A DNA stretch of 36,729 nt from a virus. The notes beneath the pieces were generated by a model. The model had not been told where the DNA came from. It was given only the letters and a program-made list of their open reading frames with translations, and made no database searches. Where the stretch lies: positions 1 to 36,729 of IMG/VR virus record IMGVR_UViG_3300031521_000196; one strand, 5' to 3'. The position numbers were made by a program, and so were the translations under genes. Below are positions 1 to 36,729 of this stretch, one piece after another. Positions within the stretch are counted from its first letter, which is position 1. Every line of letters starts with the position of its first letter.

Positions 1-303
1 TTGTTTAAAAAATTTGAAAAATCTAATCAACCATCTATCGAATATATAGAGAATAAATATAAAATTAGATTAACTTATCCATTTCAAATTATTGAAAAAA
101 ATGAAAATTTTAATGATAATTTTTATGACGAGTTAAAAAGTTTTGGATGTAGTGATATTCTTTGCGGTACATCATGGTTACATAGAGATTGTTTTAGTAA
201 AAAATGCAAATCCTGCAATTTTTATCCAGTCACAGAAAGAAATCTAAAAACCGAAAGACTGGATAAAATTAAAAAAATAAATAATTTAAATGGCAAAAAT
301 TGA
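1..303 (+). CDS. Small Cys-containing hypothetical protein, possibly 5'-truncated
   Basis: I do not recognise this protein of about 100 residues. It begins with a TTG at the first base of the window, so the true start may lie outside. Residues about 50-75 contain four cysteines, including a CKSC pair, spaced as in a small metal-binding site. The C-terminus is lysine/asparagine rich. Its last 14 bases overlap the start of the methyltransferase gene in another frame, so the two are probably co-transcribed and translationally coupled. Function unknown; a zinc-binding role is only an inference from the cysteines. Confidence 0.6.
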   Translation: MFKKFEKSNQPSIEYIENKYKIRLTYPFQIIEKNENFNDNFYDELKSFGCSDILCGTSWLHRDCFSKKCKSCNFYPVTERNLKTERLDKIKKINNLNGKN

Positions 304-1081
304 GAATGATAAATATTACACTCCAGTAGAACTTGCAAAATATTGTATTGATAAAACTTTTGAATTGATAGGTAAAGAGAATATCACAGATATTTTGGAA
401 CCAAGTGCAGGTAATGGTTCTTTCTCAAATCAGCTTAATTGTGTAGCATATGATATAGAGCCTGAAAATACTAATATAATTCAACAGGACTACTTAGAAT
501 TACAATTAGACTATATGAAAGGTAGACTTATTATTGGTAATCCACCATATGGAACAAAAATGTTTATGGTTGTTAAATTTTTTAAAAAATCTATAGAGCT
601 TGGCGATTATATTTCTTTTATTTTACCAGTTTCACAATTAGATAATCCGATAAGTTTATATGAATTTGATTTGATTCATAGTGAAGATTTGGGTTTGCAG
701 AATTATTCTGATAGAAAGATACATTGCGTTTTAAACATTTACAAACGACCTAAAAATGGTTTGAATTCTAAGCCAAATTTTAAGATGAAAGATTTGACAA
801 TAATCAGAGAATCTGTAAAAGGATACAATGATATTAAAGATTTTGACTTAAGAATGGTGTATTGGGGTTCTGGTTGTGCTGGTAGAATATTGAGTGTTGA
901 TGATAAAAGATATGCTGGCGAATACAAAATGTATATACATAATGATAAGTTAAGAGATAAAATTATAGAGGTTCTTTCTAATACAGATTGGAAAAAAGAA
1001 TTAAAAGCTGTAGCGATGTTAAGAATTAAACATTATCATATTTATGAAGTTTTAAAAAGGGAAATTCCTGATATATCATAA
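290..1081 (+). CDS. Adenine-N6 DNA methyltransferase
   Basis: Predicted S-adenosylmethionine-dependent adenine methyltransferase of 263 residues. Near the N-terminus is a YYTP stretch, typical just before the SAM-binding fold in this class. It is followed by motif I (LEPSAGNGSF, residues about 36-45), the acidic loop AYDIEP, and the catalytic motif IV NPPYG (about residues 84-88), the NPPY form that flips and methylates adenine. The C-terminal half is divergent and may carry target recognition. No restriction endonuclease is adjacent, so it is more likely an orphan phage methyltransferase protecting the genome or regulating it than part of a restriction system. Ends at a strong bidirectional terminator. 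Confidence 0.9.
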   Translation: MAKIENDKYYTPVELAKYCIDKTFELIGKENITDILEPSAGNGSFSNQLNCVAYDIEPENTNIIQQDYLELQLDYMKGRLIIGNPPYGTKMFMVVKFFKKSIELGDYISFILPVSQLDNPISLYEFDLIHSEDLGLQNYSDRKIHCVLNIYKRPKNGLNSKPNFKMKDLTIIRESVKGYNDIKDFDLRMVYWGSGCAGRILSVDDKRYAGEYKMYIHNDKLRDKIIEVLSNTDWKKELKAVAMLRIKHYHIYEVLKREIPDIS

Positions 1082-1113
1082 AAAAAGAGCAATTTTAAAT
1101 TGCTCTTTTTTTA
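1081..1113. terminator. Bidirectional intrinsic terminator
   Basis: Perfect inverted repeat AAAAAAGAGCAA / TTGCTCTTTTTT around a TTTTAAA centre, with an A-tract on one side and a T-tract on the other. It ends the methyltransferase transcript (+) and the convergent gene at 1111-1593 (-), whose stop codon lies in the T-tract. Confidence 0.85.
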
Positions 1114-1593
1114 TTTACTAATTTTATTTAAATATTCTAATTTACTTTTTCTAGAAAACTGTGTCATGTTCATTTTGGTGTCAACATTAGAGTATCTACT
1201 TTTTTCAATAGATATTATTTTGTTTGCAAAAACAAACACAACGGCTGACAAATATAACGCAGTTATATCATTTGTTGGCATTATATTATTATACATATTA
1301 TAATATCTTTTTATAAAAATTATTATAAGATTATCATTATTATGTATAATTCTTTTAGATATTCTATCATCACCACAATTTACAAATAAAACGGTTTTAT
1401 CTTTAACATTACATATTTCATATAATATTCTATTTTCAGAATAATGACATTCTAAAATTTTATATTCTGAACTTAAAGATTTTTTAATAGAATTTAATGC
1501 TAAAATATTCAATTTATTATAATCTTTAACAATAGTCAAAAACTGACCTTCACATTTTTTTATCAAATCTATTATATCACTATATATCATCAT
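1111..1593 (-). CDS. Hypothetical protein, 160 aa
   Basis: Not recognised. A 160-residue protein, rich in Ile, Asn and Lys, with no signal peptide and no clear catalytic motif. Its ATG overlaps the stop of the upstream lysozyme-like gene (ATGA), so it is translationally coupled to it. The central part has alternating hydrophobic strands (KTVLFVNCGDDRI) suggesting a globular alpha/beta fold. Coupling to a cell-wall hydrolase gene could hint at a lysis-related or packaging role, but nothing in the sequence proves it. Confidence 0.7.
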   Translation of the reverse strand: MMIYSDIIDLIKKCEGQFLTIVKDYNKLNILALNSIKKSLSSEYKILECHYSENRILYEICNVKDKTVLFVNCGDDRISKRIIHNNDNLIIIFIKRYYNMYNNIMPTNDITALYLSAVVFVFANKIISIEKSRYSNVDTKMNMTQFSRKSKLEYLNKISK

Positions 1594-2459
1594 TTTTCAA
1601 TTTCTAAATCATAATTTCCTAATATCAAAAATCTGGTTGCTGCTATTCCACTACCATCTTTAGGTATAATTTTACATCCGCTATTTAAAAAAGTTTTAAC
1701 TGGTTCAGGACCAACATTATGACCCATCGCAATTATTCCAGATTCTGTAATATTCCAACCACCCATAAATTTACCATCATACTTTTTTATTTCTGGCTTT
1801 AAATCATTATAGATAATTTTTATCCACATTTTCAATGCTGCTTCTTGAAGTTCAGGATTTGCTTTCCATTCTTCCCATGAAACATTATTTAAATTGATAC
1901 TTTTTCTAGCGTATTCACCCAATTGATATTTACCCCAAAATTGACTATTTGCTCTTCTCGCAGTATATGGATTCGATGTTCCACCAGATTCAAGTTGACA
2001 CAATTTATCTTTCCATTTTTTATAATTTTTTGATGGATCTTTCAAATAAAAAAATATAAAATTTCCATTTTTATCATAAGTTTTTTTATATTTTAATAGT
2101 ATTAATGAATCTTGTTTTATATCACCAGAAGATAAAATATAAATAGGTATACTACTATAATCCACTCTTTGAATTTTTTTAACATCAACATTAACGCCAA
2201 ATGCTAACATACAAAAAAACACTATCAACGCAACAAAAGAAAAAACTATAAATAATTTTAAAAAATTTTTTAATAAAAATCTCACTAGATAAGATTTATC
2301 ATATTCTATAAAATACTTTATCTTTTTAACAAATAGATATTTTTGAGATTTTATTGATGCGTGAAATAGTTCATTTGATATATCTATCTCATTTTTTAAA
2401 ACTGGATCTAAATAATATTCATTTTTATCTGTTAATATTTTATTTAATTTTCTCCACAT
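1590..2459 (-). CDS. Membrane-anchored lysozyme/transglycosylase-like protein
   Basis: A 289-residue protein with three parts. Residues 1-65 are charged and probably cytoplasmic. Residues about 68-88 form one hydrophobic transmembrane helix. The C-terminal domain (about 145-285) looks like a phage lysozyme or lytic transglycosylase: KLCQLESGG contains a candidate catalytic Glu (E157) in the usual 'xxESGG' setting, followed by FWGKYQLGEYA, resembling the 'GxYQ' strand of goose-type and SLT folds. A single N-terminal helix would place the domain in the periplasm, as in signal-anchor endolysins or virion-associated lysins. Substrate (peptidoglycan) is inferred from the fold. The next gene overlaps its stop. 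Confidence 0.7.
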   Translation of the reverse strand: MWRKLNKILTDKNEYYLDPVLKNEIDISNELFHASIKSQKYLFVKKIKYFIEYDKSYLVRFLLKNFLKLFIVFSFVALIVFFCMLAFGVNVDVKKIQRVDYSSIPIYILSSGDIKQDSLILLKYKKTYDKNGNFIFFYLKDPSKNYKKWKDKLCQLESGGTSNPYTARRANSQFWGKYQLGEYARKSINLNNVSWEEWKANPELQEAALKMWIKIIYNDLKPEIKKYDGKFMGGWNITESGIIAMGHNVGPEPVKTFLNSGCKIIPKDGSGIAATRFLILGNYDLEIEK

Positions 2460-2484
2460 ATTATGTTCAAATATTTTTTAATTA

Positions 2485-2517
2485 AAAATAACCAATAGTT
2501 TTTCTATTGGTTATTTT
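2485..2517 (-). terminator. Intrinsic terminator upstream of the 2520-3038 gene end
   Basis: Inverted repeat AAAATAACCAATAG / CTATTGGTTATTTT with a 5-nt T loop. It follows the stop codon of the gene at 2520-3038 and separates it from the lysozyme-like gene. Confidence 0.85.
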
Positions 2518-2519
2518 AG

Positions 2520-3038
2520 TTATTGCTCTTCACTATTGCTTAATTTATCAAGCTTTATCTTTCGTAATTCCTTAACTATATCATCAGGTATAGCTGATTT
2601 GTTTTTTTCCCAAATCAAATTACTTAAACGTGAATTAGAATCATGACAATCTTTACAGATTATAGATATCCATCCTTTGGTTCGTCCAATATTTTCAGTT
2701 GCTCCGCAATACTCACATATATTAGCTGACATAACTTCCGCCAAATGTATCATACCATCAACATATTCATCACCACCACTATAATAGAAACTTAGTGTTC
2801 CAAATTTCTCTTTAACTTGTGTTGCAACAACTTGTGGTATTTTTTTATCTTCTGTTCTATAAGAATTATTGTTATCAATATAGCTTTGTATAGAATTACA
2901 CAAATTATCAATAATAAAAAACCAACCATCACCATGTTCAAATCCAAAACACATTAAAGTGTCTTTCATGCTACCATAACGGTTCACAAAAATTTTTGGA
3001 TATTTTTCAACTAAATAATTGTCTAATTTTTCAGTCAT
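2520..3038 (-). CDS. Conserved phage hypothetical with zinc-ribbon-like CxxC pairs
   Basis: A 172-residue protein. The N-terminal half has the GFEHGDGWF...ID.LC pattern and a QVKEKFGTLSFYY stretch that I associate with a family of unknown function common in phages and bacteria. It is followed by two CxxC knuckles (CEYCG near residue 113 and CKDCHD near residue 133) about 15 residues apart, which should bind one zinc ion. It is directly downstream of clpP (5-base gap) and shares its promoter. The biochemical role is unknown. Confidence 0.75.
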   Translation of the reverse strand: MTEKLDNYLVEKYPKIFVNRYGSMKDTLMCFGFEHGDGWFFIIDNLCNSIQSYIDNNNSYRTEDKKIPQVVATQVKEKFGTLSFYYSGGDEYVDGMIHLAEVMSANICEYCGATENIGRTKGWISIICKDCHDSNSRLSNLIWEKNKSAIPDDIVKELRKIKLDKLSNSEEQ

Positions 3039-3043
3039 ATTTA

Positions 3044-3796
3044 TTATTTCATCATAACATATTTTTTATAATAATCATCAAAACCATCCATCATTGTTGT
3101 GATAGAATTTGAATTATCGTCTTTTAGACCAATAACTTTATCTATGATACCATATTCTACAGCTTCATCAGAATTTAACCATTTATCCCGTTGACAAAAA
3201 TCATGAATTTCTTCAAATGACTTTCCAGTATTTTTAGCTAAAACTTTAAATAAAACAAAGTTTGTTTTTTCAACTTCCATTTGTGTGATTCGCATATCAT
3301 CAACAGTTCCTCTTGAACCAGCACTAACATGATGTAACATCACTGTAGAATTTATCAACGATGTTCGTTTACCTTTTGCACCAGCAGATAAAAGAACACT
3401 ACCCATGGATGCACACATTCCTAAATTGATAGTACAAATATCTGGTTTAACAAAATCCATAACATCCACAATACTCATTCCATGAATGGTGCTTCCACCT
3501 GGAGTAGAAATTTGCATAGTTATATCTTTTTCTGGATCAACTGAATCTAAAAAAAGTAATTGTGCTTGTAAAATGTCAGACATATAATCATCTACTTCAC
3601 CAGATACCCACAGAATTCTATCTAACATAAGTCTATCAAATACAGAGAGTTGAGAAACGTTCAATTTTCTTTCTTCTAATATCATAGGTGTTAAACCAAT
3701 ATTTTTGGTTTGATACTTTTCAAAATCCGTTAGCACGGATGCACTCATACCTAATTTGCCAGTTGCATACTTTTCAAAATCGCTTTTTTTAGTCAT
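3044..3796 (-). CDS. clpP: ClpP-family serine protease
   Basis: A 250-residue ClpP-like protease. The catalytic Ser is S130 in CASMGS, the His is H155 in VMLHHVS, and the Asp is D204 in CQRDKWLNSDEA, so the triad is complete. The oligomerisation region AGAKGKRTSLINS is well kept. The N-terminus is long and contains two similar stretches (FEKYATGKLGMS and FEKYQTKNIGLT), followed by ILEERKLNVSQLSVFDRLMLDR. This matches the extended N-terminus of Bacteroidetes ClpP and suggests acquisition from such a host. It could work with host ClpX, or serve as a prohead protease as ClpP-like enzymes do in some phages. A host-type promoter lies upstream. Confidence 0.93.
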   Translation of the reverse strand: MTKKSDFEKYATGKLGMSASVLTDFEKYQTKNIGLTPMILEERKLNVSQLSVFDRLMLDRILWVSGEVDDYMSDILQAQLLFLDSVDPEKDITMQISTPGGSTIHGMSIVDVMDFVKPDICTINLGMCASMGSVLLSAGAKGKRTSLINSTVMLHHVSAGSRGTVDDMRITQMEVEKTNFVLFKVLAKNTGKSFEEIHDFCQRDKWLNSDEAVEYGIIDKVIGLKDDNSNSITTMMDGFDDYYKKYVMMK

Positions 3797-3837
3797 TTTT
3801 TATTTTTTAAAATTAATATTCATTTTTAATAGAGAGA

Positions 3838-3868
3838 CAAAGATAAGGAAAACTTTTTGAATAAACAA
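3838..3868 (-). promoter_or_regulatory. Host-type (Bacteroidetes sigma) promoter for clpP
   Basis: Read on the minus strand: TTG (3868-3866), a 20-base spacer, then TATCTTTG (3845-3838). This fits the Bacteroidetes -33/-7 consensus TTG / TAnnTTTG. The start of transcription would be about 35 bases before the clpP ATG at 3796. The -33 element overlaps the T-tract side of the upstream terminator. Confidence 0.75.
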
Positions 3869-3897
3869 AAAAAAGGAACAAAAATGTTCCTTTTTTA
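3867..3897 (-). terminator. Intrinsic terminator after the 3898-4224 gene
   Basis: AAAAAAGGAACA / TGTTCCTTTTTT stem with a 4-base loop, followed on the minus strand by a T-run. It sits immediately before the clpP promoter. Confidence 0.85.
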
Positions 3898-4224
3898 TTA
3901 TTTCTCATCTGAGGTTTCTTCAGTTTCATCTTCTTGAAGTTTTTCCATCATCAAGTCTTTCATTTTTCTCATTCTTTCATCCGAGAAAAGAAATCCAACT
4001 TTTTCATCGTCAATAGGATAAGAAATCTCATTGTCCAATACGTGAAAAAGATAATCAATAGAAGAATCGGTATCAGATTTTTCACAAATAAAATCAATAA
4101 GATTCAATCGTTGTTTATCACTAAGATCGAAAAAGTTTTTTTCTTTCATTTGTTCAAAAATGGTTTTCACTTCATCTGCAGCAACTGTAACAGCAGAGTT
4201 TTCTAAAATTTCGTTTACATTCAT
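3898..4224 (-). CDS. Acidic hypothetical protein, 108 aa
   Basis: Not recognised. 108 residues, strongly acidic at both ends (tail EDETEETSDEK), with predicted helices in the middle (IFEQMKEKNFFDLSDKQRLNLIDF). No metal-binding or catalytic motif. It stands alone between the RNA ligase region and clpP and ends in its own terminator. The acidic, helical character would fit a small regulatory or DNA-mimic protein, but this is speculation. Confidence 0.65.
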   Translation of the reverse strand: MNVNEILENSAVTVAADEVKTIFEQMKEKNFFDLSDKQRLNLIDFICEKSDTDSSIDYLFHVLDNEISYPIDDEKVGFLFSDERMRKMKDLMMEKLQEDETEETSDEK

Positions 4225-4242
4225 AATTTTTTTGTTTAATAA

Positions 4243-4263
4243 TTTGTTATTTGTTATTTGTTA
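4243..4263. repeat. Triple 7-bp tandem repeat TTTGTTA
   Basis: Three perfect head-to-tail copies of TTTGTTA in the leader of the acidic 108-residue protein. Could be slippage or a binding site; no function is evident. Confidence 0.7.
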
Positions 4264-4303
4264 TATAATAATTTAGTTTAAATTAAAATTAAAGTTTAAA
4301 TTC

Positions 4304-5017
4304 TTATTCTTCATATTTCAATAAGAATAAATTTGATATAGTTTTGAAGGATATTCTATTATTTGAATCGTTAGACACCCAAACTAAACCTTCACGATTA
4401 ATGTTTTCATTTAATTGTGATTTACCATCAGCAATTAATATCAATTCTTCAATTGTATTAGGTAAAATATAATCTAAAAAAACAGTCGGTGCAATTTCAA
4501 GACTTAAAATGTTACACAATTCTATCATTTCTTTCTTTGATAAATATTCATATTTATCAATATCAAAAATGTTATAAACTCGCAACTGCTGTCCTTTTAG
4601 TTTATATTTATTAGATTTAATACCTTCTCCAATAATTTCACCTTGTATAGCTAAATTTCTACCATGGTTTCTTAATTTAGCTTCAATGTTATATGATAAT
4701 GCAATTCTACCAACAAGATTATTACTATCTACTAACATTTGTAAGTTTCTTGAGCAAACACCGAATTCGTTATCATATAAAAAATATGTTGAACTTTCAC
4801 CGTCTAACTTTTCAGATGCATAGAATCTTAATTTTTTATATGATTCATATTCAGATGTCAAATTTTGTATACGTTCTTCATCAGTTTTTTGTATAAAAGA
4901 TGGAAAATTACCAATAGCCAAACCTTCTAATTCTGCAGCAAGTGGCGGATCATATTTAGTTACATTTAAAATATCAGTAACATCTACACCATGTTCAAGG
5001 ATTAATTCTTTTTTCAT
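4304..5017 (-). CDS. RNA ligase, catalytic (nucleotidyltransferase) fragment of a split Rnl5/DraRnl-type ligase
   Basis: 237 residues holding the adenylyltransferase domain of an RNA ligase of the Deinococcus DRB0094 (Rnl5) type. The nucleophile is K70 in SEKLDGESS (motif I, KxDG). Motif IIIa/IV-like segments follow (RNLAIQGEIIGEG; EGLVWV), and motif V is ISFKTISNLFLLK at the C-terminus. The opening part (DVTDILNVTKYDPP, then NFPSFIQKTDEERIQN) is the part that normally follows the N-terminal OB-like domain. Here that N-terminal domain is a separate gene at 5975-6337, with an endonuclease gene between. The fragment has its own ATG behind an A/T-rich leader, so it is probably expressed as a separate polypeptide. 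Confidence 0.9.
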   Translation of the reverse strand: MKKELILEHGVDVTDILNVTKYDPPLAAELEGLAIGNFPSFIQKTDEERIQNLTSEYESYKKLRFYASEKLDGESSTYFLYDNEFGVCSRNLQMLVDSNNLVGRIALSYNIEAKLRNHGRNLAIQGEIIGEGIKSNKYKLKGQQLRVYNIFDIDKYEYLSKKEMIELCNILSLEIAPTVFLDYILPNTIEELILIADGKSQLNENINREGLVWVSNDSNNRISFKTISNLFLLKYEE

Positions 5018-5927
5018 ATTTTTTTAATAAATAATTTAAAAAATCATTTTCTTTATCGTCTCTTTTTAATTGTTGAATATTTAATATTCCTTGTTCTCTA
5101 AGCCATTGCCTAATTTTATATTCACTTTTATTTATATTATTTGATATGTTTTTTAGATTAGAACATTTTATTAAATTTGTTAAAATAAATATTATTTCAT
5201 CATTGTCAACACTATTCACATAGTTCGGATTTTTTTCTCCTAACCATTTATGTCTAAATTTTTGCTTCAATTCAATTGATTTTTCTATACCGTATAATTC
5301 CTCATATGTTTTACCACTTCTAAATAATGATAGTCTATTTTTAACTTCATCTGATTGATTTTTACCTAAAAATGGATGCGTATTATTTTTCCAATCGTGT
5401 TTTGGAGGTTTGTGTCCACTTTTTTTGTGAGATTCGCTAATTTTTTGTTTTATATTATCAGATTCATCACCGTATCTTTCTTCATAAGTTACACCACTCC
5501 ATCTATTTCTTAATTTCAAGGAAATATTTTGATATATTTCAATTTTCATTATATCGGCTTGTTCTTTACCATATTTTTCTACCCACCAATCATAAGGCGA
5601 TTTGCCATAATAGTATTTTCCAGTATTCCCACCATCACCACCGATTGTCATATTATAACCAAAATCTTTATTATTTGAATTATATTCAGATATATAATAA
5701 ATTTCTATGTTATTTGCATCATTATTTGAGTTTACACAGTCTAAAATCTCTATTTTAAAATTATCAACACCATATTTATTCATACTATCGTATAAATATC
5801 TATTTATTCTATTTTTTGAATTTTTGACATGTTCTGAAAATCTTTTTTCTATAGTTTTTGATGTTTTACCAATATAAACTTTATTATTTGTTATGTTTGT
5901 TATTTTATAAATCTTATATATATTCAT
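4995..5927 (-). CDS. GIY-YIG homing endonuclease inserted in the RNA ligase gene
   Basis: 310 residues. The N-terminal GIY-YIG domain is clear: KIYKITNITNNKVYIGKT carries both signature strands, followed by the catalytic Arg region (EKRFSEHVKN) and a Glu-containing helix (NIEIYYISEYN). The middle has repeated segments of the type (TYEERYGDESDNIKQKISESHK; TYEELYGIEKSIELKQKF) plus HPFLGK and WLGEKNPNY, like the NUMOD-type DNA-binding modules of phage endonucleases. The C-terminus (residues about 250-300) looks like a helix-turn-helix (NISNNINKSEYKIRQWLREQG). It overlaps the start of the catalytic ligase fragment by 23 bases and so splits a once single gene. Confidence 0.92.
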   Translation of the reverse strand: MNIYKIYKITNITNNKVYIGKTSKTIEKRFSEHVKNSKNRINRYLYDSMNKYGVDNFKIEILDCVNSNNDANNIEIYYISEYNSNNKDFGYNMTIGGDGGNTGKYYYGKSPYDWWVEKYGKEQADIMKIEIYQNISLKLRNRWSGVTYEERYGDESDNIKQKISESHKKSGHKPPKHDWKNNTHPFLGKNQSDEVKNRLSLFRSGKTYEELYGIEKSIELKQKFRHKWLGEKNPNYVNSVDNDEIIFILTNLIKCSNLKNISNNINKSEYKIRQWLREQGILNIQQLKRDDKENDFLNYLLKKYEKRINP

Positions 5928-5946
5928 AGTCTAATAGTTTTTATAC

Positions 5947-5956
5947 TATATATAAA
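5947..5956 (-). promoter_or_regulatory. Phage-type promoter motif before the endonuclease gene
   Basis: TTTATATATA on the minus strand, 19 bases upstream of the ATG at 5927. It matches the element found before many other leading genes in the window. Confidence 0.5.
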
Positions 5957-5974
5957 ATTTATAAAATGTAAAAA

Positions 5975-6337
5975 TTAAAATATTAAAGTTTTTTTACCAC
6001 ATTTTTCTATAATTTTACCACCTGATACGGTTTCTAAAAATGATAATGGCATAATTAAACCACAAGAATATACACCTAGTAATTTTATTATTTTTAATCT
6101 GAATCCTTCTGAACCGTCTGCTAATTTTTTATATGATGTTTTTCTTAAAAATTCAAATTCTTCACGTATTGGCAAAAATGAATCAACTTCAAAATATACA
6201 ACATTGTCACCTATTTTAAATTCGTCTTTTTTTACCACAACATTCCAATTATCAACTGTTGCGACTTCAATCATATCTGCACCTACTATTGGTCTGATAT
6301 TTGATATTGTACGAATGCTTGCAAGTTTTCTTATCAT
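5975..6337 (-). CDS. RNA ligase, N-terminal OB-like domain fragment
   Basis: 120 residues. Residues 1-102 (MIRKLASIRTISNIRPIVGA, then DNWNVVVKKDEFKIGDNVVYFEVDSFLP and GLIMPLSFLE) match the N-terminal module of Rnl5-family RNA ligases, which is fused to the catalytic domain in intact enzymes. After LE the protein ends in about 18 unrelated residues, presumably created by the insertion at about position 6032. In DraRnl the N-terminal module is known to be needed for sealing but not for self-adenylation, so a separately made subunit could still work in trans. It is the first gene of the split locus. Confidence 0.88.
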   Translation of the reverse strand: MIRKLASIRTISNIRPIVGADMIEVATVDNWNVVVKKDEFKIGDNVVYFEVDSFLPIREEFEFLRKTSYKKLADGSEGFRLKIIKLLGVYSCGLIMPLSFLETVSGGKIIEKCGKKTLIF

Positions 6338-6369
6338 AACTATATTTATTTCTGATTTATTTTTATATA

Positions 6370-6377
6370 CAAAGATA
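6370..6377 (-). promoter_or_regulatory. Host-type -7 element (TATCTTTG)
   Basis: TATCTTTG on the minus strand, 32 bases upstream of the RNA ligase N-fragment ATG. No TTG at the expected distance, so only the -7 half is supported. Confidence 0.45.
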
Positions 6378-6454
6378 AACTTTTATTTTGATATATTGAT
6401 ACGTTTTTGAAAATTTTTTTCAGAAATATAGTTAAATTGTGTCAAAAACACATT

Positions 6455-6688
6455 TTAATCAAGTTCATCTTCATCTTCTTCAACAACAGAATCATCATAT
6501 GAATCATAACCACTTAGGTTTTTAACCTCATCTACTGACGCATCAACAACCAAGATATCCTCATCATAAGTTATATCATCGTCTTGTAAAATAGCTTCCA
6601 CTAATTCTTGTGCATACTGTTCAACTCTATCATAATCAGATTCTTCTGCTTCAATAACAAAGTTTAGTTTAATATTATACTCTTTCAT
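6455..6688 (-). CDS. Small acidic hypothetical protein, 77 aa
   Basis: Not recognised. 77 residues, very acidic (C-terminus SVVEEDEDELD). It starts MKEYNIKLNFVIEAEE, a pattern of one beta strand that resembles the start of the next upstream gene (MMKYNVKIYF). The two genes are 10 bases apart on the same strand, and may be products of an old duplication or simply share a fold. A weak hairpin (TGTGT/ACACA near 6433-6450) follows the stop. Confidence 0.65.
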   Translation of the reverse strand: MKEYNIKLNFVIEAEESDYDRVEQYAQELVEAILQDDDITYDEDILVVDASVDEVKNLSGYDSYDDSVVEEDEDELD

Positions 6689-6698
6689 TTTTTTACTT

Positions 6699-6893
6699 TT
6701 ATTTTTTTATTACTTTTATTTTATTCACTTTGTGTGCTGGATGATATATTTGCGTATCATCTAATACTTCCCAAACTCCATTTTTACCATAACTTGACAC
6801 CACAGCTTGCATATCATACACTTTTTCATATTCCAGATTCAAATTTAATTCTGTGTCATCCGTAAAATAAATTTTAACATTATATTTCATCAT
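6699..6893 (-). CDS. Small hypothetical protein, 64 aa
   Basis: Not recognised. 64 residues; two Met codons in tandem open the frame, either of which may be the start. The pattern MKYNVKIYFTDDTELNLNLEYEKVYDM alternates strands as in a small beta-rich domain, ending in a basic KVNKIKVIKK tail. It sits in a run of small minus-strand genes of unknown role. Confidence 0.6.
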   Translation of the reverse strand: MMKYNVKIYFTDDTELNLNLEYEKVYDMQAVVSSYGKNGVWEVLDDTQIYHPAHKVNKIKVIKK

Positions 6894-6955
6894 ATTTCAT
6901 TTTTTCTTATATAGAAAAAGAAATGATTTTGGTTTATTTTTATTTGAAAACCAAT

Positions 6956-7501
6956 CTACATTTTATCATATTTTATATTTTTAGATTGAAGATAATATCT
7001 ATTATCTTTATATAGAATATTATATGTTGTAGTCACATCAACATCATAACCATCAATAGTTATTTTTGTAAATTCTGGTGATGTAAAATTAACATTTATA
7101 CAAATTGTGCTGTGTTTTTTATTATAATGAGATTCAAGTTCTGAACAGTATTTATTTTTTGTATCATTTTTTGTTTTAAACTCAAGTGCAGATTCATCAT
7201 ATTTTTTTAACATCCACATGATATTATTATACACTTTATTATAATTTTTTTTGACAGCTTTTGTACTTCTTTGTTTTATACCATTTAATGGTAGATTAGA
7301 ATAATATTTTACATTATGATCAATCACATTACCTTCACAGTAGTTATCTACCAAGTAGAATGAAAAATTAAATTTTGAATTATATTTTATATATTCGCAA
7401 TCAACATAAACATCTGTCTTTTTTTTAAATTTTATATTCAAATTTTTACTATCAAGATATTTTAAAATATTATCTATAATTACTGATTCAGATTCTATCA
7501 T
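6956..7501 (-). CDS. Hypothetical protein, 181 aa
   Basis: Not recognised. 181 residues, Asn/Lys/Tyr rich, with alternating strands in the N-terminal half (KTDVYVDCEYIKYNSKFNFSFYLVDN) and a C-terminal beta-rich part (TICINVNFTSPEFTKITIDGYDVDVTTTYNILY). Its ATG overlaps the stop of the upstream gene (ATGA), so the two are coupled. The layout (short helix, beta sheet, long helix, beta sheet) is roughly shared with that neighbour, which could mean distant duplication, but sequence identity is too low to be sure. Confidence 0.65.
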   Translation of the reverse strand: MIESESVIIDNILKYLDSKNLNIKFKKKTDVYVDCEYIKYNSKFNFSFYLVDNYCEGNVIDHNVKYYSNLPLNGIKQRSTKAVKKNYNKVYNNIMWMLKKYDESALEFKTKNDTKNKYCSELESHYNKKHSTICINVNFTSPEFTKITIDGYDVDVTTTYNILYKDNRYYLQSKNIKYDKM

Positions 7502-8157
7502 ATTGAGTTTATTATATTTTTTAATTTTTCACATCTTATTATTTTTGTAATATCATTAGAAAAATCAACATACGCTTCGCTTATACTCATCAACACAAAA
7601 TTATTAGAAGTAGAATCGTAACAAAAATGCAAGTGTACTTCTGTATTTTTATCAAATATTTTTACATTAATATCATAATTTCTAGTTTTCTCTTTTAAAA
7701 AATTGAAACCATATGACACAGTTTTAATATAACTCAATCCAGTTTTACATAAACTTACACTAAAATAATTTCTTGATGATAGTACATTCAAAATATCAAA
7801 ATTATATTTATTTTTAACGTAAGATGCTATATAATCTATTATTATTTTATTATCATCTTCAACTTCTTTTTTAAAAATATCAAATTTATGTATACATTTG
7901 ATCATTTTTTTAAAATTTCTAACAACAGATTCTGGTTGTGTACAACGTTTATGAATATCTATGTTGATATTTGATATATCTTTATGTCTATTATAATATA
8001 TTAAACTAACTTTATTTAATTTTTCTAATAAACGTATATTGTACTCAGTATCATTTAACGTGTATATGATATCTACACTACCATCAAAACGTTTCAAATT
8101 TAATTTTGATAAGCTTTTATGTGTCAATATAATATTAGCGATTTCAATATATGTCAT
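7498..8157 (-). CDS. Hypothetical protein, 219 aa
   Basis: Not recognised. 219 residues, with N-terminal helices, a strand-rich section (SVDIIYTLNDTEYNIRLLEKLNKVSLIYYNRH), a helix around residues 75-115, then another strand-rich section near the end (INVKIFDKNTEVHLHFCYDS). No catalytic motif or membrane segment. It is coupled to the downstream gene through an ATGA overlap. A TATCTTTA sequence close to the host -7 element lies about 20 bases upstream of the ATG. Confidence 0.65.
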   Translation of the reverse strand: MTYIEIANIILTHKSLSKLNLKRFDGSVDIIYTLNDTEYNIRLLEKLNKVSLIYYNRHKDISNINIDIHKRCTQPESVVRNFKKMIKCIHKFDIFKKEVEDDNKIIIDYIASYVKNKYNFDILNVLSSRNYFSVSLCKTGLSYIKTVSYGFNFLKEKTRNYDINVKIFDKNTEVHLHFCYDSTSNNFVLMSISEAYVDFSNDITKIIRCEKLKNIINSI

Positions 8158-8209
8158 TTTTATTTATTTTTATAATATAAAGATAATAAAAATATTCGAA
8201 GCTACCAAA

Positions 8210-8401
8210 CTATTTTTCAAAATTTTGTTTTAATTTATAACCTCTACTTAACATATCGGACTTTATGAGGTCTTCAATATATTTTGAGCGATTTAAATTA
8301 TTATCGGTAATATAATCTTGTAATACAGAATCCAATTCTTTATTTAAAGTTACGCTAATTTTAGGCTTTTTAACATCATCAGATAACTTGTGTCTAGACA
8401 T
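8210..8401 (-). CDS. Ribbon-helix-helix DNA-binding protein
   Basis: 63 residues with the ribbon-helix-helix layout: a short strand (KPKISVTLNKEL) and two helices (DSVLQDYITDN and NRSKYIEDLIKSDM). Proteins like this dimerise through the strand, which enters the major groove, and act as repressors. It is clearly related to the tiny protein encoded divergently at 8511-8672 (both have ISxxxNKELDxx...SKYIExL). The pair faces outward from an A/T-rich region of about 110 bases that could hold shared operators. Confidence 0.75.
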   Translation of the reverse strand: MSRHKLSDDVKKPKISVTLNKELDSVLQDYITDNNLNRSKYIEDLIKSDMLSRGYKLKQNFEK

Positions 8402-8476
8402 AAAAATATTTTTATTTATTTTAGAATTTTATTTTAAAATAGTTTATAAAAATCACCAAAAAATCACTTTTTGACT

Positions 8477-8495
8477 TTAATATATTTATATATAC
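8477..8495 (+). promoter_or_regulatory. Phage-type promoter motif before the RHH/endonuclease pair
   Basis: TTAATATATT followed at once by TATATATA, 16 bases before the ATG at 8511. Same class as the TTWATATATA elements elsewhere. Confidence 0.5.
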
Positions 8496-8510
8496 TATAA
8501 AAAGAATGAT

Positions 8511-8672
8511 ATGAATATTAAAAAAGCAAATAGGAGAATATCTATAAATAAAGAATTAGATGATATTATGAACAATATAATCTCAAACAAATCTAAATAC
8601 ATTGAATATCTAGTATATAATGATCTCAATAAAAAATGTAAAGATAATAGAATAAAAAAAATAATATTATAA
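8511..8672 (+). CDS. Tiny ribbon-helix-helix protein (53 aa)
   Basis: A 53-residue gene translated from an ATG at 8511. It begins MNIKKANRRISINKELDDIM and continues NKSKYIEYLVYNDL, a minimal ribbon-helix-helix: one strand and two helices. It is a paralogue of the RHH protein encoded on the other strand at 8210-8401. The stop is two bases before the ATG of the GIY-YIG endonuclease at 8675, so the two form a two-gene unit in which this protein may repress its own operon and keep the endonuclease low. Confidence 0.7.
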   Translation: MNIKKANRRISINKELDDIMNNIISNKSKYIEYLVYNDLNKKCKDNRIKKIIL

Positions 8673-8674
8673 AT

Positions 8675-9586
8675 ATGAAGAAACCTAATGGATATTGGAC
8701 ATATGAAAGGTGTAAGGATGCGGCATTAACTTGCAATAGTACATCAGAATTGCAAAATAAGTATAATACAGTATATGTTAAAATATTAAAAAATAAATGG
8801 AATTTTTTATTTGATCATATGGAAAATATAAAATCAACTAAGGGATATTGGACATACGACAAATGTAAAGACGAAGCTTTAAAATATAAATATAGATCAG
8901 AGTTTGATAAAAAATGTCCATCTGCTTATAGAAAAGTATTAAAAAACAAATGGTTAGAATTGTTTGATCACTTTGAAAGAATTGGAAATAAAAGAAAAAG
9001 ACTTATATATGTTTATGAGTTTACTGATAATTTTTTCTATGTTGGATTGACGTGTAATATGAAAAGAAGAAACAATCAACATTTTGGTATAGAAAAAAGT
9101 AAAGATAGCTCTGTTCATAAACATATTTTAAAAACTAATACTTTACCAAAATTATTAATAAAGACAGATTATGTTGATGTTTATGATGCAATATTATTAG
9201 AAGAAAAAATATTAAATGAATATAAAAATAATGGCTGGAACACATTAAATGAAGTGAAAACTGGTGGAGTAGGATCAAATAATATTAAATGGACTGCGGA
9301 TAGATGTAGAGAAGAATCTTTAAGATATGATAACATATCAGATTTTATGATGAAATCCAAAAGTGCATATAATTCAAGTATGAAATATGGATTAATAGAT
9401 GAGTTTTTCATAAGAAAAAAATCAATTAATAATTATTGGAACAATCAAGAATTATGTAGAGAAGAATCTAAAAACTATAATACTCGTAGTGAATTTTGTC
9501 AAAATAATTGGTCGGCATATAATCACTCTTCTATTAATGGATGGCTAGATGAGTTTTTTCCAAAAAATAAAAAACGTGGTGAATAA
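8675..9586 (+). CDS. GIY-YIG homing endonuclease with four flanking DNA-binding-like repeats
   Basis: 303 residues. The central nuclease domain (about 108-195) has the GIY-YIG-type strands RLIYVYEFTDNFFYVGLT, the Arg region MKRRNNQHF and the catalytic Glu helix AILLEEKILNEY. Two copies of a repeat of about 38 residues lie before it (GYWTYERCKDAALTCNSTSE and GYWTYDKCKDEALKYKYRSE) and two after it (KWTADRCREESLRYDNISDF; YWNNQELCREESKNYNTRSE), each ending in an AY..........W/F.(F/L)F pattern. These repeats are likely DNA-recognition modules wrapped around the nuclease. It follows a small RHH gene and ends in a bidirectional terminator whose loop holds its stop codon. Confidence 0.88.
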   Translation: MKKPNGYWTYERCKDAALTCNSTSELQNKYNTVYVKILKNKWNFLFDHMENIKSTKGYWTYDKCKDEALKYKYRSEFDKKCPSAYRKVLKNKWLELFDHFERIGNKRKRLIYVYEFTDNFFYVGLTCNMKRRNNQHFGIEKSKDSSVHKHILKTNTLPKLLIKTDYVDVYDAILLEEKILNEYKNNGWNTLNEVKTGGVGSNNIKWTADRCREESLRYDNISDFMMKSKSAYNSSMKYGLIDEFFIRKKSINNYWNNQELCREESKNYNTRSEFCQNNWSAYNHSSINGWLDEFFPKNKKRGE

Positions 9587-9599
9587 TAACACCACGTTT
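9572..9599. terminator. Bidirectional terminator between the endonuclease and DNA ligase genes
   Basis: AAACGTGGTG / CACCACGTTT stem with an 8-base loop containing the endonuclease stop codon. Flanked by A- and T-rich tracts so that it can serve both convergent genes. Confidence 0.85.
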
Positions 9600-9608
9600 A
9601 ATAATTAA

Positions 9609-11486
9609 TTAACTTAAAAATTCTTCTAAGTCTTCTACACTTAACAATTTAACTCCTAGTTCTTGAGCTTTAATCGCCTTACTTGATAAAGAATTTGTCT
9701 CTGTCATAACTAAATATGTCAAATTCTTTGATACACCTGATAAAACTTTTCCTGATCTAGATTCTATCACTTCTTCTAAATCTTTTCGTCTTATTCCAGT
9801 AAAACAAAAAGATACGTTTTCTAAATCATTTTTTAACATAATATTTTTTTCTTTTTTTTCTTCAATAGTTATTTTTGTCATATCACTTAACCAATTGTAA
9901 AATTCATCATATCCTTCAAGATATGCATTTGCGGAAATATCAGAGAATCCTTCAATTTTAAGTATTTCTTCAAATGTTGGTTTACCTTCAAAATGCATTA
10001 ACAAATCTATTTTTTTTGAACCAAGATTTTTAAATATGCTTGTCGCATGCATCAATTTTGACAATTTGACATTTGTAACAGATTTATGAATAGAGTCATA
10101 AACAATTTCTGCTTTTCTACTTGCAAATTTTTGAAGTTTACTAAAATCTGAAACAGAAATATTCAATATATCTTTAATTGTTTTATATCCAGAATTATAT
10201 AATTGATTTATAATACCTTCTGATACGTTTTCAGCACCAAGAATTTCGAAAAATGAAATTATTTTTTTTATTTCTTGCTCTTCTGTTCCTTCTACAATTA
10301 ATTCTACACCAGTTTCGTTCCAAAAAACTTTTGAGCTTCCAAAATTTGGCATTTCAAATCCAGTCGCTTCAACGATTGAAACTATTTTTGGTATAACACC
10401 ACCGCTGCGAATAATTTTTATTTTAGATCCAACACCTAAATTATTATCTTTTACAAACTTGTAGTTATTTAAAGTTACTCTTGAAATTGTTGCGCCATCT
10501 AAATCAACAGGTAAAATTATAGCAACAGGTTTTAAATAGCCTTGTTTAGAAACTTCTTTTATGATTTCAAGTATAGTAGTATCTGCGGCTTCAAACCACT
10601 CAGGATTTTTAAAAGCTCTGGCATATGCTGGATTGTTGTTTCTTTCACGACCTAAACTCTTTCTGATATTTTTATCATCAATATCAAATACTAGTCCATC
10701 AATATCATATTCTTTACCCCATTCTAAAAAAAGTTCATTTAGCATATCAATATCTAATTCACTAGCTTTTAAAATTTTATAAGGAATTGGTGACAATTTT
10801 TCACATATCAAATTTATCTGTTCAGATTTATTTAACATAAAATCTTCATTAGCAAAACCATAACGAATATGTTTAGCATATTTTAAGTCCTCAGATACAG
10901 TATCTGAGTTTTTAAGTCCAGCAATCATATTACGTGCATTCTTGAATGGTTCACCGTTATCTCTATAAAAAGTACGTGACGCAAATATTGGTTTCGGTAT
11001 AATCATTTCGCCAATAGTATATAAATCTATTTTCTCGTAATTATCATTTAACTTTTTATAATGAGTGTGAACTGTTTCGCCATCAATACCATCACCTCTT
11101 GACCATGCAAGTTGTTCATATTCATCTTTTAAAATAGATATACCATCATATTTTGAAGTGATAGCTAATAGTGTGGTTAAAGGTAATTTTTTATTTTTGA
11201 GCCATTTGTGAATAGCTGCGATTTCAGTTTCTTTATCCAAAGAGAACATTGGATATTTTAGTTTTTCTTTTCTATCAGAATCTACTTCTACAGATTCAAT
11301 AACACCAGAATTGAAAAGCTCATTTGTGGAATTTTTTAATTTTAAGTATTCTATAAGATTATCGTACTCTGGATCAGATATTTCTGTTTCGCCTATACGA
11401 TATTTATAATTTAGTTTTTTAATTTCAATGGTCGCAGTTTTAAAATCGCCATTATCTATAAGATTATAAATTTCTGATAACTTCAT
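9609..11486 (-). CDS. ligA: NAD-dependent DNA ligase lacking zinc-finger cysteines
   Basis: A 625-residue LigA-type ligase that seals nicked DNA using NAD+. The order is: domain Ia (about 1-70, with YRIGETEISDPEYDNLIEYL for NAD binding), adenylation domain with K112 in TSKYDGIS (KxDG), the DIDGLVFDI motif near 262, an OB fold (about 305-375, VGSKIKIIRSGGVIPKI), the place of the zinc finger (about 379-405), helix-hairpin-helix repeats (about 412-545), and a C-terminal BRCT domain (about 555-625, NVSFCFTGIRRKDLEEVI). Normal LigA has four Cys in the zinc finger; here none remains (MPNFGSSKV...EGTEEQE). The length is slightly below the usual 670. A terminator-promoter junction lies upstream. Confidence 0.95.
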   Translation of the reverse strand: MKLSEIYNLIDNGDFKTATIEIKKLNYKYRIGETEISDPEYDNLIEYLKLKNSTNELFNSGVIESVEVDSDRKEKLKYPMFSLDKETEIAAIHKWLKNKKLPLTTLLAITSKYDGISILKDEYEQLAWSRGDGIDGETVHTHYKKLNDNYEKIDLYTIGEMIIPKPIFASRTFYRDNGEPFKNARNMIAGLKNSDTVSEDLKYAKHIRYGFANEDFMLNKSEQINLICEKLSPIPYKILKASELDIDMLNELFLEWGKEYDIDGLVFDIDDKNIRKSLGRERNNNPAYARAFKNPEWFEAADTTILEIIKEVSKQGYLKPVAIILPVDLDGATISRVTLNNYKFVKDNNLGVGSKIKIIRSGGVIPKIVSIVEATGFEMPNFGSSKVFWNETGVELIVEGTEEQEIKKIISFFEILGAENVSEGIINQLYNSGYKTIKDILNISVSDFSKLQKFASRKAEIVYDSIHKSVTNVKLSKLMHATSIFKNLGSKKIDLLMHFEGKPTFEEILKIEGFSDISANAYLEGYDEFYNWLSDMTKITIEEKKEKNIMLKNDLENVSFCFTGIRRKDLEEVIESRSGKVLSGVSKNLTYLVMTETNSLSSKAIKAQELGVKLLSVEDLEEFLS

Positions 11487-11513
11487 ATAATTTTATTTTT
11501 ATTTGTTTATGTA

Positions 11514-11521
11514 CAAAGATA
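11514..11521 (-). promoter_or_regulatory. Host-type -7 element for ligA
   Basis: TATCTTTG on the minus strand, 27 bases upstream of the ligA ATG, directly after the T-tract of the upstream terminator. No clear TTG at the expected distance; that region is taken up by the terminator hairpin. Confidence 0.5.
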
Positions 11522-11560
11522 AAAAAAATATCTTGAATAAAAAAATTATTCAAGATATTT
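11522..11560 (-). terminator. Intrinsic terminator after the HAD-like gene
   Basis: AAATATCTTGAATAA / TTATTCAAGATATTT stem of 15 pairs with a 5-base loop, followed on the minus strand by a T-run that runs into the ligA -7 element. Confidence 0.85.
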
Positions 11561-11583
11561 TTATATTAAAAATATGATTTATT

Positions 11584-12441
11584 TTAAATCTTAACTTTTA
11601 CACCACCTTTTAGTGTTCTATTTGATGTATCAAAAACATAGAAGTTTTCAGGAAAATCTAAAGATTTTTCCATACTCATAAATAGTTCTTTTGCAGCATT
11701 TGAGTAGTTTATATCATCATCTGAGAAACCAATATGTAAAGGTAATTTTGTTCTTTTTGCAAAATCTCTAACATAGTTAGTGAATTTATTTATAGCATCT
11801 TGTTTACCTTGATTTGCTTTTGCGCCAGCTGGAAAATAATGGAATTCATCTTGAAAAGCTTTTGATGTAATTCCCATAAAATAACAATTATCCAAATATT
11901 GCTTAATAGTATCATTTGTTGGTAAATGAAACATATTATTAAAGCTTTGAAGATTTTTAATCATCTCATCTTTATCTTGTTTGGATAAAACATTATCAAT
12001 AATATATTGAACTGCAGAACGAATAGTTTGTGGTTCATGACCTCTTGTTGTTACAATTGCAAACAATCTACCTTTTTTCAATGTATCTAGAAATATATCC
12101 CAAGATGGACCAAACTTTTTATCATTTATAGCATTCTTAACATCTTCTACAAATGCATTATTTCCTCTTGGACCAAAATCCATAAATTCTATAAATGTTA
12201 CATTTTGTTCGCCTTTCCATTCAGAATTATCTAAATAATTGTCTGGATATTTCTTACGAATTTGAGCAAACTCGTGAGATGAAACTTTTACATTAACCCA
12301 TTTACCATTTTCAAAATGTTGAAAATGTATAGGAGTATTCATCATAAGCAAATTATCATCAACATCAAATATATAATACTTCAATGTTTTTACGTTGACA
12401 TATTCTAAAAGAAACTCGTTCCATTTTTTTACTTTACCCAT
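11584..12441 (-). CDS. HAD-superfamily phosphatase-like protein with a capsid-targeting-like N-terminus
   Basis: 285 residues. The HAD motifs can be placed: motif I YYIFDVDDNLL (DxDxN; nucleophile Asp near residue 25), motif II AIVTTRGHEP, a Lys-containing motif III region (AKANQGKQDAI), and motif IV HIGFSDDD. So it is probably a Mg2+-dependent phosphohydrolase, substrate unknown. The first residues MGKVKKWNEFLLEYVN resemble the start shared by five plus-strand proteins in this window and the capsid-targeting peptide of T4 internal proteins, including a possible cleavage point after LLE. Both a host-type and a phage-type promoter lie upstream, suggesting use at two stages. Confidence 0.72.
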   Translation of the reverse strand: MGKVKKWNEFLLEYVNVKTLKYYIFDVDDNLLMMNTPIHFQHFENGKWVNVKVSSHEFAQIRKKYPDNYLDNSEWKGEQNVTFIEFMDFGPRGNNAFVEDVKNAINDKKFGPSWDIFLDTLKKGRLFAIVTTRGHEPQTIRSAVQYIIDNVLSKQDKDEMIKNLQSFNNMFHLPTNDTIKQYLDNCYFMGITSKAFQDEFHYFPAGAKANQGKQDAINKFTNYVRDFAKRTKLPLHIGFSDDDINYSNAAKELFMSMEKSLDFPENFYVFDTSNRTLKGGVKVKI

Positions 12442-12465
12442 AATACTAAAATTATTTTATTAATG

Positions 12466-12475
12466 TATATATTAA
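12466..12475 (-). promoter_or_regulatory. Phage-type promoter motif before the HAD-like gene
   Basis: TTAATATATA on the minus strand, 24 bases before the ATG at 12441. Confidence 0.55.
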
Positions 12476-12500
12476 AATTTAATTTATTTTTTATTTGATG

Positions 12501-12529
12501 CAAAGTTACACATAATTATTATATATCAA
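12501..12529 (-). promoter_or_regulatory. Host-type promoter before the HAD-like gene
   Basis: Minus strand TTG (12529-12527), 18-base spacer, TAACTTTG (12508-12501). Fits TTG/TAnnTTTG, about 60 bases before the ATG. Confidence 0.55.
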
Positions 12530-12571
12530 CATAATAATAAGTTAAAAAACATTAATTGACATTATGTTCAA

Positions 12572-12626
12572 TAAAAAAGAGACTTTATTGCGAATGAACA
12601 CAAGGTTCAATTGAACAACAAAGTCT
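12572..12626 (-). terminator. Terminator with a structured loop after the 12649-12888 gene
   Basis: Minus-strand stem AGACTTTGTTG / CAATAAAGTCT (11 pairs, one G-U) closing a loop of 25 bases that itself can form GAAC/GTTC, then a run of six T. The loop is unusually large and structured for a plain terminator. Confidence 0.7.
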
Positions 12627-12648
12627 ATTTTTTATAATTAAATACCTG

Positions 12649-12888
12649 TTACATATCATCATAACACCATATTGGTGTCTTTTCACCAACATATGCACCC
12701 GAAACATTATAATCAAAATATTCCAATGCATCTTCTCCATCCATATCTTTCATTAATATTTCAAGACATTTTGTAACAGAATAAATTAATCTCATAGATT
12801 TCAAATCTACTCCAATAATAGCATCATCAAAACCATCAGCCTTTAAAAACTCATCATCTGCATAATTTTCTAAAATTCTTTCTAGCAT
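12649..12888 (-). CDS. Small acidic hypothetical protein, 79 aa
   Basis: Not recognised. 79 residues, acidic, with an N-terminal helix (MLERILENYADDEFL) and a possible second helix (SVTKCLEILMKDMDGEDALEYF), ending GEKTPIWCYDDM. No catalytic motif. It is the last gene of the operon that contains peptide deformylase and the small genes at 13.3-15.1 kb, and is followed by an elaborate terminator. Confidence 0.65.
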   Translation of the reverse strand: MLERILENYADDEFLKADGFDDAIIGVDLKSMRLIYSVTKCLEILMKDMDGEDALEYFDYNVSGAYVGEKTPIWCYDDM

Positions 12889-12905
12889 TCATTTTTTATT
12901 ATTTT

Positions 12906-13343
12906 TTAATCTATTATTAGTTTACCTTTGAGATGATCAAATTCGTGTTGAACTATAATAGCAATATCATCTTTATACTCTGCATATCTGAGTGTCCAAT
13001 TATTATCGTAAAATTTTACTTTAACTTTTTCACGTCTATTTACAGGAAAAGACAAACCTGGAAAACTTAAGCAGCCTTCTTTAATTTGGATATTTAAGCC
13101 GTCTAATTGAATTTCAGGATTTATAAAAACTTCTTGAAAATTTGATGTTTTTATTATAAAAAGATTTAGATTATGTCCAACTTGTGGTGCAGCTAATCCT
13201 ACACCAGAATTAGTTGATATTAGAGTCTCAAACATATCATTAATCAATTTAGTTAAAAATGGATTCTCTCTACTAACATCAACATTTTTTTGTCTTAATT
13301 TGACAGAATTTGGCTCACCATATTTAACAATATCTAATATCAT
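12906..13343 (-). CDS. def: Peptide deformylase
   Basis: A 145-residue metalloenzyme that removes the formyl group from the N-terminal Met of new proteins. All three family motifs are intact: GVGLAAPQVG (motif 1), EGCLSFPG (motif 2, with the metal-binding Cys) and QHEFDHLKG (motif 3, HExxH with two His ligands and catalytic Glu). It is shorter than most bacterial enzymes, ending just after motif 3, as is common for phage deformylases. In phages it is thought to sustain processing of the burst of new proteins. Its ATG overlaps the stop of the upstream gene. Confidence 0.95.
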   Translation of the reverse strand: MILDIVKYGEPNSVKLRQKNVDVSRENPFLTKLINDMFETLISTNSGVGLAAPQVGHNLNLFIIKTSNFQEVFINPEIQLDGLNIQIKEGCLSFPGLSFPVNRREKVKVKFYDNNWTLRYAEYKDDIAIIVQHEFDHLKGKLIID

Positions 13344-13564
13344 TTGTTTTTTCCGTGTTTTTTCTTTTTAGGCGCATCAATTGGCTCCACTTTTTTAACT
13401 TCTTCTGGTTTAACTTGTTCTTTATTTAAACCGAAAAATTCTTTATACTCTTTTCTTGAGCAGTGCTTCCAGCCGTAGTCAACTAACGCCTTAATTGCAA
13501 CAACATCATTTATTGTACTATCTGGCATCTTTTTAAAATCGTTATTTCTTCTTAAAATTTTCAT
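13340..13564 (-). CDS. Small basic hypothetical protein, 74 aa
   Basis: Not recognised. 74 residues, basic, with helix-forming stretches (NDVVAIKALVDYGWKHCSRKEYKEFF) and a Lys-rich tail (APKKKKHGKNK) that could bind nucleic acid or ribosomes. It is translationally coupled to peptide deformylase through an ATGA overlap; that pairing might point to a role at the ribosome exit, but it may be only gene packing. Confidence 0.65.
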   Translation of the reverse strand: MKILRRNNDFKKMPDSTINDVVAIKALVDYGWKHCSRKEYKEFFGLNKEQVKPEEVKKVEPIDAPKKKKHGKNK

Positions 13565-13638
13565 ATTTTTTTAATTTTTTTAATTTTTTCTTTCTTAATA
13601 TAATATTAGCTTCATCATAATAATAAATATATCCTATA

Positions 13639-13752
13639 CTATTTTTTTAATTCAATAAAACTGTTGATATCTCTATATGTTAAACAAAATTCAGAACTCA
13701 TATAATCTACATATAATTTAAATGCGATTTTATCCAATTCAGTTATAATCAT
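13639..13752 (-). CDS. Small coupled protein, 37 aa
   Basis: A short frame whose ATG (13752-13750) overlaps the TGA of the gene at 13749-14012 as ATGA, the same coupling seen at most junctions here. The product starts MIITELDKIAFKLYVDYMSS and ends in FIELKK; it is mostly one amphipathic helix. The neat stop-start overlap and lack of any other gene in this 180-base gap support it being real. Function unknown. Confidence 0.5.
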   Translation of the reverse strand: MIITELDKIAFKLYVDYMSSEFCLTYRDINSFIELKK

Positions 13753-14012
13753 AAAGTATTCAATTTTTCTAATTTTTGTTTTCTTGATATTTTTTCATAT
13801 TCTATTAATGTAGAGAATCTATCAGCATAAAATATACTTGATGCTATCAACACACCATCATTATTTATATGAACTGTTTCAACACCATATTCTTTATAAT
13901 ATGCTTCTACTGTATATACTCTACCAACTGTGAGAATATTAGAACAATCTAAATTATTCACACATACTATTTTATCACCATATTTCCAATTTTTATACTT
14001 ACTACTATACAT
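13749..14012 (-). CDS. Small paralogous protein A, 87 aa
   Basis: 87 residues, related to the protein at 14203-14463: both carry NWKxGDKIxCxNNL near the N-terminus, then LTxxxxYxVxxxxxEYGVxxV, and end in a helix of the form RKxKLEKLxxL. The first part looks like a small SH3-like beta barrel of the kind found in many short phage proteins; the tail is a charged helix. The two copies are separated by one other small gene. Function unknown. Confidence 0.7.
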   Translation of the reverse strand: MYSSKYKNWKYGDKIVCVNNLDCSNILTVGRVYTVEAYYKEYGVETVHINNDGVLIASSIFYADRFSTLIEYEKISRKQKLEKLNTL

Positions 14013-14030
14013 TCAAATTGTTTATAATTG

Positions 14031-14219
14031 TCAATTTTTGTTTTCTATTGTGTTTAATAAAAAGTTAACTAAATCATCAGTTTGATACATATTACCATCT
14101 TCTGTAAAATAAAGTGGTTCACCATCTTCTGCTCTTGAAAAACAATCACCAATATATTCATCAAAAATTTTTTTATATTCTATTTTATCAACTTCTGATA
14201 AACTATTCCATCTGCTCAT
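14031..14219 (-). CDS. Small acidic hypothetical protein, 62 aa
   Basis: Not recognised. 62 residues, acidic, rich in Asp/Glu and aromatic residues (SLSEVDKIEYKKIFDEYIGDCF; EPLYFTEDGNMYQTDDLVNFLL). Starts inside the end of the upstream gene (17-base overlap). Lies between the two paralogous small genes. Confidence 0.6.
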   Translation of the reverse strand: MSRWNSLSEVDKIEYKKIFDEYIGDCFSRAEDGEPLYFTEDGNMYQTDDLVNFLLNTIENKN

Positions 14220-14463
14220 ATAATTTTTCGACTTTTTCTAATTTTTCTTTTCTAATCATTTTTGGTGTTTTAAATCTCTTTGAAAACACTTCAATAAAAT
14301 AATAATCACCTATAAGTTGCACATTTGAAACACCATATTCTATGAAACAATCTAAAACATAATATTCTTTATCTATCGTTAAATCTGATTGCCTACCTAG
14401 ATTATTTATACATATAATTTTATCACCTTTCTTCCAATTTCTTGATTTATCCTTGTATCTCAT
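14203..14463 (-). CDS. Small paralogous protein B, 86 aa
   Basis: 86 residues, paralogue of the protein at 13749-14012 (NWKKGDKIICINNL; LTIDKEYYVLDCFIEYGVSNVQL; tail MIRKEKLEKVEKLYEQ). Predicted small beta barrel plus C-terminal charged helix. Overlaps both neighbours by 17 bases, showing tight coupling. The presence of two diverged copies in the same operon suggests local duplication. Confidence 0.7.
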   Translation of the reverse strand: MRYKDKSRNWKKGDKIICINNLGRQSDLTIDKEYYVLDCFIEYGVSNVQLIGDYYFIEVFSKRFKTPKMIRKEKLEKVEKLYEQME

Positions 14464-14701
14464 TTAATCTATTAAGTTTCTTTAATCTTTGTTCTTTTTT
14501 CATTTGTTTATACCAAAAACTATCATTATCAACAATTATAGATGATGTCTGCTGTAAAATATATGGTACAAAAATATATCCTTGTGAAAATGTTCCACCA
14601 CTTGTTTGTACTGACATAGGATAATTACTAATTTCATTCAAACTTCCATATACGTTTGATGATATATTTGCCAATGAATATCTAGATTTAAGAGTTTTCA
14701 A
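14447..14701 (-). CDS. Small hypothetical protein with the shared C-terminal helix, 84 aa
   Basis: 84 residues. The first 55 residues are Ser/Tyr rich and unlike its neighbours, with SVQTSGGTFSQGYIFVPYIL. The end (MKKEQRLKKLNRLNEIQG) has the same kind of charged helix as proteins A and B, so this helix may be a common module, for example for self-association or docking. Function unknown. Confidence 0.6.
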   Translation of the reverse strand: MKTLKSRYSLANISSNVYGSLNEISNYPMSVQTSGGTFSQGYIFVPYILQQTSSIIVDNDSFWYKQMKKEQRLKKLNRLNEIQG

Positions 14702-14706
14702 TTTAA

Positions 14707-14898
14707 TTATTTATTTTTCATATAATTATCATACCATGCATCATCTGATATATTTTCAAAAAATTTACTTTTTTGTTTTTCATATTCAAGTCTATAAGTT
14801 TCACAACAAGCAAAATCACCATCAGATGTTGCTAACACCATTTTTATTTCATTATCAAATGGATTTCTATTACAATTATCATTAACACACTTACACAT
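14707..14898 (-). CDS. Small Cys-rich hypothetical protein, 63 aa
   Basis: 63 residues with five Cys: MCKCVNDNC at the start and CC near residue 31. The pattern (CxC-x4-C ... CC) could bind zinc. The rest is charged and helical (YRLEYEKQKSKFF). Part of the small-gene operon; no function recognised. Confidence 0.6.
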   Translation of the reverse strand: MCKCVNDNCNRNPFDNEIKMVLATSDGDFACCETYRLEYEKQKSKFFENISDDAWYDNYMKNK

Positions 14899-14902
14899 AG
14901 AG

Positions 14903-15109
14903 TTATTTATCTTTAAAATAGTTTATTGCTGATTTCCTTAATGCGTTTTCATTACCGTTTGAATCTCTAAGTAGATAGAGTCCAGATTTTGTTTTTTTAA
15001 CTATAGTTAAAACTTCATCATTTTTATATCCTCGCCACGGTTGACACATTCTCAAATCACCATTAAAATTAATTGTGGTTTCTTTACCAATATAATCTTC
15101 ATCACTCAT
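14903..15109 (-). CDS. Small SH3-like hypothetical protein, 68 aa
   Basis: 68 residues with alternating strands (GKETTINFNGDLRMCQPW; DEVLTIVKKTKSGLYLLRDS) that fit a small beta barrel, and a basic tail. Overlaps the upstream gene's end by 8 bases. Function unknown. Confidence 0.6.
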   Translation of the reverse strand: MSDEDYIGKETTINFNGDLRMCQPWRGYKNDEVLTIVKKTKSGLYLLRDSNGNENALRKSAINYFKDK

Positions 15110-15620
15110 AACTCTGCAAATTTTTTAATTTTAAATATCTTATATCATTTTTAGAAAAAATTTCGAGGTTTGTTTGATTAATTACATAAGAAAATAATTT
15201 ATTTTTCATTAAATCATTTCTTTTTTCAACAGGTATAGATTTGATTAAATTTTCAACATCTTCTATTTCTTCTTTTGTGTTATATCTTTTAGCTATTTTA
15301 ATGCCAACTGTTTTCTTATTATATTCCAGTGCCATAAATGTACCATGTGACTTTTCACCATAAATATTTGTATAAACAATTGGTAAACAACCTTCAAATA
15401 ATTTATCAAATTCCCATGCAAAATGACAAACGAAGTCTTCAAGAACGACATCTAAAAAATCATCGCCAGTATAATCATTCAATTGTCTTTTTATAAAATC
15501 ATTCTTAAACCATTCTGATGCATCTACACCAGATTCAATTGATATAGTATCAATTGCTTTAAGTTGTTTTTCAACTTTCCAATTTATCCAATCCTTAAAA
15601 TATTTTTCAAAACTTTCCAT
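15102..15620 (-). CDS. Hypothetical protein, 172 aa, first gene of the small-gene operon
   Basis: Not recognised. I place the start at the ATG at 15620 (MESFEKYFKDWINWKVEKQL), not at an upstream in-frame ATG at 15668, because a good host-type promoter (15676-15646) would start transcription near 15639, after the upstream ATG. The protein is 172 residues, mixed alpha/beta, with a helix-rich first half and KKTVGIKIAKRYNTKEE in the middle. It heads the operon of small genes running down to about 12.6 kb. Confidence 0.7.
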   Translation of the reverse strand: MESFEKYFKDWINWKVEKQLKAIDTISIESGVDASEWFKNDFIKRQLNDYTGDDFLDVVLEDFVCHFAWEFDKLFEGCLPIVYTNIYGEKSHGTFMALEYNKKTVGIKIAKRYNTKEEIEDVENLIKSIPVEKRNDLMKNKLFSYVINQTNLEIFSKNDIRYLKLKNLQSYE

Positions 15621-15645
15621 ATGATGACTTTTAAATATTAATCGG

Positions 15646-15676
15646 CAAATATAAGGAAAAATTTTCAATTGAGCAA
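15646..15676 (-). promoter_or_regulatory. Host-type promoter of the small-gene operon
   Basis: Minus strand TTG (15676-15674), 20-base spacer, TATATTTG (15653-15646). Same spacing as the clpP promoter. It decides the start of the gene at 15102-15620 and lies right after a terminator. Confidence 0.75.
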
Positions 15677-15683
15677 ATAATTA

Positions 15684-15713
15684 ATAAAAAAAGGGTATCT
15701 AAAAGATACCCTT
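15684..15713 (-). terminator. Intrinsic terminator after the small ORF/RNA at 15716
   Basis: AAGGGTATCT / AGATACCCTT stem with a 3-base loop followed by a T-run on the minus strand. Confidence 0.85.
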
Positions 15714-15715
15714 AT

Positions 15716-15781
15716 CTAACAACCGTTAGAACAATGCGTAACTGGACGCAGAAAAAAATGAATTGCTACATATTTTCTCAT
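15716..15781 (-). CDS. 21-aa mini-ORF or small RNA between its own promoter and terminator
   Basis: A minus-strand unit of about 110 bases with a TTAATATATA element (15808-15799), an ATG 17 bases later, a 21-codon frame (starts MRKYVAIHFFLRP, contains two Cys, ends NGC) and a stop just before an intrinsic terminator. The same RNA can form a GCGT/ACGC hairpin near 15744. It could be a tiny peptide gene or a small RNA; the neat promoter-ATG spacing favours a transcript, but not necessarily translation. Confidence 0.45.
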   Translation of the reverse strand: MRKYVAIHFFLRPVTHCSNGC

Positions 15782-15798
15782 ATTATCAATTTTTATTG

Positions 15799-15820
15799 TA
15801 TATATTAAAATTAATATATA
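15799..15820. promoter_or_regulatory. Back-to-back phage-type promoter motifs
   Basis: Two copies of TTAATATATA point away from each other, separated by AA: 15808-15799 on the minus strand (toward the mini-ORF) and 15811-15820 on the plus strand (toward the gene at 15839). This symmetric arrangement at a divergent junction supports a promoter role. Confidence 0.6.
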
Positions 15821-15838
15821 TAAGAAAAAATTACTAAA

Positions 15839-16213
15839 ATGAATATTAAAAAATTTGATGATTATGAATATGTCAATGAAAACATCCTTAATGATGATGA
15901 TGATAATATAGAAAACAAATGGGAAGTAAGAATAGATGATGCAACAGAATCATTCTGGGAATATAAACATGATGCTATTGATCAGATACTTGAAATATTA
16001 GACACAGAAGGTGACGAAAATGGTTTAGATGGCTATAAAGATGATGATATTGATTATGAAATGTCAAAAAGCGAAATCGCTGACATTTTAGATGTTATGG
16101 ACGAAGATGAGTTTTATGATAAACTTGATGAGCTTAAAGAGTTTGTTGGATATGAAAAAGACATCAAATTAGTCAACATTGCTGATGAAGATGAATTAGA
16201 ATTTCTTGATTAA
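15839..16213 (+). CDS. Highly acidic protein with a capsid-targeting-like N-terminus, 124 aa
   Basis: 124 residues, extremely acidic (many Asp/Glu runs). It begins MNIKKFDDYEYVNENIL, a variant of the MKxxKxFExF start found in five other proteins here. No known domain; it could be largely disordered apart from helices around residues 75-105 (MSKSEIADILDVMDEDEFYDKL). A phage-type promoter lies 18 bases upstream. If the N-terminus is a capsid-targeting signal, this would be an acidic internal head protein. Its stop overlaps the stop of the convergent gene. Confidence 0.7.
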   Translation: MNIKKFDDYEYVNENILNDDDDNIENKWEVRIDDATESFWEYKHDAIDQILEILDTEGDENGLDGYKDDDIDYEMSKSEIADILDVMDEDEFYDKLDELKEFVGYEKDIKLVNIADEDELEFLD

Positions 16214-16923
16214 AAATCTAAACTAAATAAACTTAAATCATATTTAATTGGATCTTGTGAATCTATAACTTTTAAATGATTGGTAATCTCTACAACAGAT
16301 TTCCAATCATTTTGATTTCTAGTCGTCAATTTTAATTCTCTAGATATATTACCAACATGAACATCTAATGGTATAAACAAATTAGATTTTTTAATATTTT
16401 TCCAAATACCAAAATCTACATTATCATCTCTCACCATCCATCTAAGGAATAGGTTTAACCTCTTCCCAGCAGAACCTTTTTGAATATTTGATATATGCCT
16501 CTCTGAACGTTTTTCATGACTCAAATCAAAAAATATTTTCCAAAAATCAATTAAACTTTGTTCGACATCATTAGAAAATAATTTTTCTAATCCACCATTA
16601 TCATATATTCGTTTTAGAGAAGTTAAATAGAATATAAAATCAACATCGTTTATTGTTCTATGAACAAAACCTTTCATAGAAGAATAATCACCTTTCATCA
16701 AATATTCATATGGTTGATTACTCATTCTGTGAATAAAATCGTCACATTTTTTAATAATAATTTCTCTTTTTCCAAATGCTAATATTGAGGTGAGAAATGC
16801 AGAAATCTCGATATCTTCTTTTCTAGTAAATCTATGTGGAATTTGAATAGGATCCTTTAATATAAAATCAATATTATTATTTTGATAATAAGCATCATCT
16901 AATTTATTTTTCAGTGCAATCAT
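16210..16923 (-). CDS. TIGR02757 (DUF2400) family protein
   Basis: 237 residues that fit the TIGR02757 family known mostly from Bacteroidetes chromosomes. Hallmarks seen: the opening IPHRFTRKEDIEISAFLTSILAFGKREIIIKK, then KGSAGKRLNLFLRWMVRDDNVDFGIWK, then FIPLDVHVGNISRELKL and the ending DPIKYDLSLFSLDF. The helical layout has been compared with HhH-GPD DNA glycosylases, so a DNA-binding or repair role is possible but not established. Length is close to the family. Its ATG lies inside the end of the upstream gene, so it is co-expressed with two unknown proteins. Likely captured from a host. Confidence 0.85.
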   Translation of the reverse strand: MIALKNKLDDAYYQNNNIDFILKDPIQIPHRFTRKEDIEISAFLTSILAFGKREIIIKKCDDFIHRMSNQPYEYLMKGDYSSMKGFVHRTINDVDFIFYLTSLKRIYDNGGLEKLFSNDVEQSLIDFWKIFFDLSHEKRSERHISNIQKGSAGKRLNLFLRWMVRDDNVDFGIWKNIKKSNLFIPLDVHVGNISRELKLTTRNQNDWKSVVEITNHLKVIDSQDPIKYDLSLFSLDF

Positions 16924-17368
16924 TTATATTTTCAATTTTAATTCTTCTTATAAATTTATTATATTCCATATCACTAGCGGCAGTATAAATGCCATCATAT
17001 TTAAATATCACTTTTAAATCTTTGATATCATTAGATTTACTCCAATCAAAATCTAAAAAATTTAAAATTTTAACAAATCTAAAATTATTCAAAAAAGTTG
17101 AATATATTCTACTACCATTTTTACTAAAATACCTTATTTCTAGATATTTTATAATTTCGTTATTACTTATCATTTTTTTAATAATATCATAGGGTATAAT
17201 TTCTGTTTCAAATACATTAAAATTAAATGTCATAATATTTTTTTCGATAGAACGACAATTATTAGACATTTTTAAATTGTCAAATAGAACCTCAACTGCC
17301 GATTGTTGAACAGCATCCTGATAATAATTGCTATAATTATAATGTGACGTGAAATGTGGTAGTGACAT
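16904..17368 (-). CDS. Hypothetical protein, 154 aa
   Basis: Not recognised. The start is the ATG at 17368, three bases after the upstream gene's stop; an upstream in-frame TTG is less likely. The protein (starts MSLPHFTSHYNYSNYYQDAV) is mixed alpha/beta with strand-rich segments (MTFNFNVFETEIIPYDII) and a basic C-terminal part (FIRRIKIENIND). It overlaps the TIGR02757 gene by 20 bases. Confidence 0.65.
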   Translation of the reverse strand: MSLPHFTSHYNYSNYYQDAVQQSAVEVLFDNLKMSNNCRSIEKNIMTFNFNVFETEIIPYDIIKKMISNNEIIKYLEIRYFSKNGSRIYSTFLNNFRFVKILNFLDFDWSKSNDIKDLKVIFKYDGIYTAASDMEYNKFIRRIKIENINDCTEK

Positions 17369-17370
17369 AA

Positions 17371-17688
17371 TTAATCCCAATTAAAATCATTTTCAACGAC
17401 AAACTTTATATCGATACTCTGAACACCACTCATTTTTTTATATTTTGGTAAATTGTAAATATTTGCGATATGTTCTAATTTTTCTTTTCTGACATTTTTA
17501 ATATCGGAATTTAAAATGGATTGAACCTTTTGTTTCATCTCTTCTATAACCTGAGGAGTTTCAAACTCATATAAATAACCTCTAAGCATTTGTTCAATCA
17601 ATTTTTCACGTCTTCTAAATGCTGATATTGAAACAGCATCAACAGAAAAAAGATTTTTTGTACCATTACTAACATCTATTGTTATCAT
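17371..17688 (-). CDS. Hypothetical protein with RKEKLE helix, 105 aa
   Basis: Not recognised. 105 residues, mostly helical (FRRREKLIEQMLRGYLYEF; QVIEEMKQKVQSIL), with NVRKEKLEHIANIYNLPKYKK near the middle-end, similar to the charged helix that ends the small proteins at 13.7-14.7 kb. First gene of a three-gene minus operon ending with the TIGR02757 gene. A long hairpin sits in its leader. Confidence 0.65.
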   Translation of the reverse strand: MITIDVSNGTKNLFSVDAVSISAFRRREKLIEQMLRGYLYEFETPQVIEEMKQKVQSILNSDIKNVRKEKLEHIANIYNLPKYKKMSGVQSIDIKFVVENDFNWD

Positions 17689-17705
17689 AATTTAATTTTT
17701 TTTAT

Positions 17706-17746
17706 AAAGGCATTCGCTTTATTTCTAATTATCTGCGAATGCCTTA
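17706..17746. other. Long hairpin in the leader of the 17371-17688 gene
   Basis: AAGGCATTCGC / GCGAATGCCTT, 11 perfect pairs around a 17-base loop. T-rich on the plus-strand side only, where there is no upstream plus-strand gene to terminate. So it is either a terminator for an unseen plus transcript or a leader structure on the minus-strand mRNA. Confidence 0.6.
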
Positions 17747-17850
17747 TTTTTAATAATCTGGCTTTTTTGGCTTTATCTAATGTTGATTATCTAGAGTATT
17801 ATATTACTCATTTTTATATATGGTATTATTATAAAAAAGTTTTTTAAAAA

Positions 17851-17860
17851 TTAATATATA
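17851..17860 (+). promoter_or_regulatory. Phage-type promoter motif before the 17866 gene
   Basis: TTAATATATA only 5 bases before the ATG, so a transcript started here would have almost no leader. Confidence 0.5.
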
Positions 17861-17865
17861 ATATC

Positions 17866-18141
17866 ATGAAAAATGTTAAAACTTTTGAAAGCTTTTTTAA
17901 AAAAAAATATGAGCTTGGTGATTATGTTATTTTTAAAGCATATAAAAAGAATGTATTATTAAAAGGTAAAATAATATCAACATTTTCAAGAGGTGATCAA
18001 TTTCTCATTCGAACCATCGAATTTGGTGAAAATCCAGAACTAGAACTATGGACAATATCATCTAAAATTAAACGCAAATTAAACGCAAAAGAGATGGAAG
18101 AAGTGAAATTTGTAGAAGATTCAAAAAAATATAATTTATGA
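17866..18141 (+). CDS. Small protein with capsid-targeting-like N-terminus, 91 aa
   Basis: 91 residues. The start MKNVKTFESFFKKKYELGD is one of the clearest versions of the shared MKxxKxFExF peptide. The remainder (YVIFKAYKKNVLLKGKIIST and FLIRTIEFGENPELELWTI) resembles a small SH3-like barrel with a basic C-terminal helix. Its stop overlaps the ATG of the next gene (ATGA), which has the same kind of N-terminus. Function unknown; a packaged internal protein is a hypothesis. Confidence 0.7.
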   Translation: MKNVKTFESFFKKKYELGDYVIFKAYKKNVLLKGKIISTFSRGDQFLIRTIEFGENPELELWTISSKIKRKLNAKEMEEVKFVEDSKKYNL

Positions 18142-18770
18142 AACATTTAAACTTATTTGAAAACATTATTATAGATGATATGGAAGTAATCGCAACTAAC
18201 AAATCTTACTATAGTTGGGAATATGATAGTCATACGACAACTGCACAAATTTTATTAGATAGAAAAGATGATTCATTATATCTTAAAATTAGAACCGTTC
18301 ATAACAAAAGTGGATTAGGTGCGGGATCATATCCTAAGGACTTAGAATTTGTAAAAATTGGCACAACACAAAAAGCAGATTTACAATTAGTTAAAAAACT
18401 ATTAGTTAAACATAAACAATCACATAAGAACTTTTCTAATCATTGGGAAGACGAAGAAGGAAATAAGATGTTATTATCTGAAGTTATAGCAGAATATAAG
18501 CCAGCAAAGGAAATTTTACCAAAAAAAGAATTAAAGCATATTCAATCAATATCAAATTTTGATATGCCAAAAAAATCAGAAATTGAAATTGTAAAATATT
18601 CAGACCGCTCTTATGCAATTTTTGGTGACGAAACTAGAAAGATAAAAGATAAACTAATAGAATTAGGATGCAAATATAATCGTTTTCTTACTGATCCTAA
18701 ATCTGGCGAAAAACGACCAGGCTGGATATGCTCTATCAGTAAAATAGATTTGGTTAAAAAATTATTATAA
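18138..18770 (+). CDS. Protein with capsid-targeting-like N-terminus and a phage 'GDxTRxIKDKLxELG' domain, 210 aa
   Basis: 210 residues. N-terminus MKHLNLFENIIIDDMEV fits the shared peptide. The C-terminal 70 residues (KYSDRSYAIFGDETRKIKDKL, then LGCKYNRFL and RPGWICSISKIDLVKKLL) match a short domain that I know from viral and phage proteins, often next to topoisomerase or nucleic-acid enzymes ('...IFGDTKxxKDxLKxLGGKFNxxL...GWIFS...'). Its function there is unclear. The middle has a long helix with YKPAKEILPKKELKHI. Translationally coupled to the 17866 gene; convergent with and overlapping the epimerase gene by 6 bases. Confidence 0.7.
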   Translation: MKHLNLFENIIIDDMEVIATNKSYYSWEYDSHTTTAQILLDRKDDSLYLKIRTVHNKSGLGAGSYPKDLEFVKIGTTQKADLQLVKKLLVKHKQSHKNFSNHWEDEEGNKMLLSEVIAEYKPAKEILPKKELKHIQSISNFDMPKKSEIEIVKYSDRSYAIFGDETRKIKDKLIELGCKYNRFLTDPKSGEKRPGWICSISKIDLVKKLL

Positions 18771-19613
18771 AGATTGAATATATTCGTTTAATCTATCTTT
18801 TGGAGTCCAACCTAATCTTACTATTGCATCATCGTTCATTCTAATTGATTTACGATAATTACCATTTTGATCAGATAAATAGTTTTTACTTACATCAAAT
18901 CTTTTAATAAACATATCACAAACTTCATTAATAGAATAGTCATGACCTGTTCCTAATTCCCAAGCATCTTCATGCTTTTCTGTTCCAAATCCAATTTTAA
19001 TTAAACCATCTACAATATCATCCACATAAGTAAAGTCTCTTCGCTGCTCACCATCTCCGACAATACTCAAAGGTTCATCATTCTGAATCTGTTTTCTCCA
19101 AATTCCAATTAATGCTGCCCATTGTCCATCAACTAATTCATTTGGACCATATACATTATAAAATCTAGCAATCTCAAAATCACAGTTGTACACTTTCTTA
19201 TACATTTTCAAAATATCTTCACCAATTTTCTTATATGTTGCATAAGGTGATAATGTAGAATCACACCATTTAGATGACGATCCAGCATAAACAACTTTTA
19301 TATTATTTAACCTTGACCATTCTGCCACACATTGCGTACCAGAACTATTTACTCTAAAAGTTTCATGTGGGTCATTAAATGATGGTTGTATTCTACTTAA
19401 AGATGCAAGATGATAACATAATTCAAAATTGTCTCCTCTCCAATATTGCAACTGTTCAATATCACCATAGCAATACTTACAGCCTTCAATTTCATATTCC
19501 TCTAAGCCAGTTGACAAATCATCCAATGATACAACTTCATGTTTATCTTCTATTAATTTTTTAATTAAATTTGAACCTATAAATCCATTTCCTCCAGTAA
19601 CTAAAACTTTCAT
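18765..19613 (-). CDS. NAD-dependent epimerase/dehydratase (extended SDR)
   Basis: 282 residues, an extended short-chain dehydrogenase of the nucleotide-sugar epimerase/dehydratase kind. The N-terminal Rossmann motif is VTGGNGFIGSNLI, followed by VSLDDLSTG (the NAD-selecting Asp), the AGSSSKW strand, and the catalytic SPYATYKKIGE with the YxxxK pair. A later motif FYNVYGP and the DFTYVDDIVDGLI segment are typical. Likely acts on a UDP- or GDP-sugar; exact substrate unknown. In phages such enzymes may modify host surface sugars or virion glycans. Slightly shorter than the usual 310-340 residues. Confidence 0.9.
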   Translation of the reverse strand: MKVLVTGGNGFIGSNLIKKLIEDKHEVVSLDDLSTGLEEYEIEGCKYCYGDIEQLQYWRGDNFELCYHLASLSRIQPSFNDPHETFRVNSSGTQCVAEWSRLNNIKVVYAGSSSKWCDSTLSPYATYKKIGEDILKMYKKVYNCDFEIARFYNVYGPNELVDGQWAALIGIWRKQIQNDEPLSIVGDGEQRRDFTYVDDIVDGLIKIGFGTEKHEDAWELGTGHDYSINEVCDMFIKRFDVSKNYLSDQNGNYRKSIRMNDDAIVRLGWTPKDRLNEYIQSL

Positions 19614-19683
19614 TGTAACTAATTATTTTTTATTATATATAATATTATATGCGTTCTATCAATTGTAGTTGACTCATATTTTT

Positions 19684-19720
19684 AAAAAAAAGAACCGATT
19701 TTAAATCGGTTCTTTTTTTT
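19684..19720. terminator. Intrinsic terminator after the T9SS-cargo gene
   Basis: AAAAAAGAACCGATTT / AAATCGGTTCTTTTTT stem with a one-base gap at the centre and a T-run on each outward side; serves the minus gene ending at 19737. Confidence 0.85.
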
Positions 19721-19736
19721 CATAGCTTTTAAAATA

Positions 19737-20525
19737 TTACATCTCAAATTTTCTAACTAAATCGCCAGATTTTACAATATAAATTCCGTGTTTTAATTCA
19801 CTCAAATCAACAGAGCAATTATTCAATATCGCACGTTTAACTAATAAGCCAGTTGTGTTGTATATTTTAATTTCATTTGTTGTAGAGTTTAAAACTTCAA
19901 GTCTATTACCAATAAGTTTCACATCTAAAGTGTAAGTAGGTGTAGATAATCCAGTGGTTTTTTCTCCAAAAAACATTTTATCCCAATACACAACAGCAGG
20001 TGTTTTATATGTTCTAAATTGAAAACTGAATGAATTATATCCTGTTGCTGGTGCTGTAACTTCGCAAGTATAATCTTTCCATACTCCTTTCACATCAGGA
20101 AAATATGCAGAACCACCACCAGGTCCCATAAGTAATACCGAATCTGCATGTGATAAAGCAGCATAAGTTGTTGTAGTACCAACATTACACCAATCAGACC
20201 ATATTCTTGCATCAGTACCATCACCTGTTTCAATATAGTAGCTCATTTTAACTGTATAAGTCTTACCTGCTGTAATTGGCACTATTTGTGAAACGATATA
20301 AGTTCCACCAGCTGTTGCCGCTGCAGTGACTTTAAAAGATTTCGCACCATCATTAAATATTGAAGTGCTTTCAGTTGCTGTTGCAAATGTTGCTGTACCT
20401 AGAGTCCAACCATCGGGTGCACCTGCTGTCCAAGTTTCAAAACCAGGATTTACAAGTAAATTTGTTTGTGCATTAACGAAGAATACACTTAAGATAAAAA
20501 AAAGAGAAAGTAAAAGTTTTTTCAT
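19737..20525 (-). CDS. Secreted protein with a type IX secretion (T9SS) C-terminal sorting domain
   Basis: 262 residues. Residues 1-19 are a Sec signal peptide (MKKLLLSLFFILSVFFVNAQ, cut after VNA). The middle is a beta-rich domain starting NLLVNPGFETWTAGAPDGW, as in carbohydrate-binding-type domains of Flavobacteria. The last 65 residues (EIKIYNTTGLLVKRAI, then VDLSELKHGIYIVKSGDLVRKFEM) match the type A sorting domain that sends proteins out through the T9SS of Bacteroidetes. It is richer in G+C than its neighbours (25 of 60 bases at 20101-20160), consistent with recent capture from a host. The product would be exported to the host surface or medium. Confidence 0.88.
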   Translation of the reverse strand: MKKLLLSLFFILSVFFVNAQTNLLVNPGFETWTAGAPDGWTLGTATFATATESTSIFNDGAKSFKVTAAATAGGTYIVSQIVPITAGKTYTVKMSYYIETGDGTDARIWSDWCNVGTTTTYAALSHADSVLLMGPGGGSAYFPDVKGVWKDYTCEVTAPATGYNSFSFQFRTYKTPAVVYWDKMFFGEKTTGLSTPTYTLDVKLIGNRLEVLNSTTNEIKIYNTTGLLVKRAILNNCSVDLSELKHGIYIVKSGDLVRKFEM

Positions 20526-20542
20526 AATTGATTGATTTTTTT

Positions 20543-20797
20543 TTAAATTGATTGTTTTTGTTTATTTTTATTTTTAAATATTTTATATGCGTCAACATAG
20601 TGATAAACTAATTCAGAATTCTCATAATCTGAAGGTTCAACAATTTTTTTCACTTCATTCAAAGCTTCATCATATTTATTATACTTATCATTGTTAAGTT
20701 TAATCCACATGCTTAATCCAAAAATTAATGTTTTTTGATATTGAATCATATAATATTTATTTTTATTCTTAATTTCTAAAATTCTAAAATGTCTCAT
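20543..20797 (-). CDS. Small hypothetical protein, 84 aa
   Basis: Not recognised. 84 residues, basic, with strand-like start (MRHFRILEIKNKNKYYMIQYQ), then helices (EALNEVKKIVEPSDYENSELVYHYVDAYKIF). No signal peptide. Located just upstream of the T9SS-cargo gene (17 bases from its ATG), so possibly in the same transcript. Confidence 0.6.
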   Translation of the reverse strand: MRHFRILEIKNKNKYYMIQYQKTLIFGLSMWIKLNNDKYNKYDEALNEVKKIVEPSDYENSELVYHYVDAYKIFKNKNKQKQSI

Positions 20798-20912
20798 AAT
20801 ATTTGCGTAGTTTTATATTTTATACTGAAAATAATATAGTAAGTTTAATTTAAACCGTTAAAAAATCATAAAAAGATACATTTACATTTTAAATATAAAC
20901 TTATATCAAAAT

Positions 20913-20922
20913 TTAATATATA
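20913..20922 (+). promoter_or_regulatory. Phage-type promoter motif before the YkuK-like gene
   Basis: TTAATATATA, 27 bases before the ATG at 20950. Confidence 0.5.
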
Positions 20923-20949
20923 TCAAAATAATTATAAATAACAAATATT

Positions 20950-21501
20950 ATGGAAAACTTAAAATGGCAAAAATTTAATGGTGAAAAAATTCAGAATATA
21001 AATGAATATGTTTTGGATTATGTAAAAAATGTAGATAGAAATGCGAAAATTATCGTTGGTTGCGATTCCGATACACATTCCCGCAAAACTAGTTATGCTG
21101 TCACCGTTGTTTTTTATAATGATAAAAAAAGAAATGGTGCTCACGTTGTTTATGCTAAATATGCTGTACCTAAGGTTAAAGATCTGATAACAAAATTATG
21201 GGATGAAGCTGTTGTTGCACATAGTGTTGCTGAATCATTAGATAACTCATTGATAGGTAACTATTATTATAAATTTGATAGAAATTATTATGATAATTCT
21301 GTTCCTGAAAAATTAGTTGAAATTCATGTAGATTTAAATTCAACAAAATCTACTAGAAATGGTGCTAGAATGTCTAATAATAAATCTAATAAGATTTATA
21401 ATGATGTAATGGGTTGGTTATGTGGTGAAAGATATAAAGTTATGGGTAAACCCGCCAGCTTTGCCGCAAGTTCGTGTTCGGATAGAATGTGTAGAAAGTA
21501 A
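20950..21501 (+). CDS. YkuK/DUF458-family RNase H-like protein
   Basis: 183 residues that fit the DUF458 (YkuK) family, thought to have an RNase H-like fold. Seen: IIVGCDSDTHSRKTSYAVTVVF (first strand with Asp 39 and 41 in the place of the RNase H catalytic Asp), a middle helix (ITKLWDEAVVAHSVAESL), a second acidic strand (VEIHVDLN) and the end KPASFAASSCSDRMCRK, similar to the usual KPxSxAAS...AD ending. A nuclease activity is plausible but not shown for the family. Its plus-strand promoter motif is 27 bases upstream. N-terminus MENLKWQKFNGEKI is a weak variant of the shared peptide. Confidence 0.8.
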   Translation: MENLKWQKFNGEKIQNINEYVLDYVKNVDRNAKIIVGCDSDTHSRKTSYAVTVVFYNDKKRNGAHVVYAKYAVPKVKDLITKLWDEAVVAHSVAESLDNSLIGNYYYKFDRNYYDNSVPEKLVEIHVDLNSTKSTRNGARMSNNKSNKIYNDVMGWLCGERYKVMGKPASFAASSCSDRMCRK

Positions 21502-21526
21502 AAATGCTAAAAATCATAATATAATA

Positions 21527-21536
21527 TTAATATATA
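21527..21536 (+). promoter_or_regulatory. Phage-type promoter motif upstream of a terminator and the RNA element
   Basis: TTAATATATA not followed by any normal gene; a transcript from here would reach the hairpin at 21575-21619 after about 40 bases. A 20-codon frame (ATG 21548) runs through that hairpin. Confidence 0.45.
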
Positions 21537-21574
21537 GTATTGTGATTATGATTAAACGAGTTGAACATATTATA

Positions 21575-21619
21575 AAAAATAACCTAATAGGCTTTTTTGA
21601 AGCTTATTAGGTTATTTTT
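21575..21619. terminator. Strong hairpin/terminator left of the RNA element
   Basis: An 18-pair stem (core AACCTAATA / TATTAGGTT, one G-U pair) with a 9-base loop, flanked by A-runs on the left and T-runs on the right, so it can terminate in either direction. Confidence 0.85.
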
Positions 21620-21621
21620 AT

Positions 21622-21692
21622 TTAACAGCAGGGGATTCAGGTTAAAGTCCTGGCGGAAAATAATCTGGTGTGTGGAAGCTATCTCCTGTTAA
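21622..21692. ncRNA. Candidate structured RNA (71 nt)
   Basis: A 71-base island with 31 G/C, well above the surroundings, bounded by two terminators. On the plus strand TTAAC pairs with GTTAA, and AGGGGAT with ATCTCCT (one G-U), giving a closing helix with a 3-base bulge. Inside is a 5-pair, 7-base-loop arm (TCAGG-TTAAAGT-CCTGG), like a tRNA T-arm, and an unpaired G-rich tail (TCTGGTGTGTGGAAGC). The strand cannot be decided: each has an intrinsic terminator downstream. It does not fold as a tRNA, nor match riboswitch or ribozyme consensus I can recall. Confidence 0.55.
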
Positions 21693-21700
21693 TTTTTATT

Positions 21701-21736
21701 AAAATCCGATGTATTTAATTATATATCGGATTTTTA
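21701..21736. terminator. Hairpin/terminator right of the RNA element
   Basis: AAAATCCGAT / ATCGGATTTT stem with a 14-base A/T loop, T-run on the plus side. Ends just before the promoter motif of the nuclease-like gene. Confidence 0.8.
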
Positions 21737-21748
21737 TATATACATTTG
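21733..21748 (+). promoter_or_regulatory. Promoter motifs before the nuclease-like gene
   Basis: TTTATATATA (21733-21742) overlaps a host-type -7 element TACATTTG (21741-21748); the ATG is at 21765. No TTG at the host -33 distance. Confidence 0.5.
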
Positions 21749-21764
21749 CAAAATAATTATTAGT

Positions 21765-22574
21765 ATGAAAACTTATGAAAACTTTTTAAACACACTAAAA
21801 GAAAAAGAAATGATAAAAGACTTTGAATGGATAGATGAATCTGGCTCAAAAGTAAATATACATATTGACTCCGTATATTTAACAAAGGTTGGTGATTTAA
21901 TCTTTGATTATGTGAACGCAACTTATGGTAAGTTTGGTGTTATATATGGTCAGAAGAATACAATATTTAAAATTGGCGATAAAACTTATAATTCAGAATA
22001 TATTACAAAATTTGTAAATAATATAAAAATGTATACTGAAACTATGAGAAGAGAAAATATAAAAGATGGTGAAGCTTTTGTAGATTATATCAAAAATCAC
22101 TTAATGGATATGTTTCATTATTTTGGTAAACATTTTTCAAATAATTACAGAATAGTCACAAACACTTCAAATAAAGGTCATCGTGGAGAAAACGCAAGCT
22201 TAAAATATTTTAGTGAACTTATATATACAGACTTTAACAAAGATATACAAATTGCTCTACCAGCTAGTATAAGAGCTGATATCGATGGTGTAGATGGTAC
22301 ATTTTTATGGGATGGAGTACCATTCACAATCCAAGTAAAACCATTCACAAGTTATGTTGTTGAAGATGATAAAATAGAAGTTTTCACTAATGGTGCACTG
22401 AAGCTTAATGCACACTATTTAATCTTATATAAGGAAAAATTATCTAATAAATATGATATTATAGTTTTGAAAAATGGAAAAAACAAAGATAAAATATCTT
22501 ATAGCAATTCTAGTTTTCATACAGAAATGATAAATGTGTATAAAATTGAAACTGACGTTTTAATCAAATTATAA
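21765..22574 (+). CDS. Putative PD-(D/E)XK nuclease with a capsid-targeting-like N-terminus
   Basis: 269 residues. The N-terminus MKTYENFLNTLKEKEM is strikingly like the capsid-targeting sequence of T4 internal proteins (MKTYQEFIAE). The middle has a PD-(D/E)XK-like core: E142 in KGHRGENASLKYF (helix), D174/D177 in DIDGVDGTFLWDG, then IQVKPF with Q190 and K192 in the place of the (D/E)xK motif. Such a fold suggests a nuclease, or a protein that binds DNA ends. A late-type promoter motif and this N-terminus together suggest a protein packaged in the head and delivered with the DNA. Function is a hypothesis; the fold assignment is moderately sure. Confidence 0.62.
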   Translation: MKTYENFLNTLKEKEMIKDFEWIDESGSKVNIHIDSVYLTKVGDLIFDYVNATYGKFGVIYGQKNTIFKIGDKTYNSEYITKFVNNIKMYTETMRRENIKDGEAFVDYIKNHLMDMFHYFGKHFSNNYRIVTNTSNKGHRGENASLKYFSELIYTDFNKDIQIALPASIRADIDGVDGTFLWDGVPFTIQVKPFTSYVVEDDKIEVFTNGALKLNAHYLILYKEKLSNKYDIIVLKNGKNKDKISYSNSSFHTEMINVYKIETDVLIKL

Positions 22575-22576
22575 AA

Positions 22577-22609
22577 AAACACCTCTTATTTAAGAGGTGT
22601 TTCTTTTTT
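22577..22609. terminator. Bidirectional terminator
   Basis: AAACACCTCTTA / TAAGAGGTGTTT stem with a 2-base loop, followed by a T-run on the plus side. The end of the convergent minus-strand gene (stop at 22586) lies within the stem. Confidence 0.85.
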
Positions 22610-23011
22610 AAACTTTTTCAATCGTTTAATATCTTCTCGCAATTTTTCATCGTAAAACTTAATTAAAAAATCAATATCACTATCTTTTATTTGATAATAT
22701 TCTTTTATTAATTTTAAATCATTATTATTAAAATCAGACTTAATTTTAACTTTAGATTTTTGATTTGTTTTCCACCACCAATCTGGTGTACCATTTGTTG
22801 GTTTATAAAAAATTTGAAACCATAAATCTAAAGCCGATGATCTGTTTACATTTTTAAAATTAAAAAATTGTGCTTTTTTTATATCTTTAAATGCAAATTT
22901 TTGATTCAACTTAAAGAAACAATTTTCTTTTTCTTCATCTGAAACATATTTATATTTGTCTTTATCCTTAAATATAATATTAGCGAGTGTTATAAAATCT
23001 ACTTTTGCCAT
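22586..23011 (-). CDS. Hypothetical protein, possibly clamp-loader-small-subunit-like, 141 aa
   Basis: 141 residues, helical and basic. The pattern CFFKLNQKFAFKDIKKAQFFNF, then NVNRSSALDLWFQIFYK and PDWWWK recalls the small helical clamp-loader subunit (gp62-like) of T4-related phages, where an 'N..' helix and a conserved DLW precede an aromatic-Pro/Trp segment; I recall this only loosely. The C-terminus is a Lys-rich helix (DIKRLKKFKKETPLK). It overlaps the end of the histidine kinase gene by 13 bases, so it is expressed with it. Treat the clamp-loader idea as low confidence. Confidence 0.55.
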   Translation of the reverse strand: MAKVDFITLANIIFKDKDKYKYVSDEEKENCFFKLNQKFAFKDIKKAQFFNFKNVNRSSALDLWFQIFYKPTNGTPDWWWKTNQKSKVKIKSDFNNNDLKLIKEYYQIKDSDIDFLIKFYDEKLREDIKRLKKFKKETPLK

Positions 23012-24957
23012 ATATCTTTTAATATTGTTATTAATTTGTCCTTTTTTATTGGTTTTTTTAAATGATAATCAACCAAATCACTTTTTTGATTATCTATACC
23101 TGATTTAGAAATAATTTTACAATCATCACAAACCATTTTTAATGTTCGTATTAAATCATAGCTTTTTATTCCAAATAAGTTTAAATCTACTATTATTAGA
23201 TCTATTTTTTCTTTTTGTTTTTTATATATTTCAATAGCTTCATCGCCGCCATTCGCTGTAATCATATTAATATTCATAGAATTTAAATATATACCTAATA
23301 TTGAATATGTTACTGGGATATCATCTATTACTAAAATTGTCTTTTCTGAAAAATCAACATCATCTGCTTCAACATTTTTAACAACTTCCTCTATTGGTAA
23401 TTTAACATAAAATGATGTACCTCTATGTAATTTTGATCTTAACCAAATTTCACCATTCAATATTTCAACAATACTTTTAGATATTGACAAACCCAATCCA
23501 GTACCTTTATATTTCTTTCTACTACCACTATCTGCTTGCCAAAATCTATCAAATACATATTTTATTTTATCATCTTCAATTCCAATTCCAGTATCTTCAA
23601 TTTTAAATGTTATATAATTATTATCTAATGTATAAGATATTTTAATATAACCTTTCTCTGTAAATTTAATAGAGTTACTAATTATATTATATAAAACTTG
23701 TTTCACTCTTAAATAGTCAGATACAATTTTAGTATCATCACCTTTTATAAATTCCATTTTTACGAAATTTAAATTTTTACCATAATTAACTTCATTAAAT
23801 ATATCATGCAATTCGTCAAATAAATCTAAAATTGAAAATTGTTCATAAAGAATATCCAATGCCTCACTTTCTATTTTAGAATAATCTAATATGTTGTTTA
23901 GTAATTCATCTAAGTGTTTTGCATTTGAATTTATTGATTTTATAAATCTTTCAGATCCTTTGTTTTTATTATTTGATAATAATATATCAGAAAATCCAAT
24001 GATTGCTGTCATTGGTGTTCTCAATTCATGCGAAATATTTGATAAAAATATAGATTTTATTGAATTGCTTTTTTCCAATGCATCTTCATTCTCTTTTTGT
24101 ATTGTTATATCTTGAAGTACACCAAACACAATTTTATTTTTACTATCGTAACTTGCGACAGAATGTATAGTTTTGATTTTATTATTTATTTTAATTTTAT
24201 ATTCTACATTATAATGTTTATTATATTCAATCAAATTTTTCATTGCATCATCCATCATTGGTCTAAACTCAGATAACACTACAACTTTAACATTCGGATA
24301 AGTTATAATATCATCATACATCTCATATATCTTTCTCGCACCATCAGATACTATTAATAAATCAGTGTCAACATACAATTCCCAATTTCCTGTTTTTGAT
24401 ATTATTTCAGCTCTAGCTAATCTGTTTTCTGATTTTATCAACTCATCAGAACGTTTACCCTTTTCTTCGTTAGCAATAATCAACTCATCAGAACGTTTAC
24501 ACTTTTCTTCGTTAGCAATAATCAACTCATCAGAACGTTTACCCTTTTCTTCATTTTGAAAAGTTAATTCATGTTCTAAATTCTTGTGAATATTTATTCT
24601 ATCTGTAATGTTAGTAAATATTGCTATAAATTCAATATCATCCCAATATGCAAGACTAACACCAAAATATTTATTTATATTATTATGATAAAATTCAAAA
24701 TATTTTGAATTTTTATTTAAAACTACATCAGAATATATATCTAATGATAATACATCACCATATAACTCTGATGCTAGTTTACCTTCAGCATAATCTTTTG
24801 TGTAACCTAATATCATTTCAAATCCTTTATTAACTTTTAAAACAATATAGTCAATTGGATTACCACTATCATCAAATACCATTTGATGAATTGCAACACC
24901 TTCTAATATGTTAGAAAGTAGATTGTCAAAATATGAATTATTTTGTGAATTTGACAT
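22999..24957 (-). CDS. Soluble hybrid histidine kinase with PAS domains and receiver
   Basis: 652 residues. Order: PAS domain (about 10-120), a coiled-coil linker with three 14-residue repeats (135-174), a second PAS-like domain (about 180-290), HisKA with the phospho-accepting H310 in SNISHELRTPM, HATPase with N box NIISNSIKFT, G1 DTGIGI, F box YVFDRFW and G2 GTGLGLSI, then a receiver (about 540-652) with acidic pair VIDD, acceptor D591 in IVDLNL and conserved K635 in LKKP. All catalytic motifs look intact. No transmembrane segment, so it would sense an intracellular signal. The linker resembles those of Bacteroidetes kinases. No separate response regulator is seen nearby. Complete sensor kinases are very rare in phages. 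Confidence 0.93.
   Translation of the reverse strand: MSNSQNNSYFDNLLSNILEGVAIHQMVFDDSGNPIDYIVLKVNKGFEMILGYTKDYAEGKLASELYGDVLSLDIYSDVVLNKNSKYFEFYHNNINKYFGVSLAYWDDIEFIAIFTNITDRINIHKNLEHELTFQNEEKGKRSDELIIANEEKCKRSDELIIANEEKGKRSDELIKSENRLARAEIISKTGNWELYVDTDLLIVSDGARKIYEMYDDIITYPNVKVVVLSEFRPMMDDAMKNLIEYNKHYNVEYKIKINNKIKTIHSVASYDSKNKIVFGVLQDITIQKENEDALEKSNSIKSIFLSNISHELRTPMTAIIGFSDILLSNNKNKGSERFIKSINSNAKHLDELLNNILDYSKIESEALDILYEQFSILDLFDELHDIFNEVNYGKNLNFVKMEFIKGDDTKIVSDYLRVKQVLYNIISNSIKFTEKGYIKISYTLDNNYITFKIEDTGIGIEDDKIKYVFDRFWQADSGSRKKYKGTGLGLSISKSIVEILNGEIWLRSKLHRGTSFYVKLPIEEVVKNVEADDVDFSEKTILVIDDIPVTYSILGIYLNSMNINMITANGGDEAIEIYKKQKEKIDLIIVDLNLFGIKSYDLIRTLKMVCDDCKIISKSGIDNQKSDLVDYHLKKPIKKDKLITILKDIWQK
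24436..24555 (-). repeat. 42-bp tandem repeat in the histidine kinase linker
   Basis: Almost three copies of a 42-base unit encoding NEEKGKRSDELIIA (second copy C for G). Near identity at the DNA level implies recent expansion. The register of 14 residues (two heptads) extends the signalling coiled coil without changing its phase. Confidence 0.9.
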
Positions 24958-24961
24958 AAAC

Positions 24962-24971
24962 TATATATAAA
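24962..24971 (-). promoter_or_regulatory. Phage-type promoter motif before the histidine kinase
   Basis: TTTATATATA on the minus strand, 4 bases before the ATG at 24957; it lies directly next to the stop of the thymidine kinase gene. Confidence 0.45.
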
Positions 24972-25553
24972 TTAATTGTTTTTCAATTTCTTATAGCATT
25001 TTCTACACAAAGGTTTATATGTATCATTTCCACCTATTTGTATTTGTTCACCTTGAGAAACTATTTTACCATCCAAAAATTTAGCATTTATAATCGCTTT
25101 TTTATTTTTGCAACAATTACAAATTGTTTTAATCTCTTCAATAGAATCAGCTAAAGACATCAAATTTTCAGAACCAGAAAAAGGATTTAACATAAAATCA
25201 GAACGTAAACCATAACATATTACTGGAATATCTAATTCATCAACAATATCTGCTAATTGAAAAATGTGTTTTTTATTTAAAAATTGCACTTCATCAACAA
25301 ATATACAAGACACATCTGACTCTTGATTACTATTTTTCACAATTTCTAAAATATCAGTGTCAGCATAAACAGGTATTGCATCAACAGATAATCCGATTCT
25401 AGATGTTATTTTACCTATACCATATCTATTATCAATAGCTGAAGTAAAACATAATGTTTTTTTGTCATTCTCAATATAATTATAATTTGTTCTAATTAAA
25501 TCTATACTTTTTCCAGCGTTCATCGTGGAATATCTAAAATAGAGTTTTGCCAT
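24972..25553 (-). CDS. tdk: Thymidine kinase
   Basis: 193 residues of the type II thymidine kinase family, phosphorylating thymidine to dTMP for phage DNA synthesis. Seen: Walker A-type YSTMNAGKSIDLIRTN, Walker B-type IFVDEVQFL, the conserved YGLRSDF segment, the lid, and a zinc site from a CNCC pair (near residue 145) and CRKCYKK at the end. The C-terminal substrate loop TYKPLC is close to the usual 'Y.p.CR.C'. Full family length. It lies just upstream of the histidine kinase in the same direction. Confidence 0.95.
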   Translation of the reverse strand: MAKLYFRYSTMNAGKSIDLIRTNYNYIENDKKTLCFTSAIDNRYGIGKITSRIGLSVDAIPVYADTDILEIVKNSNQESDVSCIFVDEVQFLNKKHIFQLADIVDELDIPVICYGLRSDFMLNPFSGSENLMSLADSIEEIKTICNCCKNKKAIINAKFLDGKIVSQGEQIQIGGNDTYKPLCRKCYKKLKNN

Positions 25554-25641
25554 TTTTATAAATAATTTTTTATTTCTATAAAATTAAATATCTGATTAAT
25601 AGACAATTAAAAATAAATAGAATTATTTGAAGTATTAAAAA

Positions 25642-25651
25642 TTAATATATA
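25642..25651 (+). promoter_or_regulatory. Phage-type promoter motif before the 25749 gene
   Basis: TTAATATATA, 97 bases upstream of the ATG at 25749. A GTG 5 bases after the motif opens a 45-codon frame (25657-25794) that overlaps the gene; I do not call it. Confidence 0.45.
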
Positions 25652-25748
25652 TTATTGTGAAAAATACTTCTGATTATATATCATTTTTTTTAATAAAGGT
25701 TGAATATTCAGCTTTTAAATTACAAACAAAAAATAAATCTTTAATTTT

Positions 25749-25961
25749 ATGGAACAAATTAGAAAATCTGACAGTACACTGTCTTGGAAATTGATTTGGG
25801 ATGCAGATACAAAAGATGTATTGCTTCTTAAAAAAATTAATGGAGATTTCGAAACTATCAACGAACTCTTTGAAACAAAAAATAAAAACGATATTTATAA
25901 AAAAATTAATGAGCTTGGCTTAAAATATGAACCTGAAATTCTTGAAGAAGAATGGATGTAA
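25749..25961 (+). CDS. Small hypothetical protein, 70 aa
   Basis: Not recognised. 70 residues, acidic/basic mixed, beginning MEQIRKSDSTLSWKLIWDAD, with a strand pair and a helix (NDIYKKINELGLKYEPEIL). Ends in a bidirectional terminator shared with the convergent gene. No motif. Confidence 0.6.
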   Translation: MEQIRKSDSTLSWKLIWDADTKDVLLLKKINGDFETINELFETKNKNDIYKKINELGLKYEPEILEEEWM

Positions 25962-25962
25962 T

Positions 25963-25997
25963 AAAAAATACCACTGATTATTCAGTGGTATTTTTTT
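25963..25997. terminator. Bidirectional terminator
   Basis: AAAAAATACCACTG / CAGTGGTATTTTTT stem with a 6-base loop between convergent genes. The minus-strand gene's final codons are inside it. Confidence 0.85.
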
Positions 25998-26562
25998 GTC
26001 TTTGTAATAAATCATATATTACAAAAGCGTGTCCCATGCTTTTTTTTGTATTATTAGCAACATCAGATAACGTCATTCCTTTTTCTTTATGATTATATCC
26101 ATCAAAATCAACTAAATATATATCTTTTTCTGTTTCTCTATAAATATTTAGAAGTTTTTTAAATGCATCAGATTTCAAAACAGCACGACTATATAATGGT
26201 ATATAAATTTTTTTTCTTGCTTCAACATAGTCTAATTTTTGTCCATCCCAATATGAAAATAACGGTTTAGCACCTCTACCCATTGGATATCTATATACAT
26301 ATGATGATGACCATATTTTTTGTGCCCATTTAAAATACTCATCTGTTGGATTGTTTTCATCATCAACAAATTGTGAATAGCACTTAGATGCCTGATAGGC
26401 GTTCTCTACACTCTTTGCATAATAATTACCATATAAATGTCCAGCTTGCAATATAAATGGTGAAAAACCTCTTGTCCAACTTCCAGACCTTGATGTTGTA
26501 TCTATCACTATAGAATCTTCTGGTAACTTAAATCTATTTTTATATGCTTCTACGTATAACAT
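25978..26562 (-). CDS. Conserved phage protein of unknown function, 194 aa
   Basis: 194 residues. The segment TTSRSGSWTRGFSPFILQAGHLYG, then AKSVENAYQASKCYSQF and YRYPMGRGAKPLFSYWDGQKLDYVEARKKIYIPLY fits a family I have seen in phages and bacteria with the pattern '..S.SPF.LGP...Y......NVENAWQ.SKVY....'; no function is agreed. The conserved Arg/Ser/Trp near residues 25-35 and Arg-rich YRYPMGRG could form an active site, possibly nucleotide-binding. It is followed by a strong terminator. Confidence 0.7.
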   Translation of the reverse strand: MLYVEAYKNRFKLPEDSIVIDTTSRSGSWTRGFSPFILQAGHLYGNYYAKSVENAYQASKCYSQFVDDENNPTDEYFKWAQKIWSSSYVYRYPMGRGAKPLFSYWDGQKLDYVEARKKIYIPLYSRAVLKSDAFKKLLNIYRETEKDIYLVDFDGYNHKEKGMTLSDVANNTKKSMGHAFVIYDLLQRQKNTTE

Positions 26563-26572
26563 TATTTAAAAG

Positions 26573-27016
26573 TTAATTATTAAATAATGATGCAATTTGT
26601 TTTGCCTTTTCTAAGGTTGATAGATTTGAATTTTCCAATGCTTTTATTGTATTATATGCACGATATTCATTTTCATCAAAATTTTTATTTCCAGTTTCTG
26701 TCAAATATTCTATTTTTAATTTAATATTTTCGATATTATTTTTAGCAGCACTCATTTCTTTTTCTGCTATTTTCAATTCTTCGTTAATATCTTCAATATT
26801 ATTATTATATAATCTAACATCAGATAAGGCTAGATAATAATTATTGGTGGTGGTAAGCATATTAGAATCTGAATATGTCACATATACTCCTCCAACTGAA
26901 TTAGTTATCTGATAATATTGTGATAGTATTACCTTAGTTCCTATTGGAATATGTGAGTTAGTAGAATCTGACACTACTATTAATTTTGTTCCTGGTTGTA
27001 AATTTGTTTTTATCAT
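26573..27016 (-). CDS. Hypothetical coiled-coil protein, 147 aa
   Basis: I take the ATG at 27016 (MIKTNLQPGTKLIVVSD), since the frame upstream translates a low-complexity tandem repeat (27031-27054) that looks regulatory. The first 70 residues form a beta-rich, SH3-like region (GTKVILSQYYQ; GVYVTYSDS). Residues about 75-120 form a coiled coil (EDINEELKIAEKEMSAAKNNIENIKLKIEYL). Ends with LEKAKQIASLFNN. Function unknown. Confidence 0.65.
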   Translation of the reverse strand: MIKTNLQPGTKLIVVSDSTNSHIPIGTKVILSQYYQITNSVGGVYVTYSDSNMLTTTNNYYLALSDVRLYNNNIEDINEELKIAEKEMSAAKNNIENIKLKIEYLTETGNKNFDENEYRAYNTIKALENSNLSTLEKAKQIASLFNN

Positions 27017-27030
27017 TTTTCTATATTTTA

Positions 27031-27054
27031 TTTTATAATATATTTTATAATATA
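27031..27054. repeat. Two tandem 12-bp repeats in the leader of the 26573 gene
   Basis: TTTTATAATATA twice in direct order, 15-38 bases upstream of the preferred ATG. Possibly part of its promoter. Confidence 0.55.
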
Positions 27055-27088
27055 TTTGGTTTTTTGTACACATACCTTTAGTTTATTT

Positions 27089-27364
27089 TTATTTAAAAGT
27101 TAATTTGTCTTTATTTTTAATAGCTTTGTTTAGAAGGAATTTTATAATATCATTAAATTTTACTTTTTTCTCTTTACATAATTCCACACTTTCTTTAAAT
27201 GTTTCATCATCTATATCCAACAAAATTATATGATCACTATTAGAATATGACGTAATAAAATAACGAATAACTTCACTCATAGTTTTATTTTTATTATCAC
27301 ATGCTTTTTGAAATTCTTCATACTCATCTTCATTCACCCTTAACTTTAAGAATGCTTTTTTCAT
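27089..27364 (-). CDS. Tandem ribbon-helix-helix protein, 91 aa
   Basis: 91 residues that read as two ribbon-helix-helix units in one chain: KAFLKLRVNEDEYEEFQKAC..TMSEVIRYFITSY and HIILLDIDDETFKESVELC..KFNDIIKFLLNKAI. A fused pair could fold as a pseudo-dimer on DNA. Its ATG overlaps the stop of a tiny basic gene upstream. Likely a transcriptional repressor; target unknown. Confidence 0.65.
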   Translation of the reverse strand: MKKAFLKLRVNEDEYEEFQKACDNKNKTMSEVIRYFITSYSNSDHIILLDIDDETFKESVELCKEKKVKFNDIIKFLLNKAIKNKDKLTFK

Positions 27365-27483
27365 TGCAAATCAAGTTTATGTTTTTTTAATAACTCTGTA
27401 TTTTTAGCAAATCTTTTTAATTTTTTTAGAGCATTTCTACGATTTATACCGCTTTTCAATATTGTTTTTTTAGCTTTACCCAT
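27361..27483 (-). CDS. Tiny basic protein, 40 aa
   Basis: 40 residues, strongly basic, starting MGKAKKTILKSGINRRNALK and continuing as a Lys/Arg-rich helix. The stop overlaps the next ATG (ATGA), indicating coupling. Composition suggests nucleic-acid or ribosome binding. Upstream, TTTATATATT on the minus strand (near 27506-27515) resembles the phage-type promoter motif and lies back-to-back with that of the 27545 gene. Confidence 0.6.
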   Translation of the reverse strand: MGKAKKTILKSGINRRNALKKLKRFAKNTELLKKHKLDLQ

Positions 27484-27530
27484 GATATTTAATTTATTTT
27501 TATAAATATATAAAAAATAACAATAAAAGT

Positions 27531-27540
27531 TTTATATATA
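27531..27540 (+). promoter_or_regulatory. Phage-type promoter motif before the 27545 gene
   Basis: TTTATATATA, 4 bases before the ATG at 27545. Confidence 0.5.
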
Positions 27541-27544
27541 TGAT

Positions 27545-27985
27545 ATGAAAAATATTAAATCTTTTGAATCTTGGAAAAATAATATTATAGATGATACACT
27601 ATTTACTAGTGGTAAAGCTAAATATAACCCAAAAATACAAGCAGGTGCTATAAAATACAAAACAGGTAATATTGAACCATATTATTTTGCAAAAATTGAA
27701 AAACGAGGTAATAAATTTATATGCAAAATATATGAAAAAAATAGTAGTGGTAAAGTTATCAGACTTAGAAATAAATTAAAAAATGATTTGAAAACTTCAC
27801 ATAATTATGTCAGAGAATTTCTTAATCAAAAATTAAAAAGAAAATCTAAACCAAAAAAACATAAAGAAGAAGATATTGAAAGAATCATTAGACAAGAGCC
27901 AGAAAGAAGAAATCTAATGGAACCGCAATTTCCACCAATGGAATATGAACCACCTAAAAGTAAAACTATAATAAGAAGATACTAA
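27545..27985 (+). CDS. Basic protein with a capsid-targeting-like N-terminus, 146 aa
   Basis: 146 residues, strongly basic. N-terminus MKNIKSFESWKNNIIDD fits the shared MKxxKxFExF peptide. A strand-rich middle (EPYYFAKIEKRGNKFICKIYEKNSSGKVIRLR) is followed by a Lys/Arg-rich stretch (QKLKRKSKPKKHKEEDIERII) and a Pro-rich acidic/basic end (EPQFPPMEYEPPKSKTIIRRY). It could bind packaged DNA, as expected for an internal head protein, but no family is recognised. Confidence 0.68.
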   Translation: MKNIKSFESWKNNIIDDTLFTSGKAKYNPKIQAGAIKYKTGNIEPYYFAKIEKRGNKFICKIYEKNSSGKVIRLRNKLKNDLKTSHNYVREFLNQKLKRKSKPKKHKEEDIERIIRQEPERRNLMEPQFPPMEYEPPKSKTIIRRY

Positions 27986-28023
27986 ATAAATCCCTGAATT
28001 AATTCAAGGGATTTATTTTTTAA
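27984..28023 (+). terminator. Intrinsic terminator after the 27545 gene
   Basis: AAATCCCTGAATT / AATTCAAGGGATTT imperfect stem followed by a T-run. Confidence 0.8.
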
Positions 28024-28095
28024 TAAATTAGAATATAAATAAAAATAACTTTTATAGATAATTAATCTATAATAGGTAATAAATAATTAAAAAAT

Positions 28096-28602
28096 ATGAA
28101 ATGGTATGTAATAAGAGTTGCTAATGGCAAAGAAAAAAAGACAAAAGAAGCAATAGATTTTGAATTAAAACAAAATTCTTTTGAGGGATTGATTTCAGAT
28201 ATGTTAATACCTCACAAAAAAACTGAACAACTTCGAAAAGGTAAACGAGTGAATGTTGAACAATTAACTTTTCCTGGTTATATTTTTGTTGAATGTAACT
28301 CAATAGATGATGTTGAAGGTGCTATCAAACATGTATCTGGAGTTTATTCAATATTAAAAAACCCACTGAGTCAAAGAGAAATAGATAGACTAAGAGAAAA
28401 GAAAGTTGTCGAAGAAATTATAATAGATAAGTTCTATATTAATGAAAGAATAAAAATAATAGATGGTCCGTTTAACACATTTATAGGTACAATAAAATCT
28501 TTAGATAATACTAAACAAAAATCTAAAATTAGTGTTTCTGTATTTGGAAGAGAAGTAATTATGGATTTAAATTATTCACAATTTATAAGAGATGCTGAAT
28601 AA
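28096..28602 (+). CDS. nusG: NusG-family transcription elongation factor
   Basis: 168 residues with the NusG layout. The NGN domain (about 1-105) opens MKWYVIRVANGKEKKTKEAI and contains the FPGYIFVEC strand and VSGVYSIL, which bind RNA polymerase at the clamp in bacterial NusG. The KOW domain (about 118-165) is NERIKIIDGPFNTFIGTIKSL, the site that contacts ribosomal S10 or Rho in NusG. Slightly shorter than bacterial NusG. A phage-coded copy could replace host NusG on the polymerase or act as an antiterminator like RfaH. Preceded by a TTWATATATA-free, A/T-rich leader; ends in its own terminator. Confidence 0.93.
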   Translation: MKWYVIRVANGKEKKTKEAIDFELKQNSFEGLISDMLIPHKKTEQLRKGKRVNVEQLTFPGYIFVECNSIDDVEGAIKHVSGVYSILKNPLSQREIDRLREKKVVEEIIIDKFYINERIKIIDGPFNTFIGTIKSLDNTKQKSKISVSVFGREVIMDLNYSQFIRDAE

Positions 28603-28613
28603 GCATCTTTTTT
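28590..28613 (+). terminator. Intrinsic terminator overlapping the nusG stop
   Basis: AGATGCT / AGCATCT stem with the stop codon in the loop, followed by six T. Confidence 0.75.
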
Positions 28614-28627
28614 ATTTTAAATCAAAT

Positions 28628-28662
28628 AAAAAAAGAGTATTATTTTCATAATACTCTTTTTT
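28628..28662. terminator. Bidirectional terminator between nusG and the S1-like gene
   Basis: AAAAAAGAGTATTAT / ATAATACTCTTTTTT stem with a 4-base loop. Serves the convergent minus gene ending at 28670. Confidence 0.85.
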
Positions 28663-28669
28663 ATTATCA

Positions 28670-29812
28670 TCATTTAGCATCAGCAAAATTTAGATATATT
28701 TTTCTATCATCTTTCATTAATGATATAACTTTCACTTTTAATTCATCACCAACATTCAATTTTTTATTATATTTTGAAATGTATGCTGTTTGAATCAAAC
28801 CTGTTGTTTCACCATCAAGTGATATAAGTGCACCGAAATTTTTAATGTCTCTAATTTTTCCAGTTAAAACTTTACCAACTTTAATACTATCCCATAAAGA
28901 TTCTTTCAATATTTGAGTAAGAATAATTTTATTATTCTTTATCACTTCTTTAACATAGAATTGTATTGTCATACCAGGTATTATTTGTGCCCATTTTTCT
29001 TGCCATTCTTCTGTGATATTAGCTTTATGAACCATACCAGTCAAACAATTTGGTCCATCAACAGTAGATTTAAATTGCACAAAAACACCAAATGGAGTAG
29101 TACCAGTTATCTCACCATCATATATCTCACCAAATTTCAACTTTTTGATTTCTTCAGGAATCAAAGATTGTAAATATTTTCTACGTGAAATAACATAAAC
29201 GCCTTTTTCTTGTTGAAGAGTTTCTAACATCACTTCAAATTTCTTACCAAGAATTGATTGATTATCAGATAATTTATTAACATCGGCTAATGTGTTTGGC
29301 ATAAAAGCTTCCATTGTAATATTATCCATATGTATATCCATCATATATCCAGCAGGTATTAGAGATTTTACTTCAGCAATAAGCGGAATATTATTTTCAA
29401 AATAATTCTTCATTTTATTGTGTACATTTTGCTTGATAAGTTCAGTGATTGATCCTCTAATCAAATATGGTTTATCAGAAACATCTGTAATGAGAACATC
29501 AATAGAATCTCCAATGTTTAACTCAGTTATCACTGTGCTTTTTTTAGGTTTATCTACATAAATAAAGTCCTTAAATCCAAAATCTATTAATATTTCTTTG
29601 TTACTCATAGAAGATATAACACCAGTTACAACTTCATTTACTTTTATCTCTTTAAGGGATTTAAGAGATTTTTCCATTTGCTCATAAAGATCTCTATAAT
29701 CTTGATTTAAGTCTTTTGAGCTTTTTATTTTTCGGATTTTGTTATTTGATAAAAATGGAAATGGATCTGGAAGACTACCAATATTTACGCCTTCAATTAA
29801 TTCTGTGTTCAT
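28670..29812 (-). CDS. Multi-S1-domain RNA-binding protein (ribosomal protein S1-like)
   Basis: 380 residues with about four OB-fold S1 domains: residues about 60-135 (VVTGVISSMSNKEILIDFGF), about 145-215 (a divergent one, IAEVKSLIPAGYMMDIHMDN), about 225-305 (GEIYDGEITGTTPFGVFVQF) and about 310-378 (GKVLTGKIRDIKNFGALISL). This matches the layout of bacterial ribosomal protein S1, which brings mRNA to the 30S subunit, though with fewer domains than the usual six. The phage copy may favour translation of phage mRNAs that lack Shine-Dalgarno sites. Adjacent (convergent) to nusG. Confidence 0.85.
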   Translation of the reverse strand: MNTELIEGVNIGSLPDPFPFLSNNKIRKIKSSKDLNQDYRDLYEQMEKSLKSLKEIKVNEVVTGVISSMSNKEILIDFGFKDFIYVDKPKKSTVITELNIGDSIDVLITDVSDKPYLIRGSITELIKQNVHNKMKNYFENNIPLIAEVKSLIPAGYMMDIHMDNITMEAFMPNTLADVNKLSDNQSILGKKFEVMLETLQQEKGVYVISRRKYLQSLIPEEIKKLKFGEIYDGEITGTTPFGVFVQFKSTVDGPNCLTGMVHKANITEEWQEKWAQIIPGMTIQFYVKEVIKNNKIILTQILKESLWDSIKVGKVLTGKIRDIKNFGALISLDGETTGLIQTAYISKYNKKLNVGDELKVKVISLMKDDRKIYLNFADAK

Positions 29813-29981
29813 AATTTTTTTTTAAAAGTTTAATAATAATTTTAATTCATTAATAATATAGTAAAATCTAAATAAAGTTTATTTTAATTTCTTAAAAAGT
29901 ATTAAATAAAGATTATTCATATTATCTTTTGATAATAGTTATATCACATTTTATAAAAAAGTTTATGTAAAAAAATAATTA

Positions 29982-30629
29982 TTATAAATTATATTCATTT
30001 TGAGTTCTAGACATAGGTAGAACTTCATTTGAATGATCCCAAGTTTGAGTATGGAATATATTATCTTTTTTGTGATCAGGATTATCGCTCAATTCCCAAT
30101 AAACATCCATATAATTAAATTTGAAAGTTATTGTAAATGTTTGTTCTGAAACATCCATAGACTGATACATCAATCTAACCTCAGATAACGATTTAAGTAG
30201 TGATGCTCTAAAAACAACAGAATATAAAAAGTCACCATCTTTATCTAAAATAAACAAATTTAAAGTCGGTAAATAATAAGCCTTTGTGTTATTATAATAT
30301 TCAGCAAAAATTTGCTGCATCATAAAATAATTTGCATGAGCGTCTACACTTCTCATAGTTATATCTATGGTGTTGGTGTAAGTATCATAAATGTTCGTGG
30401 CTGGTTTATATTCTACTTTCTTACCAAATCTATGTGTTTGTTCTGATCCTTCATATGTGATGCTCGGAAACACAATTTCTTTTATTGTAGAATTTATATA
30501 TGAGATTGGATCTTCATATGGTATCCAGTTTTTCTCCATATACTTTTTTAATCTATCATTAACTTCAGTAGATATGAAGTCAACAGGAAATTGAAACAAA
30601 AATTGATTATTTTGTGAGCTTATTCTCAT
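29982..30629 (-). CDS. Putative tail/baseplate structural protein, 215 aa
   Basis: 215 residues, beta-rich, starting MRISSQNNQFLFQFPVDFIS. Features include IVFPSITYEG, TIDITMRSVDAHANYFMMQQ, and a strand pair SEQTFTITFKFNYMDVYWELSDN that recalls the tail-tube fold of myophages (as in T4 gp19/gp54), where a long strand with an alternating pattern near the end fits the tube lining. It heads the virion module and has a phage-type promoter motif upstream. Role in the tail is inferred from context and pattern; family not firmly recognised. Confidence 0.55.
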   Translation of the reverse strand: MRISSQNNQFLFQFPVDFISTEVNDRLKKYMEKNWIPYEDPISYINSTIKEIVFPSITYEGSEQTHRFGKKVEYKPATNIYDTYTNTIDITMRSVDAHANYFMMQQIFAEYYNNTKAYYLPTLNLFILDKDGDFLYSVVFRASLLKSLSEVRLMYQSMDVSEQTFTITFKFNYMDVYWELSDNPDHKKDNIFHTQTWDHSNEVLPMSRTQNEYNL

Positions 30630-30647
30630 ATTTTATATTATTTTATC

Positions 30648-30657
30648 TATATATTAA
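30648..30657 (-). promoter_or_regulatory. Phage-type promoter motif before the tail-like gene
   Basis: TTAATATATA on the minus strand, 18 bases before the ATG at 30629. Confidence 0.55.
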
Positions 30658-30664
30658 AACGAAT

Positions 30665-31399
30665 TTATAAAAGAGTATTATTTTTTGACTGTTTATTGTG
30701 TGATATTAAACCATTAACAATGTATGTGTGAGCATCTTCAATTTCTATACACATAACAGTACCCATACCAATATCTAATATTTCAGTTATTTCTTTATTT
30801 CCGTTTAATGTTTTAATTTTTGAACCTATTGATAAATCTGAAACAGCAACATATTCATCATTTTCAGTTAAAAACTTATGAGATTCTGAAACTGTAACAT
30901 ATTCAAAATTAAATGAAACTTTAATAATTTGTTGTGCTATTTTTTCTAATTTCTTAATTTTGAAATAATCTAATTTTTTTGTTTTTTCGTGTATAGTATA
31001 TACATTTTGTCCAACCATTAAATCATCTACTCTCATTTCTCTTTTTGGTGATATTTTAATATTCATATCAAGTGTTGGACAACCTATAATTGGTTTTACT
31101 GTTGTATCAGTTGTTGTAACTATAACAGAATCAACAGACACCGTAGTATTAGTATCAACAGTTGTTGTTTCTTGATATGTAATCAAATTTTCACCATATC
31201 TTTTTATTGGCAAAATATCCATTTTTTGAATATATGGGCTATTCAAAAGTTCTCTATATTGAGCCTCAGAAATTTCTGTAGCTAAAATTACATTATCTCT
31301 AACAAAAACAACGGTTCCACCACTTTTGATAATACTATCTTTTAAAGGTCCAACATAAGTTAGATCACTAAATAATACTGTTTGTGTCAATTGTGTCAT
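30665..31399 (-). CDS. Virion-module protein with a C-terminal Hint (intein-like) domain
   Basis: 244 residues. Residues 1-75 match the start of the neighbour at 31419-32519 (both have an ILATEIS/IIASEIS strand, an SGGT/QGGT turn and LPIKRYG/LPLKQFG). A Thr/Val-rich linker follows. From C107 to N235 (129 residues) is a Hint domain: CPTLDMNIKI (block A, N-terminal Cys), VTVSESHKFLT (block B-like) and CIEIEDAHTYIVNGLISHN (blocks F-G). The residue after HN is Lys, not Cys/Ser/Thr, so ordinary protein splicing is impossible. This fits a bacterial intein-like (BIL, type A-like) domain that may cleave off its 9-residue tail or rearrange. No homing endonuclease is inside. Confidence 0.8.
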   Translation of the reverse strand: MTQLTQTVLFSDLTYVGPLKDSIIKSGGTVVFVRDNVILATEISEAQYRELLNSPYIQKMDILPIKRYGENLITYQETTTVDTNTTVSVDSVIVTTTDTTVKPIIGCPTLDMNIKISPKREMRVDDLMVGQNVYTIHEKTKKLDYFKIKKLEKIAQQIIKVSFNFEYVTVSESHKFLTENDEYVAVSDLSIGSKIKTLNGNKEITEILDIGMGTVMCIEIEDAHTYIVNGLISHNKQSKNNTLL

Positions 31400-31418
31400 T
31401 TTTAATAATTATTTTAAA

Positions 31419-32519
31419 TTAACTATTCATTTTATAAATAGTAATAGTTAAATTTTGTGTGCTTTCGCCAAACATACTAATTGCTTTTATTGTAACTATA
31501 TTAGAACCAACCGATGTTGGTGTGCCTTGTATTTTATTCAATTTAAATGTTAGTCCATTGTTCAATGAACCTATCACACTATAAGTTACTCCACTAGTAT
31601 AGTTAGATGTTATATTATACTCAAATAATGAATTGACTTCAGATGCAATTTGTGATGAACTTGTTATGATTGGTAATTGTCCAACATTTATTTTTAATAT
31701 TTTAGAATCAGAATTTGTTAAACCAGAAGCCTTAATCGTCATATTATACGTTCCTCCAGATACAATTCTACCACTTATAATATTATCACTTATAGATAAA
31801 CCATAAGGTTCATTTTCTATACTGTATACTTTTGGTAAAGAACCAGTAGATTCTATCAAATATGAAAACAATGAACCCAATTTGTTTATAACTTCAAGAT
31901 TTGTGTTTGTTATTTTAACTAAATCTGTTGTTGTTAGTATCAACTCTTTTGTATATGATCCAAAAGCATTAATAGCTTTAATCGTAATATAATAAGTGCC
32001 AGGGTTTTTTATAACACCTGTCAAAGTGTTAATATTTTTTATATTTAAAGTTCCGCTATAATTTTCAGGCGTAATAACTTGATATGTAATTGGTAATGTA
32101 CCTGTCGCTGTGATATTATAGCTAAATATACTATTGGTATTTGCCGTTATTGTTAATATCGTATTTGTGATTATTGGATATATTCCAGTTTGTTTATTTT
32201 GAGTAACACCTGAAATATTGCTACTATCACTATTATTTGTTGATGTATTACTAATCAATTGACCAATTAGACTATAATCTATACCGCCAAATTGTTTTAA
32301 TGGTAGTTCTTGAATATATTCTATATTAGTGTTTTTTTGCAATTCATTCCAATATGTTTCGCTTATTTCAGACGCAATAATTATATTATTATATGAATAA
32401 AGAATAGTTCCACCTTGAAATTTAATATCATCTTCAACTATAGAATTTGTTGTCAATAAACTATCAACATCATTTAAACTGATTAATAAATCATTAATAT
32501 TACTTATAGAATTTGTCAT
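31419..32519 (-). CDS. Ig-like repeat virion protein, 366 aa
   Basis: 366 residues. The first 85 residues (DDIKFQGGTILYSYNNIIIASEIS, then LPLKQFGG) are paralogous to the start of the Hint protein at 30665-31399. After a Ser/Asn/Thr-rich linker come about three Ig-like units of the He_PIG type (residues about 125-200, 205-280, 283-362), each with a FSYNIT-like strand, a G(T)LPxxYxV turn and a late TIKAxxxFG strand. Such domains decorate phage tail fibres and capsids and bind host surface sugars. No signal peptide. Likely a virion decoration or fibre protein sharing an attachment module with its neighbour. Confidence 0.75.
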   Translation of the reverse strand: MTNSISNINDLLISLNDVDSLLTTNSIVEDDIKFQGGTILYSYNNIIIASEISETYWNELQKNTNIEYIQELPLKQFGGIDYSLIGQLISNTSTNNSDSSNISGVTQNKQTGIYPIITNTILTITANTNSIFSYNITATGTLPITYQVITPENYSGTLNIKNINTLTGVIKNPGTYYITIKAINAFGSYTKELILTTTDLVKITNTNLEVINKLGSLFSYLIESTGSLPKVYSIENEPYGLSISDNIISGRIVSGGTYNMTIKASGLTNSDSKILKINVGQLPIITSSSQIASEVNSLFEYNITSNYTSGVTYSVIGSLNNGLTFKLNKIQGTPTSVGSNIVTIKAISMFGESTQNLTITIYKMNS

Positions 32520-32531
32520 TTTTTAAAATTA

Positions 32532-34451
32532 TTAATTTGATGTATTTGATGTATTTTTATATTTAGTATAAATTATAACTGTTCTACCCGCTTTGGGCCA
32601 TTCAGAAATTGTAGTATCTGTAGAATTTGTAGAATTCGTAGGTGTTGTAGAATTCGTAGAATTCGTAGGTGTCGTAGAATTTGTAGATGATGTTGGAGCA
32701 ACCGTATCATTACTTGTTATTGTACTAGAGTTTAAATTTGTATTTTCAACAAATTTGATATCTTCAAAAAATGAATATGTTCCAGAATATAACAAAGTTT
32801 TAACTCTATTTTTTCCTACTACTTGTGACGTATTTGTTGTTGATTGATCTTTATTTGATAAAATAGTTAAATAAAAATTATTATAACCTTTATTGTATAT
32901 TTTTTTAAGTATGTTTAAATCATTTTCTACTATTTTAAAATTTACAACACCATTTTTATAATCATTATCAACTTCATTGTAGATAGATTTATCTATAGAT
33001 TCAGTATCAGATTTGAAAGTTAAAATCAATTCAGAATTATTTAATATGTTAGACATATCATAAACTTCAAATTGATTTGCTACACCAGAATTAGTATCTG
33101 GTATTTTTGCAAGTCTAAATTGAATAACATTATCAAATGGCGTAATAACAATATTTAATAATCCCATACCTTTATAATCGCTTGTAGATGATGGACTATT
33201 TATTATTATTTTACCAACTTCAATCAATTGAGGAGAGTTAACTTTTATTATTTCAGTTGTTAAATTGCTTGAAAAATAATCTTTACCCAATACTATCTCA
33301 TCAGGTTTAGCATTATAAATTTTAAGTTTATTTAGATTTTGTACATTTAAACTTATTAATTTTTTACCATATTTTTGAATATTTCCACTTAATCCAATAG
33401 ATGAGTATCTTTCAATTGTACTCATATCAATTAAATCTATAACTTTCATTGTAACTTTTATTGCTGCGGTTGTATTAGAAAATGTTAAAATTGGTCTATA
33501 TAATATTTTTTTAGTAAAATCATCATTAACTCCGCCCGTAACAGCAATAGTTTGAGAATTAGTTTGAATATTTTCTTCATATAAAAAAACATCATATTCT
33601 ATTCTAATCTTACGACCTTTATTTTCAACTTCTCTAACAAAATTATCCAAATTTTCATTAGATGTTCCATATGTTCCAAAAATCTCAAAGAAATCACCAT
33701 CAGAAGATTCTTGAATATTTACAGCTAATGTATTATACTCAGGAGCTTTTGGGAATGAAGATTTATAAGATTCTGTAGTATAATAATATGTTGTACCTAA
33801 AACTGTTTCTTTTGCGATAATATACTGAAAATCTAAAAATATTGGTGCAGTTTGACTTAATCCTTCATCTAATGTCAAATTTGCATTAATACTATTATCC
33901 CAAACTGTGTTACCTGTCGCTGAGATCAATCTCTGATTAGATAAATAATCAACAGATGGTATTTGAAATTCATAATATTTACCCCATTCTTGCTCATCAT
34001 AAATAAATGGTGATATAAGCTGAGTTAACCCAGAGTTAGATGAAGTTGAATCAAAAAATATATTAGATAGCTCATAAACACTACTATTATAGTATCCATA
34101 TGCATAAATTTTTAAATATAATCCAATATAATTATTAAAAGAGAAATTATAAGATGTTGGTAAATATAAGCGAACAATATCATATGGTACTGGTGCAGTG
34201 CTATAATCTTGTTCTTGTAAAAAATTATATTTTGATGTGTCAATAACAGAATATTTTCTCAATATTGAATCGAGTTGAAATAGATTGTTACTAATATTAT
34301 TATTATTTGATGTAGAAAGAAAACTTCTCTTCTTGTTTTCATTAAGATTGGTTATAACTTTATAATTTTCACCAATATAATTTTGATTATCAAACGCCCA
34401 TTCTAATAAGACATTTGAATTTATTTTCATAAATTTTGATACTTTAGCCAT
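32532..34451 (-). CDS. Large virion structural protein, 639 aa
   Basis: 639 residues, mostly beta-rich, with many Asn, Ser, Tyr. Recognisable features: repeated strand pattern throughout, QTAPIFLDFQYIIAKETV, and a low-complexity Asn-Ser-Thr tail near residues 575-615 (TNSTNSTTPTNSTNS units), then EWPKAGRTVIIYTKYKN. This looks like a tail fibre or baseplate-associated protein with a flexible linker before its last domain. It starts the minus-strand structural operon behind a phage-type promoter motif. No family firmly recognised. Confidence 0.65.
   Translation of the reverse strand: MAKVSKFMKINSNVLLEWAFDNQNYIGENYKVITNLNENKKRSFLSTSNNNNISNNLFQLDSILRKYSVIDTSKYNFLQEQDYSTAPVPYDIVRLYLPTSYNFSFNNYIGLYLKIYAYGYYNSSVYELSNIFFDSTSSNSGLTQLISPFIYDEQEWGKYYEFQIPSVDYLSNQRLISATGNTVWDNSINANLTLDEGLSQTAPIFLDFQYIIAKETVLGTTYYYTTESYKSSFPKAPEYNTLAVNIQESSDGDFFEIFGTYGTSNENLDNFVREVENKGRKIRIEYDVFLYEENIQTNSQTIAVTGGVNDDFTKKILYRPILTFSNTTAAIKVTMKVIDLIDMSTIERYSSIGLSGNIQKYGKKLISLNVQNLNKLKIYNAKPDEIVLGKDYFSSNLTTEIIKVNSPQLIEVGKIIINSPSSTSDYKGMGLLNIVITPFDNVIQFRLAKIPDTNSGVANQFEVYDMSNILNNSELILTFKSDTESIDKSIYNEVDNDYKNGVVNFKIVENDLNILKKIYNKGYNNFYLTILSNKDQSTTNTSQVVGKNRVKTLLYSGTYSFFEDIKFVENTNLNSSTITSNDTVAPTSSTNSTTPTNSTNSTTPTNSTNSTDTTISEWPKAGRTVIIYTKYKNTSNTSN
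32615..32690. repeat. Low-complexity coding repeat (Asn-Ser-Thr linker)
   Basis: Repeats of GTAGAATTCGTAG-like units (plus strand), encoding the Asn-Ser-Thr-Pro linker of the 639-residue protein on the minus strand. The repeat could vary in length between relatives. Confidence 0.75.
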
Positions 34452-34472
34452 TCCCTTGAATATCTTTTTTCT

Positions 34473-34482
34473 TATATATAAA
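34473..34482 (-). promoter_or_regulatory. Phage-type promoter motif before the large structural gene
   Basis: TTTATATATA on the minus strand, 21 bases before the ATG at 34451. Confidence 0.5.
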
Positions 34483-34532
34483 AAAATAAACTTTGTATTC
34501 TTAAAATAATAAAATAATAAAAAAGATTCATT

Positions 34533-35141
34533 ATGTCAGATTTAAATTCAATATATTCATCTTTAGATACCACATCCATTGTAAATATCGCAGCATCAAC
34601 TATAAGTGGAAATGGACTTAGTAGTAATATATATAATAGTGGTGGTATATATAATGGTGTATATAATGGTGTATATAATGGTATATACACTGGAGCTGGT
34701 GGTGCATATACCAGCGATTATTTTTCACCTAAAACACCAAGATATAATCCTCTTAGTCTATTAGAATATTTTGTTGAATTTGAATTAGATGATAAACAAT
34801 TATTGGAGGGTAATTTAAAATCAATAAAAAATAATAAGTTTATATTTAATTGTAATTATGTTGGAAATAGAATTCAACCATATGAGTATATTATGAACTT
34901 GATTGAAAATAAAACAAAATTTTCAGTTAAAGTTAAAGTATCTAATGTTTTAACAATTTGTTACACTGGCTTACAATTCACTAAAATTCAAAACAATTTA
35001 TCATTTTCTGGCAATTGTGATTTCAGTGAACTTAAAGTAAAAATTAAATATGATAGCATATTATATCAAAATCATAAGTTATCTGAAAAAGAACTAAGAA
35101 CAGATAAATTAAAAAAAATAATCAATAATTCTGAATTATAA
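34533..35141 (+). CDS. Hypothetical protein with Gly-Tyr repeat, 202 aa
   Basis: 202 residues. The N-terminal 60 residues are Ser/Gly/Tyr rich with a tandem GVYN/GIYN repeat (NGVYNGVYNGIYTGAGGAY) coded by a 12-base DNA repeat. The C-terminal part is beta-rich and lysine-rich (VEFELDDKQLLEGNLKSIKNNKFIF; NKTKFSVKVKVSNVLTICYTG), ending in a basic helix. Located next to the structural block, so possibly a minor virion or assembly protein, but no family is recognised. Confidence 0.6.
   Translation: MSDLNSIYSSLDTTSIVNIAASTISGNGLSSNIYNSGGIYNGVYNGVYNGIYTGAGGAYTSDYFSPKTPRYNPLSLLEYFVEFELDDKQLLEGNLKSIKNNKFIFNCNYVGNRIQPYEYIMNLIENKTKFSVKVKVSNVLTICYTGLQFTKIQNNLSFSGNCDFSELKVKIKYDSILYQNHKLSEKELRTDKLKKIINNSEL
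34644..34690 (+). repeat. 12-bp tandem repeat (GGTGTATATAAT)
   Basis: About three and a half copies, in frame, coding for G-V/I-Y-N units. The unit also contains TATATAAT, close to the promoter motif, which may produce false motif matches. Confidence 0.8.
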
Positions 35142-35170
35142 ATGGATTTGCTAAAATAGGACGAATATAT

Positions 35171-35181
35171 TTTTATATATA
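35171..35181 (+). promoter_or_regulatory. Phage-type promoter motif before the third endonuclease gene
   Basis: TTTTATATATA, 16 bases before the ATG at 35198. Confidence 0.5.
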
Positions 35182-35197
35182 CAATAAAAAGTTATAT

Positions 35198-35950
35198 ATG
35201 AGAACAACAACATTTATTTACGCACTAAAGGATCCTACAACAAATGAAATAAGATATATTGGAAAAGCAAATGATCCACATGTTAGATATAAAAATCATA
35301 TAAATAAATGTAGAGATAAGAATACGCATAAAAGAAATTGGATTAACAAATTAAGAGAAGAAAAATTGAAACCAATACTTGAGATATTAGAAGAAGTTCC
35401 AATTAGTAGATGGATAGAATTTGAAAAAATCTATATTAAAAAATATTTAAATGATGGTTGTGATTTGTTAAATTATACTGATGGTGGTGATGGTGCAACA
35501 TTTGCAAATAGTGGTTCTTTTAAAAAAGGAAATGGTGCTAGAAGAGTTGTGATGCTAGACAAAGATGGTAATTATATTAAAACTTTTGATAAAATAATGG
35601 ATGTTGATACTGAATTTGAATCTAAATGTGTGATTCATGTTTTACAGAAAAGCAGAAAAACATTTAAAGGATATTTATTTTTATATGATGATGAATATAA
35701 AAACATGACAAATAATGATATTAATACACATGTGAAATGGTCAAAACCAAAAATATTAACAGCAAATAAAACATCATATAAAGAAGTTGAAATATATCAA
35801 TATGATTTAAATATGAATTTTATAAAAAAATGGAAATCATTAGCTGAAGCATCAAAAACATTAAAAATAAATAAAGCAGCAATTTGCAGATGTGCTAAAG
35901 AAAAATCTAAAAAATCTGGTGGATTTATTTGGAGATACAATAAAAAATAA
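35198..35950 (+). CDS. GIY-YIG homing endonuclease with NUMOD1-like modules
   Basis: 250 residues. The GIY-YIG domain (about 1-95) has TFIYALKDPTTNEIRYIGKA, the Arg-bearing helix DPHVRYKNHINK, and a Glu-containing helix (RWIEFEKIYIKKYL). Two NUMOD1-like modules follow: one around residues 122-165 (VVMLDKDGNYIKTFDKIMDV, VIHVLQKSRKTFKGYLFLY) and one around 197-248 (VEIYQYDLNMNFIKKWKSLAEA...INKAAICRCAKEK...GGFIWRY). These help choose the target site. Lies between two unrelated genes; no split gene is evident around it, so it looks like a free-standing mobile gene. Confidence 0.92.
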   Translation: MRTTTFIYALKDPTTNEIRYIGKANDPHVRYKNHINKCRDKNTHKRNWINKLREEKLKPILEILEEVPISRWIEFEKIYIKKYLNDGCDLLNYTDGGDGATFANSGSFKKGNGARRVVMLDKDGNYIKTFDKIMDVDTEFESKCVIHVLQKSRKTFKGYLFLYDDEYKNMTNNDINTHVKWSKPKILTANKTSYKEVEIYQYDLNMNFIKKWKSLAEASKTLKINKAAICRCAKEKSKKSGGFIWRYNKK

Positions 35951-35961
35951 AAAATGAAAAA

Positions 35962-36492
35962 ATGAAAGTAATACTACTTAATGGTTCGTCACGCACTGGG
36001 AAAGACAAGTTTGCAAATTTTTGCATAAAGCAACATTCAAATAGTGTAAACTGGTCAACAATTGATACTGTTAAAAAAATCTCAAAGAGAAATTTTGGCT
36101 GGGATGGAAAAAAAACAAATGAAGCTAGAAAATTTCTATCTGATATAAAAAGAATATGGAGTGAATATAACAACGGTCCATTTACTTCTATGACAGATAA
36201 AATATCAAAACATCATAAAAAATTAACACCAGTAAATAAATTAGATGCTATCTATTTTATTCATTGTAGAGAACCACATGAAATTCAAAAGTTTGTGGAT
36301 TATTATAAAGAAGATTGTGTTACAGTATTATTAAATAGAGACGATAGAGATGTTCCTAACAATGATTCGGATATGAATGTTGCTAATTATGATTATGATT
36401 ATTATATTGAAAATGATGGTAATATAAAAGAGTTGGAACAAAAGGCTGTTGATTTTTTAGCAAATATACAAAATATACAAAGTACTAAATAA
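35962..36492 (+). CDS. P-loop kinase-like protein (phage nucleotide kinase-like)
   Basis: 176 residues with an N-terminal P-loop ILLNGSSRTGKDKFA (GxxxxGK[D/T]) followed by a helix, a conserved Asp/Arg-rich middle (SDIKRIWSEYNNGPF), a strand AIYFIHCREPHEIQKF (Walker B-like, with an Arg that could be the lid) and VTVLLNRDDRDVPNNDSD. The pattern is like phage deoxynucleotide monophosphate kinases (for example T4 gp1), or a related adenylate-kinase-type enzyme. Substrate is not certain. The 3' end overlaps the convergent membrane-protein gene by 36 bases. Confidence 0.75.
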   Translation: MKVILLNGSSRTGKDKFANFCIKQHSNSVNWSTIDTVKKISKRNFGWDGKKTNEARKFLSDIKRIWSEYNNGPFTSMTDKISKHHKKLTPVNKLDAIYFIHCREPHEIQKFVDYYKEDCVTVLLNRDDRDVPNNDSDMNVANYDYDYYIENDGNIKELEQKAVDFLANIQNIQSTK

Positions 36493-36729
36493 CATAGAAT
36501 AATGTAAAAATTGATCTATTCCAATAGTTACAAAATATTCATGTCTTTTATTTTTCTTTAAATGTTTCTCATTTATTTTTGTTATATAAAAATCTGTAAG
36601 AAAATGTGTAATATAAGTTATAATGAAAAAGTAGAAAATTGAAAAATAATATTTAGAATGTATAATATTTAAAAATTGAGATATAATAATTAAACAAGTC
36701 AATATTGATGTATATAATAAAGTGTGAGA
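36457..36729 (-). CDS. DUF3307-like membrane protein, 5' end outside the window
   Basis: At least 90 residues; the frame stays open to the right edge, so the start lies outside. Very hydrophobic helices (TCLIIISQFLNII; FSIFYFFIITYITHFL) and the pattern THFLTDFYI...NKRHEYFVTIGIDQFLHYSMLF match the C-terminal part of DUF3307 membrane proteins ('sHxxiDxxK...DQxxHxxxL'). Their function is unknown. It overlaps the kinase-like gene on the other strand. Confidence 0.55.
   Translation of the reverse strand, partial: SHTLLYTSILTCLIIISQFLNIIHSKYYFSIFYFFIITYITHFLTDFYITKINEKHLKKNKRHEYFVTIGIDQFLHYSMLFSTLYILYIC

Follow-up and report, generated by a model that had tools for sequence, protein, structure and literature searches.

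A GIY-YIG homing endonuclease lineage recurrently found between the two halves of a split Rnl5-type RNA ligase gene in phages

The closest described system is the nrdA gene of Aeromonas phage Aeh1, which is split by mobE ('genes-in-pieces') and whose reductase was reported to be functional as two chains (PMC2988022). The same source also describes endonuclease genes associated with other split phage enzyme genes, namely mobA with gene 60 of phage T4 and seg43 with gene 43 of Aeromonas phage 25, and split reductase genes are listed in an analysis of 128 phage genomes (PMC3653736). At the locus described here, as in Aeh1, the coding region of an enzyme is divided in two by a free-standing endonuclease. 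A preliminary description of this DNA had drawn this parallel, and it is upheld: one gene has become two genes around an endonuclease gene, and unsplit relatives exist. The Aeh1 case, as described in that source, involves an HNH endonuclease, a reductase and one transposition-like event, whereas a GIY-YIG endonuclease, a ligase and one lineage recurring at one linker in many phages are found here. The endonuclease of phage 25 is of the Seg type (GIY-YIG), as in our locus; gene 60 and gene 43 encode other enzymes, and whether the phage 25 endonuclease caused the split is treated as uncertain in the relevant passage (PMC2988022). Descriptions of genes in pieces have mostly concerned single cases, whereas here many phages have one and the same enzyme interrupted, at one linker, by members of a single endonuclease lineage. 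In split-intein fractured genes, reportedly described by Dassa in 2009, the host gene likewise falls into two parts that flank an endonuclease gene; such genes contain inteins, whereas the type studied here has none and its chains would remain separate. The open-licence literature searched yielded no description of a split RNA ligase. Gene splitting by an endonuclease is already known, and what seems to be new is a recurrent, apparently site-dedicated cassette with coding tails.

The window, i.e., the whole stretch of DNA analyzed, is a virus record of 36,729 bases. ORF calls and domain searches bore out the three genes, all on the minus strand, together with the 23-base overlap between the endonuclease gene and the C half, the positions given in the preliminary description and the domains that had been assigned there. 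The N half (5975-6337, 120 aa, with its own stop) is the OB domain of an Rnl5-type RNA ligase (PF21189, E 3.5e-34), with NgrRnl as its best solved fold. It is followed after only 47 bases by a free-standing GIY-YIG homing endonuclease gene (4995-5927, 310 aa), whose catalytic domain was confirmed by PF01541 (E 4.4e-11) and by conserved residues in A5, and which is placed by the lineage tree given below. The C half (4304-5017, 237 aa) is the nucleotidyltransferase (NTase) domain of the ligase (PF09414, E 1.2e-19) and contains the KLDG, EGLV and SFKTIS motifs, the first of which agrees with the catalytic-lysine motif KxDG of Rnl5. Both halves match one phage family, phrog_968 (398 columns in total), the N half over columns 8-111 and the C half over columns 124-393. 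Jointly they have the OB plus nucleotidyltransferase architecture of Rnl5, as judged by Pfam, by the NgrRnl alignment of an intact sister and by the N-half fold; the single polypeptide of an Rnl5-type ligase is replaced by two ORFs with a third gene between them. The N + GIY-YIG + C region of the window covers one Rnl5/NgrRnl-type RNA ligase. The break in homology had been placed at the domain border, and comparison with fused relatives agrees, as N-half homology ends at about residue 98-114 and C-half homology begins at about residue 2-11, mostly 10-11.

Three smaller features flank the endonuclease gene on the same strand. The N-tail (5975-6034) comprises residues 102-120 and the stop, with a predicted beta-hairpin (108-112/115-119). 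A 17-base spacer motif, TATAGTATAAAAACTAT, lies at 5934-5950, shortly before the endonuclease start. The C-head (4991-5017) consists of a new start codon and the first nine codons of the C half, with 23 bases inside the endonuclease gene, and nine matching codons are found in the apparently imported block of locus L238 described below.

To assess recurrence, a starting scan with the endonucleases of the window and of L011 as queries was followed by three further scans and by a profile survey of 264 loci listed. Among these loci, 105 have a ligase half, comprising 85 fused and 20 split records. The split records include duplicates and the window, and one (L103) is an intein case. Before counting, L001 was merged with the window, L010, L012, L108 and L109 with L011, L015 with the similar L014, and L136 with L024, which lies on the same contig. 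This left at least 13 distinct GIY-split elements including that of the window; the other elements, at least 12, lie on other contigs in the same N/GIY-YIG/C order. Because the split arrangement recurs on independent contigs, it is neither a chance arrangement nor an assembly artefact. The closest endonuclease relatives among the matches listed have an OB half on one side and an NTase half on the other. Endonuclease-based scans favour split loci by design, and the N-domain scan is a fairer sample: among its 80 loci listed, 74 are fused, five are GIY-split records (three elements) and one is intein-split. By contig binning, L238 was assigned to Cloacimonadota and L239 to Flavobacteriaceae. When four of the 13 endonucleases (those of the window, L014, L178 and L171) were compared with 50,697 phage records from cultured phages, no match covering 80% of the query was obtained.

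Uninterrupted genes, which the preliminary description had suggested seeking in relatives, were found in L002, L157 and L147, so the two fragments are not a conserved pair for which a fused form is absent. The fused sister of the window, L002, is syntenic with it and encodes one intact ligase ORF of 336 aa, and its ligase neighbours (small ORFs and a ClpP-like ORF) match the order in the window, also at the nucleotide level. This intact protein aligns over residues 3-334 with the solved Naegleria RNA ligase NgrRnl (5cot, E 3e-69), which shares the OB + NTase layout of the window ligase. NgrRnl and DraRnl are single chains, whereas the window ligase is encoded by two genes. L002 is not a very close sister (69/101 residues identical in the N half and 152/228 in the C half), unlike L157, the fused sister of the split L238. 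The latter two share 92% identity over the 376 bases that end at base 417, and similarity resumes at base 1508 with 81% over 1,629 bases, extending past the gene; between these points L238 has 1,090 bases where L157 has 87. Over codons 1-80 the two differ at 16/240 bases and at no amino acid, whereas over codons 81-102 they differ at 9/22 amino acids and 32/66 bases (Fisher p 8e-14 on bases), and the C half from codon 10 is again conserved (212/227 residues identical, 93%). The block in L238 seems to consist of about 22 donor-like OB codons, the N-tail with its stop, the spacer, the endonuclease gene, and a start with nine codons. Judged from the sequences of the two genes, this pattern would be the signature of homing with co-conversion. 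In a second pair, about 1,040 bases in the split L011 replace 29 in the fused L147, and the difference near the site rises only mildly (5/20 residues over codons 81-100). The unsplit sister with 93% identity in the best pair makes the origin, spread and tolerance of the fission directly testable.

We consider it likely that a GIY-YIG homing endonuclease dedicated to the OB/NTase linker of Rnl5-type phage ligase genes invaded the window gene and thereby turned it into two separately translated genes. The endonuclease would cut an intact allele at this linker, and repair with a split donor as template (homing) would bring in the whole cassette, i.e., part of the OB end, the N-tail with its stop, the spacer, the endonuclease gene, and the new start with the short C-head. 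Cleavage would thereby drive the spread of the cassette, and the two chains would assemble, perhaps via their tails, into an active ligase. We infer a mobile 'fission cassette' together with a two-chain ligase.

It is also possible, and we suggest it only tentatively, that the fission cassette is self-contained, in that its imported tails (a 5' beta-hairpin with stop, and a 3' strand with start) would let any invaded Rnl5 ligase work immediately as two chains. If so, homing genes would have a third way, alongside introns and inteins, of residing inside a useful gene. The N-tails of the window, L011, L238 and L162 are alike over 19 residues, and none of 20,000 shuffles equalled this agreement, which demonstrates similarity and leaves its cause aside; fused sisters have no such tail. 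In the AlphaFold2 model of the window N half (mean pLDDT 93), the tail forms the predicted hairpin, whereas residues 101-110 of the fused L002 are modelled as coil. By eye, a longer N-tail is present in 9/13 elements and absent from L016, L017, L024 and L171, and since four of the 13 elements lack a long tail, N-tails are not required everywhere. Differences in the 19-codon tail at codon positions 1, 2 and 3 amount to 57, 40 and 67 of 114 each, and its dN/dS, defined for four of the six pairs, lies below 1 in each of these; with so few codons, this pattern is not decisive on protein-level selection. The 16-base core of the spacer was found in eight of the 264 loci among the matches listed, every one of them split and of the window's cassette type. 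If imported tails do rejoin the halves, mobile elements would supply protein-assembly parts, and the tails would be candidate enzyme-splitting tools. An RNA hairpin before the endonuclease was considered as a general regulator and rejected; it is significant in L011, L162 and L014 and not significant in the window, L238 and L016.

Because the same type of element split the same gene in many viruses while both halves stayed intact, the ligase probably works as two chains. Alternatively, the halves might act apart, with the C half ligating alone and the OB half being free or otherwise employed. The domains of DraRnl are said to have separable roles, and its NTase domain reportedly seals pre-adenylylated nicks without the N module, which would favour this alternative. 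However, comparison of L016 with L017, both of which were already split, shows purifying selection acting on each half: dN is 0.066 and dS 0.737 for the N half (dN/dS 0.09), and dN is 0.138 and dS 0.740 for the C half (dN/dS 0.19). The N half is thus as strongly conserved as the C half, and it stays adjacent to it in 13/13 elements. We therefore regard separate action of the halves as improbable, although less so than the alternatives that follow.

The history of the split was addressed by comparing endonuclease and host-gene trees. The 13 GIY-YIGs found inside ligase genes cluster together in the endonuclease tree, joined by just two long-branch outsiders (support 87); eight of the 13 had gone into the profile that retrieved the others. 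The ligase tree mixes split and fused genes, with window/L002, L011/L147 and L238/L157 as sister pairs. This first tree, which also provided the branch lengths given below, contained long branches, and 14 rows, two of them GIY-split (L171 and L239), were omitted from a 58-row ligase tree. In the latter, six changes between split and fused are forced by well-supported branches. There is one endonuclease lineage, and its host genes do not form one clade, a pattern consistent with horizontal spread. A single ancient split inherited by descent, with the fused sisters arising by re-fusion or replacement, would be in line with an all-split clade of six members (L013, L014, L016, L017, L178 and L185), and parsimony gives the number of changes and not their direction. 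Against it, one clade for the 11 split ligase rows was rejected in the 58-row tree (p-AU 5.4e-40, weakened in that the grouping was named after the first tree had been seen), as was one clade for the four ligases with the window's cassette type (p-AU 1.7e-5, likewise weakened by a grouping chosen post hoc). For re-fusion, several lineages would each have had to lose about 1 kb, and the sharp difference between L238 and L157 at codons 81-102, next to the 80 codons without amino-acid change, fits import into an intact gene. A single ancient split is accordingly quite unlikely.

Slightly less probable still is a split ligase that is dead or dying, its halves being remnants of a broken gene. In its favour, motif I is altered in two C halves: that of L024 (2291-3013, plus strand) has KLNG instead of KLDG, by which catalysis is possibly altered or lost, and that of L171 has KIHG and no match to motif V. 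The KxDG, EGxV and SFKxI[SN] motifs nevertheless occur together in 11/13 C halves, and no internal stops were found within either half of the 13 elements. In the three sister pairs, branch lengths of split and fused genes are 0.46/0.43, 0.15/0.22 and 0.052/0.089, so split branches are not consistently longer, and the low dN/dS values of L016 and L017 were likewise obtained between genes already split.

It is also very unlikely that the endonuclease resides in a self-splicing intron whose removal from the mRNA would yield one normal ligase chain. GIY-YIG endonucleases often reside in phage group I introns, and the insertion site lies within an otherwise continuous gene, both of which would suit an intron. 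I-TevI and I-TevII, for example, are listed as intron-encoded in PMC2988022. However, searches of the 13 split loci with E limits of 5 or 1 matched no intron family of Rfam, which holds known families only and could miss an unusual ribozyme (chance-level matches of the window to other families near E 0.02-5 were disregarded). A group I intron core around the endonuclease ORF was specifically sought and rejected, with no match in these 13 loci. The short gap between N half and endonuclease gene argues against an intron as well, as does the overlap with the C half, which reaches 53 bases in L185. In L016, L017 and L239, unrelated ORFs lie between the endonuclease gene and the C half, and in L016 and L017 this interval has a 12/12 match to the sigma-70 promoter consensus, a candidate promoter by consensus match alone. 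The window endonuclease lies outside any known intron or intein according to Rfam, Pfam searches of the halves, and the gene overlap, and its earlier description as free-standing and not intronic stands. The small ORFs in this interval of L016 (4897-5154) and L017 (2264-2521), both on the plus strand, are of unknown family and differ from each other, with identical last few residues.

Post-translational joining of the halves through a split intein, the route taken in Dassa-type fractured genes, can practically be dismissed: the related ligase of L103 appears to be split in this way, but Pfam revealed no intein domain in the window halves, and the N-tail of 19 residues and the C-head of nine are too short for the C part of an intein. 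A split intein was sought on both window fragments and rejected, and weak intein halves were seen in L103 only.

Locus L103 (3986-6433, plus strand) itself encodes an Rnl5-type ligase with an apparent split intein inside the NTase domain, and its halves are separated by an ORF for a possible Vsr-like endonuclease; its intein and Vsr matches are weak, falling under the Pfam curated cut-offs. It resembles the Dassa fractured genes and is an apparent natural split-intein counterpart within the same ligase family. In three other loci, a related GIY-YIG gene lies immediately upstream of an unsplit ligase (L192, 559-2563; L240, 4103-5981; L177, 3920-5996; all on the plus strand); it overlaps the ligase gene in L192 and L240 and is in pieces in L177.

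Elsewhere in the window, two more GIY-YIG endonuclease genes were observed at 8675-9586 and 35198-35950 (plus strand). A minus-strand ORF at 30665-31399 ends in a stretch similar to an intein splicing domain (PF14890, E 2.7e-4, under the cut-off), with no catalytic C/S/T evident after HN. The minus strand also encodes an NAD-dependent DNA ligase with a BRCT domain (9609-11486) and, although this is a virus record, a hybrid histidine kinase with PAS, HisKA, HATPase and response-regulator domains (22999-24957).

Follow-up and report, generated by a model that had tools for sequence, protein, structure and literature searches.

Six similar N-termini in a viral contig

The window (the whole stretch of DNA analyzed) is an entire viral contig of 36.7 kb with a G+C content of 25%, and is a fragment. 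It carries six genes whose products begin with a similar short peptide, referred to here as the tag (Table 1; genes are named by the first number of their coordinates). Their likeness had been pointed out in a first-pass annotation, and all six N-termini could be read at the positions given there. Rfam and tRNA scans of the window gave no matches.

Table 1. Tagged genes, tags, promoter-like elements and two untagged genes of the window
Feature	Position	Strand	Remarks
Tagged HAD-like phosphatase (putative), 285 aa	11584..12441	-	HAD-type motifs
Tag MGKVKKWNEFLLE of the HAD-like gene	12403..12441	-	presumed cut after E13; p = 0.0005
Promoter-like element TTAATATATA of the HAD-like gene	12466..12475	-	
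Tagged acidic protein, 124 aa	15839..16213	+	
Tag MNIKKFDDYEYVNE of 15839	15839..15880	+	presumed cut before NILND; p = 0.0025
Promoter-like element TTAATATATA of 15839	15811..15820	+	
Tagged protein, 91 aa	17866..18141	+	probably a small SH3-like barrel
Tag-like N-terminus MKNVKTFESF	17866..17895	+	weak alone, p = 0.051; subtype as in LR756502
Element TTAATATATA	17851..17860	+	5 nt upstream of the 17866 ATG
Tagged protein, 210 aa	18138..18770	+	fold unknown; in the unit of 17866
Tag-like N-terminus MKHLNLFE	18138..18161	+	weak alone, p = 0.02
Tagged PD-(D/E)XK-like protein (putative), 269 aa	21765..22574	+	
Tag MKTYENFLNTLKE of 21765	21765..21803	+	p = 0.0025
Promoter-like element TTTATATATA of 21765	21733..21742	+	
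Tagged basic protein, 146 aa	27545..27985	+	
Tag-like N-terminus MKNIKSFESW	27545..27574	+	weak alone, p = 0.048; conservation extends past the tag
Element TTTATATATA	27531..27540	+	4 nt upstream of the 27545 ATG
Untagged gene, likely virion protein	29982..30629	-	in all five huge phages; promoter element 30648-30657(-)
Untagged conserved large gene, likely virion protein	32532..34451	-	same promoter element 34473-34482(-)

To obtain the p-values in Table 1, the profile was trained exclusively on other phages, and shuffles of residues 2–16 served as the control. The tags of 11584, 15839 and 21765 were individually strong and the other three were weak alone; by profile rank, all six fell within the top 11 of 58. 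Residues expected for processing can be recognized clearly in 11584 and 15839 and plausibly in 21765 and 18138, but are not clear in 17866 and 27545. The tag of 15839, whose orthologues begin with MNLKKFKDFNYINE and MSIKKFNEYNQINE, ends in xNE|N, the same as in the capsid-protein arm described below.

The product of 11584 had been labeled a HAD phosphatase. The motifs DxDDN, TTRGHEP and GFSDDD are largely kept in seven orthologues, but no Pfam match above the cut-off was obtained, and comparison of the family profile with solved structures yielded nothing useful. Tagged orthologues occur in L242, L254–L256, LR745206, LR756502 and LR756501 (two), while the orthologue in LR756504 is tagless and begins at the catalytic motif. 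For 21765, proposed to be a PD-(D/E)XK-like nuclease, E142, D177 and QVK190–192 are kept in three orthologues, but the AlphaFold model is too weak to confirm the label; the models of both proteins were too poor to use (pLDDT 42 and 47). Both labels remain putative and rest on sequence motifs only. The LR745206 orthologue of 21765 is tagged and starts with MKKFTEYIKES; that in L242 starts at the body.

As tags, 17866, 18138 and 27545 are less certain than the other three. It is possible, though doubtful, that only 11584, 15839 and 21765 carry true tags and that the rest are alike by chance or have native N-termini. Their single scores are weak, and in 27545 conservation continues for about 30 residues. 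Against this, all three genes stand under the promoter element and their tag residues persist in orthologues. The 17866 orthologue in L242 retains MKHIKTFE, that of 18138 in the same contig (74% identity) reads MKHLNLFENTFSEN, and orthologues of 27545 in L242, L244, L245, L246 and L259 retain K[ST/K]FE[ST]W-like starts. The three also fit a subtype, MK-x-[LI]-K-x-F-E-x-F, that is frequent in LR756502 and LR745206. The GDxVI-like body of 17866 is similar by eye to tagged proteins in LR756501 and L259.

The sequence TTWATATATA occurs 15 times in the window, compared with two occurrences of the reversed control. It precedes 5/5 tagged leaders and 6/27 other leaders (p = 0.0023), and leads all five transcription units holding the six tagged genes, as had been claimed for most of them; 17866 and 18138 share one unit.

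The tag in huge-phage relatives

The conserved genes of the window have matches in five very large phages, all of them uncultured: LR756501 (735 kb), LR745206 (634.8 kb), LR756502 (642 kb), LR756504 (636 kb) and LR756500 (462 kb). The relatives of the window virus are among the largest phages known. Closer relatives in IMG/VR, with about 70–80% protein identity, are without exception fragments, and capsid and protease genes were not detected in the window or in the nearest contigs, which are all fragments. DNA polymerase A gave no match in the five huge phages. For the Mahaphage genomes of Al-Shayeb et al. 2020, Bacteroidetes are the predicted hosts (PMC7162821).

Genes in the five huge-phage genomes, start codons included, were called with a simple caller of our own and then subjected to a positional test. 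This test was used in place of an initial EM motif search, which without positional constraint had drifted to composition bias. The patterns [FYW]xx[FYW] and [FYW]xx[FYW]xxE showed a sharp peak within residues 4–8 and fell to background further in. The aromatics lie chiefly at residues 7 and 10, and at 5 and 8 in LR756501.

Tags were then detected with an eight-column profile at a 5% false-discovery setting. This search of related phages, suggested by the first-pass annotation, returned about 318 tagged proteins where 15.6 were expected (95, 63, 77, 44 and 39 per genome, with about 2–4 expected in each). With one representative per family, the consensus is [IL]-K-x-[YF]-x-x-F-[EIL]-[NS]-E-[SA] in a fixed register. 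The selection profile did not cover the [IL] and K columns, which therefore give independent support for the tag. Information reaches 3.2 bits in column 0, 3.7 bits at +3 (the second aromatic) and 1.35 bits at the glutamate, then drops to 0.44 bits at the next residue and 0.1 bits from two residues on, so that conservation ends at the presumed cut.

Glutamate is present at +6 in 55% of families and at +4 in 31%, and I, L or V at +4 in 53%; one subtype has FE|S. The pattern [LIVM]xE[SANGD] peaks at E11, with 106 occurrences versus 24.5. As counter-evidence, the E-to-S/A/N end is absent from some tags. Tags are about 8–14 residues long. The bodies behind them form about 260 unrelated families, including 182 singletons, as clustered at BLAST level only. 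Whole alignments of 45–70 unrelated tagged proteins showed a consensus almost solely at the tag, and no such consensus was seen in an alignment of 93 untagged control proteins.

Proposed cargo proteins and shared promoter motif

Pfam matches among tagged proteins include RNA_lig_T4_1, PolyA_pol, NUDIX, PNK3P, DHH, RNase_T, PPK2, radical SAM, methyltransferases and leucine-rich repeats, with 2_5_RNA_ligase2/Acb1 found in three phages. Untagged controls were richer in housekeeping proteins (EF-G, DnaJ, adenylate kinase, helicases) and also contained RNA ligase and Nudix members. An anti-defence role of the cargo is an inference from family names. The RNA ligase, CCA-adding, Nudix and 2H phosphoesterase families have both tagged and tagless members. 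The tag is a prefix that can be present or missing in four groups of enzymes (HAD-like, RNA ligase, CCA-adding and Nudix), whose tagless orthologues begin at the enzyme domain.

The motif ATATATA was found within 55–60 nt of tagged leaders in 40/41, 33/33, 38/40, 28/36 and 10/13 cases in the five genomes. At the level of transcription units it accompanies 279/318 tagged genes versus 1143/3774 untagged genes, and within mixed families the motif was found for 56 of 64 tagged and 38 of 84 untagged members. For capsid, portal, protease and sheath genes the count is 16 of 17, or 17/17 after correction of one start. The replication genes (ribonucleotide reductase, DnaB helicase, DNA ligase) are all untagged, and 3/14 have the motif. 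We infer that the shared motif is a late promoter. The tagged proteins may be made together with the products of head genes; expression is here inferred from the promoter motif that they share.

Random placement of the tag on clearly cytoplasmic enzymes, named beforehand as a result that would refute packaging, was not seen. Enzymes do carry the tag, but as a detachable prefix that accompanies the promoter of head genes, and it is absent from ribonucleotide reductase, DnaB helicase and DNA ligase.

Correspondence with the T4 capsid-targeting peptide

The first-pass annotation had likened the six N-termini to the capsid-targeting sequence of T4 internal proteins, and further tests bear this out. 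When the profile trained without T4 was applied to T4, its three top-scoring proteins were gp61.1, IPII and IPIII. In addition, mutagenesis of the IPIII peptide assigned residues 4 and 7 to targeting and residues 8 and 10 to processing (PMC9026906), and in the huge-phage tag these four positions correspond to columns 0, +3, +4 and +6. The tag has aromatics that match Tyr4 and Phe7, and counterparts of the processing residues Ile8 and Glu10. The internal proteins of T-even phages have been described as diverse defence proteins with only this peptide in common, and IPI* is injected and blocks a restriction enzyme (PMC3012670). The likeness claimed here is that of the targeting peptide; no homology of cargo bodies to IPI, IPII or IPIII is claimed.

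In each of the five huge phages, a gp21-type S77 protease domain adjoins a gp23-type capsid gene. The S77 match exceeded the Pfam cut-off in one of the five, and the LR745206 protease, the sole one tested, matched the PHROG head maturation protease phrog_207 with E = 2.7e-30. The capsid-protein arms of the huge phages contain a conserved xxE-N site upstream of the region that aligns with the mature T4 arm, which we infer to be a cut site.

A few tags were found in KVP40 and P-SSM2, and no enrichment was found in RaK2, in phiKZ or in the 150 kb of Lak-A1 that were sampled. RaK2 nevertheless has S77, and Lak-A1 has a related capsid protein, so head type does not imply tags. No report of a capsid-targeting peptide in the Mahaphage clade was found in the literature searched, and an exact literature search for the letters of the T4 peptide returned no result.

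Interpretation and alternatives

Very probably, the peptide common to these N-termini is a T4-type capsid-targeting sequence, by which proteins are packaged, cut and likely delivered with the DNA. The sequences show the tag, its register, its end at the presumed cut, its modularity and its association with the promoter and with head genes of T4 type. That the proteins are packaged, cut and injected, and what the cargo is for, is inference, with neither a virion proteome nor N-terminal sequencing behind it.

A related reading accepts targeting to the prohead core or shell and holds that the cargo acts in head assembly or remains in the capsid, undelivered. The core and scaffold proteins of T4 are likewise gp21 substrates (PMC5694885), and the small tagged proteins LR745206 93266 and LR756502 80294 resemble the capsid-protein arm. 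We regard it as unlikely: many cargos are enzymes for which no part in assembly is apparent (RNA ligase, CCA-adding enzyme, 2H phosphoesterase, Nudix, PPK2, methyltransferases), and the cargo varies between phages, as T4 internal proteins do. That so many tagged proteins are enzymes could also point to an address for another phage-made or cellular site, such as a membrane or replication body, unrelated to capsids, and localisation peptides can in general resemble each other. However, the tag matches the functional residues of the T4 sequence exactly and ends at glutamate plus a small residue, and tags co-occur with S77 and gp23 under a promoter common to head genes. phiKZ, which builds a nucleus, has no S77 family match and no tag enrichment. 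This makes an address elsewhere very improbable.

There is hardly any room for a third reading, in which the likeness reflects gene duplication, spread of a DNA cassette or composition bias near start codons and not selection on the peptide. It does find some footing in the MKHLKxYKIFES subtype, which sits partly on one paralogous family (45 members in LR756502, 23 in LR745206) and whose codon identity in LR756502 is raised (0.67 versus 0.51 expected). The other subtype, however, has near-neutral codon identity, some 260 body families carry the tag, and the residue-shuffle and internal-position controls speak against it. From the clustering of bodies, duplication was rejected for most tags and accepted for part of one subtype; a DNA-level cassette, assessed by codon identity, was near neutral in one of the two subtypes.

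With the targeting peptide as the preferred explanation, the promoter class of head genes would also drive the tagged proteins. The two aromatics (i, i+3) would dock these to the prohead core, where they would be enclosed as the shell is built. Cutting after the tag-end glutamate, [IL]xE|[SAN], would then fall to the gp21-type (S77) protease that the phage itself encodes, and would free a mature protein that would stay with the packaged DNA and most likely enter the host alongside it. Each huge phage would tag about 40–95 proteins, RNA-repair and probable counter-defence enzymes included.

Our estimate is slightly in favor of the dozens of head-packed enzymes being a ready-made first-strike kit that acts before any phage gene is expressed. 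If so, the RNA ligase, CCA-adding, 2H/Acb1-like, Nudix and HAD-like proteins would repair RNA and clear defence signals, and a ten-residue prefix plus a late promoter would let any gene join. The targeting reading as a whole would mean that the ten-residue peptide proven in T4 serves these phages as a general code by which dozens of proteins are loaded. In uncultured huge phages, where the function of most genes is unknown, the tags allow the proteins that are probably packaged to be listed from sequence alone. They would also lead to candidate counter-defence proteins acting at entry, and could themselves be used to load proteins into phage heads.

Comparison with known systems

The ejection (inner-body) proteins of SPN3US and phiKZ offer one parallel: many head proteins are packed with the DNA and cut after glutamate. 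Their propeptides are mostly >100 residues (PMC5694885), whereas the huge-phage tags have about 8–14 and belong to heads of gp23/S77 type, and phiKZ lacks enrichment of the motif. An ejection system of this type was rejected on the short tags and the head type.

The closer parallel is T4. As in IPI, IPII, IPIII and Alt, a peptide of about ten residues stands at the N-terminus with aromatics at i and i+3, a hydrophobic residue at i+4 and glutamate at i+6; it is detachable, is found on unrelated proteins and goes with a gp21-type protease and a gp23 head. The differences are of scale and content. T4 tags a handful of proteins and the huge phages about 40–95 per genome, many of them enzymes, in several sub-registers. 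The protease gene product has about 630–810 residues compared with 212 in T4, and the predicted hosts are Bacteroidetes. These comparisons support the initial interpretation of a T4-type targeting code, expanded far beyond T4.

Promoter spacing and expanded families

The gap between the promoter element, whose late-promoter role is inferred, and the ATG is often just 4–5 nt, with ATATATA beginning near −15. At this distance almost leaderless transcripts are predicted.

Features of the window and its relatives
Feature	Genome	Positions	Strand	Remark
RNA ligase gene	window	4304-6337	-	pieces 5975-6337 and 4304-5017
GIY-YIG-like gene	window	4995-5927	-	interrupts RNA ligase gene
Close promoter–ATG spacing	window	17851-17866, 27531-27545		
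Close promoter–ATG spacing	LR756502, LR745206, LR756501			many tagged genes
Secreted-looking protein	window	19737-20525	-	
Histidine-kinase-like gene	window	22999-24957	-	
Intein/Hint-like protein	window	30665-31399	-	
Duplicated divergent pair	L242	4548-8428		equivalent to window 15102(-)/15839(+)
S77 protease protein	LR756501	73913-76336		
S77 protease protein	LR756502	225272-227371		
Capsid-arm-like protein	LR745206	93266		tagged
Capsid-arm-like protein	LR756502	80294		tagged
Capsid-arm-like protein	LR756502	542908		

Small-protein paralogues of unknown function, MKHLKxYKIFES...DILLDLxDDG, are expanded in LR756502 (45) and LR745206 (23), and their N-terminal codon identity is raised. The ISDKL..L..I...IA..LL...YID family has 47 members across LR756501, LR745206, LR756502 and LR756504, with 17 copies bearing the T4-like N-terminal tag and 30 untagged; Pfam and PHROG gave no convincing function for it. 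In the closer relative L242, the counterpart of the window's divergent pair that includes the tagged acidic protein is tandemly duplicated.

Other genes of the window

The RNA ligase gene is split, and a single 342-aa homologue in LR756501 covers both pieces. A mobile intron or a homing insertion probably accounts for the interruption; Rfam gave no intron match. Another protein carries a C-terminal Intein/Hint-like domain with a weak Pfam Intein_splicing match (E = 0.00027), and the relatives' version is only ~100 aa long.

Judged by its motifs alone, a further gene looks like a hybrid histidine kinase with a receiver domain, which to our knowledge is unusual for a phage; it is kept in L242 and LR756501. 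The secreted-looking protein has a signal peptide and a C-terminal tail similar to the type IX sorting signal, pointing to a Bacteroidota host.

Prohead protease and capsid-arm-like proteins

Three small proteins contain a segment resembling the N-terminal arm of their own phage's capsid protein (GMGxVxxxQPxxLxGT), and the tag is also present on two of them. The S77 prohead protease of LR756501, LR756502 and their counterparts sits within a protein of 632–807 aa, whereas the T4 prohead protease has 212 aa; the additional portion may be a scaffold.

Follow-up and report, generated by a model that had tools for sequence, protein, structure and literature searches.

A Putative T9SS Surface Cargo Gene of Paludibacter-Like Ancestry in a Fragment of a Probable Mahaphage Relative

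We propose with moderate confidence that a Mahaphage-type phage captured a gene for a T9SS-exported, glycan-binding protein from a Paludibacter-like bacterium and keeps it as exchangeable surface cargo. The gene lies in a 36,729-base IMG/VR virus record, which we analyzed over its whole length and refer to as the window. As suggested by an earlier interpretation of the letters alone (the sequence-only reading), it is a phage gene for a protein of host type that carries a domain of carbohydrate-binding type as well as both addresses for T9SS export. We infer the expression, export, ligand, and purpose of this cargo protein from its sequence. Glycan binding on the surface of the infected cell ranks first among the readings of its role, with superinfection exclusion and upkeep of a host function as near-equal purposes.

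Origin of the Window

A 639-aa protein of the window matches 5 of 50,697 phage records, each a genome of 634–735 kb. The best matches of an S1-like protein are to genomes of 735, 642, 636, and 635 kb, followed by a 462-kb phage, with weaker matches to Lak phages and others. The largest genomes (634, 636, 642, and 735 kb) have been placed in the Mahaphage clade, with predicted Bacteroidetes hosts (Al-Shayeb et al. 2020, PMC7162821). Based on these protein matches, the window is probably a small piece of a very large genome belonging to a huge relative of the 634–735 kb Mahaphages; we identified neither a terminase nor a capsid gene within its 36.7 kb.

The cargo gene had been described as less A/T-rich than nearby genes, and its G+C content of 34.2% is the highest among 41 ORFs (mean 25.9, sd 3.2). 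This composition would fit contaminating or misassembled host DNA, but it fails as a mark of foreign origin: the GC3 of the gene (16.3%) is close to the window mean (15.0%) and thus resembles that of the phage, so the elevated G+C reflects amino acid content, and the Paludibacter copy described below itself has a GC3 of only 21%. Contamination is also unlikely because a second IMG/VR record (L002; 21,449 bases), perhaps not an independent sample, holds the gene and its flanks in identical form across the 2,874 columns compared. Together with syntenic sister phages, in one of which remnants of a neighboring 84-aa gene and of a sorting domain occupy the same slot, this record supports a phage origin of the segment, and the contamination explanation is already close to refuted.

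Domain Architecture of the Cargo Protein

The cargo ORF occupies the claimed position on the minus strand, with an ATG start and 262 codons, and is composed of the following parts.

19737..20525, minus strand: T9SS-cargo gene, 262 aa, with signal peptide, CBM4/9-like domain, and type A sorting domain
20466..20525, minus strand: signal peptide, residues 1–20, ranking first in hydrophobicity among 45 ORFs
19956..20465, minus strand: passenger, a CBM4/9-like β domain, residues 21–190
19740..19955, minus strand: type A T9SS sorting domain, residues 191–262, with seven predicted strands

The signal peptide proposed by the sequence-only reading (MKKLLLSLFFILSVFFVNA, followed by Q) has a basic start and the most hydrophobic N-terminus among 45 scored ORFs of the window (12-residue Kyte–Doolittle mean of 2.88; runner-up 1.67); judged by eye, it is probably cleaved after VNA and before Q20. 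The proposed sugar-binding-type β domain is likewise borne out. Passenger residues 22–101 match the Pfam family CBM_4_9 (PF02018) with 28.8 bits (cut-off 25.9; the Paludibacter copy, at 23.9 bits, is slightly below), and a profile built from nine relatives matches the PDB CBM chains 9fli and 1gui; a phmmer search of the PDB with the cargo protein alone gave no credible match. Two AlphaFold models are poor overall (mean pLDDT of 56.4 and 59.9), the sorting domain alone being usable. The closest PDB folds to the passenger include CBM4 and CBM16 glycan binders, with CBM4-2 chains in the top rows (Z 9.3, 140 residues, 3.1 Å), weak support from a poorly modeled passenger for which unrelated proteins score nearly as high; the rows shown hold no T9SS sorting-domain chains, which excludes nothing. 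We predict that the cargo protein is a probable sugar-binding (lectin-like) surface protein.

From residue 201 onward pLDDT is about 74–91, and the C-terminal 60 residues are modeled as seven strands; sorting domains of solved structure are 3+4 β-sandwiches (PMC11285876). A protein scan places the sorting domain slightly below both cut-offs (Por_Secre_tail PF18962, 26.4 bits vs. 27; TIGR04183, 22.7 vs. 23), and a genome search places it above both (29.2 and 25.1 bits, respectively). The nine-relative profile matches the sorting-domain-type PDB chain 8glk_D and, more weakly, 8glj_D, in agreement with the type A domain claimed before. The match is well above chance, given that the same TIGR04183 search returned no matches in six control phages (Lak-C1, Lak-A2, Lak-B2, phiKZ, phage G, and crAss001; 2.5 Mb). 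A candidate assignment to the T9SS-dependent surface endonucleases (AS87_RS02955 family, NF052644) was rejected, at 29.1 bits against a curated cut-off of 260.

Bacterial Relatives and Donor Lineage

The closest relative of the cargo protein is encoded on the chromosome of a Paludibacter metagenome genome (L003:8001-8798; JAQTTH010000010.1), with 184 of 265 aligned positions identical (69–70% of amino acids) and an alignment that spans cargo residues 1 to 260. This gene shares the end-to-end architecture of the phage cargo but differs in its chromosomal location, with a glycogen-synthase-like gene as its head-to-head neighbor, and in its sorting domain, which is 38% identical to that of the phage protein, compared with 85–86% for the passenger. 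A second relative from the same genus shows 60–64% identity. Family matches occur in 13 of 48 Paludibacter genomes (E 1e-20) and in 20 of 200 genomes of the bacterial family (E 1e-8), some of the latter through the sorting domain alone. A PorU sortase is present in the donor-lineage genome G001 (1174 bits). Because the nearest relative is a Paludibacter gene in a genome with a T9SS sortase, the donor and likely host belong to the Bacteroidales and not to Flavobacterium; the Flavobacterium frame of the sequence-only reading is not supported, since both the closest relatives and the traced donor are Paludibacter (Bacteroidales). By sequence relationship, the gene is a copy that entered the phage from a Paludibacter-related bacterium; the actual phage host is one that we infer.

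In a tree of the passenger alone, the phage copy pairs with STB_36 (support 94/98); upon addition of G237, support for this pair falls to 80/78 within a 90/96 group of all three, and a full-length tree leaves the pair without resolution. One bacterial sorting domain seems to have been exchanged. Between the phage and Paludibacter copies, dN/dS is 0.07 in the passenger and 0.56 in the sorting domain, the least constrained part, and dS is ~1.3. This dS is close to saturation, which implies an old transfer or an unsampled true donor. The low dN/dS of a passenger that is 86% identical at such a dS suggests that it has probably retained its activity since the transfer, itself not very recent.

Such preservation leads to one explanation of what the gene is for, namely that the phage copy sustains a bacterial surface function, either polysaccharide attachment or alpha-glucan handling, during host shutdown. 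We regard this as possible, albeit on the unlikely side. The strong constraint on the passenger and the CBM4 and CBM16 glycan binders among its nearest PDB folds speak for it, as does the finding that a glycogen-synthase-like gene (by eye) lies head to head with the cargo homolog in six of the nine standalone bacterial loci examined (the exceptions are L008, which is at a contig end, L010, and L017); however, this synteny can only hint at the bacterial function.

A viral scan with a nine-sequence alignment recovered the identical record L002 and 14 contigs that match the passenger wholly or partly, none of which has a PF18962 match (0/14). The ORF examined among these contigs (L038) is by eye a phage tail-type protein. 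The presence of the same domain type in such a protein, along with matches of PHROG 15641 and NF048003, would be expected if the cargo protein were a structural phage protein, that is, the CBM-like domain of a tail fiber or spike whose ends had been misread. We consider this very improbable given the clear signal peptide, the sorting domain at the terminus, and the match of residues 1 to 260 to a chromosomal bacterial gene.

Gene Neighborhood and Variable Slot

The gene order in the window is MKHLNLFE-type gene, epimerase, terminator, cargo gene, 84-aa gene, and RNase H-like gene. The neighboring features are listed below.

18765..19613, minus strand: nucleotide-sugar epimerase, a neighbor outside the cargo operon
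19684..19720, no strand assigned: terminator-like hairpin of 17 pairs plus a T run, between cargo gene and epimerase
20543..20797, minus strand: 84-aa phage gene, 17 bp upstream of the cargo gene on the same strand, kept in G217 and a remnant in G216
20950..21501, plus strand: RNase H-like gene at the border of the variable slot (window, G216, G217, and G221)

The 84-aa gene is the probable operon partner of the cargo gene. The sequence-only reading had instead pointed to the epimerase as a partner in surface remodeling. The epimerase is indeed adjacent, but a functional link is not supported in view of the 17-pair terminator between the two genes, the membership of the epimerase in a common phage family (PHROG 540), and the sister phage G216, in which the epimerase is intact several kb off the slot and the cargo is present only as a broken remnant.

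We compared the slot in the window, G216, G217, and G221; as read, G219 (L077) stops short of it, and G225 (L080) is without the slot neighbors. In G216 (83% identity in the 639-aa protein), the RNase H-like gene and those beyond it follow the window order, and the slot contains a different 224-aa gene, the two ends of the 84-aa gene fused by a deletion, and a sorting-domain fragment with its own stop (40% identity over 40 residues, pairwise E 1.8e-6). These remnants indicate that the 84-aa gene and a sorting-domain gene were adjacent in the common ancestor, in which the passenger may have differed, and the loss of the cargo gene from this sister phage indicates that it is dispensable. G217 (72%) encodes an 80-aa homolog of the 84-aa protein and has a GIY-YIG-type gene (by eye) at the cargo position, and in G221 (66%) ~180 bases separate the RNase H-like gene from a relative of the 224-aa gene. 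The mere scar in G216 and the diverged sorting domain raise the possibility that the cargo gene is a selfish or decaying passenger without function that is being lost, as in the sister phage. This is improbable considering the intact reading frame, the passenger dN/dS of 0.07, and the occurrence of sorting-domain ORFs in all five related huge genomes searched.

Several other features of the window and its sister phages were observed. The block around the epimerase is partly duplicated in the sister phage (L075:1080-8477), whose slot also holds a stray stretch, possibly from a fiber gene; both are signs of frequent local rearrangement. Window positions 30665-31399 encode a tail-region protein whose C-terminal domain is intein/Hint-like (PF14890, 2.7e-4, below cut-off); this domain is present in G216 and absent from the shorter G217 version. 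A phage hybrid histidine kinase with near-identical EEKGKRSDELI-type repeats is encoded at 22999-24957 and has relatives in G216, G217, and G219. Finally, the window proteins at 15839, 17866, 18138, 21765, 27545, and 11584 have much the same M..(F/W/Y)E-type motif at their start, reminiscent of T4 capsid-targeting sequences.

Sorting Domains in Related Huge Phages

We did not identify a relative of the cargo protein by tblastn among the 50,697 phage records, Mahaphages included. This search is blind to the sorting-domain signal, since five of those same records carry other sorting-domain ORFs. TIGR04183 exceeds the NCBI cut-off at seven loci in five of five related huge genomes (735, 642, 636, 635, and 462 kb), which comprise the Mahaphages LR756501, LR756502, LR745206, and LR756504 and the related LR756500; of the two records of 735,411 bases, LR756503 was left out of the search. 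PF18962 is above its cut-off in four of these genomes and below it in the fifth. The seven ORFs, given as locus and position, are as follows.

L052:1147-1707
L053:1105-1704
L054:622-1962
L055:1495-2985
L056:1495-2604
L057:1492-1902
L058:1327-1680

All seven proteins pass TIGR04183 in a protein scan (24.2–46.3 bits) and have a signal-peptide-like start by eye, an internal Met being taken as the start in L055 and L058. The huge phages thus resemble the window phage in encoding related proteins and their own signal-peptide and sorting-domain ORFs, but differ in their passengers, which include FISUMP after an internal sorting domain (L054), two-component-propeller repeats (L055), and short domains of unknown type. 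The sorting-domain proteins encoded in the 642 and 635 kb genomes share 32% identity along their full length and have the same neighbors, so at least one cargo gene descends vertically.

Across all 25 records searched, TIGR04183 is above the cut-off in seven: the five huge genomes, the window, and G225. One of 14 control genomes exceeds the cut-off. ORFs with both a signal peptide and a sorting domain are absent from three Lak phages (a sample of the 15 Lak records that matched the S1-like protein of the window) and from seven other phages. Sorting domains are absent from four Cellulophaga/Flavobacterium phages (0/4), so infection of such hosts does not alone explain the pattern. Among 13 IMG/VR Mahaphage-like fragments, we found one other match, a doubtful 102-aa ORF in G225 with the domain near its N-terminus; the 12 fragments without a match count against the explanation that we consider best. 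We suggest only tentatively, at somewhat below even confidence, that T9SS display of phage proteins is an ancestral, clade-wide trait of environmental Mahaphages, with changing cargo that is partly host-derived and partly phage-born and in some cases vertically inherited. If this is true, an infected cell would wear a coat chosen by the phage.

Two genes near these loci were also noted. In the 735 kb phage, a cation-efflux gene (L054:2016-2894) adjoins the T9SS cargo gene and is 56% identical to a Paludibacter gene located ~4 kb from the donor gene; this shared gene is a further hint of Bacteroidales hosts. An ORF at L057:2837-3085, also from the 735 kb phage, resembles the C-terminal portion of translation factor IF-3 when compared with L003 by eye.

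Model and Implications

In the proposed mechanism, a Mahaphage-type phage would have acquired the gene from a Paludibacter-like host and kept it among exchangeable surface cargo. During infection, the cargo protein would be produced together with the 84-aa phage protein and cross the inner membrane via Sec, after which the host T9SS would recognize its sorting domain. A sortase would then cut off this domain, as described in Porphyromonas gingivalis, and the cargo would be released or fixed at the outer surface. With Sec and T9SS addresses joined to a lectin-like passenger, surface display is the most probable route. The CBM-like passenger may bind the same glycan as the bacterial original and would most likely coat glycans on the infected cell or its neighbors, with altered phage adsorption or attachment as the consequence; receptor masking is a reasonable option among several.

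Two earlier studies reported phage-encoded T9SS cargo. In Cryophage, variable cargo of surface type bears T9SS type A sorting domains, and a hijack of the host T9SS has been proposed (Bellas et al. 2020, PMC7468147). Like the window phage, it is a Bacteroidetes phage with sorting-domain-tagged surface cargo; it differs in being a 76 kb, non-Mahaphage genome with an endoglucanase, a GH39 enzyme, and a PA14 protein as cargo, for which the relevant passages of that paper name no donor. ORFs with T9SS sorting domains, one of them fused to a BACON domain, occur in cluster 2 gut phages (de Jonge et al. 2019, PMC6949934). These share with the window phage the sorting domains and, in one ORF, their pairing with a carbohydrate-binding-type domain, but belong to another phage group and have their cargo near head genes, and the passages concerned contain no export hypothesis.

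Superinfection exclusion, in which the exported lectin covers a glycan receptor and blocks adsorption by other phages, has been put forward for the Cryophage cargo (PMC7468147). For the window phage we regard it as doubtful as the specific purpose. It would account for the export address joined to a CBM-like domain and for cargo that is patchy and exchangeable among related phages; however, the sequence gives no pointer to a phage receptor, and a passenger so close to that of the bacterium's own protein may just do the bacterium's job.

The main text of the huge-phage paper (PMC7162821) mentions predicted cell-surface proteins, and the terms T9SS and secretion are absent from it. Among the literature matches listed, a scope that lies outside subscription papers, bioRxiv, and supplements, we found no link of Mahaphages or huge phages with T9SS, and no mention of the seven huge-phage ORFs in the papers searched. 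The Mahaphage-wide pattern and the traced donor thus appear new. The lineage of one T9SS-tagged phage gene now leads back to a bacterial genus; the gene occupies a variable slot and is one of many such genes in the largest known phages, and the recurrence of this cargo in Mahaphages is the part worth following. Paludibacter-like hosts are indicated for a phage group whose hosts, Lak phages apart, are given to phylum only in the relevant passages of PMC7162821. Giant phages of this group may routinely use T9SS export to remodel infected cells, which opens the question of whether a phage re-dresses its host surface via the host's own secretion machine and so decides which other phages enter.
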